The notes below the pieces were generated by a model that ran no database searches, was not told the origin of the DNA, and was given only the letters and a program-made list of their open reading frames with translations. A stretch of 64,000 nt of DNA from Onthophagus taurus. Its lineage: Eukaryota; Arthropoda; Insecta; Coleoptera; Scarabaeidae. Below, piece by piece: positions 1-64,000 of the stretch (within the stretch, counting starts at the first letter, position 1; each line of letters starts with the position of its first letter). The stretch is taken from positions 11,718,001 through 11,782,000 of the forward strand of contig NC_091976.1 in the NCBI RefSeq assembly GCF_036711975.1. The letters run 5' to 3'. The translations under genes were made by a program, and so were the position numbers.

Positions 1-3000
1 TCAAACATGGCTCAGAACGGCGTATAACGTCATAATATCACGTTTTGGGCACATTTTGTTTTTTATCTCCAACATGCTCCAACAAGTCATTTGGCGCCTG
101 AATATCACAAATATGGTCAACAGAATTATCGGAACCAAAAGTGATGGAAAGTTCAAACATGGCTCAGAACAGCGTATAACGTCATAATATCACGTTTTGA
201 GCACATTTCGTTTTTTATCTCCAACATGCTCCAAGATGACATTTGGCCCCTGAATATCACAAATATGGTCAACAGAATTATCGGAACCAAAAGTGATGGA
301 AAGTTCAAACATGGCTCAGAACGGCGTATAACGTCATAATATCACGTTTTGAGCACATTGTGTTTTTTATCTCCAACATGCTCCAATGTGACATTTGGCA
401 TCTGAATATCACATATATGGTCGACAGAATTACCGGAACCAAAAGTGATAGAAAGTTCAAACATGTCTCAGAACGGCGTATAACGTCATAATATCACGTT
501 TTGGGCACATTTTGTTTTTTAACTCCAACATGCTCCAATACGACATATGGCCCCTGAATATCACAAATATGGTCAACAGAATTACCGGAACAAAAAGTGA
601 TAGAAAGTTCAAACATGACTCAGAACGGCGTATAACGTCATAATATCACGTTTTGGGCACATTTTGTTTTTTATCTCCAACACGCTCCAACAAGTCATTT
701 GGCGCCTGAATATCACAAATATGGTCAACAGAATTATCGGAACCATAAGTGATGGAAAGTTCAAACATGGCTCAGAACGGCGTATAACGTCATAATATCA
801 CGTTTTGAGCACATTTCGTTTTTTATCTCCAACATGCTCCAATGTGACATTTGGCATCTGAATATCACATATATGGTCGACAGAATTACCGAAACCAAAA
901 GTGATAGAAAGTTCAAACATGGCTCAGAACGGCGTATAACGTCATAATATCACGTTTTGGGCACATTTTGTTTTTTATCTCCAACATGCTCCAACAAGTC
1001 ATTTGGCGCCTGAATATCACAAATATGGTCAACAGAATTATCGGAACCAAAAGTGATGGAAAGTTCAAACATGGCTCAGAACAGCGTATAACGTCATAAT
1101 ATCACGTTTTGAGCACATTTCGTTTTTTATCTCCAACATGCTCCAAGATGACATTTGGCCCCTGAATATCACAAATATGGTCAACAGAATTATCGGAACC
1201 AAAAGTGATGGAAAGTTCAAACATGGCTCAGAACGGCGTATAACGTCATAATATCACGTTTTCGGCACATTTTGTTTTTTATCTCCAACATGCTCCAATC
1301 TGACATTTGGCGCCTGAATATCACAAATATGGTGGATAGAATTGCCGGAACCAAAAGTGATAGAAAGTTCAAACATGGCACAGAACGGCGTATAACGTCA
1401 TAATATCACGTTTTGGGCACATTTTGTTTTTTATCTCCAACATGCTCCAACATGTCATTTGGCGCCTGAATATCACAAATATGCTCAACAGAATTACCGG
1501 AACCAAAAGTGATAGAAAGTTCAAACATGGCTCAGAACGGCGTATAACGTCATAATATCACGTTTTGAGCACATTGTGTTTTTTATCTCCAACATGCTCC
1601 AATGTGACATTTGGCATCTGAATATCACATATATGGTCGACAGAATTACCGGAACCAAAAGTGATAGAAAGTTCAAACATGTCTCAGAACGGCGTATAAC
1701 GTCATAATATCACGTTTTGGGCACATTTTGTTTTTTAACTCCAACATGCTCCAATACGACATATGGCCCCTGAATATCACAAATATGGTCAACAGAATTA
1801 CCGGAACAAAAAGTGATAGAAAGTTCAAACATGTCTCAGAACGGCGTATAACGTCATAATATCACGTTTTGGGCACATTTTGTTTTTTATCTCCAACATG
1901 CTCCAATATGACATTTGGCATCTGAATATCACATATATGGTCGACAGAATTACCAGAACCAAAAGTGATGGAAAGTTCAAACATGGCTCAGAACGGCGTA
2001 TAACGTCATAATATCACGTTTTGAGTACATTTTGTTTTTTATCTCCAACATGCTCCAATATGACATTTGGCATCTGAATATCACATATATGGTCGACAGA
2101 ATGACCGGAACCAAAAGTGATAGAAAGTTCAAACATGTCTCAGAACGGCGTATAACGTCATAATATCACGTTTTGGGCACATTTTGTTTTTTATCTCCAA
2201 CATGCTCCAAGATGACATTTGGCCCGTGAATATCACATATATGGTCGACAGAATTACCGGAACCAAAAGTGATAGAAAGTTCAAACATGTCTCAGAACGG
2301 CGTATAACGTCATAATATCACGTTTTGGGCACATTTTGTTTTTTATTTCCAACATGCTCCAATGTGATATTTGGCATCTGAATATCACATATATGGTCGA
2401 CAGAATTACCGGAACCAAAAGTGATAGAAAGTTCAAACATGTCTCAGAACGGTGTATAACGTCATAATATCACGTTTTGGGCACATTTTGTTTTTTATCT
2501 CCAACATGCTCCAACATATCATTTGGCGCCTGAATATCACAAATATGGTCAACAGAATTACCGGAACCAAAAGTGATAGAAAGTTCAAACATGGCTCAGA
2601 ACGGCGTATAACGTCATAATATCACGTTTTGGGCACATTTTGTTTTTTATCTCCAACATGCTCCAACATGTCATTTGGCGCCTGAATATCACAAATTTCG
2701 TCAACACAATTATCGGAACCACAAGTGATGGAAAGTTCAAAAATGGCTCAGAACGGCGTATAACGTCATAATATCACGTTTTGGGCACATTTTGTTTTTT
2801 ATCTTCAACATGCTCCAACATGTCATTTGGCGCCTGAATATCACAAATATGGTCAACAGAATTATCGGAACCAAAAGTGATAGAAAGTTCAAACATGGCT
2901 CAGAACGGCGTATAACGTCATAATATCACGTTATGGGCACATTTTGTTTTTTATCTCCAACATGCTCCAAGATGACATTTGGCCCGTGAATATCACATAT

Positions 3001-6000
3001 ATGGTCGACAGAATTACCGGAACCAAAAGTGATAGAAAGTTCAAACATGTCTCAGAACGGCGTATAACGTCATAATATCACGTTTTGGGCACATTTTGTT
3101 TTTTATTTCCAACATGCTCCAATGTGATATTTGGCATCTGAATATCACATATATGGTCGACAGAATTACCGGAACCAAAAGTGATAGAAAGTTCAAACAT
3201 GTCTCAGAACGGTGTATAACGTCATAATATCACGTTTTGGGCACATTTTGTTTTTTATCTCCAACATGCTCCAACATATCATTTGGCGCCTGAATATCAC
3301 AAATATGGTCAACAGAATTACCGGAACCAAAAGTGATAGAAAGTTCAAACATGGCTCAGAACGGCGTATAACGTCATAATATCACGTTTTGGGCACATTT
3401 TGTTTTTTATCTCCAACATGCTCCAACATGTCATTTGGTGCCTGAATATCACAAATTTCGTCAACAGAATTATCGGAACCACAAGTGATGGAAAGTTCAA
3501 ACATGGCTCAGAACGGCGTATAACGTCACAATATCACGTTTTGGGCACATTTTGTTTTTTATCTTCAACATGCTCCAACATGTCATTTGGCGCCTGAATA
3601 TCACAAATATGGTCAACAGAATTATCGGAACCAAAAGTGATAGAAAGTTCAAACATGGCTCAGAACGGCATATAACGTCATAATATCACGTTATGGGCAC
3701 ATTTTGTTTTTTATCTCCAACATGTTCCAATGTGACATTTGGCATCTGAATATCACATATATGGTCGACAGAATTACCGGAACCAAAAGTGATAGAAAGT
3801 TCAAACATGGCTCAGAACAGCGTATAACGTCATAATATCACGTTTTGAGCACATTTCGTTTTTTATCTCCAACATGCTCCAAGATGACATTTGGCCCCTG
3901 AATATCACAAATATGGTCAACAGAATTATCGGAACCAAAAGTGATGGAAAGTTCAAACATGGCTCAGAACGGCGTATAACGTCATAATATCACGTTTTCG
4001 GCACATTTTGTTTTTTATCTCCAACATGCTCCAATCTGACATTTGGCGCCTGAATATCACAAATATGGTGGATAGAATTGCCGGAACCAAAAGTGATAGA
4101 AAGTTCAAACATGGCACAGAACGGCGTATAACGTCATAATATCACGTTTTGGGCACATTTTGTTTTTTATCTCCAACATGCTCCAACATGTCATTTGGCG
4201 CCTGAATATCACAAATATGCTCAACAGAATTACCGGAACCAAAAGTGATAGAAAGTTCAAACATGGCTCAGAACGGCGTATAACGTCATAATATCACGTT
4301 TTGAGCACATTGTGTTTTTTATCTCCAACATGCTCCAATGTGACATTTGGCATCTGAATATCACATATATGGTCGACAGAATTACCGGAACCAAAAGTGA
4401 TAGAAAGTTCAAACATGTCTCAGAACGGCGTATAACGTCATAATATCACGTTTTGGGCACATTTTGTTTTTTAACTCCAACATGCTCCAATACGACATAT
4501 GGCCCCTGAATATCACAAATATGGTCAACAGAATTACCGGAACAAAAAGTGATAGAAAGTTCAAACATGTCTCAGAACGGCGTATAACGTCATAATATCA
4601 CGTTTTGGGCACATTTTGTTTTTTATCTCCAACATGCTCCAATATGACATTTGGCATCTGAATATCACATATATGGTCGACAGAATTACCAGAACCAAAA
4701 GTGATGGAAAGTTCAAACATGGCTCAGAACGGCGTATAACGTCATAATATCACGTTTTGAGTACATTTTGTTTTTTATCTCCAACATGCTCCAATATGAC
4801 ATTTGGCATCTGAATATCACATATATGGTCGACAGAATGACCGGAACCAAAAGTGATAGAAAGTTCAAACATGTCTCAGAACGGCGTATAACGTCATAAT
4901 ATCACGTTTTGGGCACATTTTGTTTTTTATCTCCAACATGCTCCAAGATGACATTTGGCCCGTGAATATCACATATATGGTCGACAGAATTACCGGAACC
5001 AAAAGTGATAGAAAGTTCAAACATGTCTCAGAACGGCGTATAACGTCATAATATCACGTTTTGGGCACATTTTGTTTTTTATTTCCAACATGCTCCAATG
5101 TGATATTTGGCATCTGAATATCACATATATGGTCGACAGAATTACCGGAACCAAAAGTGATAGAAAGTTCAAACATGTCTCAGAACGGTGTATAACGTCA
5201 TAATATCACGTTTTGGGCACATTTTGTTTTTTATCTCCAACATGCTCCAACATATCATTTGGCGCCTGAATATCACAAATATGGTCAACAGAATTACCGG
5301 AACCAAAAGTGATAGAAAGTTCAAACATGGCTCAGAACGGCGTATAACGTCATAATATCACGTTTTGGGCACATTTTGTTTTTTATCTCCAACATGCTCC
5401 AATGTGATATTTGGCATCTGAAAATCACATATATGGTCGACAGAATTACCGGAACAAAAAGTGATAGAAAGTTCAACCATGGCTCAGAACGGCGTATAAC
5501 GTCATAATATCACGTTTTGGGCGCATTTTGTTTTTTATCTCCAACATGCTCCAACATATCATTTGGCGCCTGAATATTACAAATATGGTCAACAGAATTA
5601 CCGGAACCAAAAGTGATAGAAAGTTCAAACATGGCTCAGAACGGCGTATAACGTCATAATATCACGTTTTGGGCACATTTTGTTTTTTATCTCCAACATG
5701 CTCCAACATGTCATTTGGCGCCTGTATATCACAAATTTCGTCAACAGAATTATCGGAACCACAAGTGATGGAAAGTTCAAACATGGCTCAGAACGGCGTA
5801 TAACGTCATAATATCACGTTTTGGGCACATTTTGTTTTTTATCTTCAACATGCTCTAACATGACATTTGGCGCCTGAATATCACAAATATGGTCAACAGA
5901 ATTATCGGAACCAAAAGTGATAGAAAGTTCAAACATGGCCCAGAACGGCGTATAACGTCATAATATCACGTTTTGGGCACATTTCGTTTTTTATCTCCAA

Positions 6001-9000
6001 CATGCTCCAACATGTCATTTGGCGCCTGAATATCACAAATATGCTCAACAGAATTATCGGAACCAAAAGTGATAGAAAGTTCAAACATGGCTCAGAACGG
6101 CGTATAACGTCATAATATCACGTTTTGAGCACATTTTGTTTTTTATCTCCAACATGCTCCAATGTGACATTTGGCATCTGAATATCACATATATGGTCAA
6201 CAGAATTATCGGAACCAAAAGTGATGGAAAGTTCAAACATGGCTGAGAACGGCGTATAACGTCATAATATCACGTTTTGGGCACATTTTGTTTTTTATCT
6301 CCAACATGCTCCAACATGTCATTTGGCCCCTGAATATCACAAATATGGTCAACAGAATTATCGGAACCAAAAGTGATGGAAAGTTCAAACATGGCTGAGA
6401 ACGGCGTATAACGTCATAATATCACGTTTTGGGCACATTTTGTTTTTTATCTCCAACATGCTCCAACATGTCATTTGGCGCCTGAATATCACAAATATGG
6501 ACAACAGAATTATCGGAACCAAAAGTGATGGAAAGTTCAAACATGGCTCAGAACGGCGTATAACGTCATAATATCACGTTTTGGGCATATTTTGTTTTTT
6601 ATCTCCAACATGCTCCAACATGTCACTTGGCGCCTGAATATCACAAATATGGTCAACAGAATTATCGGAACCAAAAGTGATAGAAAGTTCAAACATGGCT
6701 CAGAACGGCGTATAACGTCATAATATCACGTTTTGGGCACATTTTGTTTTTTATCTCCAACATGCTCCAACATGTCATTTGGCGCCTGAATATCACAAAT
6801 ATGCTCAACAGAATTATCCGAACCAAAAGTGATAGAAAGTTCAAACATGGCTCAGAACGGCGTATAACGTCATAATATCACGTTTTGAGCACATTTCGTT
6901 TTTTATCTCCAACATGCTCCAATGTGACATTTGGCATCTGAATATCACATATATGGTCGACAGAATTACCGAAACCAAAAGTGATAGAAAGTTCAAACAT
7001 GGCTCAGAACGGCGTATAACGTCATAATATCACGTTTTGGGCACATTTTGTTTTTTATCTCCAACATGCTCCAACAAGTCATTTGGCGCCTGAATATCAC
7101 AAATATGGTCAACAGAATTATCGGAACCAAAAGTGATGGAAAGTTCAAACATGGCTCAGAACAGCGTATAACGTCATAATATCACGTTTTGAGCACATTT
7201 CGTTTTTTATCTCCAACATGCTCCAAGATGACATTTGGCCCCTGAATATCACAAATATGGTCAACAGAATTATCGGAACCAAAAGTGATGGAAAGTTCAA
7301 ACATGGCTCAGAACGGCGTATAACGTCATAATATCACGTTTTGGGCACATTTTGTTTTTTATCTCCAACATGCTCCAATGTGACATTTGGCGCCTGAATA
7401 TCACAAATATGGTGGATAGAATTACCGGAACCAAAAGTGATAGAAAGTTCAAACATGGCACAGAACGGCGTATAACGTCATAATATCACGTTTTGGGCAC
7501 ATTTTGTTTTTTATCTCCAACATGCTCCAACATGTCATTTGGCCCCTGAATATCACAAATATGGTCAACAGAATTATCGGAACCAAAAGTGATGGAAAGT
7601 TCAAACATGGCTCAGAACGGCGTATAACGTCATAATATCACGTTTTGGGCACATTTTGTTTTTTATCTCCAACATGCTCCAATATGACATTTGGCCCCTG
7701 AATATCACAAATATGGTCAACTGAATTATCGGAACCAAAAGTGATGGAAAGTTCAAACATGGCTCAGAACGGCGTATAACGTCATAATATCACGTTTTGG
7801 GCACATTTTGTTTTTTATCTCCAACATGCTCCAATACGACATATGGCCCCTGAATATCACAAATATGGTCAACAGAATTATCGGAACCAAAAGTGATGGA
7901 AAGTTCAAACATGGCTCAGAACGGCGTATAACGTCATAATATCACGTTTTGGGCACATTTTGTTTTTTATCTCCAACATGCTCCAATGTGACATTTGGCA
8001 TCTGAATATCACATATATGGTCGACAGAATTACCGGAACCAAAAGTGATGGAAAGTTCAAACATGTCTCAGAACGGCGTATAACGTCATAATATCACGTT
8101 TTGGGCACATTTTGTTTTTTATCTCCAACATGCTCCAATACGACATATGGCCCCTGAATATCACAAATATGGTCAACAGAATTATCGGAACCAAAAGTGA
8201 TGGAAAGTTCAAACATGGCTCAGAACGGCGTATAACGTCATAATATCACGTTTTGGTCACATTTTGTTTTTTATCTCCAACATGCTGCAATGTGACATTT
8301 GGCATCTGAATATCACATATATGGTCGACAGAATTACCGAAACCAAAAGTGATAGAAAGTTCAAACATGTCTCAGAACGGCGTATAACGTCATAATATCA
8401 CGTTTTGGGCACATTTTGTTTTTTATCTCCAACATGCTCCAACATGTCATTTGGCGCCTGAATATCACAAATATGCTCAACAGAATTATCGGAACCAAAA
8501 GTAATAGAAAGTTCAAACATGGTTCAGAACGGCGTATAACGTCATAAAATCACGTTTTGGGCACATTTTGTTTTTTATCTCCAACATGCTCCAATGTGAT
8601 ATTTGGCATCTGAATATCACATATATGGTCGACAGAATTACCGGAACCAAAAGTGATAGAAAGTTCAAACATGGCTCAGAACGGCGTATAACGTCATAAT
8701 ATCACGTTTTGGGCACATTTTGTTTTTTATCTCCAACATGCTCCAACATGTCATTTGGCGCCTGAATATCACAAATATGCTCAACAGAATTATCGGAACC
8801 AAAAGTGATAGAAAGTTCAAACATGGCTCAGAACGGCGTATAACGTCATAATATCACGTTTTGGGCACATTTTGTTTTTTATCTCCAACATGCTCCAATG
8901 TGACATTTGGCGCCTGAATATCACAAATATGGTGGATAGAATTACCGGAACCAAAAGTGATAGAAAGTTCAAACATGGCTCAGAACGGCGTATAACGTCA

Positions 9001-12000
9001 TAATATCACGTTTTGGGCACATTTTGTTTTTTATCTCCAACATGCTCCAACATGTCATTTGGCGCCTGAATATCACATATATGGTCGACAGAATTACCGG
9101 AACCAAAAGTGATAGAAAGTTCAAACATGGCTCAGAACGGCGTATAACGTCATAATATCACGTTTTGGGCACATTTTGTTTTTTATCTCCAACATGCTCC
9201 AATGTGATATTTGGCATCTGAATATCACATATATGGTCGACAGAATTACCGGAACCAAAAGTGATAGAAAGTTCAAACATGGCTCAGAACGGCGTATAAC
9301 GTCATAATATCACGTTTTGGGCACATTTTGTTTTTTATCTCCAACATGCTCCAATGTGATATTTGGCATCTGAATATCACATATATGGTCGACAGAATTA
9401 CCGGAACCAAAAGTGATAGAAAGTTCAAACATGGCTCAGAACGGCGTATAACGTCATAATATCACGTTTTGGGCACATTTTGTTTTTTATCTCCAACATG
9501 CTGAAACATGTCATTTGGCGCCTGAATATCACAAATATGCTCAACAGAATTATCGGAACCAAAAGTGATAGAAAGTTCAAACATGGCTCAGAACGGCGTA
9601 TAACGTCATAAAATCACGTTTTGGGCACATTTTGTTTTTTATCTCCAACATGCTCCAATGTGATATTTGGCATCTGAATATCACATATATGGTCGACAAA
9701 ATTACCGGAACCAAAAGTGATAGAAAGTTCAAACATGGCTCAGAACGGCGTATAACGTCATAATATCACGTTTTGGGCACATTTTGTTTTTTATCTCCAA
9801 CATGCTCCAAAATGTCATTTGGCGCCTGAATATTACAAATATGGTCAACAGAATTATCGGAACCAAAAGTGATGGAAAGTTCAAACATGGCTCAGAACGG
9901 CGTATAACGTCATAATATCACGTTTTGGGCACATTTTGTTTTTTATCTCCAACATGCTCCAATATGACATTTGGCATCTGAATATCACATATATGGTCGA
10001 CAGAATTACCGGAACCAAAAGGGATAGAAAGTTCAAACATGTCTCAGAACGGCGTATAACGTCATAATATCACGTTTTGGGCACATTTTGTTTTTTATCT
10101 CCAACATGCTCCAACATGTCATTTGGCGCCTGAATATCACAAATACGGTCAACAGAATTACCGGAACAAAAAGTGATAGAAAGTTCAACCATGGCTCAGA
10201 ACGGCGTATAACGTCATAATATCACGTTTTGGGCACATTTTGTTTTTTATCTCCAGCATGCTCCAACATGTCATTTGGCGCCTGAATATCACAAATATGG
10301 TCGACAGAATTACCGGAACCAAAAGGGGTAGAAAGTTCAAACATGTCTCAGAACGGCGTATAACGTCATAATATCACGTTTTGGGCACATTTTGTTTTTT
10401 ATCTCCAACATGCTCCAACATGTCATTTGGCGCCTGAATATCACAAATATGGTCAACAGAATTACCGGAACAAAAAGTGATAGAAAGTTCAACCATGGCT
10501 CAGAACGGCGTATAACGTCATAATATCACGTTTTGGGCACATTTTGTTTTTTATCTCCAACATGCTCCAAAATGTCATTTGGCGCCTGAATATCACAAAT
10601 ATGGTCAACAGAATTATCGGAACCAAAAGTGATGGAAAGTTCAAACATGTCTCAGAACGGCGTATAACGTCATAATATCACGTTTTGGGCACATTTTGTT
10701 TTTTATCTCCAACATGCTCCAACATGTCATTTGGCGCCTGAATATCACAAATATGGTCAACAGAATTATCGGAACCAAAAGTGATGGAAAGTTCAAACAT
10801 GGCTCAGAACGGCGTATAACGTCATAAAATCACGTTTTGGGCACATTTTGTTTTTTATCTCCAACATGCTCCAATGTGATATTTGGCATCTGAATATCAC
10901 ATATATGGTCGACAGAATTACCGGAACCAAAAGTGATAGAAAGTTCAAACATGGCTCAGAACGGCGTATAACGTCATAATATCACGTTTTGGGCACATTT
11001 TGTTTTTTATCTCCAACATGCTCCAACATGTCATTTGGCGCCTGAATATCACAAATATGCTCAACAGAATTATCGGAACCAAAAGTGATAGAAAGTTCAA
11101 ACATGGCTCAGAACGGCGTATAACGTCATAATATCACGTTTTGGGCACATTTTGTTTTTTATCTCCAACATGCTCCAATGTGACATTTGGCGCCTGAATA
11201 TCACAAATATGGTGGATAGAATTACCGGAACCAAAAGTGATAGAAAGTTCAAACATGGCTCAGAACGGCGTATAACGTCATAATATCACGTTTTGGGCAC
11301 ATTTTGTTTTTTATCTCCAACATGCTCCAACATGTCATTTGGCGCCTGAATATCACATATATGGTCGACAGAATTACCGGAACCAAAAGTGATAGAAAGT
11401 TCAAACATGGCTCAGAACGGCGTATAACGTCATAATATCACGTTTTGGGCACATTTTGTTTTTTATCTCCAACATGCTCCAATGTGATATTTGGCATCTG
11501 AATATCACATATATGGTCGACAGTATTACCGGAACCAAAAGTGATAGAAAGTTCAAACATGGCTCAGAACGGCGTATAACGTCATAATATCACGTTTTGG
11601 GCACATTTTGTTTTTTATCTCCAACATGCTGAAACATGTCATTTGGCGCCTGAATATCACAAATATGCTCAACAGAATTAACGGAACCAAAAGTGATAGA
11701 AAGTTCAAACATGGCTCAGAACGGCGTATAACGTCATAAAATCACGTTTTGGGCACATTTTGTTTTTTATCTCCAACATGCTCCAATGTGATATTTGGCA
11801 TCTGAATATCACATATATGGTCGACAAAATTACCGGAACCAAAAGTGATAGAAAGTTCAAACATGGCTCAGAACGGCGTATAACGTCATAATATCACGTT
11901 TTGGGCACATTTTGTTTTTTATCTCCAACATGCTCCAAAATGTCATTTGGCGCCTGAATATTACAAATATGGTCAACAGAATTATCGGAACCAAAAGTGA

Positions 12001-15000
12001 TGGAAAGTTCAAACATGGCTCAGAACGGCGTATAACGTCATAATATCACGTTTTGGGCACATTTTGTTTTTTATCTCCAACATGCTCCAATATGACATTT
12101 GGCATCTGAATATCACATATATGGTCGACAGAATTACCGGAACCAAAAGGGATAGAAAGTTCAAACATGTCTCAGAACGGCGTATAACGTCATAATATCA
12201 CGTTTTGGGCACATTTTGTTTTTTATCTCCAACATGCTCCAACATGTCATTTGGCGCCTCAATATCACAAATATGCTCAACAGAATTATCGGAACCAAAA
12301 GTGATAGAAAGTTCAAACATGGTTCAGAACGGCGTATAACGTCATAAAATCACGTTTTGGGCACATTTTGTTTTTTATCTCCAACATGCTCCAATGTGAT
12401 ATTTGGCATCTGAACATCACATATATGGTCGACAGAATTACCGGAACCAAAAGTGATAGAAAGTTCAAACATGGCTTAGAACGGCGTATAACGTCATAAT
12501 ATCACGTTTTGGGCACATTTTGTTTTTTATCTCCAACATGCTCCAACATGTCATTTGGCGCCTGAATATCACAAATATGCTCAACAGAATTATCGGAACC
12601 AAAAGTGATAGAAAGTTCAATCATGGCTCAGAACGGCGTATAACGTCATAATATCACGTTTTGGGCACATTTTGTTTTTTATCTCCAACATGCTCCAATG
12701 TGACATTTGGCGCCTGAATATCACAAATATGGTGGATAGAACTACCGGAACCAAAAGTGATAGAAAGTTCAAACATGGCTCAGAACGGCGTATAACGTCA
12801 TAATATCACGTTTTGGGCACATTTTGTTTTTTATCTCCAACATGCTCCAACATGTCATTTGGCGCCTGAATATCACATATATGGTCGACAGAATTACCGG
12901 AACCAAAAGTGATAGAAAGTTCAAACATGGCTCAGAACGGCGTATAACGTCATAATATCACGTTTTGGGCACATTTTGTTTTTTATCTCCAACATGCTCC
13001 AATGTGATATTTGGCATCTGAATATCACATATATGGTCGACAGAATTACCGGAACCAAAAGTGATAGAAAGTTCAAACATGGCTCAGAACGGCGTATAAC
13101 GTCATGATATCACGTTTTGGGCACATTTTGTTTTTTATCTCCAACATGCTCCAACATGTCATTTGGCGCCTGAATATCACAAATATGCTCAACAGAATTA
13201 TCGGAACCAAAAGTGATAGAAAGTTCAAGCATGGTTCAGAACGGCGTATAACGTCATAAAATCACGTTTTGGGCACATTTTGTTTTTTATCTCCAACATG
13301 CTCCAATGTGATATTTGGCATCTGAATATCACATATATGGTCGACAAAATTACCGGAACCAAAAGTGATAGAAAGTTCAAACATGGCTCAGAACGGCGTA
13401 TAACGTCATGATATCACGTTTTGGGCACATTTTGTTTTTTATCTCCAACATGCTCCAACATGTCATTTGGCGCCTGAATATCACATATATGGTCGACAGA
13501 ATTACCGGAACCAAAAGTGATAGAAAGTTCAAACATGGCTCAGAACGGCGTATAACGTCATATCACGTTTTGGGCACATTTTGTTTTTTATCTCCAACAT
13601 GCTCCAATGTGATATTTGGCATCTGAATATCACATATATGGTCGACAGAATTACCGGAACCAAAAGTGATAGAAAGTTCAAACATGGCTCAGAACGGCGT
13701 ATAACGTCATGATATCACGTTTTGGGCACATTTTGTTTTTTATCTCCAACATGCTCCAACATGTCATTTGGCGCCTGAATATCACAAATATGCTCAACAG
13801 AATTATCGGAACCAAAAGTGATAGAAAGTTCAAGCATGGTTCAGAACGGCGTATAACGTCATAAAATCACGTTTTGGGCACATTTTGTTTTTTATCTCCA
13901 ACATACTCCAATGTGATATTTGGCATCTGAATATCACAAATATGGTGGATAGAATTACCGGAACCAAAAGTGATAGAAAGTTCAAACATGGCTCAGAACG
14001 GCGTATAACGTCATAATATCACGTTTTGGGCACATTTTGTTTTTTATCTCCAACATGCTCCAACATGTCATTTGGCATCTGAATATCACATATATGGTCG
14101 ACAGAATTACCGGAACCAAAAGTGATAGAAAGTTCAAACATGGCTCAGAACGGCGTATAACGTCATGATATCACGTTTTGGGCACATTTTGTTTTTTATC
14201 TCCAACATGCTCCAACATGTCATTTGGCGCCTGAATATCACAAATATGCTCAACAGAATTATCGGAACCAAAAGTGATAGAAAGTTCAAGCATGGTTCAG
14301 AACGGCGTATAACGTCATAATATCACGTTTTGGGCACATTTTGTTTTTTATCTCCAACATACTCCAATGTGATATTTGGCATCTGAATATCACAAATATG
14401 GTGGATAGAATTACCGGAACCAAAAGTGATAGAAAGTTCAAACATGGCTCAGAACGGCGTATAACGTCATAATATCACGTTTTGGGCACATTTTGTTTTT
14501 TATCTCCAACATGCTCCAATACGACATATGGCCCCTGAATATCACAAATATGGTCAACAGAATTACCGGAACAAAAAGTGATGGAAAGTTCAAACATGTC
14601 TCAGAACGGCGTATAACGTCATAATATCACGTTTTGGGCACATTCTGTTTTTTATCTCCAACATGCTGCAATGTGACATTTGGCGCCTGAATATCACAAA
14701 TATGGTGGATAGAATTACCGGAACCAAAAGTGATAGAAAGTTCAAACATGGCTCAGAACGGCGTATAACGTCATAATATCACGTTTTGGGCGCATTTTGT
14801 TTTTTATCTCCAACATGCTCCAATGTGACATTTGGCGCCTGAATATCACAAATATGGTGGATAGAATTACCGGAACCAAAAGTGATAGAAAGTTCAAACA
14901 TGGCTCAGAACGGCGTATAACGTCATAATATCACGTTTTGGGCACATTTTGTTTTTTATCTCCAACATGCTCCAATGTGACATTTGGCGCCTGAATATCA

Positions 15001-18000
15001 CAAATATGGTGGATAGAATTACCGGAACCAAAAGTGATAGAAAATTCAAACATGGCTCAGAACGGCGTAGAACGTCATAATATCACGTTTTGGGCACATT
15101 TTGTTTTTTATCTCCAACATGCTCCAATGTGATATTTGGCATCTGAATATCACATATATGGTCGACAGAATTACCGGAACCAAAAGTGATAGAAAGTTCA
15201 AACATGGCTCAGAACGGCGTATAACGTCATAATATCACGTTTTGGGCACATTTTGTTTTTTATCTCCAACATGCTCCAATACGACATATGGCCCCTGAAT
15301 ATCACAAATATGGTCAACAGAATTACCGGAACAAAAAGTGATGGAAAGTTCAAACATGTCTCAGAACGGCGTATAACGTCATAATATCACGTTTTGGGCA
15401 CATTCTGTTTTTTATCTCCAACATGCTGCAATGTGACATTTGGCGCCTGAATATCACAAATATGGTGGATAGAATTACCGGAACCAAAAGTGATAGAAAG
15501 TTCAAACATGGCTCAGAACGGCGTATAACGTCATAATATCACGTTTTGGGCGCATTTTGTTTTTTATCTCCAACATGCTCCAATGTGACATTTGGCGCCT
15601 GAATATCACAAATATGGTGGATAGAATTACCGGAACCAAAAGTGATAGAAAGTTCAAACATGGCTCAGAACGGCGTATAACGTCATAATATCACGTTTTG
15701 GGCACATTTTGTTTTTTATCTCCAACATGCTCCAATGTGACATTTGGCGCCTGAATATCACAAATATGGTGGATAGAATTACCGGAACCAAAAGTGATAG
15801 AAAATTCAAACATGGCTCAGAACGGCGTAGAACGTCATAATATCACGTTTTGGGCACATTTTGTTTTTTATCTCCAACATGCTCCAATGTGATATTTGGC
15901 ATCTGAATATCACATATATGGTCGACAGAATTACCGGAACCAAAAGTGATAGAAAGTTCAAACATGGCTCAGAACGGCGTATAACGTCATAATATCACGT
16001 TTTGGGCACATTTTGTTTTTTATCTCCAACATGCTCTAATGTGATATTTGGCATCTGAATATCACATATATGGTCGACAGAATTACCGGAACCAAAAGTG
16101 ATAGAAAGTTCAAACATGGCTCAGAACGGCGTATAACGTCATGATATCACGTTTTGGGCACATTTTGTTTTTTATCTCCAACATGCTCCAACATGTCATT
16201 TGGCGCCTGAATATCACAAATATGCTCAACAGAATTATCGGAACCAAAAGTGATAGAAAGTTCAAGCATGGCTCAGAACGGCGTATAACGTCATAATATC
16301 ACGTTTTGGGCACATTTTGTTTTTTATCTCCAACATGCTCCAACATGTCATTTGGCGCCTGAATATCACAAATATGGTCAACAGAATTACCGGAACAAAA
16401 AGTGATAGAAAGTTCAACCATGGCTCAGAACGGCGTATAACGTCATAATATCACGTTTTGGGCACATTTTGTTTTTTATCTCCAACATGCTCCAACATGT
16501 CATTTGGCGCCTGAATATCACAAATATGGTCGACAGAATTACCGGAACCAAAAGGGGTAGAAAGTTCAAACATGTCTCAGAACGGCGTATAACGTCATAA
16601 TATCACGTTTTGGGCACATTTTGTTTTTTATCTCCAACATGCTCCAACATGTCATTTGGCGCCTGAATATCACAAATATGGTCAACAGAATTACCGGAAC
16701 AAAAAGTGATAGAAAGTTCAACCATGGCTCAGAACGGCGTATAACGTCATAATATCACGTTTTGGGCACATTTTGTTTTTTATCTCCAACATGCTCCAAA
16801 ATGTCATTTGGCGCCTGAATATCACAAATATGGTCAACAGAATTATCGGAACCAAAAGTGATGGAAAGTTCAAACATGGCTCAGAACGGCGTATAACGTC
16901 ATAATATCACGTTTTGGGCACATTTTTTTTTTTTATCTCCAACATGCTCCAATGTGACATTTGGCATCTGAATATCACATATATGGTCGACAGAATTACC
17001 GGAACCAAAAGGGATAGAAATTTCAAACATGTCTCAGAACGGCGTATAACGTCATAATATCACGTTTTGGGCACATTTTTGTTTTTATCTCCAACATGCT
17101 CCAATGTGACATTTGGCATCTGAATATCACATATATGGTCGACAGAATTACCGGAACCAAAAGGGATAGAAAGTTCAAACATGTCTCAGAACGGCGTATA
17201 ACGTCATAATATCACGTTTTGGGCACATTTTGTTTTTTATCTCCAACATGCTCCAACATGTCATTTGGCGCCTGAATATCACATATATGGTCGACAGAAT
17301 TACCGGAACCAAAAGTGATAGAAAGTTCAAACATGGCTCAGAACGGCGTATAACGTCATAATATCACGTTTTGGGCACATTTTGTTTTTTATCTCCAACA
17401 TGCTCCAATGTGATATTTGGCATCTGAATATCACATATATGGTCGACAGAATTACCGGAACCAAAAGTGATAGAAAGTTCAAACATGGCTCAGAACGGCG
17501 TATAACGTCATAATATCACGTTTTGGGCACATTTTGTTTTTTATCTCCAACATGCTCCAATGTGATATTTGGCATCTGAATATCACATATATGGTCGACA
17601 GAATTACCGGAACCAAAAGTGATAGAAAGTTCAAACATGGCTCAGAACGGCGTATAACGTCATAATATCACGTTTTGGGCACATTTTGTTTTTTATCTCC
17701 AACATGCTGAAACATGTCATTTGGCGCCTGAATATCACAAATATGCTCAACAGAATTATCGGAACCAAAAGTGATAGAAAGTTCAAACATGGCTCAGAAC
17801 GGCGTATAACGTCATAAAATCACGTTTTGGGCACATTTTGTTTTTTATCTCCAACATGCTCCAATGTGATATTTGGCATCTGAATATCACATATATGGTC
17901 GACAAAATTACCGGAACCAAAAGTGATAGAAAGTTCAAACATGGCTCAGAACGGCGTATAACGTCATAATATCACGTTTTGGGCACATTTTGTTTTTTAT

Positions 18001-21000
18001 CTCCAACATGCTCCAAAATGTCATTTGGCGCCTGAATATTACAAATATGGTCAACAGAATTATCGGAACCAAAAGTGATGGAAAGTTCAAACATGGCTCA
18101 GAACGGCGTATAACGTCATAATATCACGTTTTGGGCACATTTTGTTTTTTATCTCCAACATGCTCCAATATGACATTTGGCATCTGAATATCACATATAT
18201 GGTCGACAGAATTACCGGAACCAAAAGGGATAGAAAGTTCAAACATGTCTCAGAACGGCGTATAACGTCATAATATCACGTTTTGGGCACATTTTGTTTT
18301 TTATCTCCAACATGCTCCAACATGTCATTTGGCGCCTCAATATCACAAATATGCTCAACAGAATTATCGGAACCAAAAGTGATAGAAAGTTCAAACATGG
18401 TTCAGAACGGCGTATAACGTCATAAAATCACGTTTTGGGCACATTTTGTTTTTTATCTCCAACATGCTCCAATGTGATATTTGGCATCTGAACATCACAT
18501 ATATGGTCGACAGAATTACCGGAACCAAAAGTGATAGAAAGTTCAAACATGGCTTAGAACGGCGTATAACGTCATAATATCACGTTTTGGGCACATTTTG
18601 TTTTTTATCTCCAACATGCTCCAACATGTCATTTGGCGCCTGAATATCACAAATATGCTCAACAGAATTATCGGAACCAAAAGTGATAGAAAGTTCAATC
18701 ATGGCTCAGAACGGCGTATAACGTCATAATATCACGTTTTGGGCACATTTTGTTTTTTATCTCCAACATGCTCCAATGTGACATTTGGCGCCTGAATATC
18801 ACAAATATGGTGGATAGAACTACCGGAACCAAAAGTGATAGAAAGTTCAAACATGGCTCAGAACGGCGTATAACGTCATAATATCACGTTTTGGGCACAT
18901 TTTGTTTTTTATCTCCAACATGCTCCAACATGTCATTTGGCGCCTGAATATCACATATATGGTCGACAGAATTACCGGAACCAAAAGTGATAGAAAGTTC
19001 AAACATGGCTCAGAACGGCGTATAACGTCATAATATCACGTTTTGGGCACATTTTGTTTTTTATCTCCAACATGCTCCAATGTGATATTTGGCATCTGAA
19101 TATCACATATATGGTCGACAGAATTACCGGAACCAAAAGTGATAGAAAGTTCAAACATGGCTCAGAACGGCGTATAACGTCATGATATCACGTTTTGGGC
19201 ACATTTTGTTTTTTATCTCCAACATGCTCCAACATGTCATTTGGCGCCTGAATATCACAAATATGCTCAACAGAATTATCGGAACCAAAAGTGATAGAAA
19301 GTTCAAGCATGGTTCAGAACGGCGTATAACGTCATAAAATCACGTTTTGGGCACATTTTGTTTTTTATCTCCAACATGCTCCAATGTGATATTTGGCATC
19401 TGAATATCACATATATGGTCGACAAAATTACCGGAACCAAAAGTGATAGAAAGTTCAAACATGGCTCAGAACGGCGTATAACGTCATGATATCACGTTTT
19501 GGGCACATTTTGTTTTTTATCTCCAACATGCTCCAACATGTCATTTGGCGCCTGAATATCACATATATGGTCGACAGAATTACCGGAACCAAAAGTGATA
19601 GAAAGTTCAAACATGGCTCAGAACGGCGTATAACGTCATATCACGTTTTGGGCACATTTTGTTTTTTATCTCCAACATGCTCCAATGTGATATTTGGCAT
19701 CTGAATATCACATATATGGTCGACAGAATTACCGGAACCAAAAGTGATAGAAAGTTCAAACATGGCTCAGAACGGCGTATAACGTCATGATATCACGTTT
19801 TGGGCACATTTTGTTTTTTATCTCCAACATGCTCCAACATGTCATTTGGCGCCTGAATATCACAAATATGCTCAACAGAATTATCGGAACCAAAAGTGAT
19901 AGAAAGTTCAAGCATGGTTCAGAACGGCGTATAACGTCATAAAATCACGTTTTGGGCACATTTTGTTTTTTATCTCCAACATACTCCAATGTGATATTTG
20001 GCATCTGAATATCACAAATATGGTGGATAGAATTACCGGAACCAAAAGTGATAGAAAGTTCAAACATGGCTCAGAACGGCGTATAACGTCATAATATCAC
20101 GTTTTGCGCACATTTTGTTTTTTATCTCCAACATGCTCCAATACGACATATGGCCCCTGAATATCACAAATATGGTCAACAGAATTACCGGAACAAAAAG
20201 TGATGGAAAGTTCAAACATGTCTCAGAACGGCGTATTACGTCATAATATCACGTTTTGGGCACATTCTGTTTTTTATCTCCAACATGCTGCAATGTGACA
20301 TTTGGCGCCTGAATATCACAAATATGGTGGATAGAATTACCGGAACCAAAAGTGATAGAAAGTTCAAACATGGCTCAGAACGGCGTATAACGTCATAATA
20401 TCACGTTTTGGGCGCATTTTGTTTTTTATCTCCAACATGCTCCAATGTGACATTTGGCGCCTGAATATCACAAATATGGTGGATAGAATTACCGGAACCA
20501 AAAGTGATAGAAAGTTCAAACATGGCTCAGAACGGCGTATAACGTCATAATATCACGTTTTGGGCACATTTTGTTTTTTATCTCCAACATGCTCCAATGT
20601 GACATTTGGCGCCTGAATATCACAAATATGGTGGATAGAATTACCGGAACCAAAAATGATAGAAAATTCAAACATGGCTCAGAACGGCGTAGAACGTCAT
20701 AATATCACGTTTTGGGCACATTTTGTTTTTTATCTCCAACATGCTCCAATGTGATATTTGGCATCTGAATATCACATATATGGTCGACAGAATTACCGGA
20801 ACCAAAAGTGATAGAAAGTTCAAACATGGCTCAGAACGGCGTATAACGTCATAATATCACGTTTTGGGCACATTTTGTTTTTTATCTCCAACATGCTCCA
20901 ATACGACATATGGCCCCTGAATATCACAAATATGGTCAACAGAATTACCGGAACAAAAAGTGATGGAAAGTTCAAACATGTCTCAGAACGGCGTATAACG

Positions 21001-24000
21001 TCATAATATCACGTTTTGGGCACATTCTGTTTTTTATCTCCAACATGCTGCAATGTGACATTTGGCGCCTGAATATCACAAATATGGTGGATAGAATTAC
21101 CGGAACCAAAAGTGATAGAAAGTTCAAACATGGCTCAGAACGGCGTATAACGTCATAATATCACGTTTTGGGGGCATTTTGTTTTTTATCTCCAACATGC
21201 TCCAACATGTCATTTGGCGCCTGAATATCACATATATGGTCGACAGAATTACCGGAACCAAAAGTGATAGAAAGTTCAAACATGGCTCAGAACGGCGTAT
21301 AACGTCATAATATCACGTTTTGGGCACATTTTGTTTTTTATCTCCAACATGCTCCAATGTGATATTTGGCATCTGAATATCACATATATGGTCGACAGAA
21401 TTACCGGAACCAAAAGTGATAGAAAGTTCAAACATGGCTCAGAACGGCGTATAACGTCATGATATCACGTTTTGGGCACATTTTGTTTTTTATCTCCAAC
21501 ATGCTCCAACATGTCATTTGGCGCCTGAATATCACAAATATGCTCAACAGAATTATCGGAACCAAAAGTGATAGAAAGTTCAAGCATGGTTCAGAACGGC
21601 GTATAACGTCATAAAATCACGTTTTGGGCACATTTTGTTTTTTATCTCCAACATGCTCCAATGTGATATTTGGCATCTGAATATCACATATATGGTCGAC
21701 AAAATTACCGGAACCAAAAGTGATAGAAAGTTCAAACATGGCTCAGAACGGCGTATAACGTCATGATATCACGTTTTGGGCACATTTTGTTTTTTATCTC
21801 CAACATGCTCCAACATGTCATTTGGCGCCTGAATATCACATATATGGTCGACAGAATTACCGGAACCAAAAGTGATAGAAAGTTCAAACATGGCTCAGAA
21901 CGGCGTATAACGTCATATCACGTTTTGGGCACATTTTGTTTTTTATCTCCAACATGCTCCAATGTGATATTTGGCATCTGAATATCACATATATGGTCGA
22001 CAGAATTACCGGAACCAAAAGTGATAGAAAGTTCAAACATGGCTCAGAACGGCGTATAACGTCATGATATCACGTTTTGGGCACATTTTGTTTTTTATCT
22101 CCAACATGCTCCAACATGTCATTTGGCGCCTGAATATCACAAATATGCTCAACAGAATTATCGGAACCAAAAGTGATAGAAAGTTCAAGCATGGTTCAGA
22201 ACGGCGTATAACGTCATAAAATCACGTTTTGGGCACATTTTGTTTTTTATCTCCAACATACTCCAATGTGATATTTGGCATCTGAATATCACAAATATGG
22301 TGGATAGAATTACCGGAACCAAAAGTGATAGAAAGTTCAAACATGGCTCAGAACGGCGTATAACGTCATAATATCACGTTTTGGGCACATTTTGTTTTTT
22401 ATCTCCAACATGCTCCAATACGACATATGGCCCCTGAATATCACAAATATGGTCAACAGAATTACCGGAACAAAAAGTGATGGAAAGTTCAAACATGTCT
22501 CAGAACGGCGTATAACGTCATAATATCACGTTTTGGGCACATTCTGTTTTTTATCTCCAACATGCTGCAATGTGACATTTGGCGCCTGAATATCACAAAT
22601 ATGGTGGATAGAATTACCGGAACCAAAAGTGATAGAAAGTTCAAACATGGCTCAGAACGGCGTATAACGTCATAATATCACGTTTTGGGCGCATTTTGTT
22701 TTTTATCTCCAACATGCTCCAATGTGACATTTGGCGCCTGAATATCACAAATATGGTGGATAGAATTACCGGAACCAAAAGTGATAGAAAGTTCAAACAT
22801 GGCTCAGAACGGCGTATAACGTCATAATATCACGTTTTGGGCACATTTTGTTTTTTATCTCCAACATGCTCCAATGTGACATTTGGCGCCTGAATATCAC
22901 AAATATGGTGGATAGAATTACCGGAACCAAAAGTGATAGAAAATTCAAACATGGCTCAGAACGGCGTAGAACGTCATAATATCACGTTTTGGGCACATTT
23001 TGTTTTTTATCTCCAACATGCTCCAATGTGATATTTGGCATCTGAATATCACATATATGGTCGACAGAATTACCGGAACCAAAAGTGATAGAAAGTTCAA
23101 ACATGGCTCAGAACGGCGTATAACGTCATAATATCACGTTTTGGGCACATTTTGTTTTTTATCTCCAACATGCTCCAATACGACATATGGCCCCTGAATA
23201 TCACAAATATGGTCAACAGAATTACCGGAACAAAAAGTGATGGAAAGTTCAAACATGTCTCAGAACGGCGTATAACGTCATAATATCACGTTTTGGGCAC
23301 ATTCTGTTTTTTATCTCCAACATGCTGCAATGTGACATTTGGCGCCTGAATATCACAAATATGGTGGATAGAATTACCGGAACCAAAAGTGATAGAAAGT
23401 TCAAACATGGCTCAGAACGGCGTATAACGTCATAATATCACGTTTTGGGCGCATTTTGTTTTTTATCTCCAACATGCTCCAATGTGACATTTGGCGCCTG
23501 AATATCACAAATATGGTGGATAGAATTACCGGAACCAAAAGTGATAGAAAGTTCAAACATGGCTCAGAACGGCGTATAACGTCATAATATCACGTTTTGG
23601 GCACATTTTGTTTTTTATCTCCAACATGCTCCAATGTGACATTTGGCGCCTGAATATCACAAATATGGTGGATAGAATTACCGGAACCAAAAGTGATAGA
23701 AAATTCAAACATGGCTCAGAACGGCGTAGAACGTCATAATATCACGTTTTGGGCACATTTTGTTTTTTATCTCCAACATGCTCCAATGTGATATTTGGCA
23801 TCTGAATATCACATATATGGTCGACAGAATTACCGGAACCAAAAGTGATAGAAAGTTCAAACATGGCTCAGAACGGCGTATAACGTCATAATATCACGTT
23901 TTGGGCACATTTTGTTTTTTATCTCCAACATGCTCCAATGTGATATTTGGCATCTGAATATCACATATATGGTCGACAGAATTACCGGAACCAAAAGTGA

Positions 24001-24768
24001 TAGAAAGTTCAAACATGGCTCAGAACGGCGTATAACGTCATGATATCACGTTTTGGGCACATTTTGTTTTTTATCTCCAACATGCTCCAACATGTCATTT
24101 GGCGCCTGAATATCACAAATATGCTCAACAGAATTATCGGAACCAAAAGTGATAGAAAGTTCAAGCATGGTTCAGAACGGCGTATAACGTCATAAAATCA
24201 CGTTTTGGGCACATTTTGTTTTTTATCTCCAACATGCTCCAATGTGATATTTGGCATCTGAATATCACATATATGGTCGACAAAATTACCGGAACCAAAA
24301 GTGATAGAAAGTTCAAACATGGCTCAGAACGGCGTATAACGTCATGATATCACGTTTTGGGCACATTTTGTTTTTTATCTCAAACATGCTCCAACATGTC
24401 ATTTGGCGCCTGAATATCACATATATGGTCGACAGAATTACCGGAACCAAAAGTGATAGAAAGTTCAAACATGGCTCAGAACGGCGTATAACGTCATATC
24501 ACGTTTTGGGCACATTTTGTTTTTTATCTCCAACATGCTCCAAGGTGATATTTGGCATCTGAATATCACATATATGGTCGACAGAATTACCGGAACCAAA
24601 AGTGATAGAAAGTTCAAACATGGCTCAGAACGGCGTATAACGTCATGATATCACGTTTTGGGCACATTTTGTTTTTTATCTCCAACATGCTCCAACATGT
24701 CATTTGGCGCCTGAATATCACAAATATGCTCAACAGAATTATCGGAACCAAAAGTGATAGAAAGTTCA
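1..24768. repeat. 152-bp satellite DNA array
   Basis: Head-to-tail tandem repeat. The motif TCAAACATGG and its variants recurs at 1, 153, 305, 457 and 609, which gives a 152-bp period and about 163 monomers. Each monomer holds recognisable blocks (CAGAACGGCGTATAACGTCA, ATATCACGTTTTGGGCACA, CTCCAACATGCTCCAA, GGAACCAAAAGTGAT). Monomers fall into types that differ mainly in one variable stretch after CTCCAA (for example ATGTGACATTTGGCATC, CATGTCATTTGGCGCC, TACGACATATGGCCCC) and in the ATATGGTCAACAG / ATATGGTCGACAG / ATATGGTGGATAG segment. The types recur in a fixed order as higher-order repeats. A few monomers lack 3 bp and are 149 bp long. No gene is seen here: the short open frames in it are by-products of the repeat. 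The left edge lies outside the window. Confidence 0.97.
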
Positions 24769-24774
24769 AGCATG
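24769..24774. repeat. Left target-site duplication of Polinton element 1
   Basis: AGCATG directly before the element end. The same hexamer follows the right end at 44567-44572. Taking out the element and one AGCATG leaves a monomer junction (TTCAAGCATGGTTCAG) that occurs intact elsewhere in the array, for example near 13225. Six-base duplications are typical of Polinton integrases. Confidence 0.93.
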
Positions 24775-24787
24775 AGTAGTATAGATT

Positions 24788-24847
24788 CGCCGATTCAAGA
24801 ACCTCCTCCTAGAACGCAGGTTCGAGGAGGAGGTTCTTGAATCGGCG
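24788..24847. repeat. Terminal palindrome, 'flip' form (element 1 left)
   Basis: Perfect 23-bp arms (24788-24810 and 24825-24847) surround a 14-nt asymmetric centre, AGAACGCAGGTTCG (24811-24824), which could itself form a short imperfect inner stem (GAAC/GTTC). The arms lie 13 bp from the element end. Read inward from their own ends, the right terminus of element 1 and the left terminus of element 2 carry the exact reverse complement of this centre. Confidence 0.95.
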
Positions 24848-24928
24848 ATTCTTTTGAGGGTCGGAGGAGATTCGATGAAGAGAGGAGGAGGTCAATTAAC
24901 TTGAGAAGGTCATGTTATTTTGACGAAA

Positions 24929-25031
24929 TTATTAAAAATTTATCTTTTTTAAAAATTTATCTTTATTAAAAATTTATCTTTATTAAAAATGTATCTTTAT
25001 TTAGGTTATGTTATTAAAAATTTATCTTTAT
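24929..25031. repeat. AT-rich 17-bp minisatellite in the left TIR
   Basis: Tandem copies of about 17 bp (ATTAAAAATTTATCTTT): four adjacent copies with slight changes, then one separate copy after TTTAGGTTATGTT. The right TIR (44239-44358) has five tandem copies plus the separate one, and the left TIR of element 2 has one plus one. Copy number therefore differs even between the two ends of one element. Confidence 0.85.
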
Positions 25032-25487
25032 ATGTAACCTGTTTACCTAGATGAAAACAATTACTATGTTTATCCTTCGACGCTTCTCAATGAACTGTTA
25101 ATGTTTTCGATATATCTCTTAATTTATTATTATACACAAAGGTATACGGTTTTGAGACATGTAGGTATACAAACAAGTGAGTCATAACTTACCTGCGAGA
25201 TATTTTTTATTTTATTATGTAAAGGTGTACAGGTATTTAAGAATATGCGAGGAGGTTCTTGAATCGGCAAATTTTTTGGGAGGACAGGTTTGAGGAGGCC
25301 AACTAACTTGTTAGTAGTAGATGAGTCATGATCCACCTGCGAGATATTTTTTAAGAGCTTCTTAATAAATTTGTCATGCGTTTTGTCTGACGTCTCACGA
25401 TATAATGACATGTTAGAACATGTATAATAGATATATTCGGTAATGATGTAAAATATTACTCCCCCCACCAGCAACCTTATGTATTGC

Positions 25488-25495
25488 TATAAATA
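25488..25495 (+). promoter_or_regulatory. TATA box of the left-end virion gene unit, element 1
   Basis: TATAAATA just inside the left TIR and about 300 bp before the first long reading frame. It is identical in element 2 (47526-47533). A start site 25-35 bp downstream would lie near 25520. It would serve the rightward gene block that begins at about 25785. Confidence 0.6.
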
Positions 25496-25623
25496 CAAAC
25501 GTTGGTCGAAGTTGTACCGCAGAGTGTTGTGCTTCAGAGTAAGGTTTTTGTGTATTTAGTACATATTAAAAATATCGTGTAGATTTTTGGTGCATTTAGT
25601 ACAGAGGATTTTTAACGTAACGA

Positions 25624-25688
25624 GTAAGTAATTCAAATGTAATACAAGTAGATAATGTACTAATGTAAACAATAATATTGATGTTTAG
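25624..25688 (+). other. Predicted 65-nt intron in the leader of the first gene, element 1
   Basis: GTAAGT donor at 25624 and TTTAG acceptor ending at 25688. Exon 1 would end in A and exon 2 begin TGG, so splicing would itself create an ATG. Donor, acceptor and length are the same in element 2 (47662-47726). In element 2 the frame from that ATG runs on into the first gene. In element 1 a run of 7 A (25760-25766) instead of 6 puts it out of frame. Confidence 0.5.
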
Positions 25689-25784
25689 TGGCAACGAGAC
25701 CGAACCCCAAATGTCCAACTAAGAGAGCTGCTGTAAATTCATTTGAAAAGGGTGAAAATAAAAAAACCTGCCCGAAACATCAAA

Positions 25785-26588
25785 ATGGAGGGTAATTGTA
25801 ATGAGACAACTGCAACAAATGTGTCGCTAGGAAGTGATAATCAAAGAAAAAAGGATGTGGTATTCGATGGAATTAATTTGTTGCCTTCCGACTTAGCGGA
25901 GTACGTATTTCCTAGCAATCAACAACATTATGTAGAAAATTGTGGAAAGTTACCTTTCACAAGTAACGTAGTATTAAATGAAGCAGTGAAAAATAATCTC
26001 CAAAAAGGTAATCAAGCGCCATTATTCTCCGAGAGTACATATTATTTAAATAAAAGTCGAACGAAATGGATATCGGTTGGCATGTCTGCCAATCTACATT
26101 TTGATCCGGTTATAAGATTAATGGGAAAAGGACAATGCATAACTTTTACCGAAGACGAATGGAAAAATGTGATTAATAGCAGACAATTGATTATGAATAG
26201 TTTTGTTGGTGATTTATCGACACCACCACATTTCGTTGTAAGCGGCGTGACCTGCAGCAGCCAATGGATAGAAAATGTACGAAAAGTGTTGAAAATGGAA
26301 AGGGGGTCAGAAATATTTTACCTGGCTTACGACTCGTTACACGAATTGTGGAAACTTAGCGATTTAGTTTCGAGTAGGGTAGAAGTATTAAAGTGTATGG
26401 AATATAAAAATTATTACGATAGCGTGATCGATGTGGTATCAACAATGCAAGGTGATATAAAATCGAATATATTGGTTGCTTCAAACGGTGCACCAAGTGA
26501 ACATTTGTGCGTAACTAAAGAACTGCTCGTATACGGTATGGATAAGATATTACTGGATTTAGATTTGCACGCATTAATGAAGATGTGA
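25785..26588 (+). CDS. Unknown Polinton protein A (267 aa)
   Basis: First long frame of the element, and I do not recognise its family. The start is the first ATG in frame (25785, protein start MEGNCNETTA). A spliced upstream start (see the 25624-25688 intron) would add roughly 35 residues in the uninterrupted frame seen in element 2, but element 1 has one extra A that breaks that extension. The product is globular and mixed in composition, with no signal peptide or obvious membrane segment, and it ends in a leucine- and aspartate-rich stretch (ILLDLDLHALMKM). It lies 10 nt before gene B and downstream of the left TATA box, so it probably belongs to the virion gene unit. Element 2 carries a 14-bp deletion in this gene. 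Confidence 0.6.
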   Translation: MEGNCNETTATNVSLGSDNQRKKDVVFDGINLLPSDLAEYVFPSNQQHYVENCGKLPFTSNVVLNEAVKNNLQKGNQAPLFSESTYYLNKSRTKWISVGMSANLHFDPVIRLMGKGQCITFTEDEWKNVINSRQLIMNSFVGDLSTPPHFVVSGVTCSSQWIENVRKVLKMERGSEIFYLAYDSLHELWKLSDLVSSRVEVLKCMEYKNYYDSVIDVVSTMQGDIKSNILVASNGAPSEHLCVTKELLVYGMDKILLDLDLHALMKM

Positions 26589-26598
26589 AGTGAATAAA

Positions 26599-26823
26599 AT
26601 GGAAAAAAAAGTGACGTTTTGCGAATCGAAAAATAGAGTGTACCGAATGCACACTTGGACGTTTGCTTACAGACAATCAAGGATAAGTGACTGGGAAGAA
26701 AAGATGTTGGACGGAATTAGATTTAAGACTAGGATAAGAAACGTAAATAAGTTATTAGAAAAATATTTAGATGTAGATTATAGATTAAACATATATCAAG
26801 AACGTTTTAGCATTGTAGAGTAA
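26599..26823 (+). CDS. Unknown small Polinton protein B (74 aa)
   Basis: Start at the first ATG (MEKKVTFCES), 10 nt after the stop of gene A. The protein is basic, with many K/R residues and an aromatic TWTFAYRQSR stretch. No domain was recognised. The sequence is identical at protein level in element 2 (48622-48846), which supports a real gene, although the copies are young and near-identical overall. The AATAAA at 26964 may end the A-B transcript. Confidence 0.55.
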   Translation: MEKKVTFCESKNRVYRMHTWTFAYRQSRISDWEEKMLDGIRFKTRIRNVNKLLEKYLDVDYRLNIYQERFSIVE

Positions 26824-26963
26824 TCGAAATGTTTTTAACTGAGTAACGATTAATTTTTAGGATAGGTATTAGTAGATTTAAGTGTAGCTGAATAATAATA
26901 ATAATATTAATAGATTTAAGTATAAATTAAGAGCAAAACTGTTTTTGTAAAATATTTAAAAGG

Positions 26964-26969
26964 AATAAA
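26964..26969 (+). terminator. Poly(A) signal AATAAA after genes A-B
   Basis: AATAAA lies 140 bp after gene B in AT-rich DNA and about 75 bp before the PLA2 gene. It is kept in element 2. It could end an A-B transcript. Confidence 0.4.
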
Positions 26970-27045
26970 AGCTTAAAGCACAACAGCAGAGCTTCATTTC
27001 TAGTTTTTAACTGTGAAGAAAAGGAAGAAGGAGTGAAATTATAAA

Positions 27046-27963
27046 ATGAATTTGTTAGAACCTAATCGTAACAGTTATCGTTTGACAGGCAAACGAATTG
27101 GTCGAGGATTTTTTAACAAGTTGATAGATAAACTTCCGATAGAACTTCATTTGCCAGGATATAATTTTTGTGGACCGGGTACCAAGTTGGAAAAGAGATT
27201 ATCGAGAGGAGATCGAGGCGTGAATCCATTAGACGAAGCGTGTAAGAAACACGATATAGCATATACGGTCAGTTCAAATTTAAAATTTAGACACGACGCA
27301 GACAGAGCATTATATAAAGCAGCGAAAGAACGAATACGAAATAAAGAGTCTACTCTTGGAGAAAAAGTGGCATCGTCCGCAGTTGCCGCCTTAATGAAAG
27401 CAAAAGTAGCCGTCGGTATGGGCGTAGGTAGAAAAAGAAATCGTACGGGTCGACGACCTTTAAAAAAAGTCCGAACGCGTGTAAAGCGTGGTGGAGCTAT
27501 ATCTTTTGTAGATGCACTTCGATTCGCTCGCAACGCAATATCGAGATCAGGTGCTAAGAATTTGTTGACAAACGTTAAAGCGGCGTACGGAGCTTTGAAA
27601 AAGATAAGAAAAAGAATTTCCGAACCTAGAGGTCGAGTTATTCGAATTCCGAAAACGGGAGGATTTTTACCTTTAATTCCCCTGTTCGCAGCTTTAGGTG
27701 CCCTAGGTAGTATCGGCGGTGGTGCTGCCGCTATTGCAAGAACTATAAACAACGCGAAAACAGCTAGAGAGCAATTAGATGAAGAACGAAGACATAACAA
27801 GGCTATGGAAGCAAAGGCCGTAGGTAGCGGATTTTATATAAAACCATATAAGAAAGGTTGCGGTTTGTTTATTGAAGGAAAGGGGAATAATGTTGGCGGC
27901 ACAGGTTACTTCAATAAGCCCTATAAGAAAGGTTGCGGTATAACCACTAGTTCAAAAAACTAG
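27046..27963 (+). CDS. PLA2-domain virion protein with basic core and pX-like hydrophobic tail (305 aa)
   Basis: An N-terminal phospholipase A2 domain of the parvovirus VP1 type spans about residues 28-90. It has a calcium-loop-like segment (YNFCGPGTK) and the catalytic His-Asp pair in ACKKHDIAY. In parvoviruses this enzyme opens the endosomal membrane during entry, and a like role is inferred here. A strongly basic stretch follows (about 120-150, KRNRTGRRPLKKVRTRVKR), then a hydrophobic Gly/Ala segment (about 205-230) resembling the adenovirus core peptide pX. Two copies of KPYKKGCG lie near the C terminus. Several Gly-Gly sites might be cut by the neighbouring protease, a possibility I infer only. 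The gene ends ...TCA AAA AAC TAG, a slippery site next to the stop, with the protease frame continuing in -1. Element 2 lacks two T of a five-T run and is broken. Confidence 0.85.
   Translation: MNLLEPNRNSYRLTGKRIGRGFFNKLIDKLPIELHLPGYNFCGPGTKLEKRLSRGDRGVNPLDEACKKHDIAYTVSSNLKFRHDADRALYKAAKERIRNKESTLGEKVASSAVAALMKAKVAVGMGVGRKRNRTGRRPLKKVRTRVKRGGAISFVDALRFARNAISRSGAKNLLTNVKAAYGALKKIRKRISEPRGRVIRIPKTGGFLPLIPLFAALGALGSIGGGAAAIARTINNAKTAREQLDEERRHNKAMEAKAVGSGFYIKPYKKGCGLFIEGKGNNVGGTGYFNKPYKKGCGITTSSKN
27954..27960 (+). promoter_or_regulatory. Candidate -1 ribosomal frameshift site A_AAA_AAC
   Basis: The heptamer is in the correct phase of the PLA2 frame (TCA AAA AAC) and is followed at once by TAG (27961). 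A -1 slip leads directly into the protease frame, which has no ATG between its upstream stop (27948-27950) and the protease core. A possible downstream stem-loop lies at 27973-27998 (CTCG/CGAG with an inner GCGTT/AACGT stem), 12 nt after the site. The whole arrangement is unchanged in element 2 (49974-49980). Confidence 0.6.
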
Positions 27964-28340
27964 TTCGAATACCTCGTCGTGCGTTAACTAACGTCGAGTT
28001 GGAAAAGTTTGCGAAAGTACTAAAAATTCCACATTTTCGGGGTATATTTATGAGAGACAATCTCCCGAGTAAGATTAAAAAGAAGGAAAGAGGTATTGTT
28101 AACTTGGATAACTTGAAAGGACGAGGGACTCATTGGGTCGCCTATAAGAAAGACGACAAGGACATATACTATTTCGACAGTTACGGTGATTTAAGACCGC
28201 CATTAGAAATTGAACAATATTTGCTGTCAGACGGTAGGGGTGGTCAAGTAAAGTATAATTACTGTCGATATCAAAGAGAAATAGATCAAAATTGCGGACA
28301 GTTGTGTCTGAAGTTTCTAAGTAATAAAAGAACCTATTAG
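27960..28340 (+). CDS. PRO: Adenain-type cysteine protease, probably made by -1 frameshift
   Basis: Polinton/adenovirus maturation protease (C5 type), which cuts virion precursor proteins at Gly-rich sites. Catalytic residues by family pattern are His in GTHW (near 28131), Asp in YFDSYG (near 28176) and Cys in the QNCGQLC motif (near 28295), with Gln/Asn before the Cys for the oxyanion hole. The typical N-terminal region (ALTNVELEKF then IPHFRGIFMRD) is coded upstream of any ATG, the first in-frame ATG falling inside the conserved part. The coordinates therefore begin at the proposed frameshift, giving about 126 residues after the slip and a fusion of about 431 aa with the PLA2 protein. Non-AUG initiation or splicing are alternatives. 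The TTG at 27999 is unlikely as a eukaryotic start. Confidence 0.8.
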   Translation, partial: LVRIPRRALTNVELEKFAKVLKIPHFRGIFMRDNLPSKIKKKERGIVNLDNLKGRGTHWVAYKKDDKDIYYFDSYGDLRPPLEIEQYLLSDGRGGQVKYNYCRYQREIDQNCGQLCLKFLSNKRTY

Positions 28341-29013
28341 AGTCTAGAGACGTTTAGACGTTCAGAAGTAATGGAGAAAGAAGCAATACACACGACATAT
28401 ACATTTACGTTGACTGGAAAGTCATCTGAATTGACTTGTAATTTTAATCCTCCGATCTATTTGAACGAATTTGGTAGTTACGAGTTGGCTCTTTTGAATT
28501 TCGAAACGTTTAATAGTTTAGCAAACGTTAATAAAAACAACAACGTAATCCAATACGAAGATAAGACAGGACATTTTAAAAACAATATAATAGTACCTGT
28601 TGGAACGTACGATATTGATGATATTGCCGAGTTCGTGAATGAACAGCTAGACAAAAGACACGCTAAAAGTGTCGTAATAAGGATTAAGGGGAATAATAAC
28701 ACACAACATTCTTTAATAAAAAGTACCCGTCGAATTAATTTTGCATGCGATAATTCTATAGGGCCGTTACTTGGCTTCAAGCCTCAAATATTACCTAGAG
28801 ATACGGAAGTGGAATCCGATTTCGTAGTAAACATAAATAAAACGAACGCCTTACAAATTTATTGTAATTTAGTGACGGGATCGTATAATAACGGAGTTCC
28901 CGTGCACGTTTTATATCATTTTTTCCCAAACGTTCCGGCAGGTTTTAAAATAATCGAATCACCACAACTACCTATTTATTTACCGGTTTTAACGAACGTG
29001 ATTAGTAGCTTAA

Positions 29014-31274
29014 CACTCCACCGCACGCGCCCCTTTTTCATACAACAAAACACGCATGTACTACAATAGTAGAACATTCGCGTCTTATTAGAATCTTTAT
29101 TTATTTTCCATTTCTGATAATAAAAAGTATTAGATATACTTATAACAACTTTATTTATAGAAATCAAAAGAAAATAAGGTATAGTATGGAGTAAAATAAA
29201 ATATATCTTCTAGTTAATCTTCTTCGTTGCACTTTGGACAAATATGACGAAGGTGCGCAGGACAAACCCATTTTCCGCATTTGCTGCAATGTTTCCTTGT
29301 ACTCTTATTCTTTTGTCTCCCACAATAGAAACATTTTCCAACTGTACTTGTATTTGATTGAATTTCTGCAAGTATTTCAGGTTCAATGTTTAGCAGCTTT
29401 CTTATGCGTTCTTTGATATTAGTAGCTATATTGTCACTTTCCAGCCTCTTCCTTAAAAGTGGAGTAATTAGTTCGTAACCAATGGTTTGTAAGTACGATT
29501 TTCTATCAATTTTGTTCATGCTTTTAGTTTTATATATGCACATGCCGTTAATTGCTGCTATATTAAGCAAATTGAAAAAAATTGTTAAAGGCCAACGTCT
29601 CGAATTTCGTGAGACGTCATAGTGACTGCACATTTTATCTAACATATCGACACCGTACTTTGTATTGTTATAGTCGGTAATAATTTCTGGTTTTTTTAGA
29701 TCTCCTGTGTCATTATCAATTGCACAGTCATGGTGCATAGTCGACAAAAGTAATACCACCCTTTTACGTTTTGGTACATATGACACAAGAGTACACATTT
29801 TATGAAAACCAAATAGGGAACTATAAACTTCTCTGTGTGTAGCATTTATAAATTGTGGGGGGATATCTGGTTTATTTTTGCGTAGTGTACCAATTATAGT
29901 GGTTTTCATCTGTAGCAAATCAATCGCCAACGGAACACTGGTGAACCAGTTATCCATACTTACATTTCTGCCAGTTCCCGTTATATGCGCAATCATTCTC
30001 ATAACTAAGTCATAGTTTTTCCAGGAGGTGGAATGTGGACCAGCTGGCTGTTTACCACAATAGATTTCTAGATTACAAGTATAAATACTTTTACAGTCAA
30101 CAAGCGCAAAAATTTTGATGCCATATTTTGCTGGTTTACTAGGTATGTATGTTCTGAATGGACAATTTCCCCTAAATGCAATAAGTTGTTCATCTAAAGT
30201 TAGATATTGTGAAGGAATAAACATACTTTTAAACTTTAAAACAAACATTTCAAAAATTTCGCGAATTGCTGCCAAATTATCAGTCTTCTTTCTTTCATTT
30301 CTATCTATTATGTTATCGAACCTGAGACAACGCATCAAAAACCGAAAACGATTAATTCCCATTGTCAAATATATAGCTTCAACCCCCAATCCTTTTGAAT
30401 TATCCCACATTTGCAAAATATTTTGTCTTCCAGATTGTAATAAACCAGCAAGGTATAAAATACCAATTAAACCTAATACTTCTTCATTATTTGTCAGTTT
30501 TGCATCCCGTGCCCGACTATATTTATCCTTTACTTCGTTAATGTATATGTTAGTGTACTTCACAATAAGAGTTATAATTTCCTCATCTAAAAAGCATCTT
30601 AGTGTTTCCAACTCCGTTTTACAATTTTTTGCACTACTTTGAGGGCCAGGTACTCGAATCTTAACAATATTATGTGATCGCGTTCGCGAATTAACTGGGC
30701 AGTTTTTGTTCCACCTAGTAATTTTGTTTTTCCCATAGAAATAGTTTTGATTTGGTTGTTCTTCATTTTCTTCATCGAAATCCTCTCCTTCCTCTTCCTC
30801 CTCTTCTTCTTCCTCTTCAGATGTATGATGATTCTCAATTACGTCGTTTTCGTTCTCGTCTGGCCATTGTTCTTCATCGGAATCACCTTGATCAATAGAC
30901 AATTCCTCATTTGATTCTTCAAACCAAGCCATAACCTGTCTTTCAAAATTAGGATCTGTAGCCCTAACAGTTTTTCGGTTTGACATGATCATCTAAAAAT
31001 GTAACATAACGAAAAACCCATAAATAACGCTTAAATTGCATACTTACGCGGTAACAGAATTAGTTACGGGAGAACACGCGTGCTCTACAATCGTAGAAAT
31101 AACAAAAAAACTCGACGATACACTAGCAACCGCGTTTGAAAACCAACTAAATACGTTAAGGGTGTCATTTTAGAGGAATACACGAAAACAGGCAACTTCT
31201 CTTACATGAATGTTGTAAATATTGCGTAACTAAATTCTGCAGTCTACAATAGTAGACGCGCGTGCGGTGGAGTG
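29014..31274 (-). mobile_element. piggyBac transposon, complete
   Basis: The 2261-bp element has perfect 17-bp terminal inverted repeats (CACTCCACCGCACGCGC at 29014-29030, its complement at 31258-31274) and a TTAA duplication on both sides. Subterminal palindromes CTACAATAGTAG occur at 29061-29072 and 31244-31255, with a variant CTACAATCGTAG at 31085-31096. These are candidate transposase contact sites. Element 2 gives the unoccupied site. Clean ends and an open transposase gene suggest a recent insertion. Confidence 0.97.
29214..30992 (-). CDS. piggyBac transposase (592 aa), apparently intact
   Basis: DDE transposase of the piggyBac family, which cuts and pastes at TTAA without leaving a footprint. 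Layout: an acidic disordered N terminus (a run of Glu at about 58-70), then the catalytic domain with the three family aspartates at D267 (YLTLDEQL), D347 (VSMDNWFTS) and D449 (YGVDMLDKM). The C-terminal cysteine-rich zinc domain follows (CFYCGRQ ... CSKCGKWVCPAH ... CPKC). The length matches the family. The ATG at 30992 sits right after a candidate acceptor (TTTTTAG). With a GTAAGT donor at 31047 this would be a 55-nt intron in the 5' leader. A second Met lies two codons in. There is no stop or frameshift, so it may be active. Confidence 0.95.
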   Translation of the reverse strand: MIMSNRKTVRATDPNFERQVMAWFEESNEELSIDQGDSDEEQWPDENENDVIENHHTSEEEEEEEEEEGEDFDEENEEQPNQNYFYGKNKITRWNKNCPVNSRTRSHNIVKIRVPGPQSSAKNCKTELETLRCFLDEEIITLIVKYTNIYINEVKDKYSRARDAKLTNNEEVLGLIGILYLAGLLQSGRQNILQMWDNSKGLGVEAIYLTMGINRFRFLMRCLRFDNIIDRNERKKTDNLAAIREIFEMFVLKFKSMFIPSQYLTLDEQLIAFRGNCPFRTYIPSKPAKYGIKIFALVDCKSIYTCNLEIYCGKQPAGPHSTSWKNYDLVMRMIAHITGTGRNVSMDNWFTSVPLAIDLLQMKTTIIGTLRKNKPDIPPQFINATHREVYSSLFGFHKMCTLVSYVPKRKRVVLLLSTMHHDCAIDNDTGDLKKPEIITDYNNTKYGVDMLDKMCSHYDVSRNSRRWPLTIFFNLLNIAAINGMCIYKTKSMNKIDRKSYLQTIGYELITPLLRKRLESDNIATNIKERIRKLLNIEPEILAEIQSNTSTVGKCFYCGRQKNKSTRKHCSKCGKWVCPAHLRHICPKCNEED

Positions 31275-31390
31275 TTAACAGTACGTATACTTGATCAGGA
31301 CGGAAACTTGGTAGACTTCAGAGAAGAAGAAATAACAGTGAGAGTTCACCTAAGATCGATAAATTGAATTATTTAAATTTGACTAACGTT

Positions 31391-31582
31391 ATGACAGTGT
31401 TATATCAAAACAAAAGAATGCGGTGGTCAAGAAGAGACAGAGCGAGAAAATTGTTTAATGGAGAAAACTATAAAGCGCGCGTCATCAGTCAACGTAGCGG
31501 CAGTAGAAGACGATCCATTCATCGATTATCACCAGTCAATCGAAGGTATTTAGTTCAGTTAGGATACGAAGTGTTAAAGTAA
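31391..31582 (+). CDS. Small basic protein F (63 aa), overlapping the MCP start
   Basis: Short, very basic product (QNKRMRWSRRDRARKLF, later GSRRRSIHR). It might be a core or DNA-condensing peptide like the small basic core proteins of adenoviruses, but that is inference from composition. The ATG at 31391 is the first in frame. Its stop overlaps the MCP start as TAATG (31580-31584), an arrangement used for termination-reinitiation in some eukaryotic viruses and retrotransposons. In element 2 a one-base difference near codon 23 shifts the frame. Confidence 0.55.
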   Translation: MTVLYQNKRMRWSRRDRARKLFNGENYKARVISQRSGSRRRSIHRLSPVNRRYLVQLGYEVLK

Positions 31583-32841
31583 TGGACATTTTAAAAGTAA
31601 CGGATAAGATAAAAACAGATCACTCTATCGTAAGTTATGAATTCCATTCGCATCAACCGTTTGGATCGACCACGTTCGATAACAATGACGAAATTAGAAT
31701 TTCAATTCCGGAAATAGATAATTATACTTTACCGAGCGAGAGTTATCTATACGTCGAGGGTAGCGTTCGTAAGTTAGCCGCGGACGGAAGTATAACAAAA
31801 GATGCCAGCGCAACGGGGCAATTGGTTAACAATCCCGTTGCATTTATGTTTAGCGATATTCGATATCTTATTAACGGAGTACATGTTGATGGTGTGCGGA
31901 ACGTCGGTATAAGCTCATGCATGAAGGGTTATTTCTCATCTACACAGAACGAGGTGGTGAAATTAGCGAACGCCGGTTGGCACATAAAACCTTGGAAAGA
32001 TGATATAGCGGGTGTTTCAAAGGCTTTAGATAAAAATGGAAATTTCGGTCTTAGCGTTCCGCTAAAATCGTTGCTAGGATTCGCAGAAGATTTCAGAAAG
32101 ATCATGATGAACGTTCGACAGGAACTTGTGCTAATTCGCGGACACGATGATACGGACGTCATCTTTCAACCAGCAGCCGCTCCGAACGACGAAAAATTGA
32201 AATTGATCATTAATAAAATTATATGGAGAGTTCCTCACGTGGCGGTGGGATTACGCGAACAGTTGGCATTAACAAAACTATCAGAAAGAAACGTAGACAT
32301 TCACGTTCCTTTTCGATCGTGGGAAATACACGAGTACCCTCAATTACCTCAAACTACGAAGCAATCTTGGGCCGTCAAAACTGCTCCACAATTGGAAACG
32401 CCTAGATTTATAATCATCGGATTTCAAACAAATCGAAAGGGTATATTTAAAGGAAACATGGCATTATTTGATAATATAAACTTATCGAACGTAACGGTTT
32501 TCTTGAATGGAGAACGTTTTCCGTACGATAATTTGAATGTGGATTTTGATAACAATCACTATGCGATTTTGTATGATATGTATTCAAGATTTCAGCAAGC
32601 ATACTACTATCAAGAAAGCGAACCTTTGTTTTCACCGGAAGAATTTAAAACTTACGCGCCGTTAATTGGAATCGATTGCACGTATCAACAGGAAGCAATA
32701 CATAAAAGCGGAGTAGAAATAAAAATCGAGTATTCAACGAAAAATCCAATTCCGGAAGGTACGACAGCTTACGCATTAATTCTGCATGACAGAGCATTTG
32801 TGTATTCGCCTCTTACGAAAATGGTTAAGCAATTAATATAG
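31582..32841 (+). CDS. MCP: Double-jelly-roll major capsid protein (419 aa)
   Basis: Polinton/adintovirus hexon-like capsid protein, expected to form trimers that tile an icosahedral shell. Typical features are the N-terminal beta-rich segment (SIVSYEFHSHQPFG), the FxDIRYLINGV stretch near residue 90-100 and a C-terminal strand pattern (IEYSTKNPIPEGTTAYALILHDR) shared by this family. The start is the ATG inside TAATG. It lies directly after F and before gene H. The copy in element 2 is the same length and differs at about ten residues (for example MFSDI versus MVSHI), so both are open. The family call rests on context and fold-like pattern. Confidence 0.85.
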   Translation: MDILKVTDKIKTDHSIVSYEFHSHQPFGSTTFDNNDEIRISIPEIDNYTLPSESYLYVEGSVRKLAADGSITKDASATGQLVNNPVAFMFSDIRYLINGVHVDGVRNVGISSCMKGYFSSTQNEVVKLANAGWHIKPWKDDIAGVSKALDKNGNFGLSVPLKSLLGFAEDFRKIMMNVRQELVLIRGHDDTDVIFQPAAAPNDEKLKLIINKIIWRVPHVAVGLREQLALTKLSERNVDIHVPFRSWEIHEYPQLPQTTKQSWAVKTAPQLETPRFIIIGFQTNRKGIFKGNMALFDNINLSNVTVFLNGERFPYDNLNVDFDNNHYAILYDMYSRFQQAYYYQESEPLFSPEEFKTYAPLIGIDCTYQQEAIHKSGVEIKIEYSTKNPIPEGTTAYALILHDRAFVYSPLTKMVKQLI

Positions 32842-32914
32842 TGGTACTGTTGAAGCAACGTCATTTAGTGTATCTCTAAACATCGAAGGAAACGTTTGCA
32901 TATAGTGGTATATT

Positions 32915-33394
32915 ATGGATATTATGGTTTTTCAAAGGGATTTTATTATTTTGGACATTCAAGGTTTCACGATAAACGATGAAGAATTTATCCCAAAGGA
33001 ACTGGCTTCTTACGACAGTAATCATTGTATAAGTCATTACGTGTTTCAACCTAGTCGAAGCTTTTCTTCACTATCTACCAAATTTCGCAATACGGCGAAT
33101 TGGTTAATGAGTCATCATCATTGTATTGATTGGAACGACGGGTTTGTTCCTGCGTCTCGTTTCGATGAGATCGTTTATTATTTGTGTCGTTCGACAAAAG
33201 TAGCGTACGTAAAAGGACGTGAGAAAGCTACATTTTTAAGAAGAATTTTAACAATACCGGTAAAAGAATTGCCGGAAAATGAATGCAAATTGGAGGTTGG
33301 TGCGCCGATGTGTCCCTATCATAAAAAGAGACCAAGTATGTGCTCCTTATCGAATGTTTTTTATTTATTTTCATACGTATTCAGACATCTATAA
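32915..33394 (+). CDS. Unknown Polinton-linked protein H (159 aa)
   Basis: Starts MDIMVFQRDFIILDIQGF. The pattern ILDIQGF ... IPKELASYD ... HHCIDWNDG ... YVKGREKATFLRRI ... CPYHKKRPSMC recalls a group of uncharacterised invertebrate proteins that I associate with such elements. The acidic residue in the first strand and the overall order would suit a degenerate RNase H-like nuclease fold, but the active-site acids are not convincingly complete, so no function is assigned. The C-terminal Cys/His residues could bind a metal. An ATG four codons in is an alternative start. Element 2 has a stop codon after residue 100. Confidence 0.6.
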   Translation: MDIMVFQRDFIILDIQGFTINDEEFIPKELASYDSNHCISHYVFQPSRSFSSLSTKFRNTANWLMSHHHCIDWNDGFVPASRFDEIVYYLCRSTKVAYVKGREKATFLRRILTIPVKELPENECKLEVGAPMCPYHKKRPSMCSLSNVFYLFSYVFRHL

Positions 33395-33450
33395 CTATAT
33401 GTAAACGAATTGAGAAAGGCAGACGGGTAGTAGCGGTAGAGCAGTTCAAG

Positions 33451-33783
33451 ATGGAACGTCTTTGGCGGTTAGTTACCAGATTGGGACTTTCAACTTTTAT
33501 AATTAATAAAGTGTGGGATATTATGGAAAGATACGAATCTGATTTATCTTTTGCGAATATTAAAAACTACGAATTATGTTATTTACCAATCGATTATTAT
33601 ATCAATAAAGTAAAGCCATTAGATTTGGCGGCGGTTTGGTTTAAATTACCGTTGAAGTATAGAAACGATGAGCGATTACAAAGCAAGCTGCCCTGTTTTG
33701 AACATTATAATTTGCCTCATTGGGAAACGCATATTGATGGTCCACCATCGGCAAGAAAGGATTGTTCTTTATGTATGGTTTAG
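33451..33783 (+). CDS. Unknown protein I (110 aa)
   Basis: The open frame begins upstream without an ATG and overlaps the end of gene H, and the first ATG is at 33451 (MERLWRLVTR). The product is rich in aromatic and basic residues and ends with a Cys pair (KDCSLCMV; KDCSLCKV in element 2). Element 2 has the same frame with few changes although gene H is broken there. No domain was recognised. It is the last gene before the AATAAA at 33826, so it probably ends the virion gene unit. Confidence 0.5.
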   Translation: MERLWRLVTRLGLSTFIINKVWDIMERYESDLSFANIKNYELCYLPIDYYINKVKPLDLAAVWFKLPLKYRNDERLQSKLPCFEHYNLPHWETHIDGPPSARKDCSLCMV

Positions 33784-33825
33784 TATATAAACATTGTCAG
33801 TTATAGATTGTAAATTAATAATAAT

Positions 33826-33831
33826 AATAAA
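33826..33831 (+). terminator. Poly(A) signal at the end of the virion gene unit
   Basis: AATAAA 43 bp after gene I, followed by GT-rich sequence (TTGTAAAAAGTGTAAAAAGTTG) of the sort that completes animal poly(A) sites. It is conserved in element 2 (53577-53582). Confidence 0.6.
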
Positions 33832-33956
33832 AGATTGTAAAAAGTGTAAAAAGTTGTTTTAATTTAAAAGAAAAAATAGTTAATCTAAATGAATACATGG
33901 TATGTATACATTGGGTTGGGTTGGTATGATTTGGGTTGTACATTGAAAAAGTATTA

Positions 33957-34260
33957 AATTGGAAGAAAAAAAGGAAGAAAGAAAGGGGAAAAAAGGAAGA
34001 AAAAAAAAAAAAGAAAAAAAAAAGAAAAAAAAAAGAAAAGGATTGTTTATTGAAGCTCCTCCTATGCTCCTCCCATGCTCCTCCTCAGGCTCCTCCCAAA
34101 GTGGAGATGGAAGAGTGGGGATGGGAGTGGGGGAAATCTAAAATTCCCCCCCCCCGGTTGCCAGGAAAGTAGAGCCAGAAAAAAAGTACCCCCACTCTAA
34201 CTCCGCCCATTCCCCACTCCTCCCCCTTGTCACGCCCCACCCCACGCCCCCCTTCATTAC
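33957..34260 (+). promoter_or_regulatory. Purine tract and C-rich upstream promoter region
   Basis: About 80 bp of almost pure A/G on this strand (33960-34040), then four near repeats of GCTCCTCCYAT/CA (34052-34098), then G-runs (GTGGGGATGGGAGTGGGGG), a C-run, and C-rich boxes (CTCCGCCCATTCCCC, CACGCCCCACCCCACGCC). These resemble Sp1/KLF sites, and the G-rich and C-rich parts are partly complementary. The region lies just before the TATA box at 34266 and is largely kept in element 2. Translated frames in it are lysine/proline low-complexity and not credible genes. Confidence 0.55.
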
Positions 34261-34265
34261 TCTAC

Positions 34266-35015
34266 TATAAGAAGGCACCTCCCAGCCTTTGAAAATCACT
34301 TAAGTGTTTGTGTTCTTCAGTTTTTTGGTAAGTACAACCTTCTTTATTATCATGTTTATATAACGTTCATTTTCTCTCCATCACTACAGCTCTTTCTACA
34401 ACTTTCTCTTTTTTGGTGAGTAAAACTATATTTGTTTTGCATGTTTATATAATATTTAAAATTGTTTTTTCCACTCCTAGACATCCTTGCTCACTCAGCT
34501 TTCTCTTTTTTTGCTGTGTTTTATTTGGTAAGTAACCTTTTCTACTTCCATGTTTATATAATATATTCTTGCTTTATTTCATCATGACAGCTCGTTCTAC
34601 TTTGTTTTTGTGAGTACAACTTGTTTATTTGTTTGTTATGTTAAATTGATATTTTTTTCCCAATTCCTACAGGAGCTTACTGCTGATCAGTTCGATTAGA
34701 CCGATCAGTTTTTAACATCGTAATTTCAGCAACTTTTTTCTGGTAAGTATAGTCTCCTTTCTTGACATATATTGTTTTTAATCTTGTGTTTTTCATTCCT
34801 ATAGCTCCTTCTATTTTTTCAAGTTAACTTTTATTGGTAAGCATAACTTTATTTTTTCGAACGTTTTATCATTCATATCCTATCATTCAGCACTTTGTTG
34901 ACAAGCACCCTCTGCAGTTAGATTTTAACGTGCAACTGTATTTTTCATCAAGCGATGTAAGTATACATGTTTTTTTTATTAAAATAAAATTAATTAATTT
35001 TCTTTTCTTATCAAG
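34266..35015 (+). promoter_or_regulatory. TATA box and seven-intron untranslated leader of gene K, element 1
   Basis: TATAAG at 34266, with a likely start near 34298 (ATCACTTAAG). Then come seven GT-AG introns by consensus: 34328-34389, 34416-34480, 34528-34590, 34610-34672, 34743-34804, 34837-34890 and 34957-35015 (54-65 nt each). They are separated by exons of 19-70 nt, several of which share a CTCTTTCTAC...TTTTTTG pattern, and the introns share TATATAAT and CCTACAG-like ends. The last acceptor abuts the gene K ATG (TCAAG|ATG). Every donor and acceptor is matched in element 2 despite sequence change. Two exons have a second possible acceptor (34498, 34729). Confidence 0.75.
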
Positions 35016-35993
35016 ATGTCTCAAGACGGTTTTAGTCAAATTGATTTAACTGCTCCGGGTTTCGCCAGCCAGGAATCCTTTCTGTTAAACAGTTTTGACA
35101 TAAACCTGTTGAACATGTCGACTGTTGAGAAGGCTCTGGATCCAAACGTGCAGCCTAATGAGCAGCCGATGGATCCAAACGTTGAATCTAATGTGCAGCA
35201 AACTACGGCGCTTCCAAACATCGCAGGTTCCTCGAAAGTCGACGATAAGAATGTGAAACACCTTTCACTTTCACTTCGTCGAAAGTCGGGGAACCGTGAA
35301 CACCGGAAGAAGGGTGCAGGTGTGTGGTTACCGCCAGATAAGTATAGAGAGCTTCGACGGGAGACCCGTGCTCGTTCGCGAAGTACCAAACACAAGCGTG
35401 TGTCAGTTGAACCTGCGACTCTGTCAAAGGTTGAAGTGACACACTCGGAAATGGCTAGCGGCGATGAGTCCAACGACTCTCTTTCTTTAATGGCGGTATC
35501 CCAACACTGCACCGAAAACCGGACATACCTTAAAGCTATTAATGCAGCTTTTGTTTCTAAGGCTTCTTCTTCTAAGGCTTCGTCGATTCCCACTCCCCCT
35601 ACTAACATAAACATTCCTACCATAGAAATTCCCTCATTAAGCCCGAAAGTACAAATCTTAAGGGTGGACACAATTCCCGCTACTTCAGTCATTTCCGATG
35701 TACCTGCCAGCCTTTTTTCAAATGCAATGTGTGCAGCAGTAGAAACAACCAAAGAGGAGATTTTGACCGAAATTAATATTTTGTATCAAAATTTTTATAA
35801 AGACCTTCATGCAAAGGTACTTCAATTGCAGACCTCTTTGAGAGAACTTGCACAGTTTAGGGAAGGGCTGGCGTCGAGTTCTAACCACTCTTTAACAACG
35901 TCACTCGACATCACCGTTGCAACATTAACCGTTGAAATGAAAAAAGCAGAATTCATTTTGTCTTCTTTACATACTAATAACTTCCCTTCCTAG
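35016..35993 (+). CDS. Variable protein K (325 aa), unknown function
   Basis: The start is fixed by the acceptor directly before the ATG (MSQDGFSQIDLTAPGF). The N-terminal 55 residues hold two DPNV-type repeats. A basic, RS-like region (about 85-135, RRKSGNREHRKK ... RARSRSTKHKR) follows. A Ser/Pro-rich linker follows, then a helical C-terminal part (about 240-320) with heptad-like leucines (LHAKVLQLQTSLRELAQF) likely to form a coiled coil. No domain is recognised. Protein identity with the element 2 copy is roughly 70% by eye, whereas neighbouring genes are nearly identical. The last codon is 8 nt before gene L. An elaborate leader and rapid change could suit a host-interaction or regulatory role, which is inference only. 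Confidence 0.75.
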   Translation: MSQDGFSQIDLTAPGFASQESFLLNSFDINLLNMSTVEKALDPNVQPNEQPMDPNVESNVQQTTALPNIAGSSKVDDKNVKHLSLSLRRKSGNREHRKKGAGVWLPPDKYRELRRETRARSRSTKHKRVSVEPATLSKVEVTHSEMASGDESNDSLSLMAVSQHCTENRTYLKAINAAFVSKASSSKASSIPTPPTNINIPTIEIPSLSPKVQILRVDTIPATSVISDVPASLFSNAMCAAVETTKEEILTEINILYQNFYKDLHAKVLQLQTSLRELAQFREGLASSSNHSLTTSLDITVATLTVEMKKAEFILSSLHTNNFPS

Positions 35994-36001
35994 CTAAAAA
36001 G

Positions 36002-36313
36002 ATGTCCGGTAGCAACAACTTCGGGAGGGTGCTCACGTTGGAGCGAAGAGTTGCGTCATTGGAGGTCAAAGTAGATACCCTGTTTCAGCTGGTAGGCTAT
36101 ATCTATAATCTTTTTTGCACGTTTTTAATTTCATAATCTTCTTAGGTAAACAGTATTGTCTCAGAGTCGGCAGTGGTGAGAGGGCAGGTGCATGTTCAAA
36201 ACATGCACATACACCATTGTTCGACTGGGATAGAACCTCCGACACCGACACCTGCAGCGCCTCCGCCCCCGTATGAAGTGCGGGATGAGCAGGAAGAGGA
36301 GGAGGAGTGGTAA
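36002..36313 (+). CDS. Two-exon small protein L with PPxY motif and acidic tail (85 aa)
   Basis: Exons 36002-36091 and 36146-36313, with a 54-nt intron (GTAGGC...TTCTTAG). Exon 1 encodes a short coiled coil (LTLERRVASLEVKVDTLF). Exon 2 encodes a conserved SESAVVRG/VHVQNMHI stretch, a Pro/Thr linker with PPPPY, and an acidic end (EEEEEW). PPxY motifs recruit WW-domain ubiquitin ligases of the NEDD4 family and serve in trafficking or budding of several viruses, including a capsid protein of adenoviruses. A similar use here is inference. Exon structure, PPPPY and tail are all kept in element 2 although the rest differs, which supports the model. Confidence 0.7.
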
Positions 36314-36332
36314 CCATTTTTCCTCCTCTTCC

Positions 36333-36360
36333 TTAGGTTAGGTTAGGTTATGTTAGGTTA
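36333..36360 (+). repeat. Short TTAGG tract
   Basis: TTAGG repeats with one change (TTATG). TTAGG is the telomere repeat of most insects, and such tracts are also scattered as microsatellites. Absent from element 2, which has a different 12-bp repeat in this position. An (ATT)n run follows at about 36377-36402. Confidence 0.8.
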
Positions 36361-36480
36361 AATGGTTAAGGTATTATACTTATTATTATTATTATTATTA
36401 TTCTTCTTAAATATATGTATATATAGTTTCTTTTGCTATATTTTCATTCAGTCTTATCCAATTCATTTAGTACGAGAATC

Positions 36481-37185
36481 ATGATCGACGAGAAATTAAA
36501 ATGTTTACCGCAACTTCTAACACTGCCTATAGTAAATTTTAGTAATGGTTCGGTCGAAGAACACTTTACAAGACACAGCAATTTATTTGGTGGAAAATGT
36601 AAGCGAGGTTTAATTGTAGGACCCTCAGGTGTCGGAAAAACAAATGCTATGTTATCGCTTTTAGTTGCACGTAATGGGTTGCGCTTCCTAAACTTGTACT
36701 TATGCTCTAATTCGTTATACCAAAATAAGTACGATTTTTTAAGACGTTTAATTGAACCTATAAAAGATTGCGGTTACTATGAATTTTCTAATATAGACGA
36801 GTTCATTCGACCGGAAGATGCGAAAGAATATTCGGTAGTCGTATTTGACGATGTTTCCTGTACAGGTCAAAATGTCCTTAAGGAATTTTTTTCGTATGGT
36901 CGACATAAAAACATTGATTGTTTTCTAATTTGTCAAAGTTATAGTGCAATTCCAAAACAATTAGTTCGCGATAATTGTAACTTTTTGGTGTTATTTAAAC
37001 AAGACTTAACAAATTTAAAACACGTATTTGAAGATCACATAATGAGCGATATGGAGTTTCATCGGCTAAAGGAAATTAGCGATGCTTGTTGGGAGAATAG
37101 ACACGGCATCCTAGTTATTGATTTAGATTGTAGTGTATCTAAGGGACGTTACCGTAAGGGTTTTGATAAATTCATTGAAGTTTAA
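36481..37185 (+). CDS. ATP: FtsK/HerA-type genome-packaging ATPase (234 aa)
   Basis: A32-like ATPase expected to pump DNA into the capsid. Walker A GPSGVGKT is at residues 47-54, and Walker B VVVFDD ends at D123-D124. A conserved downstream segment (CFLICQSYSAIPKQL) fits the sensor region of this family. The frame is open upstream without an ATG, so the Met at 36481 is the start, and the same choice gives 234 aa in element 2. A candidate 3' splice site (TTTTCATTCAG, ending 36451) lies 30 nt upstream in both copies, so its mRNA may share an upstream leader. It marks the right boundary of the divergent cassette. Confidence 0.92.
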   Translation: MIDEKLKCLPQLLTLPIVNFSNGSVEEHFTRHSNLFGGKCKRGLIVGPSGVGKTNAMLSLLVARNGLRFLNLYLCSNSLYQNKYDFLRRLIEPIKDCGYYEFSNIDEFIRPEDAKEYSVVVFDDVSCTGQNVLKEFFSYGRHKNIDCFLICQSYSAIPKQLVRDNCNFLVLFKQDLTNLKHVFEDHIMSDMEFHRLKEISDACWENRHGILVIDLDCSVSKGRYRKGFDKFIEV

Positions 37186-37236
37186 AACTAACGACTTCAG
37201 CTGTACAGTTCGTAGTAACTTCACATACATCATACA

Positions 37237-38400
37237 ATGAACAAGACGATAGCTGCAGAACTTATCGCGGCACGAGAAGTTGTGAGAGACAAAATTCGTT
37301 CTTTAAAAGAAGACTTAGAGGAGTCAAGGATTCGGTCGGAAACCGCATATGCACCCATCGCAAGGCCCTTACAGGATATTGTCGCAAAACTTGACACTGC
37401 GCCTTTACTATCCATTCCAAAACGAAGTTTATCTCCAAAAGAAGAAAAATTGATATCTAAGATACAACGCTACTCGCCGGATATTTCTGACGTACCAGCT
37501 AAAACCGAGACCGAATATTTTATTCGAAAACCGAAAGTTCCATTAAAAGAACAACGACGAAAATTTGCTACATCGACTCCTGAAAAAAGGTTGGTATCTT
37601 CTCCCACGTCTTCTCCTCTTGGTCCATTAGCTCATGCAGAAGAAGAAGTATATGAAGTTCCGCCGGGCGAAGAAGAAGAACTCCTCGATTCTAGCGAGGA
37701 TACCGGAGCTCTTATTTCGGACGCACATAATCGAATAGAACGACTTAAAGATGAAATAGAAGAAAGATTGGAGTCTCCAGAGGTACAAGCCGCTTTGAGT
37801 CAGTTTCATCCTTTGCCCAGAACGTATATTGTTGGTTTAACAACTGATTTAAAAGATGATTATGATCGTTTATACGGTGTTCGCGAAACTCCCGAAGGTT
37901 TCTACATTGGAGTCAGTCCTGTTCACTTTGAGGATCAGGATATTCACGTTGGAAACTTCAAATATACGGGAACCGTTGGTTTATATGATTTACTATTTAA
38001 AAACGAACCGGGCAAATTTACAATTCAGGACATGCGCAACTACAAAGATATCTTACTACGTTCAAATGCTCCGTACATTAATTACATTCCAGAGGCAGGT
38101 ATGACTACTGAGGACGACAGTGGGAAATTTCAGAATATTATCAAGCCTATCGTTGAAGGTAACAAACCCAAGGTGCATTGGGCTAAATACTGGCCGAATC
38201 CGAAGAAAAAAGTCGGTGGTGCATTACAAAAACAAGTCGTTCCTGGGGCTCTTATCGAATACGAGTATTGGGACGATCCCAACGAACTTGTCGACAGACT
38301 GCGTTTGTTGATGGCCTCGCAAACTGCAGGTCATTCTGCACATGTCAATGAAATATCATCAATAATATCGGAGCTAACAGAGGCCGAGATTATACGTTAA
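37237..38400 (+). CDS. Conserved Polinton-type protein N (387 aa)
   Basis: Starts MNKTIAAELIAAREVV after the ATPase gene (51-nt gap). The N-terminal 180 residues are charged and partly coiled coil (IRSLKEDLEESR; IERLKDEIEERLES), with a Ser/Pro/Glu-rich disordered middle. The C-terminal half holds a globular block with the pattern YGVRETPEGFYIGVSPVHF ... TVGLYDLLF ... YKDILLRSNA. I recall this pattern from uncharacterised arthropod proteins (a DUF8207-like domain, recalled and not searched). It is probably a virion or assembly protein, which its place between ATPase and integrase does not settle. Element 2 has a 4-bp insertion and a later stop. Confidence 0.7.
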   Translation: MNKTIAAELIAAREVVRDKIRSLKEDLEESRIRSETAYAPIARPLQDIVAKLDTAPLLSIPKRSLSPKEEKLISKIQRYSPDISDVPAKTETEYFIRKPKVPLKEQRRKFATSTPEKRLVSSPTSSPLGPLAHAEEEVYEVPPGEEEELLDSSEDTGALISDAHNRIERLKDEIEERLESPEVQAALSQFHPLPRTYIVGLTTDLKDDYDRLYGVRETPEGFYIGVSPVHFEDQDIHVGNFKYTGTVGLYDLLFKNEPGKFTIQDMRNYKDILLRSNAPYINYIPEAGMTTEDDSGKFQNIIKPIVEGNKPKVHWAKYWPNPKKKVGGALQKQVVPGALIEYEYWDDPNELVDRLRLLMASQTAGHSAHVNEISSIISELTEAEIIR

Positions 38401-38469
38401 AATATTATCATAAATATACGACTCTCACATTTTTTGTTTTAAAACACCGACGTTTGTGAACTAGAGCAG

Positions 38470-38895
38470 ATGAGTTTAAGCAAGTTCGGAAAACATTCGT
38501 CTAGTATGACGATCGATAAGTTTGGTAAACACGTACACGGACACAACATTGCTGCTCATTTTAATAAACGTGAAAACTTACAACGATATTTCAAACAACC
38601 AACTATACTTACGTTTAGCGGAGATGGAACTACGGATACAACGGATAATTATTACATTATTCAAAATTTAGGTTACGTAAGTAAATATATAAACTTTTTA
38701 TATATTGGTGAAATAGTGAAATACCGATTTGAAGGAGACGTTGAAATGATTATTAACGGGAGTATCTTCGATCCAAATAAAAAGTTAAATGTTCTCTTCT
38801 TTGGAGATAAAATAGTTTGCAAACCCACAACGAAGACCACTTTACTCAAGAAACCATTTATGGTAGAACTGCTCATTGAAATATCCAGAAAATGA
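38470..38895 (+). CDS. Unknown protein O (141 aa), overlapping the integrase start
   Basis: Begins MSLSKFGKHSSSM, with FGKH repeated at residues 6-9 and 18-21. The rest is beta-rich in appearance (TILTFSGDG ... NFLYIGEIVKYRFEGDVEMIINGS). It could be a small virion or spike-like protein, but no family is recognised. Its stop overlaps the integrase ATG as ATGA (38892-38895), suggesting linked translation. Element 2 has Tyr to stop at 58564. Confidence 0.6.
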   Translation: MSLSKFGKHSSSMTIDKFGKHVHGHNIAAHFNKRENLQRYFKQPTILTFSGDGTTDTTDNYYIIQNLGYVSKYINFLYIGEIVKYRFEGDVEMIINGSIFDPNKKLNVLFFGDKIVCKPTTKTTLLKKPFMVELLIEISRK

Positions 38896-39827
38896 GCGAT
38901 ATTAAAAGGTCCGTCGTAAACGAGTTGCACGCGTCCGCGAGGAAAAAGTATAAACGCAGACGTGTTATTATAAAAGGTTTAACGGACTTATTTCAAGCTG
39001 ATTTAGTGGAGATGATACCTTATTCAAAAGCAAATGGTAATTTTAAATATATTCTAACAGTTATTAATGCTTTCTCAAAGTATGGATGGGCTGTACCACT
39101 AAAAAACAAAACTGGCAAAGAAGTTACGCGAGCTATGGAAACAATTCTATCGGAAAAGCGGAAAAACATACCGAAGAATCTGCAAACGGATAACGGAAAA
39201 GAATTTTACAATGAGGATTTTAAAAAGCTCATGTCACGATATCACATCAATCACTACAGTTCATTTTCCAATTTAAAGAGTTCTATTGTTGAACGGTTTA
39301 ATAGAACAATAAAAGAAAAAATGTGGAAAGAATTTAGTATGCAAGGTAACTATCGTTGGTTGGAATTGCTTCCCAAATTAATTCTGGATTATAACAACCA
39401 AGTTCACAGGACGATAGGAATGAAACCTAGCGAGGTAAATAACAGAAACGCATCGACACTGTTAAAAACTGTATATAATTACATAAAAATTGTCGATCCT
39501 TATACCAAAAAATATAATGTCGGTGATCACGTCAGAGTGAGCAAGCATCGACACGCCTTCACCAAAAACTATACTCCCAATTGGTCTAACGAAGTGTTTA
39601 CAATACATTCTGTTCGTAATACTTTCCCAACAACATATCTGCTCAAAGATGCATCCAATGAAAAAATTATGGGTGGTTTTTATCGAGAGGAATTACAAAA
39701 AGTTAAATATCCTGACGTCTACTTGGTGGAAAAAGTGCTACGGCGAAAAGGAAATCAAGTGTTTGTGAAATGGTTAGGATTAGGTCCGTCTCATAATTCT
39801 TGGATCTCAAAAACTAACGTTCTTTAA
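38892..39827 (+). CDS. INT: Polinton integrase with C-terminal chromodomain-like segment (311 aa)
   Basis: Retroviral-type DDE integrase that inserts the element and makes the 6-bp duplication. The catalytic acids are D37 (LFQADLVEM), D100 (LQTDNGKEF) and E134 (SIVERFNRT). An SH3-like region follows (KYNVGDHVRVSKHR). The C-terminal 40 residues (VYLVEKVLRRKGNQVFVKWLG...) look like a chromodomain, which in related integrases can steer insertion to certain chromatin. Insertion of both elements into satellite DNA fits that, as inference. No HHCC zinc finger is visible at the basic N terminus. The gene is open in both copies. Confidence 0.93.
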   Translation: MSDIKRSVVNELHASARKKYKRRRVIIKGLTDLFQADLVEMIPYSKANGNFKYILTVINAFSKYGWAVPLKNKTGKEVTRAMETILSEKRKNIPKNLQTDNGKEFYNEDFKKLMSRYHINHYSSFSNLKSSIVERFNRTIKEKMWKEFSMQGNYRWLELLPKLILDYNNQVHRTIGMKPSEVNNRNASTLLKTVYNYIKIVDPYTKKYNVGDHVRVSKHRHAFTKNYTPNWSNEVFTIHSVRNTFPTTYLLKDASNEKIMGGFYREELQKVKYPDVYLVEKVLRRKGNQVFVKWLGLGPSHNSWISKTNVL

Positions 39828-39929
39828 AACGTATAAAGACCTATTTAAAAGTTTACAAGACTTTATTAACAATCGAACATTACAAATACATTATTATTAT
39901 TATTCTTTACAATTTTTTTTAAATTAAAT

Positions 39930-42900
39930 TCATTTATTCGCATTCAATCTTTTTATCAACCAATGACCCCACGCCAAAGTATTACATCCGTTCGGTAATA
40001 TGTATCGTTTATCATCGCACGATGAAAGAGCAATTTTATTCTTTAATTCGGTATACATAGTATGAAATTCTGACTTAAAAATGTACATTTTTTTATGAAC
40101 CGATCCGCCACATTCAACCACACGTTTATAATCGGTCACGCTTAAATGTTTATCTATAACATATTTCTTTACTCTTTTAGCCTTCTTTACATTATCATTC
40201 AACAAGGTGATGCAGTACGCCTTAGCTCCTGTTCCAACAAATGACGTTATGCACCTGTTTGGATATTCATCTTTCATTCTTCCCAACACAGATCGACCGC
40301 GAGGTATATTGTGTATATTCTCTAACGGATAATTGGACGTGTCAAAAAATTCAATATTTTCTTTTATATCCTCATATACATTGGGAGTAGTAATTTCTAG
40401 GATTAGGGAATCAGTATCGGTGTATAAAAGTGTTATGTTATTTCCATATTTAACTTTTAAGTAATCATAGAAGAAGCTGTACATTACGGTTTTCGAAAGC
40501 TCTAATATACTGAAACCCACATACAGCGGTTTGCAATAACGAACTTCCGCGACGTTCAATTGAACGGCTATCAAATTATCGCAAAATATTTTCGAAGATT
40601 TAAAATTTGGTTTAGCTATTAGGGCTTCCACGCCCGGTTTCTTATGACGACATTCCCAGTGGGTAACTAGTCTTATATCCACTCGCTTTTCCACATTTTC
40701 CATTGTCTTACCGTATACGATGTTATTCATTGCTTTGTAATGATTTTTTTCAAATTCATTCTTAGCTTTCGCACGTTTATCGGAATTGAAATCGATGTAG
40801 CTCCGCATCCAGTTGGATTGTTTAAATTCTAATACTCTGTAAATCTTCGTTAGTTTCAATCCGAACTTGATACACTGCTTTAGATTCACGTAATGAATGA
40901 TGTATTTTGTTTTATTTTCCAAATTTGCTATTAACTTTGCATTTTTTGAACCTGGGGGTACAATCCGTTCTGGACAAAATGGCAAATCGTTGTGTTCATC
41001 ATGTATTGCTTCCGGATACTCTAAATCTACCTCGAACACGTAACCCTTTTCGGAATCGTCTTCCGTATTGTAAATATCTAACTTTTGAATCTCTTCAGCT
41101 GATAGCCATCGAAATCCTCCCGTCGGTAATTTTCGTCTCATTGCGTGTCCATACAAATTCGTAGCGTCGAGATACAAAATATAAGATGGGTCTTTGGTTT
41201 CATCAAATTCCATCATTAATTTATTGTTAGCCTTCGCACTGCGTTTAGTGCACATACTTAATCCACCGCGAATACCATTTTTAAAGAAGTGTAACATGTC
41301 TATGTCCTTTAATAATTCTAATTTTACCCCTGTCATTCGTAATAATGCATCCCAACCGAAGCCCGGCGCTGTGAAGTAATGACATGGATCTAAAGAGTAA
41401 TACTTCATCGAGATGGTTCGGAAATTCTCAAATACGTCCGCCAAAAGTAAAACGTCAGACGTTAAATAAATGTCGCTATATTCGCCTAAAGTGCGACAGT
41501 TAAATAAGTTCCACACCGTTTGTGCACGACAATAATTTTCTTCGGTTATACTATCGTCGCATAAAGTATTGTAAAAACTACTTCGATCTGGCAGAGCGGT
41601 AAGATTCAGCTTTTCGAATGAATCCACAAAGGAATACGGAAAAACTCCTTTCTGACGTATAAGTCGAAACTGTTCTTCGTTCCTAAAATATTTTCTGATT
41701 TGAACGCATTGGTTGTCTTCCAAAAATGAACCCAACTTCTCTAGCGATAAAGCCATAAACCTAAATGAATCCACAAATCTCAATTTCATATGAACCCGCC
41801 TTAGCTTTCCCTTGCTGTCAATGTTTTCTCCTACGATAATTTTTTTCGAAAATGATATATACTTTTCTTTATTCTGTGCTATAACGTCCACGTCTTCTTC
41901 TTTTAATGCCATATCTTTCACAAACATATGACAATCGTAGTTCGAAAGATTGTGAAAGAATATCGGTATGAACTTTGGTAATTGATAATTGATGTTACAT
42001 ACAGCATGTGCGGGTCCTCTATTTAACCCAGTTAGGTGATCATGATCGCACACTTTATTACCTTCTTTTATTTTGTGCGAACAAATGTGACAGATATCCT
42101 GCATCTCATGTATTAATCTATCAATAGGTGGTAATGGGAGCATTTCTTTTGGTTGGCTTAAATAATTTTTGTATATATTCAGAACGTCATGTTCCAACTT
42201 GCTCATGAAAATTTGAGCAGCATTACATATCCGCATTATACATCCGCGATATATTTCAAACTTCGACAATGATTCGTCATATGAACATTTTATATAATAT
42301 GCAAATGCATAAGGTTCGTGTTTGAAACATTTGACGGAGTATGAATTATCATCGTTAAGTTCTGTTGCTTCCGCATCGGCGATCGGTTTCTGTAATGCTT
42401 CAAAATCTGCATACACCACGAACGGTATTTTTAATTGTCGTTCAAAATTTTCGAACTGTAGTATATTTTCCTTTTCTTCATTTCCATATTTATTTATTTT
42501 CAAATTTGTTGTTGGTAAAATTGCCCTTACCTTGCTGCAATCGTCACTTTGATGACGGATAAGTTTATTTTCTGACGTAAAGAATACCAAGCATCCGTCG
42601 CAAATATACTTTTCATGACCATTCTGCGATGCTTGCGATGATAGTAATCGAGACAGATTTTTTATCCAACAATAGTGAGTATTCCCGGAATCATTTGTAA
42701 CCAATAATAAATTTATATGTCTTTCTTCTTTTTGTCGACATATATACATTGTAATTATGTCATAATTCATAACACCGTCTTTAAAATACTCATTTATTCC
42801 ATATACATTAATAGATAGTTTGTTCTGCTTTTCAAATACAGGTATATCTCGTAATTTAACTGGAAAAACAATATTTGAATAGTCTAAGCCGCAGTCTAGG

Positions 42901-43737
42901 TAATTCGGATACGAAGATGTCCTCTGTGGTAAACCGTTCGGTTCATGTAGTGCGGATGTTACAGCCCATGCAAAACATGCATCATCCGCGTTTTGTATAT
43001 TTATCACAGCACGCTTTGCTTTTATTTGCGATGGTAGATCGATGTAATTAGATGCTCTGATAGGATTATATTTGTTTAAATTTAACTCCATATAGAGAAT
43101 TTGCATTAAAGTCCATCCTAAATAAAATATTGAAACATTTATTTTTTAATATATAGGTATATTATGTCACATTACGCTTACCTGAATCTCGTTCCTGGAA
43201 TTCTGACATTTTTGATGAAATTTCATCAATAAATTCCTTATATATTTTATACAGATCCGACGCTAATGATACTACCTTATTTTTCGTATTGAATGATTTT
43301 ATTTCACAGTCTTCCTTTGATTGTAAAAAATACAAACCAAAACATTCCATATTTAATTTTACATTTCGGTGAATATCGATTGCGCTTTGTATTAGATTTA
43401 GTATTTTTTCTCGAATTCTATGAGAAAATTCATCCAAATCCACAAAAAAACCTTCTTCACTTATTCGATAACTGACAATTTTGTCACCGAATGCTCCAGC
43501 TATTCTCTCCACTCCGTCATCGATTATAACAAAAGCGTTACGCTTGTGTGCGTTGCTTCGTAAATGTGCAGAGTAACATTGTCTATTTACATAATCATCG
43601 CAAGCCTCACATTTTACTGCTTTTGGAATTTGCGGTGCGTCAAGCTTGATTCTCTTGCCAATACAAGATAATCGTTGATGTCTTTTTAAATTGTCAACTC
43701 GAGTAAAACTTTTTCCACAATCCTCACACACGACCAT
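39930..43737 (-). CDS. POLB: Protein-primed DNA polymerase B, two exons, zinc-finger N terminus (1247 aa)
   Basis: Exon 1 is 43737-43182, exon 2 43117-39930, with a 64-nt intron (GTAAGC...ATTTAG) that keeps the frame exactly. Exon 1 encodes two C2H2-like fingers (CEDCGKSFTRVDNLKRH; CEACDDYV...H) and a segment usually fused to Polinton polymerases (EIKSFNTKN ... EFQERDSG). Exon 2 begins with a possible cysteine-protease-like domain (ADDACFAWA, later HYCWIKNL) and another zinc site, then exonuclease motifs (YADFEAL; NLSNYDCH; YSDIYLTSD) with an HNH/endonuclease VII-like site between them (CDHDHLTG). Polymerase motifs follow: A (YLDATNLYG), B (NNIVYGKTMEN) and C (LYTDTDSLI). It would replicate the element from a terminal protein. 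Relative to element 2 it has a 15-bp insertion (5 residues) near 42226-42240. Confidence 0.92.
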
Positions 43738-43806
43738 TTTACAATTTAATGTTGTACACTTCTACTTGTTATGAAAGAACTACGTCAATACCACATTTCG
43801 CAGACG

Positions 43807-43814
43807 TTTATAAA
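43807..43814 (-). promoter_or_regulatory. TATA box of the polymerase gene, element 1
   Basis: TTTATAAA about 70 bp upstream of the polymerase ATG on this strand. It is kept in element 2 at 63681-63688, although the base before it differs. The start site would be near 43780. Confidence 0.55.
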
Positions 43815-43914
43815 CCCTCACCGCTTCTGAAACTTATTGGGGAGGAGGAGGATGCATCGAGTGCGTTTGTATACATGTATATTTATAACTCCGTATACCT
43901 CTGCATAATAAATT

Positions 43915-44566
43915 AAAAAAATATCTCGCAGGTAGATCATGACTCACTTACTAGTATTAAGTTAATTGACCTCCTCCTCGAACGTATCCCCCCAAAAAAT
44001 TTGCCGATTCAAGAACCTCCTCGCATATTTTAAAGCTCCGTATACCTTTACACAATAAATTTTAAAAAATATCCCGCAGGTAGATCATGACTCACTTATT
44101 TGTATACCTACATGTCCCAAAACCGTATACCTTTGTGTACAATAAGTTAAGAGATATATCGAAAACATTACCAGTTCATTGAGAAGCGTCGAAGGATAAA
44201 CATAGTAATTGTTTTCATCTAGGTAAACAGGTTACATATAAAGATAAATTTTTAATAACATAACCTAAATAAAGATACATTTTTAATAAAGATAAATTTT
44301 TAATAAAGATAAATTTTTAATAAAGATAAATTTTTAATAAAGATAAATTTTTAATAATTTCGTCAAAATAACATGACCTTCTCAAGTTAATTGACCTCCT
44401 CCTCTCTTCATCGAATCTCCTCCGACCCTCAAAAGAATCGCCGATTCAAGAACCTCCTCTCCTCATCGAACCTCCTCTGACCCCCAAAAAATTTGCCGAT
44501 TCAAGAACCTCCTCCTAGAACGCAGGTTCGAGGAGGAGGTTCTTGAATCGGCGAATCTATACTACT
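43915..44566 (-). repeat. Right terminal inverted repeat, element 1
   Basis: Inverted counterpart of 24775-25352. It holds the longer form of the end: terminal palindrome, then a 55-bp segment (CAAAAAATTTG... type) and another GGAGGTTCTTGAATCGGC copy, then the AT-rich minisatellite (44239-44358, five tandem copies plus one) and two CTCGCAGG/CCCGCAGG-TAGATCATGACTCA blocks. Between 43738 and 43914 only the polymerase promoter is seen. Confidence 0.9.
44495..44552. repeat. Terminal palindrome, 'flop' form when read from the right end (element 1)
   Basis: Perfect 22-bp arms (44495-44516 and 44531-44552) surround the centre AGAACGCAGGTTCG (44517-44530) on this strand. Read inward from the right terminus the centre is CGAACCTGCGTTCT, the reverse complement of the form at the left terminus. 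The arms end 14 bp from the element end. Confidence 0.95.
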
Positions 44567-44572
44567 AGCATG
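44567..44572. repeat. Right target-site duplication of Polinton element 1
   Basis: AGCATG, the same as 24769-24774, after which the satellite continues in phase (GTTCAGAACGG). Confidence 0.93.
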
Positions 44573-46808
44573 GTTCAGAACGGCGTATAACGTCATAAAA
44601 TCACGTTTTGGGCACATTTTGTTTTTTATCTCCAACATGCTCCAATGTGATATTTGGCATCTGAATATCACAAATATGGTGGATAGAATTACCGGAACCA
44701 AAAGTGATAGAAAGTTCAAACATGGCTCAGAACGGCGTATAACGTCATAATATCACGTTTTGGGCACATTTTGTTTTTTATCTCCAACATGCTCCAATAC
44801 GACATATGGCCCCTGAATATCACAAATATGGTCAACAGAATTACCGGAACAAAAAGTGATGGAAAGTTCAAACATATCTCAGAACGGCGTATAACGTCAT
44901 AATATCACGTTTTGGGCACATTCTGTTTTTTATCTCCAACATGCTGCAATGTGACATTTGGCGCCTGAATATCACAAATATGGTGGATAGAATTACCGGA
45001 ACCAAAAGTGATAGAAAGTTCAAACATGGCTCAGAACGGCGTATAACGTCATAATATCACGTTTTGGGCGCATTTTGTTTTTTATCTCCAACATGCTCCA
45101 ATGTGACATTTGGCGCCTGAATATCACAAATATGGTGGATAGAATTACCGGAACCAAAAGTGATAGAAAGTTCAAACATGGCTCAGAACGGCGTATAACG
45201 TCATAATATCACGTTTTGGGCACATTTTGTTTTTTATCTCCAACATGCTCCAATGTGACATTTGGCGCCTGAATATCACAAATATGGTGGATAGAATTAC
45301 CGGAACCAAAAGTGATAGAAAATTCAAACATGGCTCAGAACGGCGTAGAACGTCATAATATCACGTTTTGGGCACATTTTGTTTTTTATCTCCAACATGC
45401 TCCAATGTGATATTTGGCATCTGAATATCACATATATGGTCGACAGAATTACCGGAACCAAAAGTGATAGAAAGTTCAAACATGGCTCAGAACGGCGTAT
45501 AACGTCATAATATCACGTTTTGGGCACATTTTGTTTTTTATCTCCAACATGCTCCAATACGACATATGGCCCCTGAATATCACAAATATGGTCAACAGAA
45601 TTACCGGAACAAAAAGTGATGGAAAGTTCAAACATGTCTCAGAACGGCGTATAACGTCATAATATCACGTTTTGGGCACATTCTGTTTTTTATCTCCAAC
45701 ATGCTGCAATGTGACATTTGGCGCCTGAATATCACAAATATGGTGGATAGAATTACCGGAACCAAAAGTGATAGAAAGTTCAAACATGGCTCAGAACGGC
45801 GTATAACGTCATAATATCACGTTTTGGGCGCATTTTGTTTTTTATCTCCAACATGCTCCAATCTGACATTTGGCGCCTGAATATCACAAATATGGTGGAT
45901 AGAATTACCGGAACCAAAAGTGATAGAAAGTTCAAACATGGCTCAGAACGGCGTATAACGTCATAATATCACGTTTTGGGCACATTTTGTTTTTTATCTC
46001 CAACATGCTCCAATGTGACATTTGGCGCCTGAATATCACAAATATGGTGGATAGAATTACCGGAACCAAAAGTGATAGAAAATTCAAACATGGCTCAGAA
46101 CGGCGTAGAACGTCATAATATCACGTTTTGGGCACATTTTGTTTTTTATCTCCAACATGCTCCAATGTGATATTTGGCATCTGAATATCACATATATGGT
46201 CGACAGAATTACCGGAACCAAAAGTGATAGAAAGTTCAAACATGGCTCAGAACGGCGTATAACGTCATAATATCACGTTTTGGGCACATTTTGTTTTTTA
46301 TCTCCAACATGCTCCAACATGTCATTTGGCGCCTGAATATCACAAATATGCTCAACAGAATTATCGGAACCAAAAGTGATAGAAAGTTCAAACATGGCTC
46401 AGAACGGCGTATAACGTCATAAAATCACGTTTTGGGCACATTTTGTTTTTTATCTCCAACATGCTCCAATGTGATATTTGGCATCTGAATATCACATATA
46501 TGGTCGACAGAATTACCGGAACCAAAAGTGATAGAAAGTTCAAACATGGCTCAGAACGGCGTATAACGTCATAATATCACGTTTTGGGCACATTTTGTTT
46601 TTTATCTCCAACATGCTCCAACATGTCATTTGGCGCCTGAATATCACAAATATGGTCAACAGAATTACCGGAACCAAAAGTGATAGAAAGTTCAAACATG
46701 GCTCAGAACGGCGTATAACGTCATAATATCACGTTTTGGTCACATTTTGTTTTTTGTCTCCAACATGCTCCAATGTGACATTTGGCGCCTGAATATCACA
46801 AATATGGT
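44567..46808. repeat. 152-bp satellite array between the two Polintons
   Basis: About 14.7 monomers of the same satellite. It contains the 760-bp five-monomer block twice (TACGACATATGG-type monomers near 44797 and 45557), in the same order as at 14.5-16.0 kb, 20.1-20.9 kb and 22.4-23.9 kb. It is the continuation of the left array, split by element 1. No genes. Confidence 0.97.
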
Positions 46809-47390
46809 AGTAGTATAGATTCGCCGATTCAAGAACCTCCTCCTCGAACCTGCGTTCTAGGAGGAGGTTCTTGAATCGGCAAATTTTTTGGGGGTCAGAG
46901 GAGGTTCGATGAGGAGAGGAGGTTCTTGAATCGGCGATTCTTTTGAGGGTCGGAGGAGATTCGATGAAGAGAGGAGGAGGTCAATTAACTTGAGAAGGTC
47001 ATGTTATTTTGACGAAATTATTAAAAATTTATCTTTATTTAGGTTATGTTATTAAAAATTTATCTTTATATGTAACCTGTTTACCTAGATGAAAACAATT
47101 ACTATGTTTATCCTTCGACGCTTCTCAATGAACTGTTAATGTTTTCGATATATCTCTTAATTTATTATTATACGCAAAGGTATACGGTTTTGAGATATGT
47201 AGGTATACAAATAAGTGAGTCATAACTTACCTGCGAGATATTTTTTATTTTATTATGTAAAGGTGTACGGGTATTTAAGAATATGCGAGGAGGTTCTTGA
47301 ATCGGCAAATTTTTTGGGAGGACAGGTTTGAGGAGGAGGTTAACTAACTTGTTAGTAGATGAGTCATGATCCACCTGCGAGATATTTTTT
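46809..47390 (+). repeat. Left terminal inverted repeat, element 2
   Basis: Matches the element 1 TIRs. It carries the long terminal form, with the 55-bp segment at 46881-46935 as in the right TIR of element 1, but a minisatellite reduced to one copy plus the separate copy (near 47018 and 47050). No credible gene. Confidence 0.9.
46823..46880. repeat. Terminal palindrome, 'flop' form (element 2 left)
   Basis: 22-bp arms (46823-46844, 46859-46880) surround CGAACCTGCGTTCT (46845-46858), the exact reverse complement of the centre in the left end of element 1. Confidence 0.95.
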
Positions 47391-47525
47391 AAGAGCTTCT
47401 TAATAAATTTGTCATGCGTTTTGTCTGACGTCTCACGATATAATAACGTGTTAGAACATGTATAATAGATATATTCGGTAATGATGTGAAATATTACTCC
47501 CCCCACCAGCAACCTTATGTATTGC

Positions 47526-47533
47526 TATAAATA
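47526..47533 (+). promoter_or_regulatory. TATA box of the left-end gene unit, element 2
   Basis: TATAAATA as in element 1. It lies upstream of the predicted 65-nt leader intron (47662-47726). Confidence 0.6.
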
Positions 47534-47660
47534 CAAACGTTGGTCGAAGTTGTATCGCAGAGTGTTGTGCTTCAGAGTAAGGTTTTTGTGTATTTAGTAC
47601 ATATTAAAAATATCGTGTAGATTTTTGGTGCATTTAGTACAGAGGATTTTTAACGTAACG

Positions 47661-48611
47661 AGTAAGTAATTCAAATGTAATACAAGTAGATAATGTACTA
47701 ATGTAAACAATAATATTGATGTTTAGTGGCAACCAGACCGAACCCCAAATGTCCAACTAAGAGAGCTGCTGTAAATTCATTTGAAAAGGGTGAAAATAAA
47801 AAACCTGCCCGAAACATCAAAATGGAGGGTAATTGTAATGAGACAACTGCAACAAATGTGTCGCTAGGAAGTGATAATCAAAGAAAAAAGGATGTGGTAT
47901 TCGATGGAATTAATTTGTTGGCTTCCGACTTAGCGGAGTACGTATTTCCTAGCAATCAACAACATTATGTAGAAAATTGTGGAAAGTAACGTAGTATTAA
48001 ATGAAGCAGTGAAAAATAATCTCCAAAAAGGTAATCAAGCGCCATTATTCTCCGAGAGTACATATTATTTAAATAAAAGTCGAACGAAATGGATATCGGT
48101 TGGCATGTCTGCCAATCTACATTTTGATCCGGTTATAAGATTAATGGGAAAAGGACAATGCATAACTTTTACCGAAGACGAATGGAAAAATGTGATTAAT
48201 AGCAAACAATTGATTATGAATAGTTTTGTTGGTGATTTATCGACACCACCACATTTCGTTGTAAGCGGCGTGACCTGCAGCAGCCAATGGATAGAAAATG
48301 TACGAAAAGTGTTGAAAATGGAAAGGGGGTCAGAAATATTTTACCTGGCTTACGACTCGTTACACGAATTGTGGAAACTTAGCGATTTAGTTTCGAATAG
48401 GGTAGAAGTATTAAAGTGTATGGAATATAAAAATTATTACGATAGCGTGATCGATGTGGTATCAACAATGCAAGGTGATATAAAATCGAATATATTGGTT
48501 GCTTCAAACGGTGCACCAAGTGAACATTTGTGCGTAACTAAAGAACTGGTCGTATACGGTAAGGATAAGATATTACTGGATTTAGATTTGCACGCATTAA
48601 TGAAGATGTGA
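47661..48611 (+). pseudogene. Protein A gene, broken by a 14-bp deletion
   Basis: Predicted spliced start (A at 47661, TG at 47727-47728), then an open frame to a stop at 47987-47989. The stop arises because 14 bp present in element 1 (within 25950-25965) are missing. The two sides of the lost piece share AAG, which fits slippage. The remaining 3' part is open in another frame to 48611. Upstream of the lesion the frame is uninterrupted and longer at the N terminus than the element 1 form. I do not recognise the family. Confidence 0.75.
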
Positions 48612-48621
48612 AGTGAATAAA

Positions 48622-48846
48622 ATGGAAAAAAAAGTGACGTTTTGCGAATCGAAAAATAGAGTGTACCGAATGCACACTTGGACGTTTGCTTACAGACAAT
48701 CAAGGATAAGTGACTGGGAAGAAAAGATGTTGGACGGAATTAGATTTAAGACTAGGATAAGAAACGTAAATAAGTTATTAGAAAAATATTTAGATGTAGA
48801 TTATAGATTAAATATATATCAAGAACGTTTTAGCATTGTAGAGTAA
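48622..48846 (+). CDS. Unknown small protein B (74 aa), element 2 copy
   Basis: Same protein as 26599-26823, with only a silent change seen near its end (AACATATATC versus AATATATATC). The first ATG lies 10 nt after the stop of gene A. Confidence 0.55.
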   Translation: MEKKVTFCESKNRVYRMHTWTFAYRQSRISDWEEKMLDGIRFKTRIRNVNKLLEKYLDVDYRLNIYQERFSIVE

Positions 48847-49067
48847 TCGAAATGTTTTTAACTGAGTAACAATTAATTTTTAGGATATTAGTAGATTTAA
48901 GTGTAGCTGAATAATAATAATAATAATATTAATAGATTTAAGTATAAATTAAGAGCAAAACTGTTTTTGTAAAATATTTAAAAGGAATAAAAGCTTAAAG
49001 CACAACAGCAGAGCTTCATTTCTAGTTTTTAACTGTGAAGAAAAGGAAGAAGGAGTGAAATTATAAA

Positions 49068-49983
49068 ATGAATTTGTTAGAACCTAATCGTAACAGTTAT
49101 CGTTTGACAGGCAAACGAATTGGTCGAGGATTTTTTAACAAGTTGATAGATAAACTTCCGATAGAACTTCATTTGCCAGGATATAATTTTTGTGGACCGG
49201 GTACCAAGTTGGAAAAGAGATTATCGAGAGGAGATCGAGGCGTGAATCCATTAGACGAAGCGTGTAAGAAACACGATATAGCATATACGGTCAGTTCAAA
49301 TTTAAAATTTAGACACGACGCAGACAGAGCATTATATAAAGCAGCGAAAGAACGAATACGAAATAAAGAGTCTACTCTTGGAGAAAAAGTGGCATCGTTC
49401 GCAGTTGCCGCCTTAATGAAAGCAAAAGTAGCGGTCGGTATGGGCGTAGGTAGAAAAAGAAATCGTACGGGTCGACGACCTTTAAAAAAAGTCCGAACGC
49501 GTGTAAAGCGTGGTGGAGCTATATCTTTTGTAGATGCACTTCGATTCGCTCGCAACGCAATATCGAGATCAGGTGCTAAGAATTTGTTGACAAACGTTAA
49601 AGCGGCGTACGGAGCTTTGAAAAAGATAAGAAAAAGAATTTCCGAACCTAGAGGTCGAGTTATTCGAATTCCGAAAACGGGAGGATTTACCTTTAATTCC
49701 CCTGTTCGCAGCTTTAGGTGCCCTAGGTAGTATCGGCGGTGGTGCTGCCGCTATTGCAAGAACTATAAACAACGCGAAAACAGCTAAAGAGCAATTAGAT
49801 GAAGAACGAAGACATAACAAGGCTATGGAAGCAAAGGCCGTAGGTAGCGGATTTTATATAAAACCATATAAGAAAGGTTGCGGTTTGTTTATTGAAGGAA
49901 AGGGGAATAATGTTGGCGGCACAGGTTACTTCAATAAACCCTATAAGAAAGGTTGCGGTATAACCACTAGTTCAAAAAACTAG
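49068..49983 (+). pseudogene. PLA2-domain virion protein gene, frameshifted
   Basis: Identical layout to 27046-27963, including the PLA2 His-Asp site. A run of three T (49686-49688) replaces five T in element 1, so the frame ends at 49728-49730 after 220 codons. This truncation keeps PLA2 and the basic region but loses the hydrophobic segment and both KPYKKGCG copies. The rest stays open in another frame to the TAG at 49981-49983, and the slippery heptamer (49974-49980) is unchanged. Because the change lies in a homopolymer, an assembly error cannot be ruled out. Confidence 0.85.
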
Positions 49984-50360
49984 TTCGAATACCTCGTCGT
50001 GCGTTAACTAACGTCGAGTTGGAAAAGTTTGCGAAAGTACTAAAAATTCCACATTTTCGGGGTATATTTATGAGAGACAATCTCCCGAGTAACATTAAAA
50101 AGAAGGAAAGAGGTATTGTTAACTTGGATAACTTGAAAGGACGAGGGACTCATTGGGTCGCCTATAAGAAAGACGACAAGGACATATACTATTTCGACAG
50201 TTACGGTGATTTAAGACCGCCATTAGAAATTGAACAATATTTGCTGTCAGACGGTAGGGGTGGTCAAGTAAAGTATAATTACTGTCGATATCAAAGAGAA
50301 ATAGATCAAAATTGCGGACAGTTGTGTCTGAAGTTTCTAAGTAATAAAAGGATCTATTAG
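49980..50360 (+). CDS. PRO: Adenain-type cysteine protease, element 2 copy
   Basis: Same frame, catalytic His/Asp/Cys pattern and lack of an upstream ATG as 27960-28340, with three changed residues or fewer by eye (for example SKIKKK to SNIKKK, NKRTY to NKRIY). If it depends on frameshifting out of the PLA2 gene, the upstream lesion there would silence it in this copy even though its own frame is open. Confidence 0.78.
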   Translation, partial: LVRIPRRALTNVELEKFAKVLKIPHFRGIFMRDNLPSNIKKKERGIVNLDNLKGRGTHWVAYKKDDKDIYYFDSYGDLRPPLEIEQYLLSDGRGGQVKYNYCRYQREIDQNCGQLCLKFLSNKRIY

Positions 50361-50390
50361 AGTCTAGAGACGTTTAGACGTTCAGAAGTA

Positions 50391-51122
50391 ATGGAGAAAG
50401 AAGCAATACACACGACATATACATTTACGTTGACTGGAAAGTCATCTGAATTGACTTGTAATTTTAATCCTCCGATCTATTTGAACGAATTTGGTAGTTA
50501 CGAGTTGGCTCTTTTGAATTTCGAAACGTTTAATAGTTTAGCAAACGTTAATAAAAACAACAACGTAATCCAATACGAAGATAAGACAGGACATTTTAAA
50601 AACAATACAATAGTACCTGTTGGAACGTACGATATTGATGATATTGCCGAGTTCGTGAATGAACAGCTAGACAAAAGACACGCTAAAGGAGTCGTAATAA
50701 GGATTAAGGGGAATAATAACACACAACATTCTTTAATAAAAAGTACCCGTCGAATTAATTTTGCATGCGATAATTCTATAGGACCGTTACTTGGCTTCAA
50801 GCCTCAAATATTACCTAGAGATACGGAAGTGGAATCCGATTTCGTAGTAAACATAAATAAAACGAACGCCTTACAAATTTATTGTAATTTAGTGACGGGA
50901 TCGTATAATAACGGAGTTCCCGTGCACGTTTTATATCATTTTTTCCCAATCGTTCCGGCAGGTTTTAAAATAATCGAATCACCACAACTACCTATTTATT
51001 TACCGGTTTTAACGAACGTGATTAGTAGCTTAACAGTACGTATACTTGATCAGGACGGAAACTTGGTAGACTTCAGAGAAGAAGAAATAACAGTGAGAGT
51101 TCACCTGAGATCGATAAATTGA
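50391..51122 (+). CDS. Penton / minor capsid protein (243 aa), intact copy
   Basis: Single-jelly-roll vertex protein of Polinton-like particles. It starts MEKEAIHTTYTFTLTGKSS, 30 nt after the protease stop, and runs as beta-rich sequence with the typical YELALLNFETFNSLANV segment near residue 40. The C terminus (VRILDQDGNLVDFREEEITVR) is the part separated by piggyBac in element 1. The TTAA at codons for SSLT (51031-51034) is the unoccupied piggyBac target. The call rests on pattern and gene order. Confidence 0.85.
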   Translation: MEKEAIHTTYTFTLTGKSSELTCNFNPPIYLNEFGSYELALLNFETFNSLANVNKNNNVIQYEDKTGHFKNNTIVPVGTYDIDDIAEFVNEQLDKRHAKGVVIRIKGNNNTQHSLIKSTRRINFACDNSIGPLLGFKPQILPRDTEVESDFVVNINKTNALQIYCNLVTGSYNNGVPVHVLYHFFPIVPAGFKIIESPQLPIYLPVLTNVISSLTVRILDQDGNLVDFREEEITVRVHLRSIN

Positions 51123-51145
51123 ATTATTTAAATTTGACTAACGTT

Positions 51146-51336
51146 ATGACAGTGTTATATCAAAACAAAAGAATGCGGTGGTCAAGAAGAGACAGAGCGA
51201 GAAAATTGTTTATGCAGAAAACTATAAAGCGCGCGTCATCAGTCAACGTAGCGGCAGTAGAAGACGATCCATTCATCGATTATCACCAGTCAATCGAAGG
51301 TATTTAGTTCAGTTAGGATACGAAGTGTTAAAGTAA
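51146..51336 (+). pseudogene. Small basic protein F gene, frame altered
   Basis: The ATG at 51146 matches element 1. After ARKLF the sequence reads TTTATGCAGAAA where element 1 has TTTAATGGAGAAA. The net one-base loss moves translation into a frame ending at 51307, before the MCP start, so the TAATG overlap with MCP (51334-51338) is no longer used. The new tail is acidic (VEDDPFIDYHQ) instead of basic. Which copy is ancestral cannot be proven here. The stop-start overlap favours element 1. Confidence 0.6.
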
Positions 51337-52595
51337 TGGACATTTTAAAAGTAACGGATAAGATAAAAACAGATCACTCTATCGTAAGTTATGAATTCCA
51401 TTCGCATCAACCGTTTGGATCGACCACGTTCGATAACAATGACGAAATTAGAATTTCAATTCCGGAAATAGATAATTATACTTTACCGAGCGAGAGTTAT
51501 CTATACGTCGAGGGTAGCGTTCGTAAGTTAGCCGCGGACGGAAGTATAACAAAAGATGCCAGCGCAACGGGGCAATTGGTTAACAATCCCGTTGCATTTA
51601 TGGTTAGCCATATTCGATATCTTATTAACGGAGTACATGTTGATGGTGTGCGGAACGTCGGTATAAGCTCATGCATGAAGGGTTATTTCTCATCTACACA
51701 GAACGAGGTGGTGAAATTAGAGAACGCCGGTTGGCACATAAAACCTTGGAAAGATGATACAGCGGGTGTTTCAAAGGCTTTAGATAAAAATGGAAATTTC
51801 GGTCTTAGCGTTCCGCTAAAAACGTTGCTAGGATTCGCAGAAGATTTCAGAAAGATCATGATGAACGTTCGACAGGAACTTGTGCTAATTCGCGGACACG
51901 ATGATACGGACGTCATCTTTCAACCAGCAGCCGCTCCGAACGACGAAAAATTGAAATTGATCATTAATAAAATTATATGGAGAGTTCCTCACGTGGCGGT
52001 AGGATTACGCGAACAGTTGGCATTAACAAAACTATCAGAAAGAAACGTAGACATTCACGTTCCTTTTCGATCGTGGGAAATACACGAGTACCCTCAATTA
52101 CCTCAAACTACGAAGCAATCTTGGTCCGTCAAAACTGCTCCACAATTGGAAACGCCTAGATTTATAATCATCGGATTTCAAACAAATCGAAAGGGTATAT
52201 TTAAAGGAAACATGGCATTATTTGATAATATAAACTTAACGAACGTAACGGTTTTCTTGAATGGAGAACGTTTTCCGTACGATAATTTGAATATGGATTT
52301 TGATAACAATCACTATGCGATTTTGTATGATATGTATTCAAGATTTCAGCAAGCATACTACTATCAAGAAAGCGAACCTTTGTTTTCACCGGAAGAATTT
52401 AAAACTTACGCGCCGTTAATTGGAATCGATTGCACGTATCAACAGGAAGCAATACATAAAAGCGGAGTAGAAATAAAAATCGAGTATTCAACGAAAAATC
52501 CAATTCCGGAAGGTACGACAGCTTACGCATTAATTCTGCATGACAGAGCATTTGTGTATTCGCCTCTTACGAAAATGGTTAAGCAATTAATATAG
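51336..52595 (+). CDS. MCP: Double-jelly-roll major capsid protein (419 aa), element 2 copy
   Basis: Same length and start as the element 1 copy (31582-32841), with scattered substitutions (for example MVSHIRYLING for MFSDIRYLING, LKTLLG for LKSLLG). It is fully open. Confidence 0.85.
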   Translation: MDILKVTDKIKTDHSIVSYEFHSHQPFGSTTFDNNDEIRISIPEIDNYTLPSESYLYVEGSVRKLAADGSITKDASATGQLVNNPVAFMVSHIRYLINGVHVDGVRNVGISSCMKGYFSSTQNEVVKLENAGWHIKPWKDDTAGVSKALDKNGNFGLSVPLKTLLGFAEDFRKIMMNVRQELVLIRGHDDTDVIFQPAAAPNDEKLKLIINKIIWRVPHVAVGLREQLALTKLSERNVDIHVPFRSWEIHEYPQLPQTTKQSWSVKTAPQLETPRFIIIGFQTNRKGIFKGNMALFDNINLTNVTVFLNGERFPYDNLNMDFDNNHYAILYDMYSRFQQAYYYQESEPLFSPEEFKTYAPLIGIDCTYQQEAIHKSGVEIKIEYSTKNPIPEGTTAYALILHDRAFVYSPLTKMVKQLI

Positions 52596-52668
52596 TGGTA
52601 CTGTTGAAGCAACGTCATTTAGTGTATCTCTAAACATCGAAGGAAACGTTTGCATATAGTGGTATATT

Positions 52669-53148
52669 ATGGATATTATGGTTTTTCAAAGGGATTTTAT
52701 TATTTTGGACATTCAAGGTTTCACGATAAACGATGAAGAATTTATCCCAAAGGAACTGGCTTCTTACGACAGTAATCATTGTATAAGTCATTACGTGTTT
52801 CAACCTAGTCGAAGCTTTTCTTCACTATCTACTAAATTTCGCAATACGGCGAATTGGTTAATGAGTCATCATCATTGTATTGATTGGAACGACGGGTTTG
52901 TTCCTGCGTCTCGTTTCGATGAGATCGTTTATTATTTGTGTCGTTCGACAAAAGTAGCGTACGTAAATTGACGTGAGAAAGCTACATTTTTAAGAAGAAT
53001 TTTAACAATACCGGTAAAAGAATTGCCGGAAAATGAATGCAAATTGGAGGTTGGTGCGCCGATGTGTCCCTATCATAAAAAGAGACCAAGTATGTGCTCC
53101 TTATCGAATGTTTTTTATTTATTTTCATACGTATTCAGACATCTATAA
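52669..53148 (+). pseudogene. Gene H with a nonsense change
   Basis: Matches 32915-33394 until GTAAATTGA, where element 1 has GTAAAAGGA. TGA at 52969-52971 ends the product after 100 residues, losing the VKGREK segment and the Cys/His tail. The remaining sequence stays in frame with element 1 to 53148. Confidence 0.75.
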
Positions 53149-53204
53149 CTATATGTAAACGAATTGAGAAAGGCAGACGGGTAGTAGCGGTAGAGCAGTT
53201 CAAG

Positions 53205-53537
53205 ATGGAACGTCTTTGGCGGTTAGTTACCAGATTGGGACTTTCAACTTTTATAATTAATAAAGTGTGGGATATTATGGAAAGATACGAATCTGATTTA
53301 TCTTTTGCGAATATTAAAAACTACGAATTATGTTATTTACCAATCGATTATTATATCAATAAAGTAAAGCCATTAGATTTGGCGGCGGTTTGGTTTAAAT
53401 TACCGTTGAAGTATAGAAACGATGAGCGATTACAAAGCAAACTGCCCTGTTTTGAACATTATAATTTACCTCATTGGGAAACGCATATTGATGGTATTCC
53501 ATCGGAAAGAAAGGATTGTTCTTTATGTAAGGTTTAG
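53205..53537 (+). CDS. Unknown protein I (110 aa), element 2 copy
   Basis: As 33451-33783, with a changed C-terminal region (DGIPSERKDCSLCKV). It stays open although H is broken, which mildly supports an independent gene. Followed by the poly(A) signal at 53577. Confidence 0.5.
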   Translation: MERLWRLVTRLGLSTFIINKVWDIMERYESDLSFANIKNYELCYLPIDYYINKVKPLDLAAVWFKLPLKYRNDERLQSKLPCFEHYNLPHWETHIDGIPSERKDCSLCKV

Positions 53538-53576
53538 TATATAAACATTGTCAGTTATAGATTCTAAATGAATAAT

Positions 53577-53582
53577 AATAAA
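53577..53582 (+). terminator. Poly(A) signal after the virion unit, element 2
   Basis: AATAAA followed by GT-rich DNA, as at 33826. The purine tract and C-rich promoter region follow at about 53710-54000. Confidence 0.6.
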
Positions 53583-54008
53583 AGGTTGTAAAAAGTGTAA
53601 AAAGTTGTTTTAATTTAAAAGAAAAAATAGTTAATCTAAATGAATACATGGTATGTATACATTGGGTTGGGTTGGTATGACTTGGGTTGTACATTGAAAA
53701 AGTATTAAATTGGAAGAAAAAAGGAAGAAAGAAAGGGGAAAAAAGGAAGAAAAAAAAAAAAAGAAAAAAGAAAAGGGAAAAGGATTGTTTATTGAAGCTC
53801 CTCCTATGCTCCTCCCATGCTCCTCCTCAGGCTCCTCCCAAAGTGGAGATGGAAGAGTGGGGATGGGAGTGGGGGAAATCTAAAATTCCCCCCCCCCCAG
53901 TTGCCAGGAAAGTTGAGCCAGAAAAAAAGTACCCCCACTCTAACTCCGCCCATTCCCCACTCCTCCCCCTTGTCACGCCCCACCCCACGCCCCCCTTCAT
54001 TACTCTAC

Positions 54009-54785
54009 TATAAGAAGGCACCTCCCAGCCTTTGAAAGTCACTTAAGTGTTTGTGTTTTTCAGTTTTTGGTAAGTACAACCTTCTTTATTATCATGTTTA
54101 TATAACGTTCATTTTCTCTCCATCACTACAGCTCTTTCTACAACTTTCTCTTTTTTGGTGAGTAAAACTATATTTGTTTTGCATGTTTATATAATATTTA
54201 AAATTGTTTTTTCCACTCCTAGACATCCTTGCTCATTCAGCTTTCTCTTTTTTTGCTGTGTTTTATTTGGTAAGTAACCTTTTTTACTTTGCTTATATAA
54301 TATGTAAAATACTCTTGTTTTGTTTCATCATAACAGCTCTTTCTACTTTGTTTTTGTGAGTACAACTTGTTTATTTGTTTGTTATGTTAAATTGTTATTT
54401 TTATTTTTTCAATTCCTACAGGACCTTACTACTGATCACTTCCATTTTGTGTTTGATCAGTTCGATCAGTTTTGATAACTTCGTTATCTCGGCGACTTTT
54501 TTCTGGTAAGTATAGCCTTCTTTTCCTTTGCATATATTGTTGCTAATCTGTTTTTTTCATTCCTATAGCTCCTTCTATTTTAAATCTTAATTTTTGTTGG
54601 TAAGCATAACTTTATTATTCGAACGTTTGTATCATAATATCTACAATAATTTTTTATCATTCACATCCTATCATTCAGCACCCACTACAATTAGATTTTA
54701 ACGTTCTTTTCATCAAGCGATGTAAGTATACATGATTTTTTATTAAAATAAAATAAATTAATGTATGAATCTTTTTTTTATCAAG
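54009..54785 (+). promoter_or_regulatory. TATA box and seven-intron leader of gene K, element 2
   Basis: TATAAG at 54009. Introns by GT-AG consensus: 54070-54131, 54158-54222, 54270-54336, 54356-54421, 54506-54568, 54600-54678 and 54722-54785 (62-79 nt). All seven have counterparts in element 1. Introns 1 and 2 are almost unchanged. From intron 3 onward length and sequence diverge strongly, yet each GTAAG/GTGAG donor and each YAG acceptor persists, including the last one directly before the ATG. Confidence 0.75.
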
Positions 54786-55790
54786 ATGTCTCAAGACGGT
54801 TTTAGTCAAATTGATTTAACTGCTCCCGGTTTCGCCAGCAGCCAGGAGTCATTCCTGTTAAACAGTTTTGACATAAACCTGTTGAACATATCGACTGTTG
54901 AGAAGGCGCTGGATCCAAACGTGCAACCTAATGAGCAGCCGATGGATCCTAACGTGGAATCTAATGCGCAGCAAGATCCGTCGCTTCTAAACGTCGCAGG
55001 TTCCGCGAATGTCGACGATAAAAATGTGAAACGCCTTTCACTTCGTCGGAATTCGGGGAACCGTGAACATTGGAAGAAGGCTGCAGGTGTGTGGGTACCG
55101 TCAGAAAAGTATAGAGAGGAAAGAAGGGAGGCACGTGCTCGTTCGCGACGTAGCCAACGTAAGTATGTGTCAGTTGAACAAGCGACCCCGTCGAAGGTTG
55201 AAATGACACAGTCGAAAGTGGTTACCGAGAACGAGTCCGATAAATCCGACGACTCTCTTGCTTTAATGGCGGTATCACAACACTGTAGTAACCGGAAGTA
55301 TCTTAAAGCTACTAAGGCTTCTTTTTCTTCTTCTAAAGCTTCATTGGCTCCCGTTACTAACTCAAATATCCCTAACACCGAAATTCCTTCGTTAAGCCCG
55401 AAAGTACACATCTTAAGGGTTGACAATATTCCTGCTAATATTCCTGCTAATATTCCTGCTAATATTCCTGCTACTTCAGATATTTCCGATGTGTCTGCCA
55501 GCCTTTTTTCAAACGCAATGTGTACAGCAGTAGAAACAACCAAAGGGGAGATTTTGGCCGAAATTAATAATTTGTATCAAAATTTTTATAAAGACCTTCA
55601 TGCAAAGGTTCTTCAATTGCAGACCTCTTTGAGAGAACTTTCACAGTTTAGAGAAGGGCTGGCATCGAGCTGTAACAACCCTTTAACAATATCGCTCGAC
55701 ATCACCATAGCATCATTAACCTGTGAAATTAAAAAGGCTGAATGTATTTTATCTAGTTTCACTACTAATAGCGTAAACTTCCCTTCCTAG
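54786..55790 (+). CDS. Variable protein K (334 aa), element 2 allele
   Basis: Same architecture as 35016-35993: conserved first 50 residues, basic region (RARSRRSQRKY), Ser-rich linker and a strongly conserved helical C-terminal segment (LYQNFYKDLHAKVLQLQTSL). The middle differs by many substitutions and small indels, including a four-fold repeat of the residues NIPA from a 12-bp unit (about 55431-55480) that occurs once or less in element 1. An upstream in-frame ATG (54765) lies inside the predicted last intron, so the Met at 54786 is preferred. Confidence 0.75.
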   Translation: MSQDGFSQIDLTAPGFASSQESFLLNSFDINLLNISTVEKALDPNVQPNEQPMDPNVESNAQQDPSLLNVAGSANVDDKNVKRLSLRRNSGNREHWKKAAGVWVPSEKYREERREARARSRRSQRKYVSVEQATPSKVEMTQSKVVTENESDKSDDSLALMAVSQHCSNRKYLKATKASFSSSKASLAPVTNSNIPNTEIPSLSPKVHILRVDNIPANIPANIPANIPATSDISDVSASLFSNAMCTAVETTKGEILAEINNLYQNFYKDLHAKVLQLQTSLRELSQFREGLASSCNNPLTISLDITIASLTCEIKKAECILSSFTTNSVNFPS

Positions 55791-55797
55791 CTTAAAG

Positions 55798-56152
55798 ATG
55801 ACTAATAATATGGATAATATGAGAGTTAATCATATGCTAAGACTATGTGAAGTGGAGCAGAAAGTTGCCTCGTTGGAGGTAAAATTAGATGCTATATTTA
55901 AGTTGGTACGTTATACTTATAATACTTTTTTCCATGTCATTAATTTTATCTTCTCAGCTGCAGAGTGTGTCAGAATCGGCTGTGGTGAGGGGTGAAGTGC
56001 ATGTGCAAAACATGCACATTAACCGTTGCACATGTGTTAGTTCACCGACTCCGGCACCGACTCCGGCAACGACTCCGGCAACTACTCCGGCACCAGCAGC
56101 ACCACCACCTCCTTACCAAAAATATCAAGAAGAGGAGGAGGAGGAGTGGTAA
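55798..56152 (+). CDS. Two-exon protein L with PPxY motif and acidic tail (100 aa), element 2 allele
   Basis: Exons 55798-55905 and 55958-56152, with a 52-nt intron (GTACGT...TTCTCAG). The N terminus differs from element 1 (MTNNMDNMRVNHML versus MSGSNNFGRVLTL), but the coiled coil (EQKVASLEVKLDAIFKL), SESAVVRG, VHVQNMHI, PPPPY and EEEEEEW are kept. A 12-bp repeat encodes a Thr-Pro-Ala stalk (56047-56095) longer than in element 1. Confidence 0.7.
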
Positions 56153-56173
56153 CTACTCCTTCTCTTCTTTTAT

Positions 56174-56260
56174 TTATTAAGTTAATATTAAGTTAATTAT
56201 TAAGTTAATTATTAAGTTAATTATTAAGTTAATTATTAAGTTAATTATTAAGTTAATTAT
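56174..56260. repeat. 12-bp AT-rich tandem repeat
   Basis: About seven copies of ATTAAGTTAATT between gene L and the ATPase gene. Element 1 has TTAGG and ATT repeats in the same place, so this spacer is unrelated in sequence between copies. Confidence 0.85.
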
Positions 56261-56366
56261 TATTTTATACTTCCAATATACTCAATATATCTATATAAAG
56301 TTACTTTTGCTATATTTTCATTCAGTCTTATCCTGTTAATGTTATAATTCATTTAGTACGAGAATC

Positions 56367-57071
56367 ATGATCGACGAGAAATTAAAATGTCTACCGCAAC
56401 TTCTAACACTGCCTATAGTAAATTTTAGTAATGGTTCGGTCGAAGAACACTTTACAAGACACAGCAATTTATTTGGTGGAAAATGTAAGCGAGGTTTAAT
56501 TGTAGGACCCTCTGGTGTCGGAAAAACAAATGCTATGTTATCGCTTTTACTTGCACGTAATGGCCTCCGCTTCCTAAACTTATACTTATGCTCCAATTCG
56601 TTATACCAAAATAAGTACGATTTTTTAAGACGTTTAATTGAACCTATAAAAGATTGCGGTTACTATGAATTTTCTAATATAGACGAGTTCATTCGACCGG
56701 AAGATGCGAAAGAATATTCGGTAGTCGTATTTGACGATGTTTCCTGTACAGGTCAAAATGTCATTAAGGAATTTTTTTCGTATGGTCGACATAAAAACAT
56801 TGATTGTTTTCTAATTTGTCAAAGTTATAGTGCAATTCCAAAACAATTAGTTCGCGATAATTGTAACTTTTTGGTGTTATTTAAACAAGACTTAACAAAT
56901 TTAAAACACGTATTTGAAGATCACATAATGAGCGATATGGAGTTTCATCGGCTAAAGGAAATTAGCGATGCTTGTTGGGAGAATAGACACGGCATCCTAG
57001 TTATTGATTTAGATTGTAGTGTATCTAAGGGACGTTACCGTAAGGGTTTTGATAAATTCATTGAAGTTTAA
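56367..57071 (+). CDS. ATP: FtsK/HerA-type packaging ATPase (234 aa), element 2 copy
   Basis: Near-identical to 36481-37185, with Walker A GPSGVGKT and Walker B VVVFDD intact. It differs at two residues by eye (SLLLARN for SLLVARN, NVIKEF for NVLKEF). The candidate 3' splice site upstream (ending 56325) is kept. Confidence 0.92.
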   Translation: MIDEKLKCLPQLLTLPIVNFSNGSVEEHFTRHSNLFGGKCKRGLIVGPSGVGKTNAMLSLLLARNGLRFLNLYLCSNSLYQNKYDFLRRLIEPIKDCGYYEFSNIDEFIRPEDAKEYSVVVFDDVSCTGQNVIKEFFSYGRHKNIDCFLICQSYSAIPKQLVRDNCNFLVLFKQDLTNLKHVFEDHIMSDMEFHRLKEISDACWENRHGILVIDLDCSVSKGRYRKGFDKFIEV

Positions 57072-57122
57072 AACTAACGACTTCAGCTGTACAGTTCGTA
57101 GTAACTTCACATACATCATACA

Positions 57123-58290
57123 ATGAACAAGACGATAGCTGCAGAACTTATCGCGGCACGAGAAGTCGTGAGAGACAAAATTCGTTCTTTAAAAGAAGAC
57201 TTAGAGGAGTCAAGGATTCGGTCGGAAACCGCATATGCACCCATCGCAAGGCCCTTACAGGATATTGTCGCAAAACTTGACACTGCGCCTTTACTATCCA
57301 TTCCAAAACGAAGTTTATCTCCAAAAGAAGAAAAATTGATACAACTCTAAGATACAACGCTACTCGCCGGATATTTCTGACGTACCAGCTAAAACCGAGA
57401 CCGAATATTTTATTCGAAAACCGAAAGTTCCATTAAAAGAACAACGACGAAAATTTGCTACATCGACTCCTGAAGAAAGGTTGGTATCTTCTCCCACGTC
57501 TTCTCCTCTTGGTCCATTAGCTCATGCAGAAGAAGAAGTATATGAAGTTCCGCCGGGCGAAGAAGAAGAACTCCTCGATTCTAGCGAGGATACCGGAGCT
57601 CTTATTTCGGACGCACATAATCGAATAGAACGACTTAAAGATGAAATAGAAGAAAGATTGGAGTCTCCACAGGTACAAGCCGCTTTGAGTCAGTTTCATC
57701 CTTTGCCCAGAACGTATATTGTTGGTTTAACAACTGATTTAAAAGATGATTATGATCGTTTATAAGGTGTTCGCGAAACTCCCGAAGGTTTCTACATTGG
57801 AGTCAGTCCTGTTCACTTTGAGGATCAGGATATTCACGTTGGAAACTTCAAATATACGGGAACCGTTGGTTTATACGATTTACTATTTAAAAACGAACCG
57901 GGCAAATTTACAATTCAGGACATGCGCAACTACAAAGATATCTTACTACGTTCAAATGCTCCGTACATTAATTACATTCCAGAGGCAGGTATGACTACTG
58001 AGGACGACAGTGGGAAATTTCAGAATATTATCAAGCCTATCGTTGAAGGTAACAAACCCAAGGTGCATTGGGCTAAATACTGGCCGAATCCGAAGAAAAA
58101 AGTCGGTGGTGCATTACAAAAACAAGTCGTTCCTGGGGCTCTTATCGAATACGAGTATTGGGACGATCCCAACGAACTTGTCGACAGACTGCGTTTGTTG
58201 ATGGCCTCGCAAACTGCAGGTCATTCTGCACATGTCAATGAAATATCATCAATAATATCGGAGCTAACAGAGGCCGAGATTATACGTTAA
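57123..58290 (+). pseudogene. Gene N, broken by a 4-bp insertion and a stop codon
   Basis: Matches 37237-38400. CAAC is inserted at about 57342-57345 and shifts the frame to a stop at 57348-57350. A second lesion, TAC to TAA at 57763-57765, lies in the YGVRET region. Two independent lesions argue for true decay and against a single sequencing error. Confidence 0.85.
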
Positions 58291-58359
58291 AATATTATCA
58301 TAAATATACGACTCTCACATTTTTTGTTTTAAAACACCGACGTTTGTGAACTAGAGCAG

Positions 58360-58785
58360 ATGAGTTTAAGCAAGTTCGGAAAACATTCGTCTAGTATGAC
58401 GATCGATAAGTTTGGTAAACACGTACACGGACACAACATTGCTGCTCATTTTAATAAACGTGAAAACTTACAACGATATTTCAAACAACCAACGATACTT
58501 ACGTTTAGCGGAGATGGAACTACGGATACAACGGATAATTATTACATTATTCAAAATTTAGGTTAGGTAAGTAAATATATAAACTTTTTATATATTGGTG
58601 AAATAGTGAAATACCGATTTGAAGGAGACGTTGAAATGATTATTAACGGGAGTATCTTCGATCCAAATAAAAAGTTAAATGTTCTCTTCTTTGGAGATAA
58701 AATAGTTTGCAAACCCACAACGAAGACCACTTTACTCAAGAAACCATTTATGGTAGAACTGCTCATTAAAATATCCAGAAAATGA
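58360..58785 (+). pseudogene. Gene O with a nonsense change
   Basis: Same as 38470-38895 except TAC to TAG at 58564-58566 (after residue 68) and one later substitution (Glu to Lys near the end). The ATGA overlap with the integrase start (58782-58785) is kept. Confidence 0.8.
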
Positions 58786-59717
58786 GCGATATTAAAAGGT
58801 CCGTCGTAAACGAGTTGCACGCGTCCGCGAGGAAAAAGTATAAACGCAGACGTGTTATTATAAAAGGTTTAACGGACTTATTTCAAGCTGATTTAGTGGA
58901 GATGATACCTTATTCAAAAGCAAATGGTAATTTTAAATATATTCTAACAGTTATTAATGCTTTCTCAAAGTATGGATGGGCTGTACCACTAAAAAACAAA
59001 ACTGGCAAAGAAGTTACGCGAGCTATGGAAACAATTCTATCGGAAAAGCGGAAAAACATACCGAAGAATCTGCAAACGGATAACGGAAAAGAATTTTACA
59101 ATGAGGATTTTAAAAAGCTCATGTCACGATATCACATCAATCACTACAGTTCATTTTCCAATTTAAAGAGTTCTATTGTTGAACGGTTTAATAGAACAAT
59201 AAAAGAAAAAATGTGGAAAGAATTTAGTATGCAAGGTAACTATCGTTGGTTGGAATTGCTTCCCAAATTAATTCTGGATTATAACAACCAAGTTCACAGG
59301 ATGATAGGAATGAAACCTAGCGAGGTAAATAACAGAAACGCATCGACACTGTCAAAAACTGTATATAATTACATAAAAATTGCCGATCCTTATACCAAAA
59401 AATTTAATGTCGGTGATCACGTCAGAGTGAGCAAGCATCGACACGCCTTCACCAAAAACTATACTCCCAATTGGTCTAACGAAGTGTTTACAATACATTC
59501 TGTTCGTAATACTTTCCCAACAACATATCTGCTCAAAGATGCATCCAATGAAAAAATTATGGGTGGTTTTTATCGAGAGGAATTACAAAAAGTTAAATAT
59601 CCTGACGTCTACTTGGTGGAAAAAGTGCTACGGCGAAAAGGAAATCAAGTGTTTGTGAAATGGTTAGGATTAGGTCCGTCTCATAATTCTTGGATCTCAA
59701 AAACTAACGTTCTTTAA
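58782..59717 (+). CDS. INT: Polinton integrase (311 aa), element 2 copy
   Basis: Catalytic D37, D100 and E134 and the chromodomain-like C terminus are as in 38892-39827. Four substitutions are seen by eye (such as RMIGM for RTIGM, KFNVGD for KYNVGD). It is fully open. Confidence 0.93.
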   Translation: MSDIKRSVVNELHASARKKYKRRRVIIKGLTDLFQADLVEMIPYSKANGNFKYILTVINAFSKYGWAVPLKNKTGKEVTRAMETILSEKRKNIPKNLQTDNGKEFYNEDFKKLMSRYHINHYSSFSNLKSSIVERFNRTIKEKMWKEFSMQGNYRWLELLPKLILDYNNQVHRMIGMKPSEVNNRNASTLSKTVYNYIKIADPYTKKFNVGDHVRVSKHRHAFTKNYTPNWSNEVFTIHSVRNTFPTTYLLKDASNEKIMGGFYREELQKVKYPDVYLVEKVLRRKGNQVFVKWLGLGPSHNSWISKTNVL

Positions 59718-59818
59718 AACGTATAAAGACCTATTTAAAAGTTTACAAGACTTTATTAACAATCGAACATTACAAATACATTATTATTATTATTCTTTAC
59801 AATTTTTTTAAATTAAAT

Positions 59819-62800
59819 TCATTTATTCGCATTCAATCTTTTTATCAACCAATGACCCCACGCCAAAGTATTACATCCGTTCGGTAATATGTATCGTTTA
59901 TCATCGCACGATGAAAGAGCAATTTTATTCTTTAATTCGGTATACATAGTATGAAATTCTGACTTAAAAATGTACATTTTTTTATGAACCGATCCGCCAC
60001 ATTCAACCACACGTTTATAATCGGTCACGCTTAAATGTTTATCTATAACATATTTCTTTACTCCTTTAGCCTTTTTTACATTATCATTCAACAAGGTGAT
60101 GCAGTACGCCTTAGCTCCTGTTCCAACAAATGACGTTATGCACCTGTTTGGATATTCATCTTTCATTCTTCCCAACACAGATCGACCGCGAGGTATATTG
60201 TGTATATTCTCTAACGGATAATTGGACGTGTCAAAAAATTCAATATTTTCTTTTATATCCTCATATACATTGGGAGTAGTAATTTCTAGGATTAGGGAAT
60301 CAGTATCGGTGTATAAAAGTGTTATGTTATTTCCATATTTAACTTTTAAGTAATCATAGAAGAAGCTGTACATTACGGTTTTCGAAAGCTCTAATATACT
60401 GAAACCCACATACAGCGGTTTGCAATAACGAACTTCCGCGACGTTCAATTGAACGGCTATCAAATTATCGCAAAATATTTTCGAAGATTTAAAATTTGGT
60501 TTAGCTATTAGGGCTTCCACGCCCGGTTTCTTATGACGACATTCCCAGTGGGTAACTAGTCTTATATCCACTCGCTTTTCCACATTTTCCATTGTCTTAC
60601 CGTATACGATGTTATTCATTGCTTTGTAATGATTTTTTTCAAATTCATTCTTAGCTTTCGCACGTTTATCGGAATTGAAATCGATGTAGCTCCGCATCCA
60701 GTTGGATTGTTTAAATTCTAATACTCTGTAAATCTTGGTTAGTTTCAATCCGAACTTGATACACTGCTTTAGATTCACGTAATGAATGATGTATTTTGTT
60801 TTATTTTCCAAATTTGCTATTAACTTTGCATTTTTTGAACCTGGGGGTACAATCCGTTCTGGACAAAATGGCAAATCGTTGTGTTCATCATGTATTGCTT
60901 CCGGATACTCTAAATCTACCTCGAACACGTAACCCTTTTCGGAATCGTCTTCCGTATTGTAAATATCTAACTTTTGAATCTCTTCACCTGATAGCCATCG
61001 AAATCCCCCCGTCGGTAATTTTCGTCTCATTGCGTGTCCATACAAATTCGTAGCGTCGAGATACAAAATATAAGATGGGTCTTTGGTTTCATCAAATTCC
61101 ATCATTAATTTATTGTTAGCCTTCGCACTGCGTTTAGTGCACATACTTAATCCACCGCGAATACCATTTTTAAAGAAGTGTAACATGTCTATGTCCGTTA
61201 ATAATTCTAATTTTACCCCTGTCATTCGTAATAATGCATCCCAACCGAAGCCCGGCGCTGTGAAGTAATGACATGGATCTAAAGAGTAATACTTCATCGA
61301 GATGGTTCGGAAATTCTCAAATACGTCCGCCAAAAGTAAAACGTCAGACGTTAAATAAATGTCGCTATATTCGCCTAAAGTGCGACAGTTAAATAAGTTC
61401 CACACCGTTTGTGCACGACAATAATTTTCTTCGGTTATACTATCGTCGCATAAAGTATTGTAAAAACTACTTCGATCTGGCAGAGCGGTAAGATTCAGCT
61501 TTTCGAATGAATCCACAAAGGAATACGGAAAAACTCCTTTCTGACGTATAAGTCGAAACTGTTCTTCGTTCCTAAAATATTTTCTGATTTGAACGCATTG
61601 GTTGTCTTCCAAAAATGAACCCAACTTCTCTAGCGATAAAGCCATAAACCTAAATGAATCCACAAATCTCAATTTCATATGAACCCGCCTTAGCTTTCCC
61701 TTGCTGTCAATGTTTTCTCCTACGATAATTTTTTTCGAAAATGATATATACTTTTCTTTATTCTGTGCTATAACGTCCACGTCTTCTTCTTTTAATGCCA
61801 TATCTTTCACAAACATATGACAATCGTAGTTCGAAAGATTGTGAAAGAATATCGGTATGAACTTTGGTAATTGATAATTGATGTTACATACAGCATGTGC
61901 GGGTCCTCTATACAACCCAGTTAGGTGATCATGATCGCACACTTTATTACCTTCTTTTATTTTGTGCGAACAAATGTGACAGATATCCTGCATCTCATGT
62001 ATTAATCTATCGATAGGTGGTAATGGGAGCATTTCTTTTGGTTGGCTTAAATAATTTTTGTATATATTCAGAACGTCATGTTCCAACTTGCTCATGAAAA
62101 TTTGAGCAGCATTACATCCGCGATATATTTCAAACTTCGACAATGATTCGTCATATGAACATTTTATATAATATGCAAATGCATAAGGTTCGTGTTTGAA
62201 ACATTTGACGGAGTATGAATTATCATCGTTAAGTTCTGTTGCTTCCGCATCGGCGATCGGTTTCTGTAATGCTTCAAAATCTGCATACACCACGAACGGT
62301 ATTTTTAATTGTCGTTCAAAATTTTCGAACTGTAGTATATTTTCCTTTTCTTCATTTCCATATTTATTTATTTTCAAATTTGTTGTTGGTAAAATTGCCC
62401 TTACCTTGCTGCAATCGTCACTTTGATGACGGATAAGTTTATTTTCTGACGTAAAGAATACCAAGCATCCGTCGCAAATATACTTTTCATGACCATTCTG
62501 CGATGCTTGCGATGATAGTAATCGAGACAGATTTTTTATCCAACAATAGTGAGTATTCCCGGAATCATTTGTAACCAATAATAAATTTATATGTCTTTCT
62601 TCTTTTTGTCGACATATATACATTGTAATTATGTCATAATTCATAACACCGTCTTTAAAATACTCATTTATTCCATATACATTAATAGATAGTTTGTTCT
62701 GCTTTTCAAATACAGGTATATCTCGTAATTTAACTGGAAAAACAATATTTGAATAGTCTAAGCCGCAGTCTAGGTAATTCGGATACGAAGATGTCCTCTG

Positions 62801-63611
62801 TGGTAAACCGTTCGGTTCATGTAGTGCGGATGTTACAGCCCATGCAAAACATGCATCATCCGCGTTTTGTATATTTATCACAGCACGCTTTGCTTTTATT
62901 TGCGATGGTAGATCGATGTAATTAGATGCTCTGATAGGATTATATTTGTTTAAATTTAACTCCATATAGAGAATTTGCATTAAAGTCCATCCTAAATAAA
63001 ATATTGAAACATTTATTTTTTAATATATAGGTATATTATGTCACATTACGCTTACCTGAATCTCGTTCCTGGAATTCTGACATTTTTGATGAAATTTCAT
63101 CAATAAATTCCTTATATATTTTATACAGATCCGACGCTAATGATACTACCTTATTTTTCGTATTGAATGATTTTATTTCACAGTCTTCCTTTGATTGTAA
63201 AAAATACAAACCAAAACATTCCATATTTAATTTTACATTTCGGTGAATATCGATTGCGCTTTGTATTAGATTTAGTATTTTTTCTCGAATTCTATGAGAA
63301 AATTCATCCAAATCCACAAAAAAACCTTCTTCACTTATTCGATAACTGACAATTTTGTCACCGAATGCTCCAGCTATTCTCTCCACTCCGTCATCGATTA
63401 TAACAAAAGCGTTACGCTTGTGTGCGTTGCTTCGTAAATGTGCAGAGTAACATTGTCTATTTACATAATCATCGCAAGCCTCACATTTTACTGCTTTTGG
63501 AATTTGCGGTGCGTCAAGCTTGATTCTCTTGCCAATACAAGATAATCGTTGATGTCTTTTTAAATTGTCAACTCGAGTAAAACTTTTTCCACAATCCTCA
63601 CACACGACCAT
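59819..63611 (-). CDS. POLB: Protein-primed DNA polymerase B, two exons (1242 aa), element 2 copy
   Basis: Exon 1 is 63611-63056, exon 2 62991-59819, with a 64-nt intron with the same ends as element 1. Zinc fingers, exonuclease and polymerase motifs match 39930-43737. It lacks the five-residue insertion (EIYRGCNAAQ here) and has Tyr in the HNH-like site (LTGLYRGPAH) where element 1 has Asn. The Tyr/no-insertion form is probably ancestral. The TATA box is at 63681-63688. Confidence 0.92.
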
Positions 63612-63680
63612 TTTACAATTTAATGTTGTACACTTCTACTTGTTATGAAAGAACTACGTCAATACCACATTTCGCAGGCG

Positions 63681-63688
63681 TTTATAAA
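63681..63688 (-). promoter_or_regulatory. TATA box of the polymerase gene, element 2
   Basis: TTTATAAA about 70 bp upstream of the ATG on this strand, as in element 1. Confidence 0.55.
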
Positions 63689-63788
63689 CCCTCACCGCTC
63701 CTGAAACTTATTGGGGAGGAGGAGGATGCATCGAGTGCGTTTGTATACATGTATATTTATAACTCCGTATACCTCTGCATAATAAATT

Positions 63789-64000
63789 AAAAAAATATCT
63801 CGCAGGTAGATCATGACTCACTTACTAGTATTAAGTTAATTGACCTCCTCCTCGAACGTATCCCCCCCAAAAAATTTGCCGATTCAAGAACCTCCTCGCA
63901 TATTTTAAAGCTCCGTATACCTTTACACAATAAATTTTAAAAAATATCCCGCAGGTAGATCATGACTCACTTATTTGTATACCTACATGTCCCAAAACCG
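63789..64000 (-). repeat. Right terminal inverted repeat of element 2, partial
   Basis: Matches the inner 212 bp of the element 1 right TIR (from 43915), including CTCGCAGGTAGATCATGACTCA and TTTGCCGATTCAAGAACCTCC. The window ends before the minisatellite and terminal palindrome. Confidence 0.9.

Follow-up and report, generated by a model that had tools for sequence, protein, structure and literature searches.

The window, by which we mean the whole 64-kb stretch of beetle DNA analysed, probably from Onthophagus taurus, holds a 19.8-kb Polinton that includes a piggyBac-type gene (element 1, positions 24775-44566, recognised by its end sequences, Pfam matches and polymerase relatives) and a neighbouring Polinton (element 2, 46809-64000) whose right tip falls beyond the window, near 64558 as derived from genome coordinates. 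Element 1 is flanked by a 6-bp target duplication, AGCATG (24769-24774 and 44567-44572), and AGTAGT tips are found at its left end (24775-24780, plus strand), at its right end (44561-44566, minus strand) and at the left end of element 2 (46809-46814, plus strand). On the plus strand, element 1 carries a phospholipase A2-like gene (27046-27963; PF08398, E 1.2e-12), a further gene with a Pfam match (31582-32841; E 3.9e-100) and genes for an A32-like packaging ATPase (36433-37185; PF04665, E 2.9e-9) and a retrovirus-type integrase with a chromodomain (38892-39827; PF00665, E 4.4e-12, and PF00385), which has 3576 relatives. A family B DNA polymerase with a zinc finger and an endonuclease VII domain is encoded on the minus strand (39930-43106; YTDTDS motif at residues 895-900).

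The hallmarks of Polintons (Mavericks) are thus present: the packaging ATPase accompanied by a double jelly-roll capsid protein (PF21738), the integrase, the polymerase, and terminal inverted repeats with AGT-type tips and a 6-bp target duplication. The polymerase is probably of the protein-primed type, judging by its YTDTDS motif and its relatives, which are named DNA-directed DNA polymerase or, in some cases, bear PF03175; Pfam's own PolB model did not match the element 1 protein. No Pfam protease match indicative of a maturation protease was obtained among the 14 element-1 ORF products scanned, and a polymerase scan of viral_contigs for relatives outside the genome found nothing. The elements resemble Mavericks in their genes, their 6-bp target duplication and their (AGT)2 end-motif, to which a role in jumping-back during protein-primed replication has been ascribed as a proposal (PMC8097293). 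The subterminal palindrome is a feature of the present family: "hairpin" and "palindrom" are absent from the main text of that article, and none of the titles and abstract beginnings listed by full-text literature searches concerned palindromic Polinton ends. The preliminary description called the inversion striking because the element also carries a parvovirus-type phospholipase A2, but such a gene inside a Polinton is already noted for Tribolium (a figure legend in PMC3671162) and is uninformative on replication.

As the preliminary description had it, each of the three termini (at 24775, 44566 and 46809) contains a palindrome around a 14-nt centre. These palindromes lie 12-14 nt inside the AGTAGT tip, have arms of 22-24 bp and are the longest with perfect arms in the window (spacers of 3-30 nt). 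The previously given arm length of 22-23 bp agrees with the perfect 22-bp arms at two ends and needs correction to 24 bp at the left end of element 1. At this end (arms 24787-24810 and 24825-24848), the centre at 24811-24824 reads AGAACGCAGGTTCG inward on the plus strand. At the right end of element 1 (arms 44495-44516 and 44531-44552), the centre at 44517-44530 reads AGAACGCAGGTTCG on the plus strand and hence CGAACCTGCGTTCT inward on the minus strand, and at the left end of element 2 (arms 46823-46844 and 46859-46880) the centre at 46845-46858 likewise reads CGAACCTGCGTTCT inward, on the plus strand. The reported inversion of the left end of element 1 relative to the other two is therefore exact. 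Because two ends reading alike inward are the default of terminal inverted repeats, one of the three ends is unusual; we refer to its centre as flipped and to the others as standard. Most of the centre can also pair with itself, GAAC facing GTTC across a 4-nt loop, and a flip therefore alters 6 of its 14 positions. Alignment also revealed that a 55-nt tandem unit is missing at the left end of element 1 (junction 24848/24849) and present at the right end of element 1 and the left end of element 2. The arm motif GAGGAGGTTCTTGAATCGGC has an extra copy in the second tandem unit of the left end of element 2 (46914-46935, plus strand) and other copies at 25247-25268, 44001-44022, 44438-44459, 47285-47306 and 63876-63897. 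Single-strand folds of the ends reached -30.3 to -35.8 kcal/mol (z -10.1 to -11.7), as good as which none of 200 shuffles was in each of four folds.

Throughout the genome, orientation is nearly fixed, which comes close to the outcome that the preliminary description had itself named as refuting its proposal. Among 161 ends classified by matches with at most three mismatches over 49 nt, 154 have the standard and 7 the flipped centre (4.3%), the latter representing at most six events. Flips were seen at four left ends and one right end. Flip/flop in parvoviruses is expected to yield about 1:1, a ratio against which the counts give a binomial p of about 3e-37 when ends are treated as independent.

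All seven flipped ends are altered, having lost DNA from the element-facing side of the stem. L009 and L010 (element 1), which are 95.5% identical over 177 nt, have each lost one tandem unit. Losses amount to about 5 nt in L011, 8 nt in L012 and the entire inner arm in L013, and in all three the sequence picks up again at the inner arm's base (GCAAATTTT or AAATTTT), where loss would begin after breakage and rejoining. Past the centre, L016 and L099 run into identical non-element sequence. Since they also have AGTAGTATAAATTTGCC in common, we rejected a separate flipped lineage in favour of one event, two copies of a single damaged end being the simplest reading of these sequences; AAATTTGCC in both may reflect either a pair of point changes or outward copying of the inner arm. 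Apart from this event, the inverted centre is private to single copies, as inverted-repeat instability predicts, and none of the flips is a clean inversion that leaves both inner arm and unit intact.

Among the ends whose sequence was fetched, alteration on the element side of the stem was found in 6/6 flipped versus 5/49 standard ends (Fisher p 1.6e-5) and a damaged arm alone in 4/6 versus 1/49 (p 2.1e-4), the link being weaker under a looser classification that scores unit loss as intact (4/6 versus 2/49, p 6e-4); the 49 standard ends are those within the fetched lists, mostly from contigs C1-C8, and form a non-random sample with duplicated insertions, so that these p-values count some relatives as independent. 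A genome-wide query joining the flipped centre to an intact inner arm and unit had no true match (its sole match was L009, where the unit is lost), whereas the same query with the standard centre had 161, at least one of which (C10:14714902) is by sequence a unit-lost end reached at three mismatches. Rare and tied to small deletions, the flips resemble local damage to DNA that can fold, rather than a parvovirus-like mode of copying.

The preliminary description read the inverted ends as a mark of hairpin-primed replication as in parvoviruses, or of hairpin telomeres, in which a folded 3' end primes synthesis or is closed covalently and the centre inverts with each round. The strong stem-loop at all three ends in the window and the occurrence of flips at both left and right ends agree with this. 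AAV, parvoviruses and poxviruses likewise have mismatched terminal palindromes in two orientations (PMC1131931, PMC8956199); the Polinton differs from these in its dominant orientation, lasting stem mismatches and unpaired tip. Rolling-hairpin replication would make both orientations common, which 7 of 161 is not, and would keep the arms complementary by copying, yet stem mismatches common to several copies are uncompensated at 15/15 ends. One outer-arm variant is uncompensated at 11/11 ends and another at 4/4, three of these four looking like one duplicated insertion. As fold-back copying would derive one arm from the other, such mismatches argue against hairpin priming. It would further need a base-paired 3' terminus, but none of the four folds pairs the tip that lies outside the stem (AGTAGTATAG...), which leaves 8 nt free at the flipped end and, at the standard ends, 14 nt (counting 1-5 tip bases omitted from the folds), so that a folded 3' end could not prime. 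Nor did a Pfam scan of 24 ORF products reveal a Rep/NS1-type gene. The orientation ratio, the uncompensated mismatches, the unpaired tip and the deletions coupled to seven of seven flips led us to reject hairpin priming as the main mechanism, and we hold it to be very improbable. What stands of the original interpretation is the inversion itself and the cruciform-based alternative it had named, which fits the findings. Still less credible is an assembly error at 24811-24824: palindromes within satellite and repeated elements pose difficulties for assembly, but flips occur at seven places whose flanks differ and which include five or more distinct junctions.

An origin before integration deserves more attention, though we regard it as unlikely. 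Here, a rare fold-back or strand-switch error during protein-primed extrachromosomal copying would produce a defective end that is then integrated. Strand-displacement copying exposes foldable single strands, a hairpin-forming derivative of a protein-primed plasmid is named in a title cited by PMC11071308, and intact target duplications surround a flipped end and a standard other end both in element 1 (AGCATG) and in a 3.4-kb copy at C3:8985346-8988725 (TCCATC). Against this, no junction is common to clearly independent insertions, L016 and L099 being one event and L009 and L010 differing, and of the six flipped ends seen in full, four have no nearby partner among the matches listed, which fits ageing copies but is a weak argument. 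It is a distinctly doubtful proposition that the palindrome has a function for the Polinton itself, extruded as a terminal stem-loop in an extrachromosomal stage and coexisting with protein priming at AGTAGT, with the flips as traces of hairpins cut and resealed by enzymes of the element or host in integrated copies. Roles considered for such a stem-loop were integrase docking, end protection or packaging, like the mismatched hairpins in poxviruses.

We consider it likely that the flips arise when the stem-loop of an individual copy, probably one already integrated, occasionally breaks or undergoes template switching; instability of this sort is known from inverted repeats. The terminal sequence of the family, fixed and self-complementary, could form a stem-loop or cruciform that would occasionally be cut or mis-copied, most likely after integration. 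The host-side piece would retain the tip and outer arm and end in a hairpin whose loop reads the opposite way; once opened or copied through, the piece would be joined back onto the element at the inner arm's base or slightly inward of it. Such rejoining could leave a flipped centre with partial loss of the inner arm (three cases), with one tandem unit lost through pairing to the next arm-motif copy (two cases, including element 1) or with all sequence past the centre lost (one event in two copies).

The underlying process may be either cut-and-rejoin of hairpin-capped ends or polymerase template switching. Template switching is known to invert spacers in yeast (PMC8604942), where the inversion of a spacer within a perfect inverted repeat is likewise in situ, recurrent and independent. 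There, nine of ten spacer inversions left the perfect arms as they were, whereas each of the seven Polinton flips comes with a one-sided loss at the stem; plain template switching alone thus fails to explain the deletions. Palindromes can also suffer hairpin-capped breaks, which Artemis or MRX-Sae2 opens before rejoining (PMC7999016); these predict loss at the stem base as in the Polinton, and opening of the cap could leave the centre inverted. The Polinton case differs in its short arms (22-24 bp around a 14-nt centre, against the repeats in the cited break studies) and in being known from sequence rather than from an observed break. Exact loss of the 55-nt unit was seen at four ends, two flipped (L009 and L010) and two standard, so that in the flipped pair the deletion could have preceded a clean flip, a point that counts against this explanation.

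These results remove the apparent contradiction posed by flip/flop termini in an element presumed to replicate by protein priming. They also provide a test for other elements with terminal palindromes, namely to count orientations, check for deletions at flips and check the compensation of common mismatches. The family contains no fewer than 161 natural copies of one 58-62-nt palindrome that can be classified, and so offers a ready sample for short-palindrome breakage in an insect genome.

Element 1, a Polinton at 24775-44566, is flanked on both sides by the 6-bp duplication AGCATG and is assigned to this family by its products: a PLA2-like protein, a double jelly-roll capsid protein, an A32-like ATPase, an integrase with a chromodomain and a family B polymerase; no protease was found among its ORFs scanned with Pfam. 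Over residues 430-1058 the polymerase ORF (39930-43106, minus strand) shows a 100% match to an Onthophagus taurus record, which places the host in that dung-beetle genus and probably in that species. The ORF gives no match to the Pfam PolB model, and contains an endonuclease VII domain (residues 330-372) and a PRDM9-like C2H2 zinc-finger stretch (residues 149-188). Inside element 1 lies a 592-aa piggyBac-type transposase ORF (29214-30992, minus strand; PF13843, E 1e-80); none was seen in element 2, the second copy starting at 46809, in the ORF listing of the window. A 191-aa C2H2 zinc-finger protein adjoins the right end of each element (43162-43737 and 63036-63611, both minus strand). Both Polintons are apparently embedded in a 152-bp satellite array (1-24768 and 44573-46808; 177 register copies of a 300-nt family within the window), which the flanks of several other fetched ends resemble by appearance.

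All three ends in the window read AGTAGTATAG, an arm of 22-24 bp, a 14-nt centre and the complementary arm. Their sequence bears out the preliminary description in that one centre is inverted: that of the element 1 left end is the inverse of those at the element 1 right and element 2 left ends. As the centre is mostly self-complementary, the flip alters 6 of 14 positions, and computed folding gives a very stable stem-loop in both orientations. The arm motif is repeated in tandem inside each end, a recurrence that suggests protein-binding repeats; at the element 1 left end, one 55-nt tandem unit next to the palindrome on its inner side is missing.

Across the 290.8 Mb genome, the bare centre has 76 + 78 matches (backward control, 0). 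Classified by a 49-nt pattern of tip, outer arm and centre with up to three mismatches, 154 ends are standard and 7 are flipped (4.3%, 95% interval 1.8-8.8%); the tip alone has 168 matches (84 + 84), so that about seven tips fall outside both orientation patterns. A 1:1 ratio is excluded with p ~3e-37 if ends are taken as independent, a value that is too strong because some ends are duplicated insertions, although there is no question which orientation predominates.

Of the seven flipped ends, six were examined over their whole length and one over 100 bases. In ends L009 and L010 (element 1) the first unit is missing, and the arm motif forms the exact junction with the second. The inner arm has lost about 5 nt in L011, 8 nt in L012 and its entire length in L013, and in all three the element restarts at GCAAATTTT or AAATTTT, the inner-arm base. 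L012 belongs, with L032, to an internally deleted 3.4-kb copy (C3:8985346-8988725) with a TCCATC duplication, one standard end and one flipped. In L016 (C6:19658711) and L099 (C7:24671431) the element ends straight after the centre and runs into identical foreign sequence, indicating one event in two copies; the outer arm of both bears the inner-arm letters AAATTTGCC. Among 55 distinct fetched ends, alteration (inner-arm damage, or a unit that is missing or changed) affects 6/6 flipped versus 5/49 standard ends (Fisher p 1.6e-5), and inner-arm damage alone 4/6 versus 1/49 (p 2.1e-4); a looser, earlier scoring gave 4/6 versus 2/49 (p 6e-4). In a pattern search independent of fetching, the flipped centre next to an undamaged inner arm and unit has a single genome match, namely L009, from which the unit is missing; the standard counterpart has 161, including at least one unit-lost end at three mismatches. 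Two ends whose centre is standard have lost exactly this unit.

The flips are probably local hairpin- or cruciform-dependent rearrangements of single copies, and the cruciform-based inversion proposed in the preliminary description is supported. The element side would be cut at the base of the extruded stem, while the host side would stay capped by a hairpin, which would be opened, read in the reverse sense, trimmed and joined. The three short deletions share the stem base as restart point and differ in the inner-arm length remaining, as expected from such steps; in yeast and human cells, palindromes are known to undergo hairpin-capped breakage followed by opening of the caps (PMC7999016). Polymerase template switching also yields inverted spacers, but in the yeast study describing this the arms were unchanged in 9/10 inversions (PMC8604942), unlike the Polinton flips. 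Where a unit is lost, deletion may have come first and a clean flip second. That the same kind of error struck before integration is unlikely, and an assembly error is scarcely credible.

The preliminary description also raised a hairpin intermediate, and hairpin replication of the Polinton as the source of the flips is very improbable. Were one arm copied from the other each round, an outer-arm change should appear in the inner arm; yet the inner arm is unchanged at 11/11 ends carrying a first outer-arm variant and at 4/4 carrying a second (three of these four apparently one duplicated insertion). The first variant occurs at both ends of C1:3982444-3982787, within a CATCTA duplication, and at both C7:26643207 and C7:26672260 (ends paired by position only), so that variants are common to an element's two ends and not to a palindrome's two arms. 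The C1 copy (L001, L018, L019) has been reduced by internal deletion to as little as about 340 bp with a palindrome at both ends, yet keeps its target duplication, CATCTA on each side. Moreover, the tip outside the stem is unpaired in 4/4 folds, over 8 nt for the flipped end and over 14 nt for standard ends when the 1-5 tip bases absent from the folded pieces are included; priming from a folded 3' end would therefore be impossible. The 154 versus 7 orientation, the unchanged inner arms and the unpaired tip thus leave hairpin-primed replication unsupported. AGTAGT is the (AGT)2 end motif of Mavericks, proposed for jumping-back in protein-primed replication (PMC8097293); with the uncompensated variants and the unpaired tip, it is consistent with the usual protein-primed view. 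The boldest reading left, a working role of the folded palindrome in an extrachromosomal stage, is doubtful.

The flips are a further instance of an already known kind of instability, here neatly tied to a recognisable signature.
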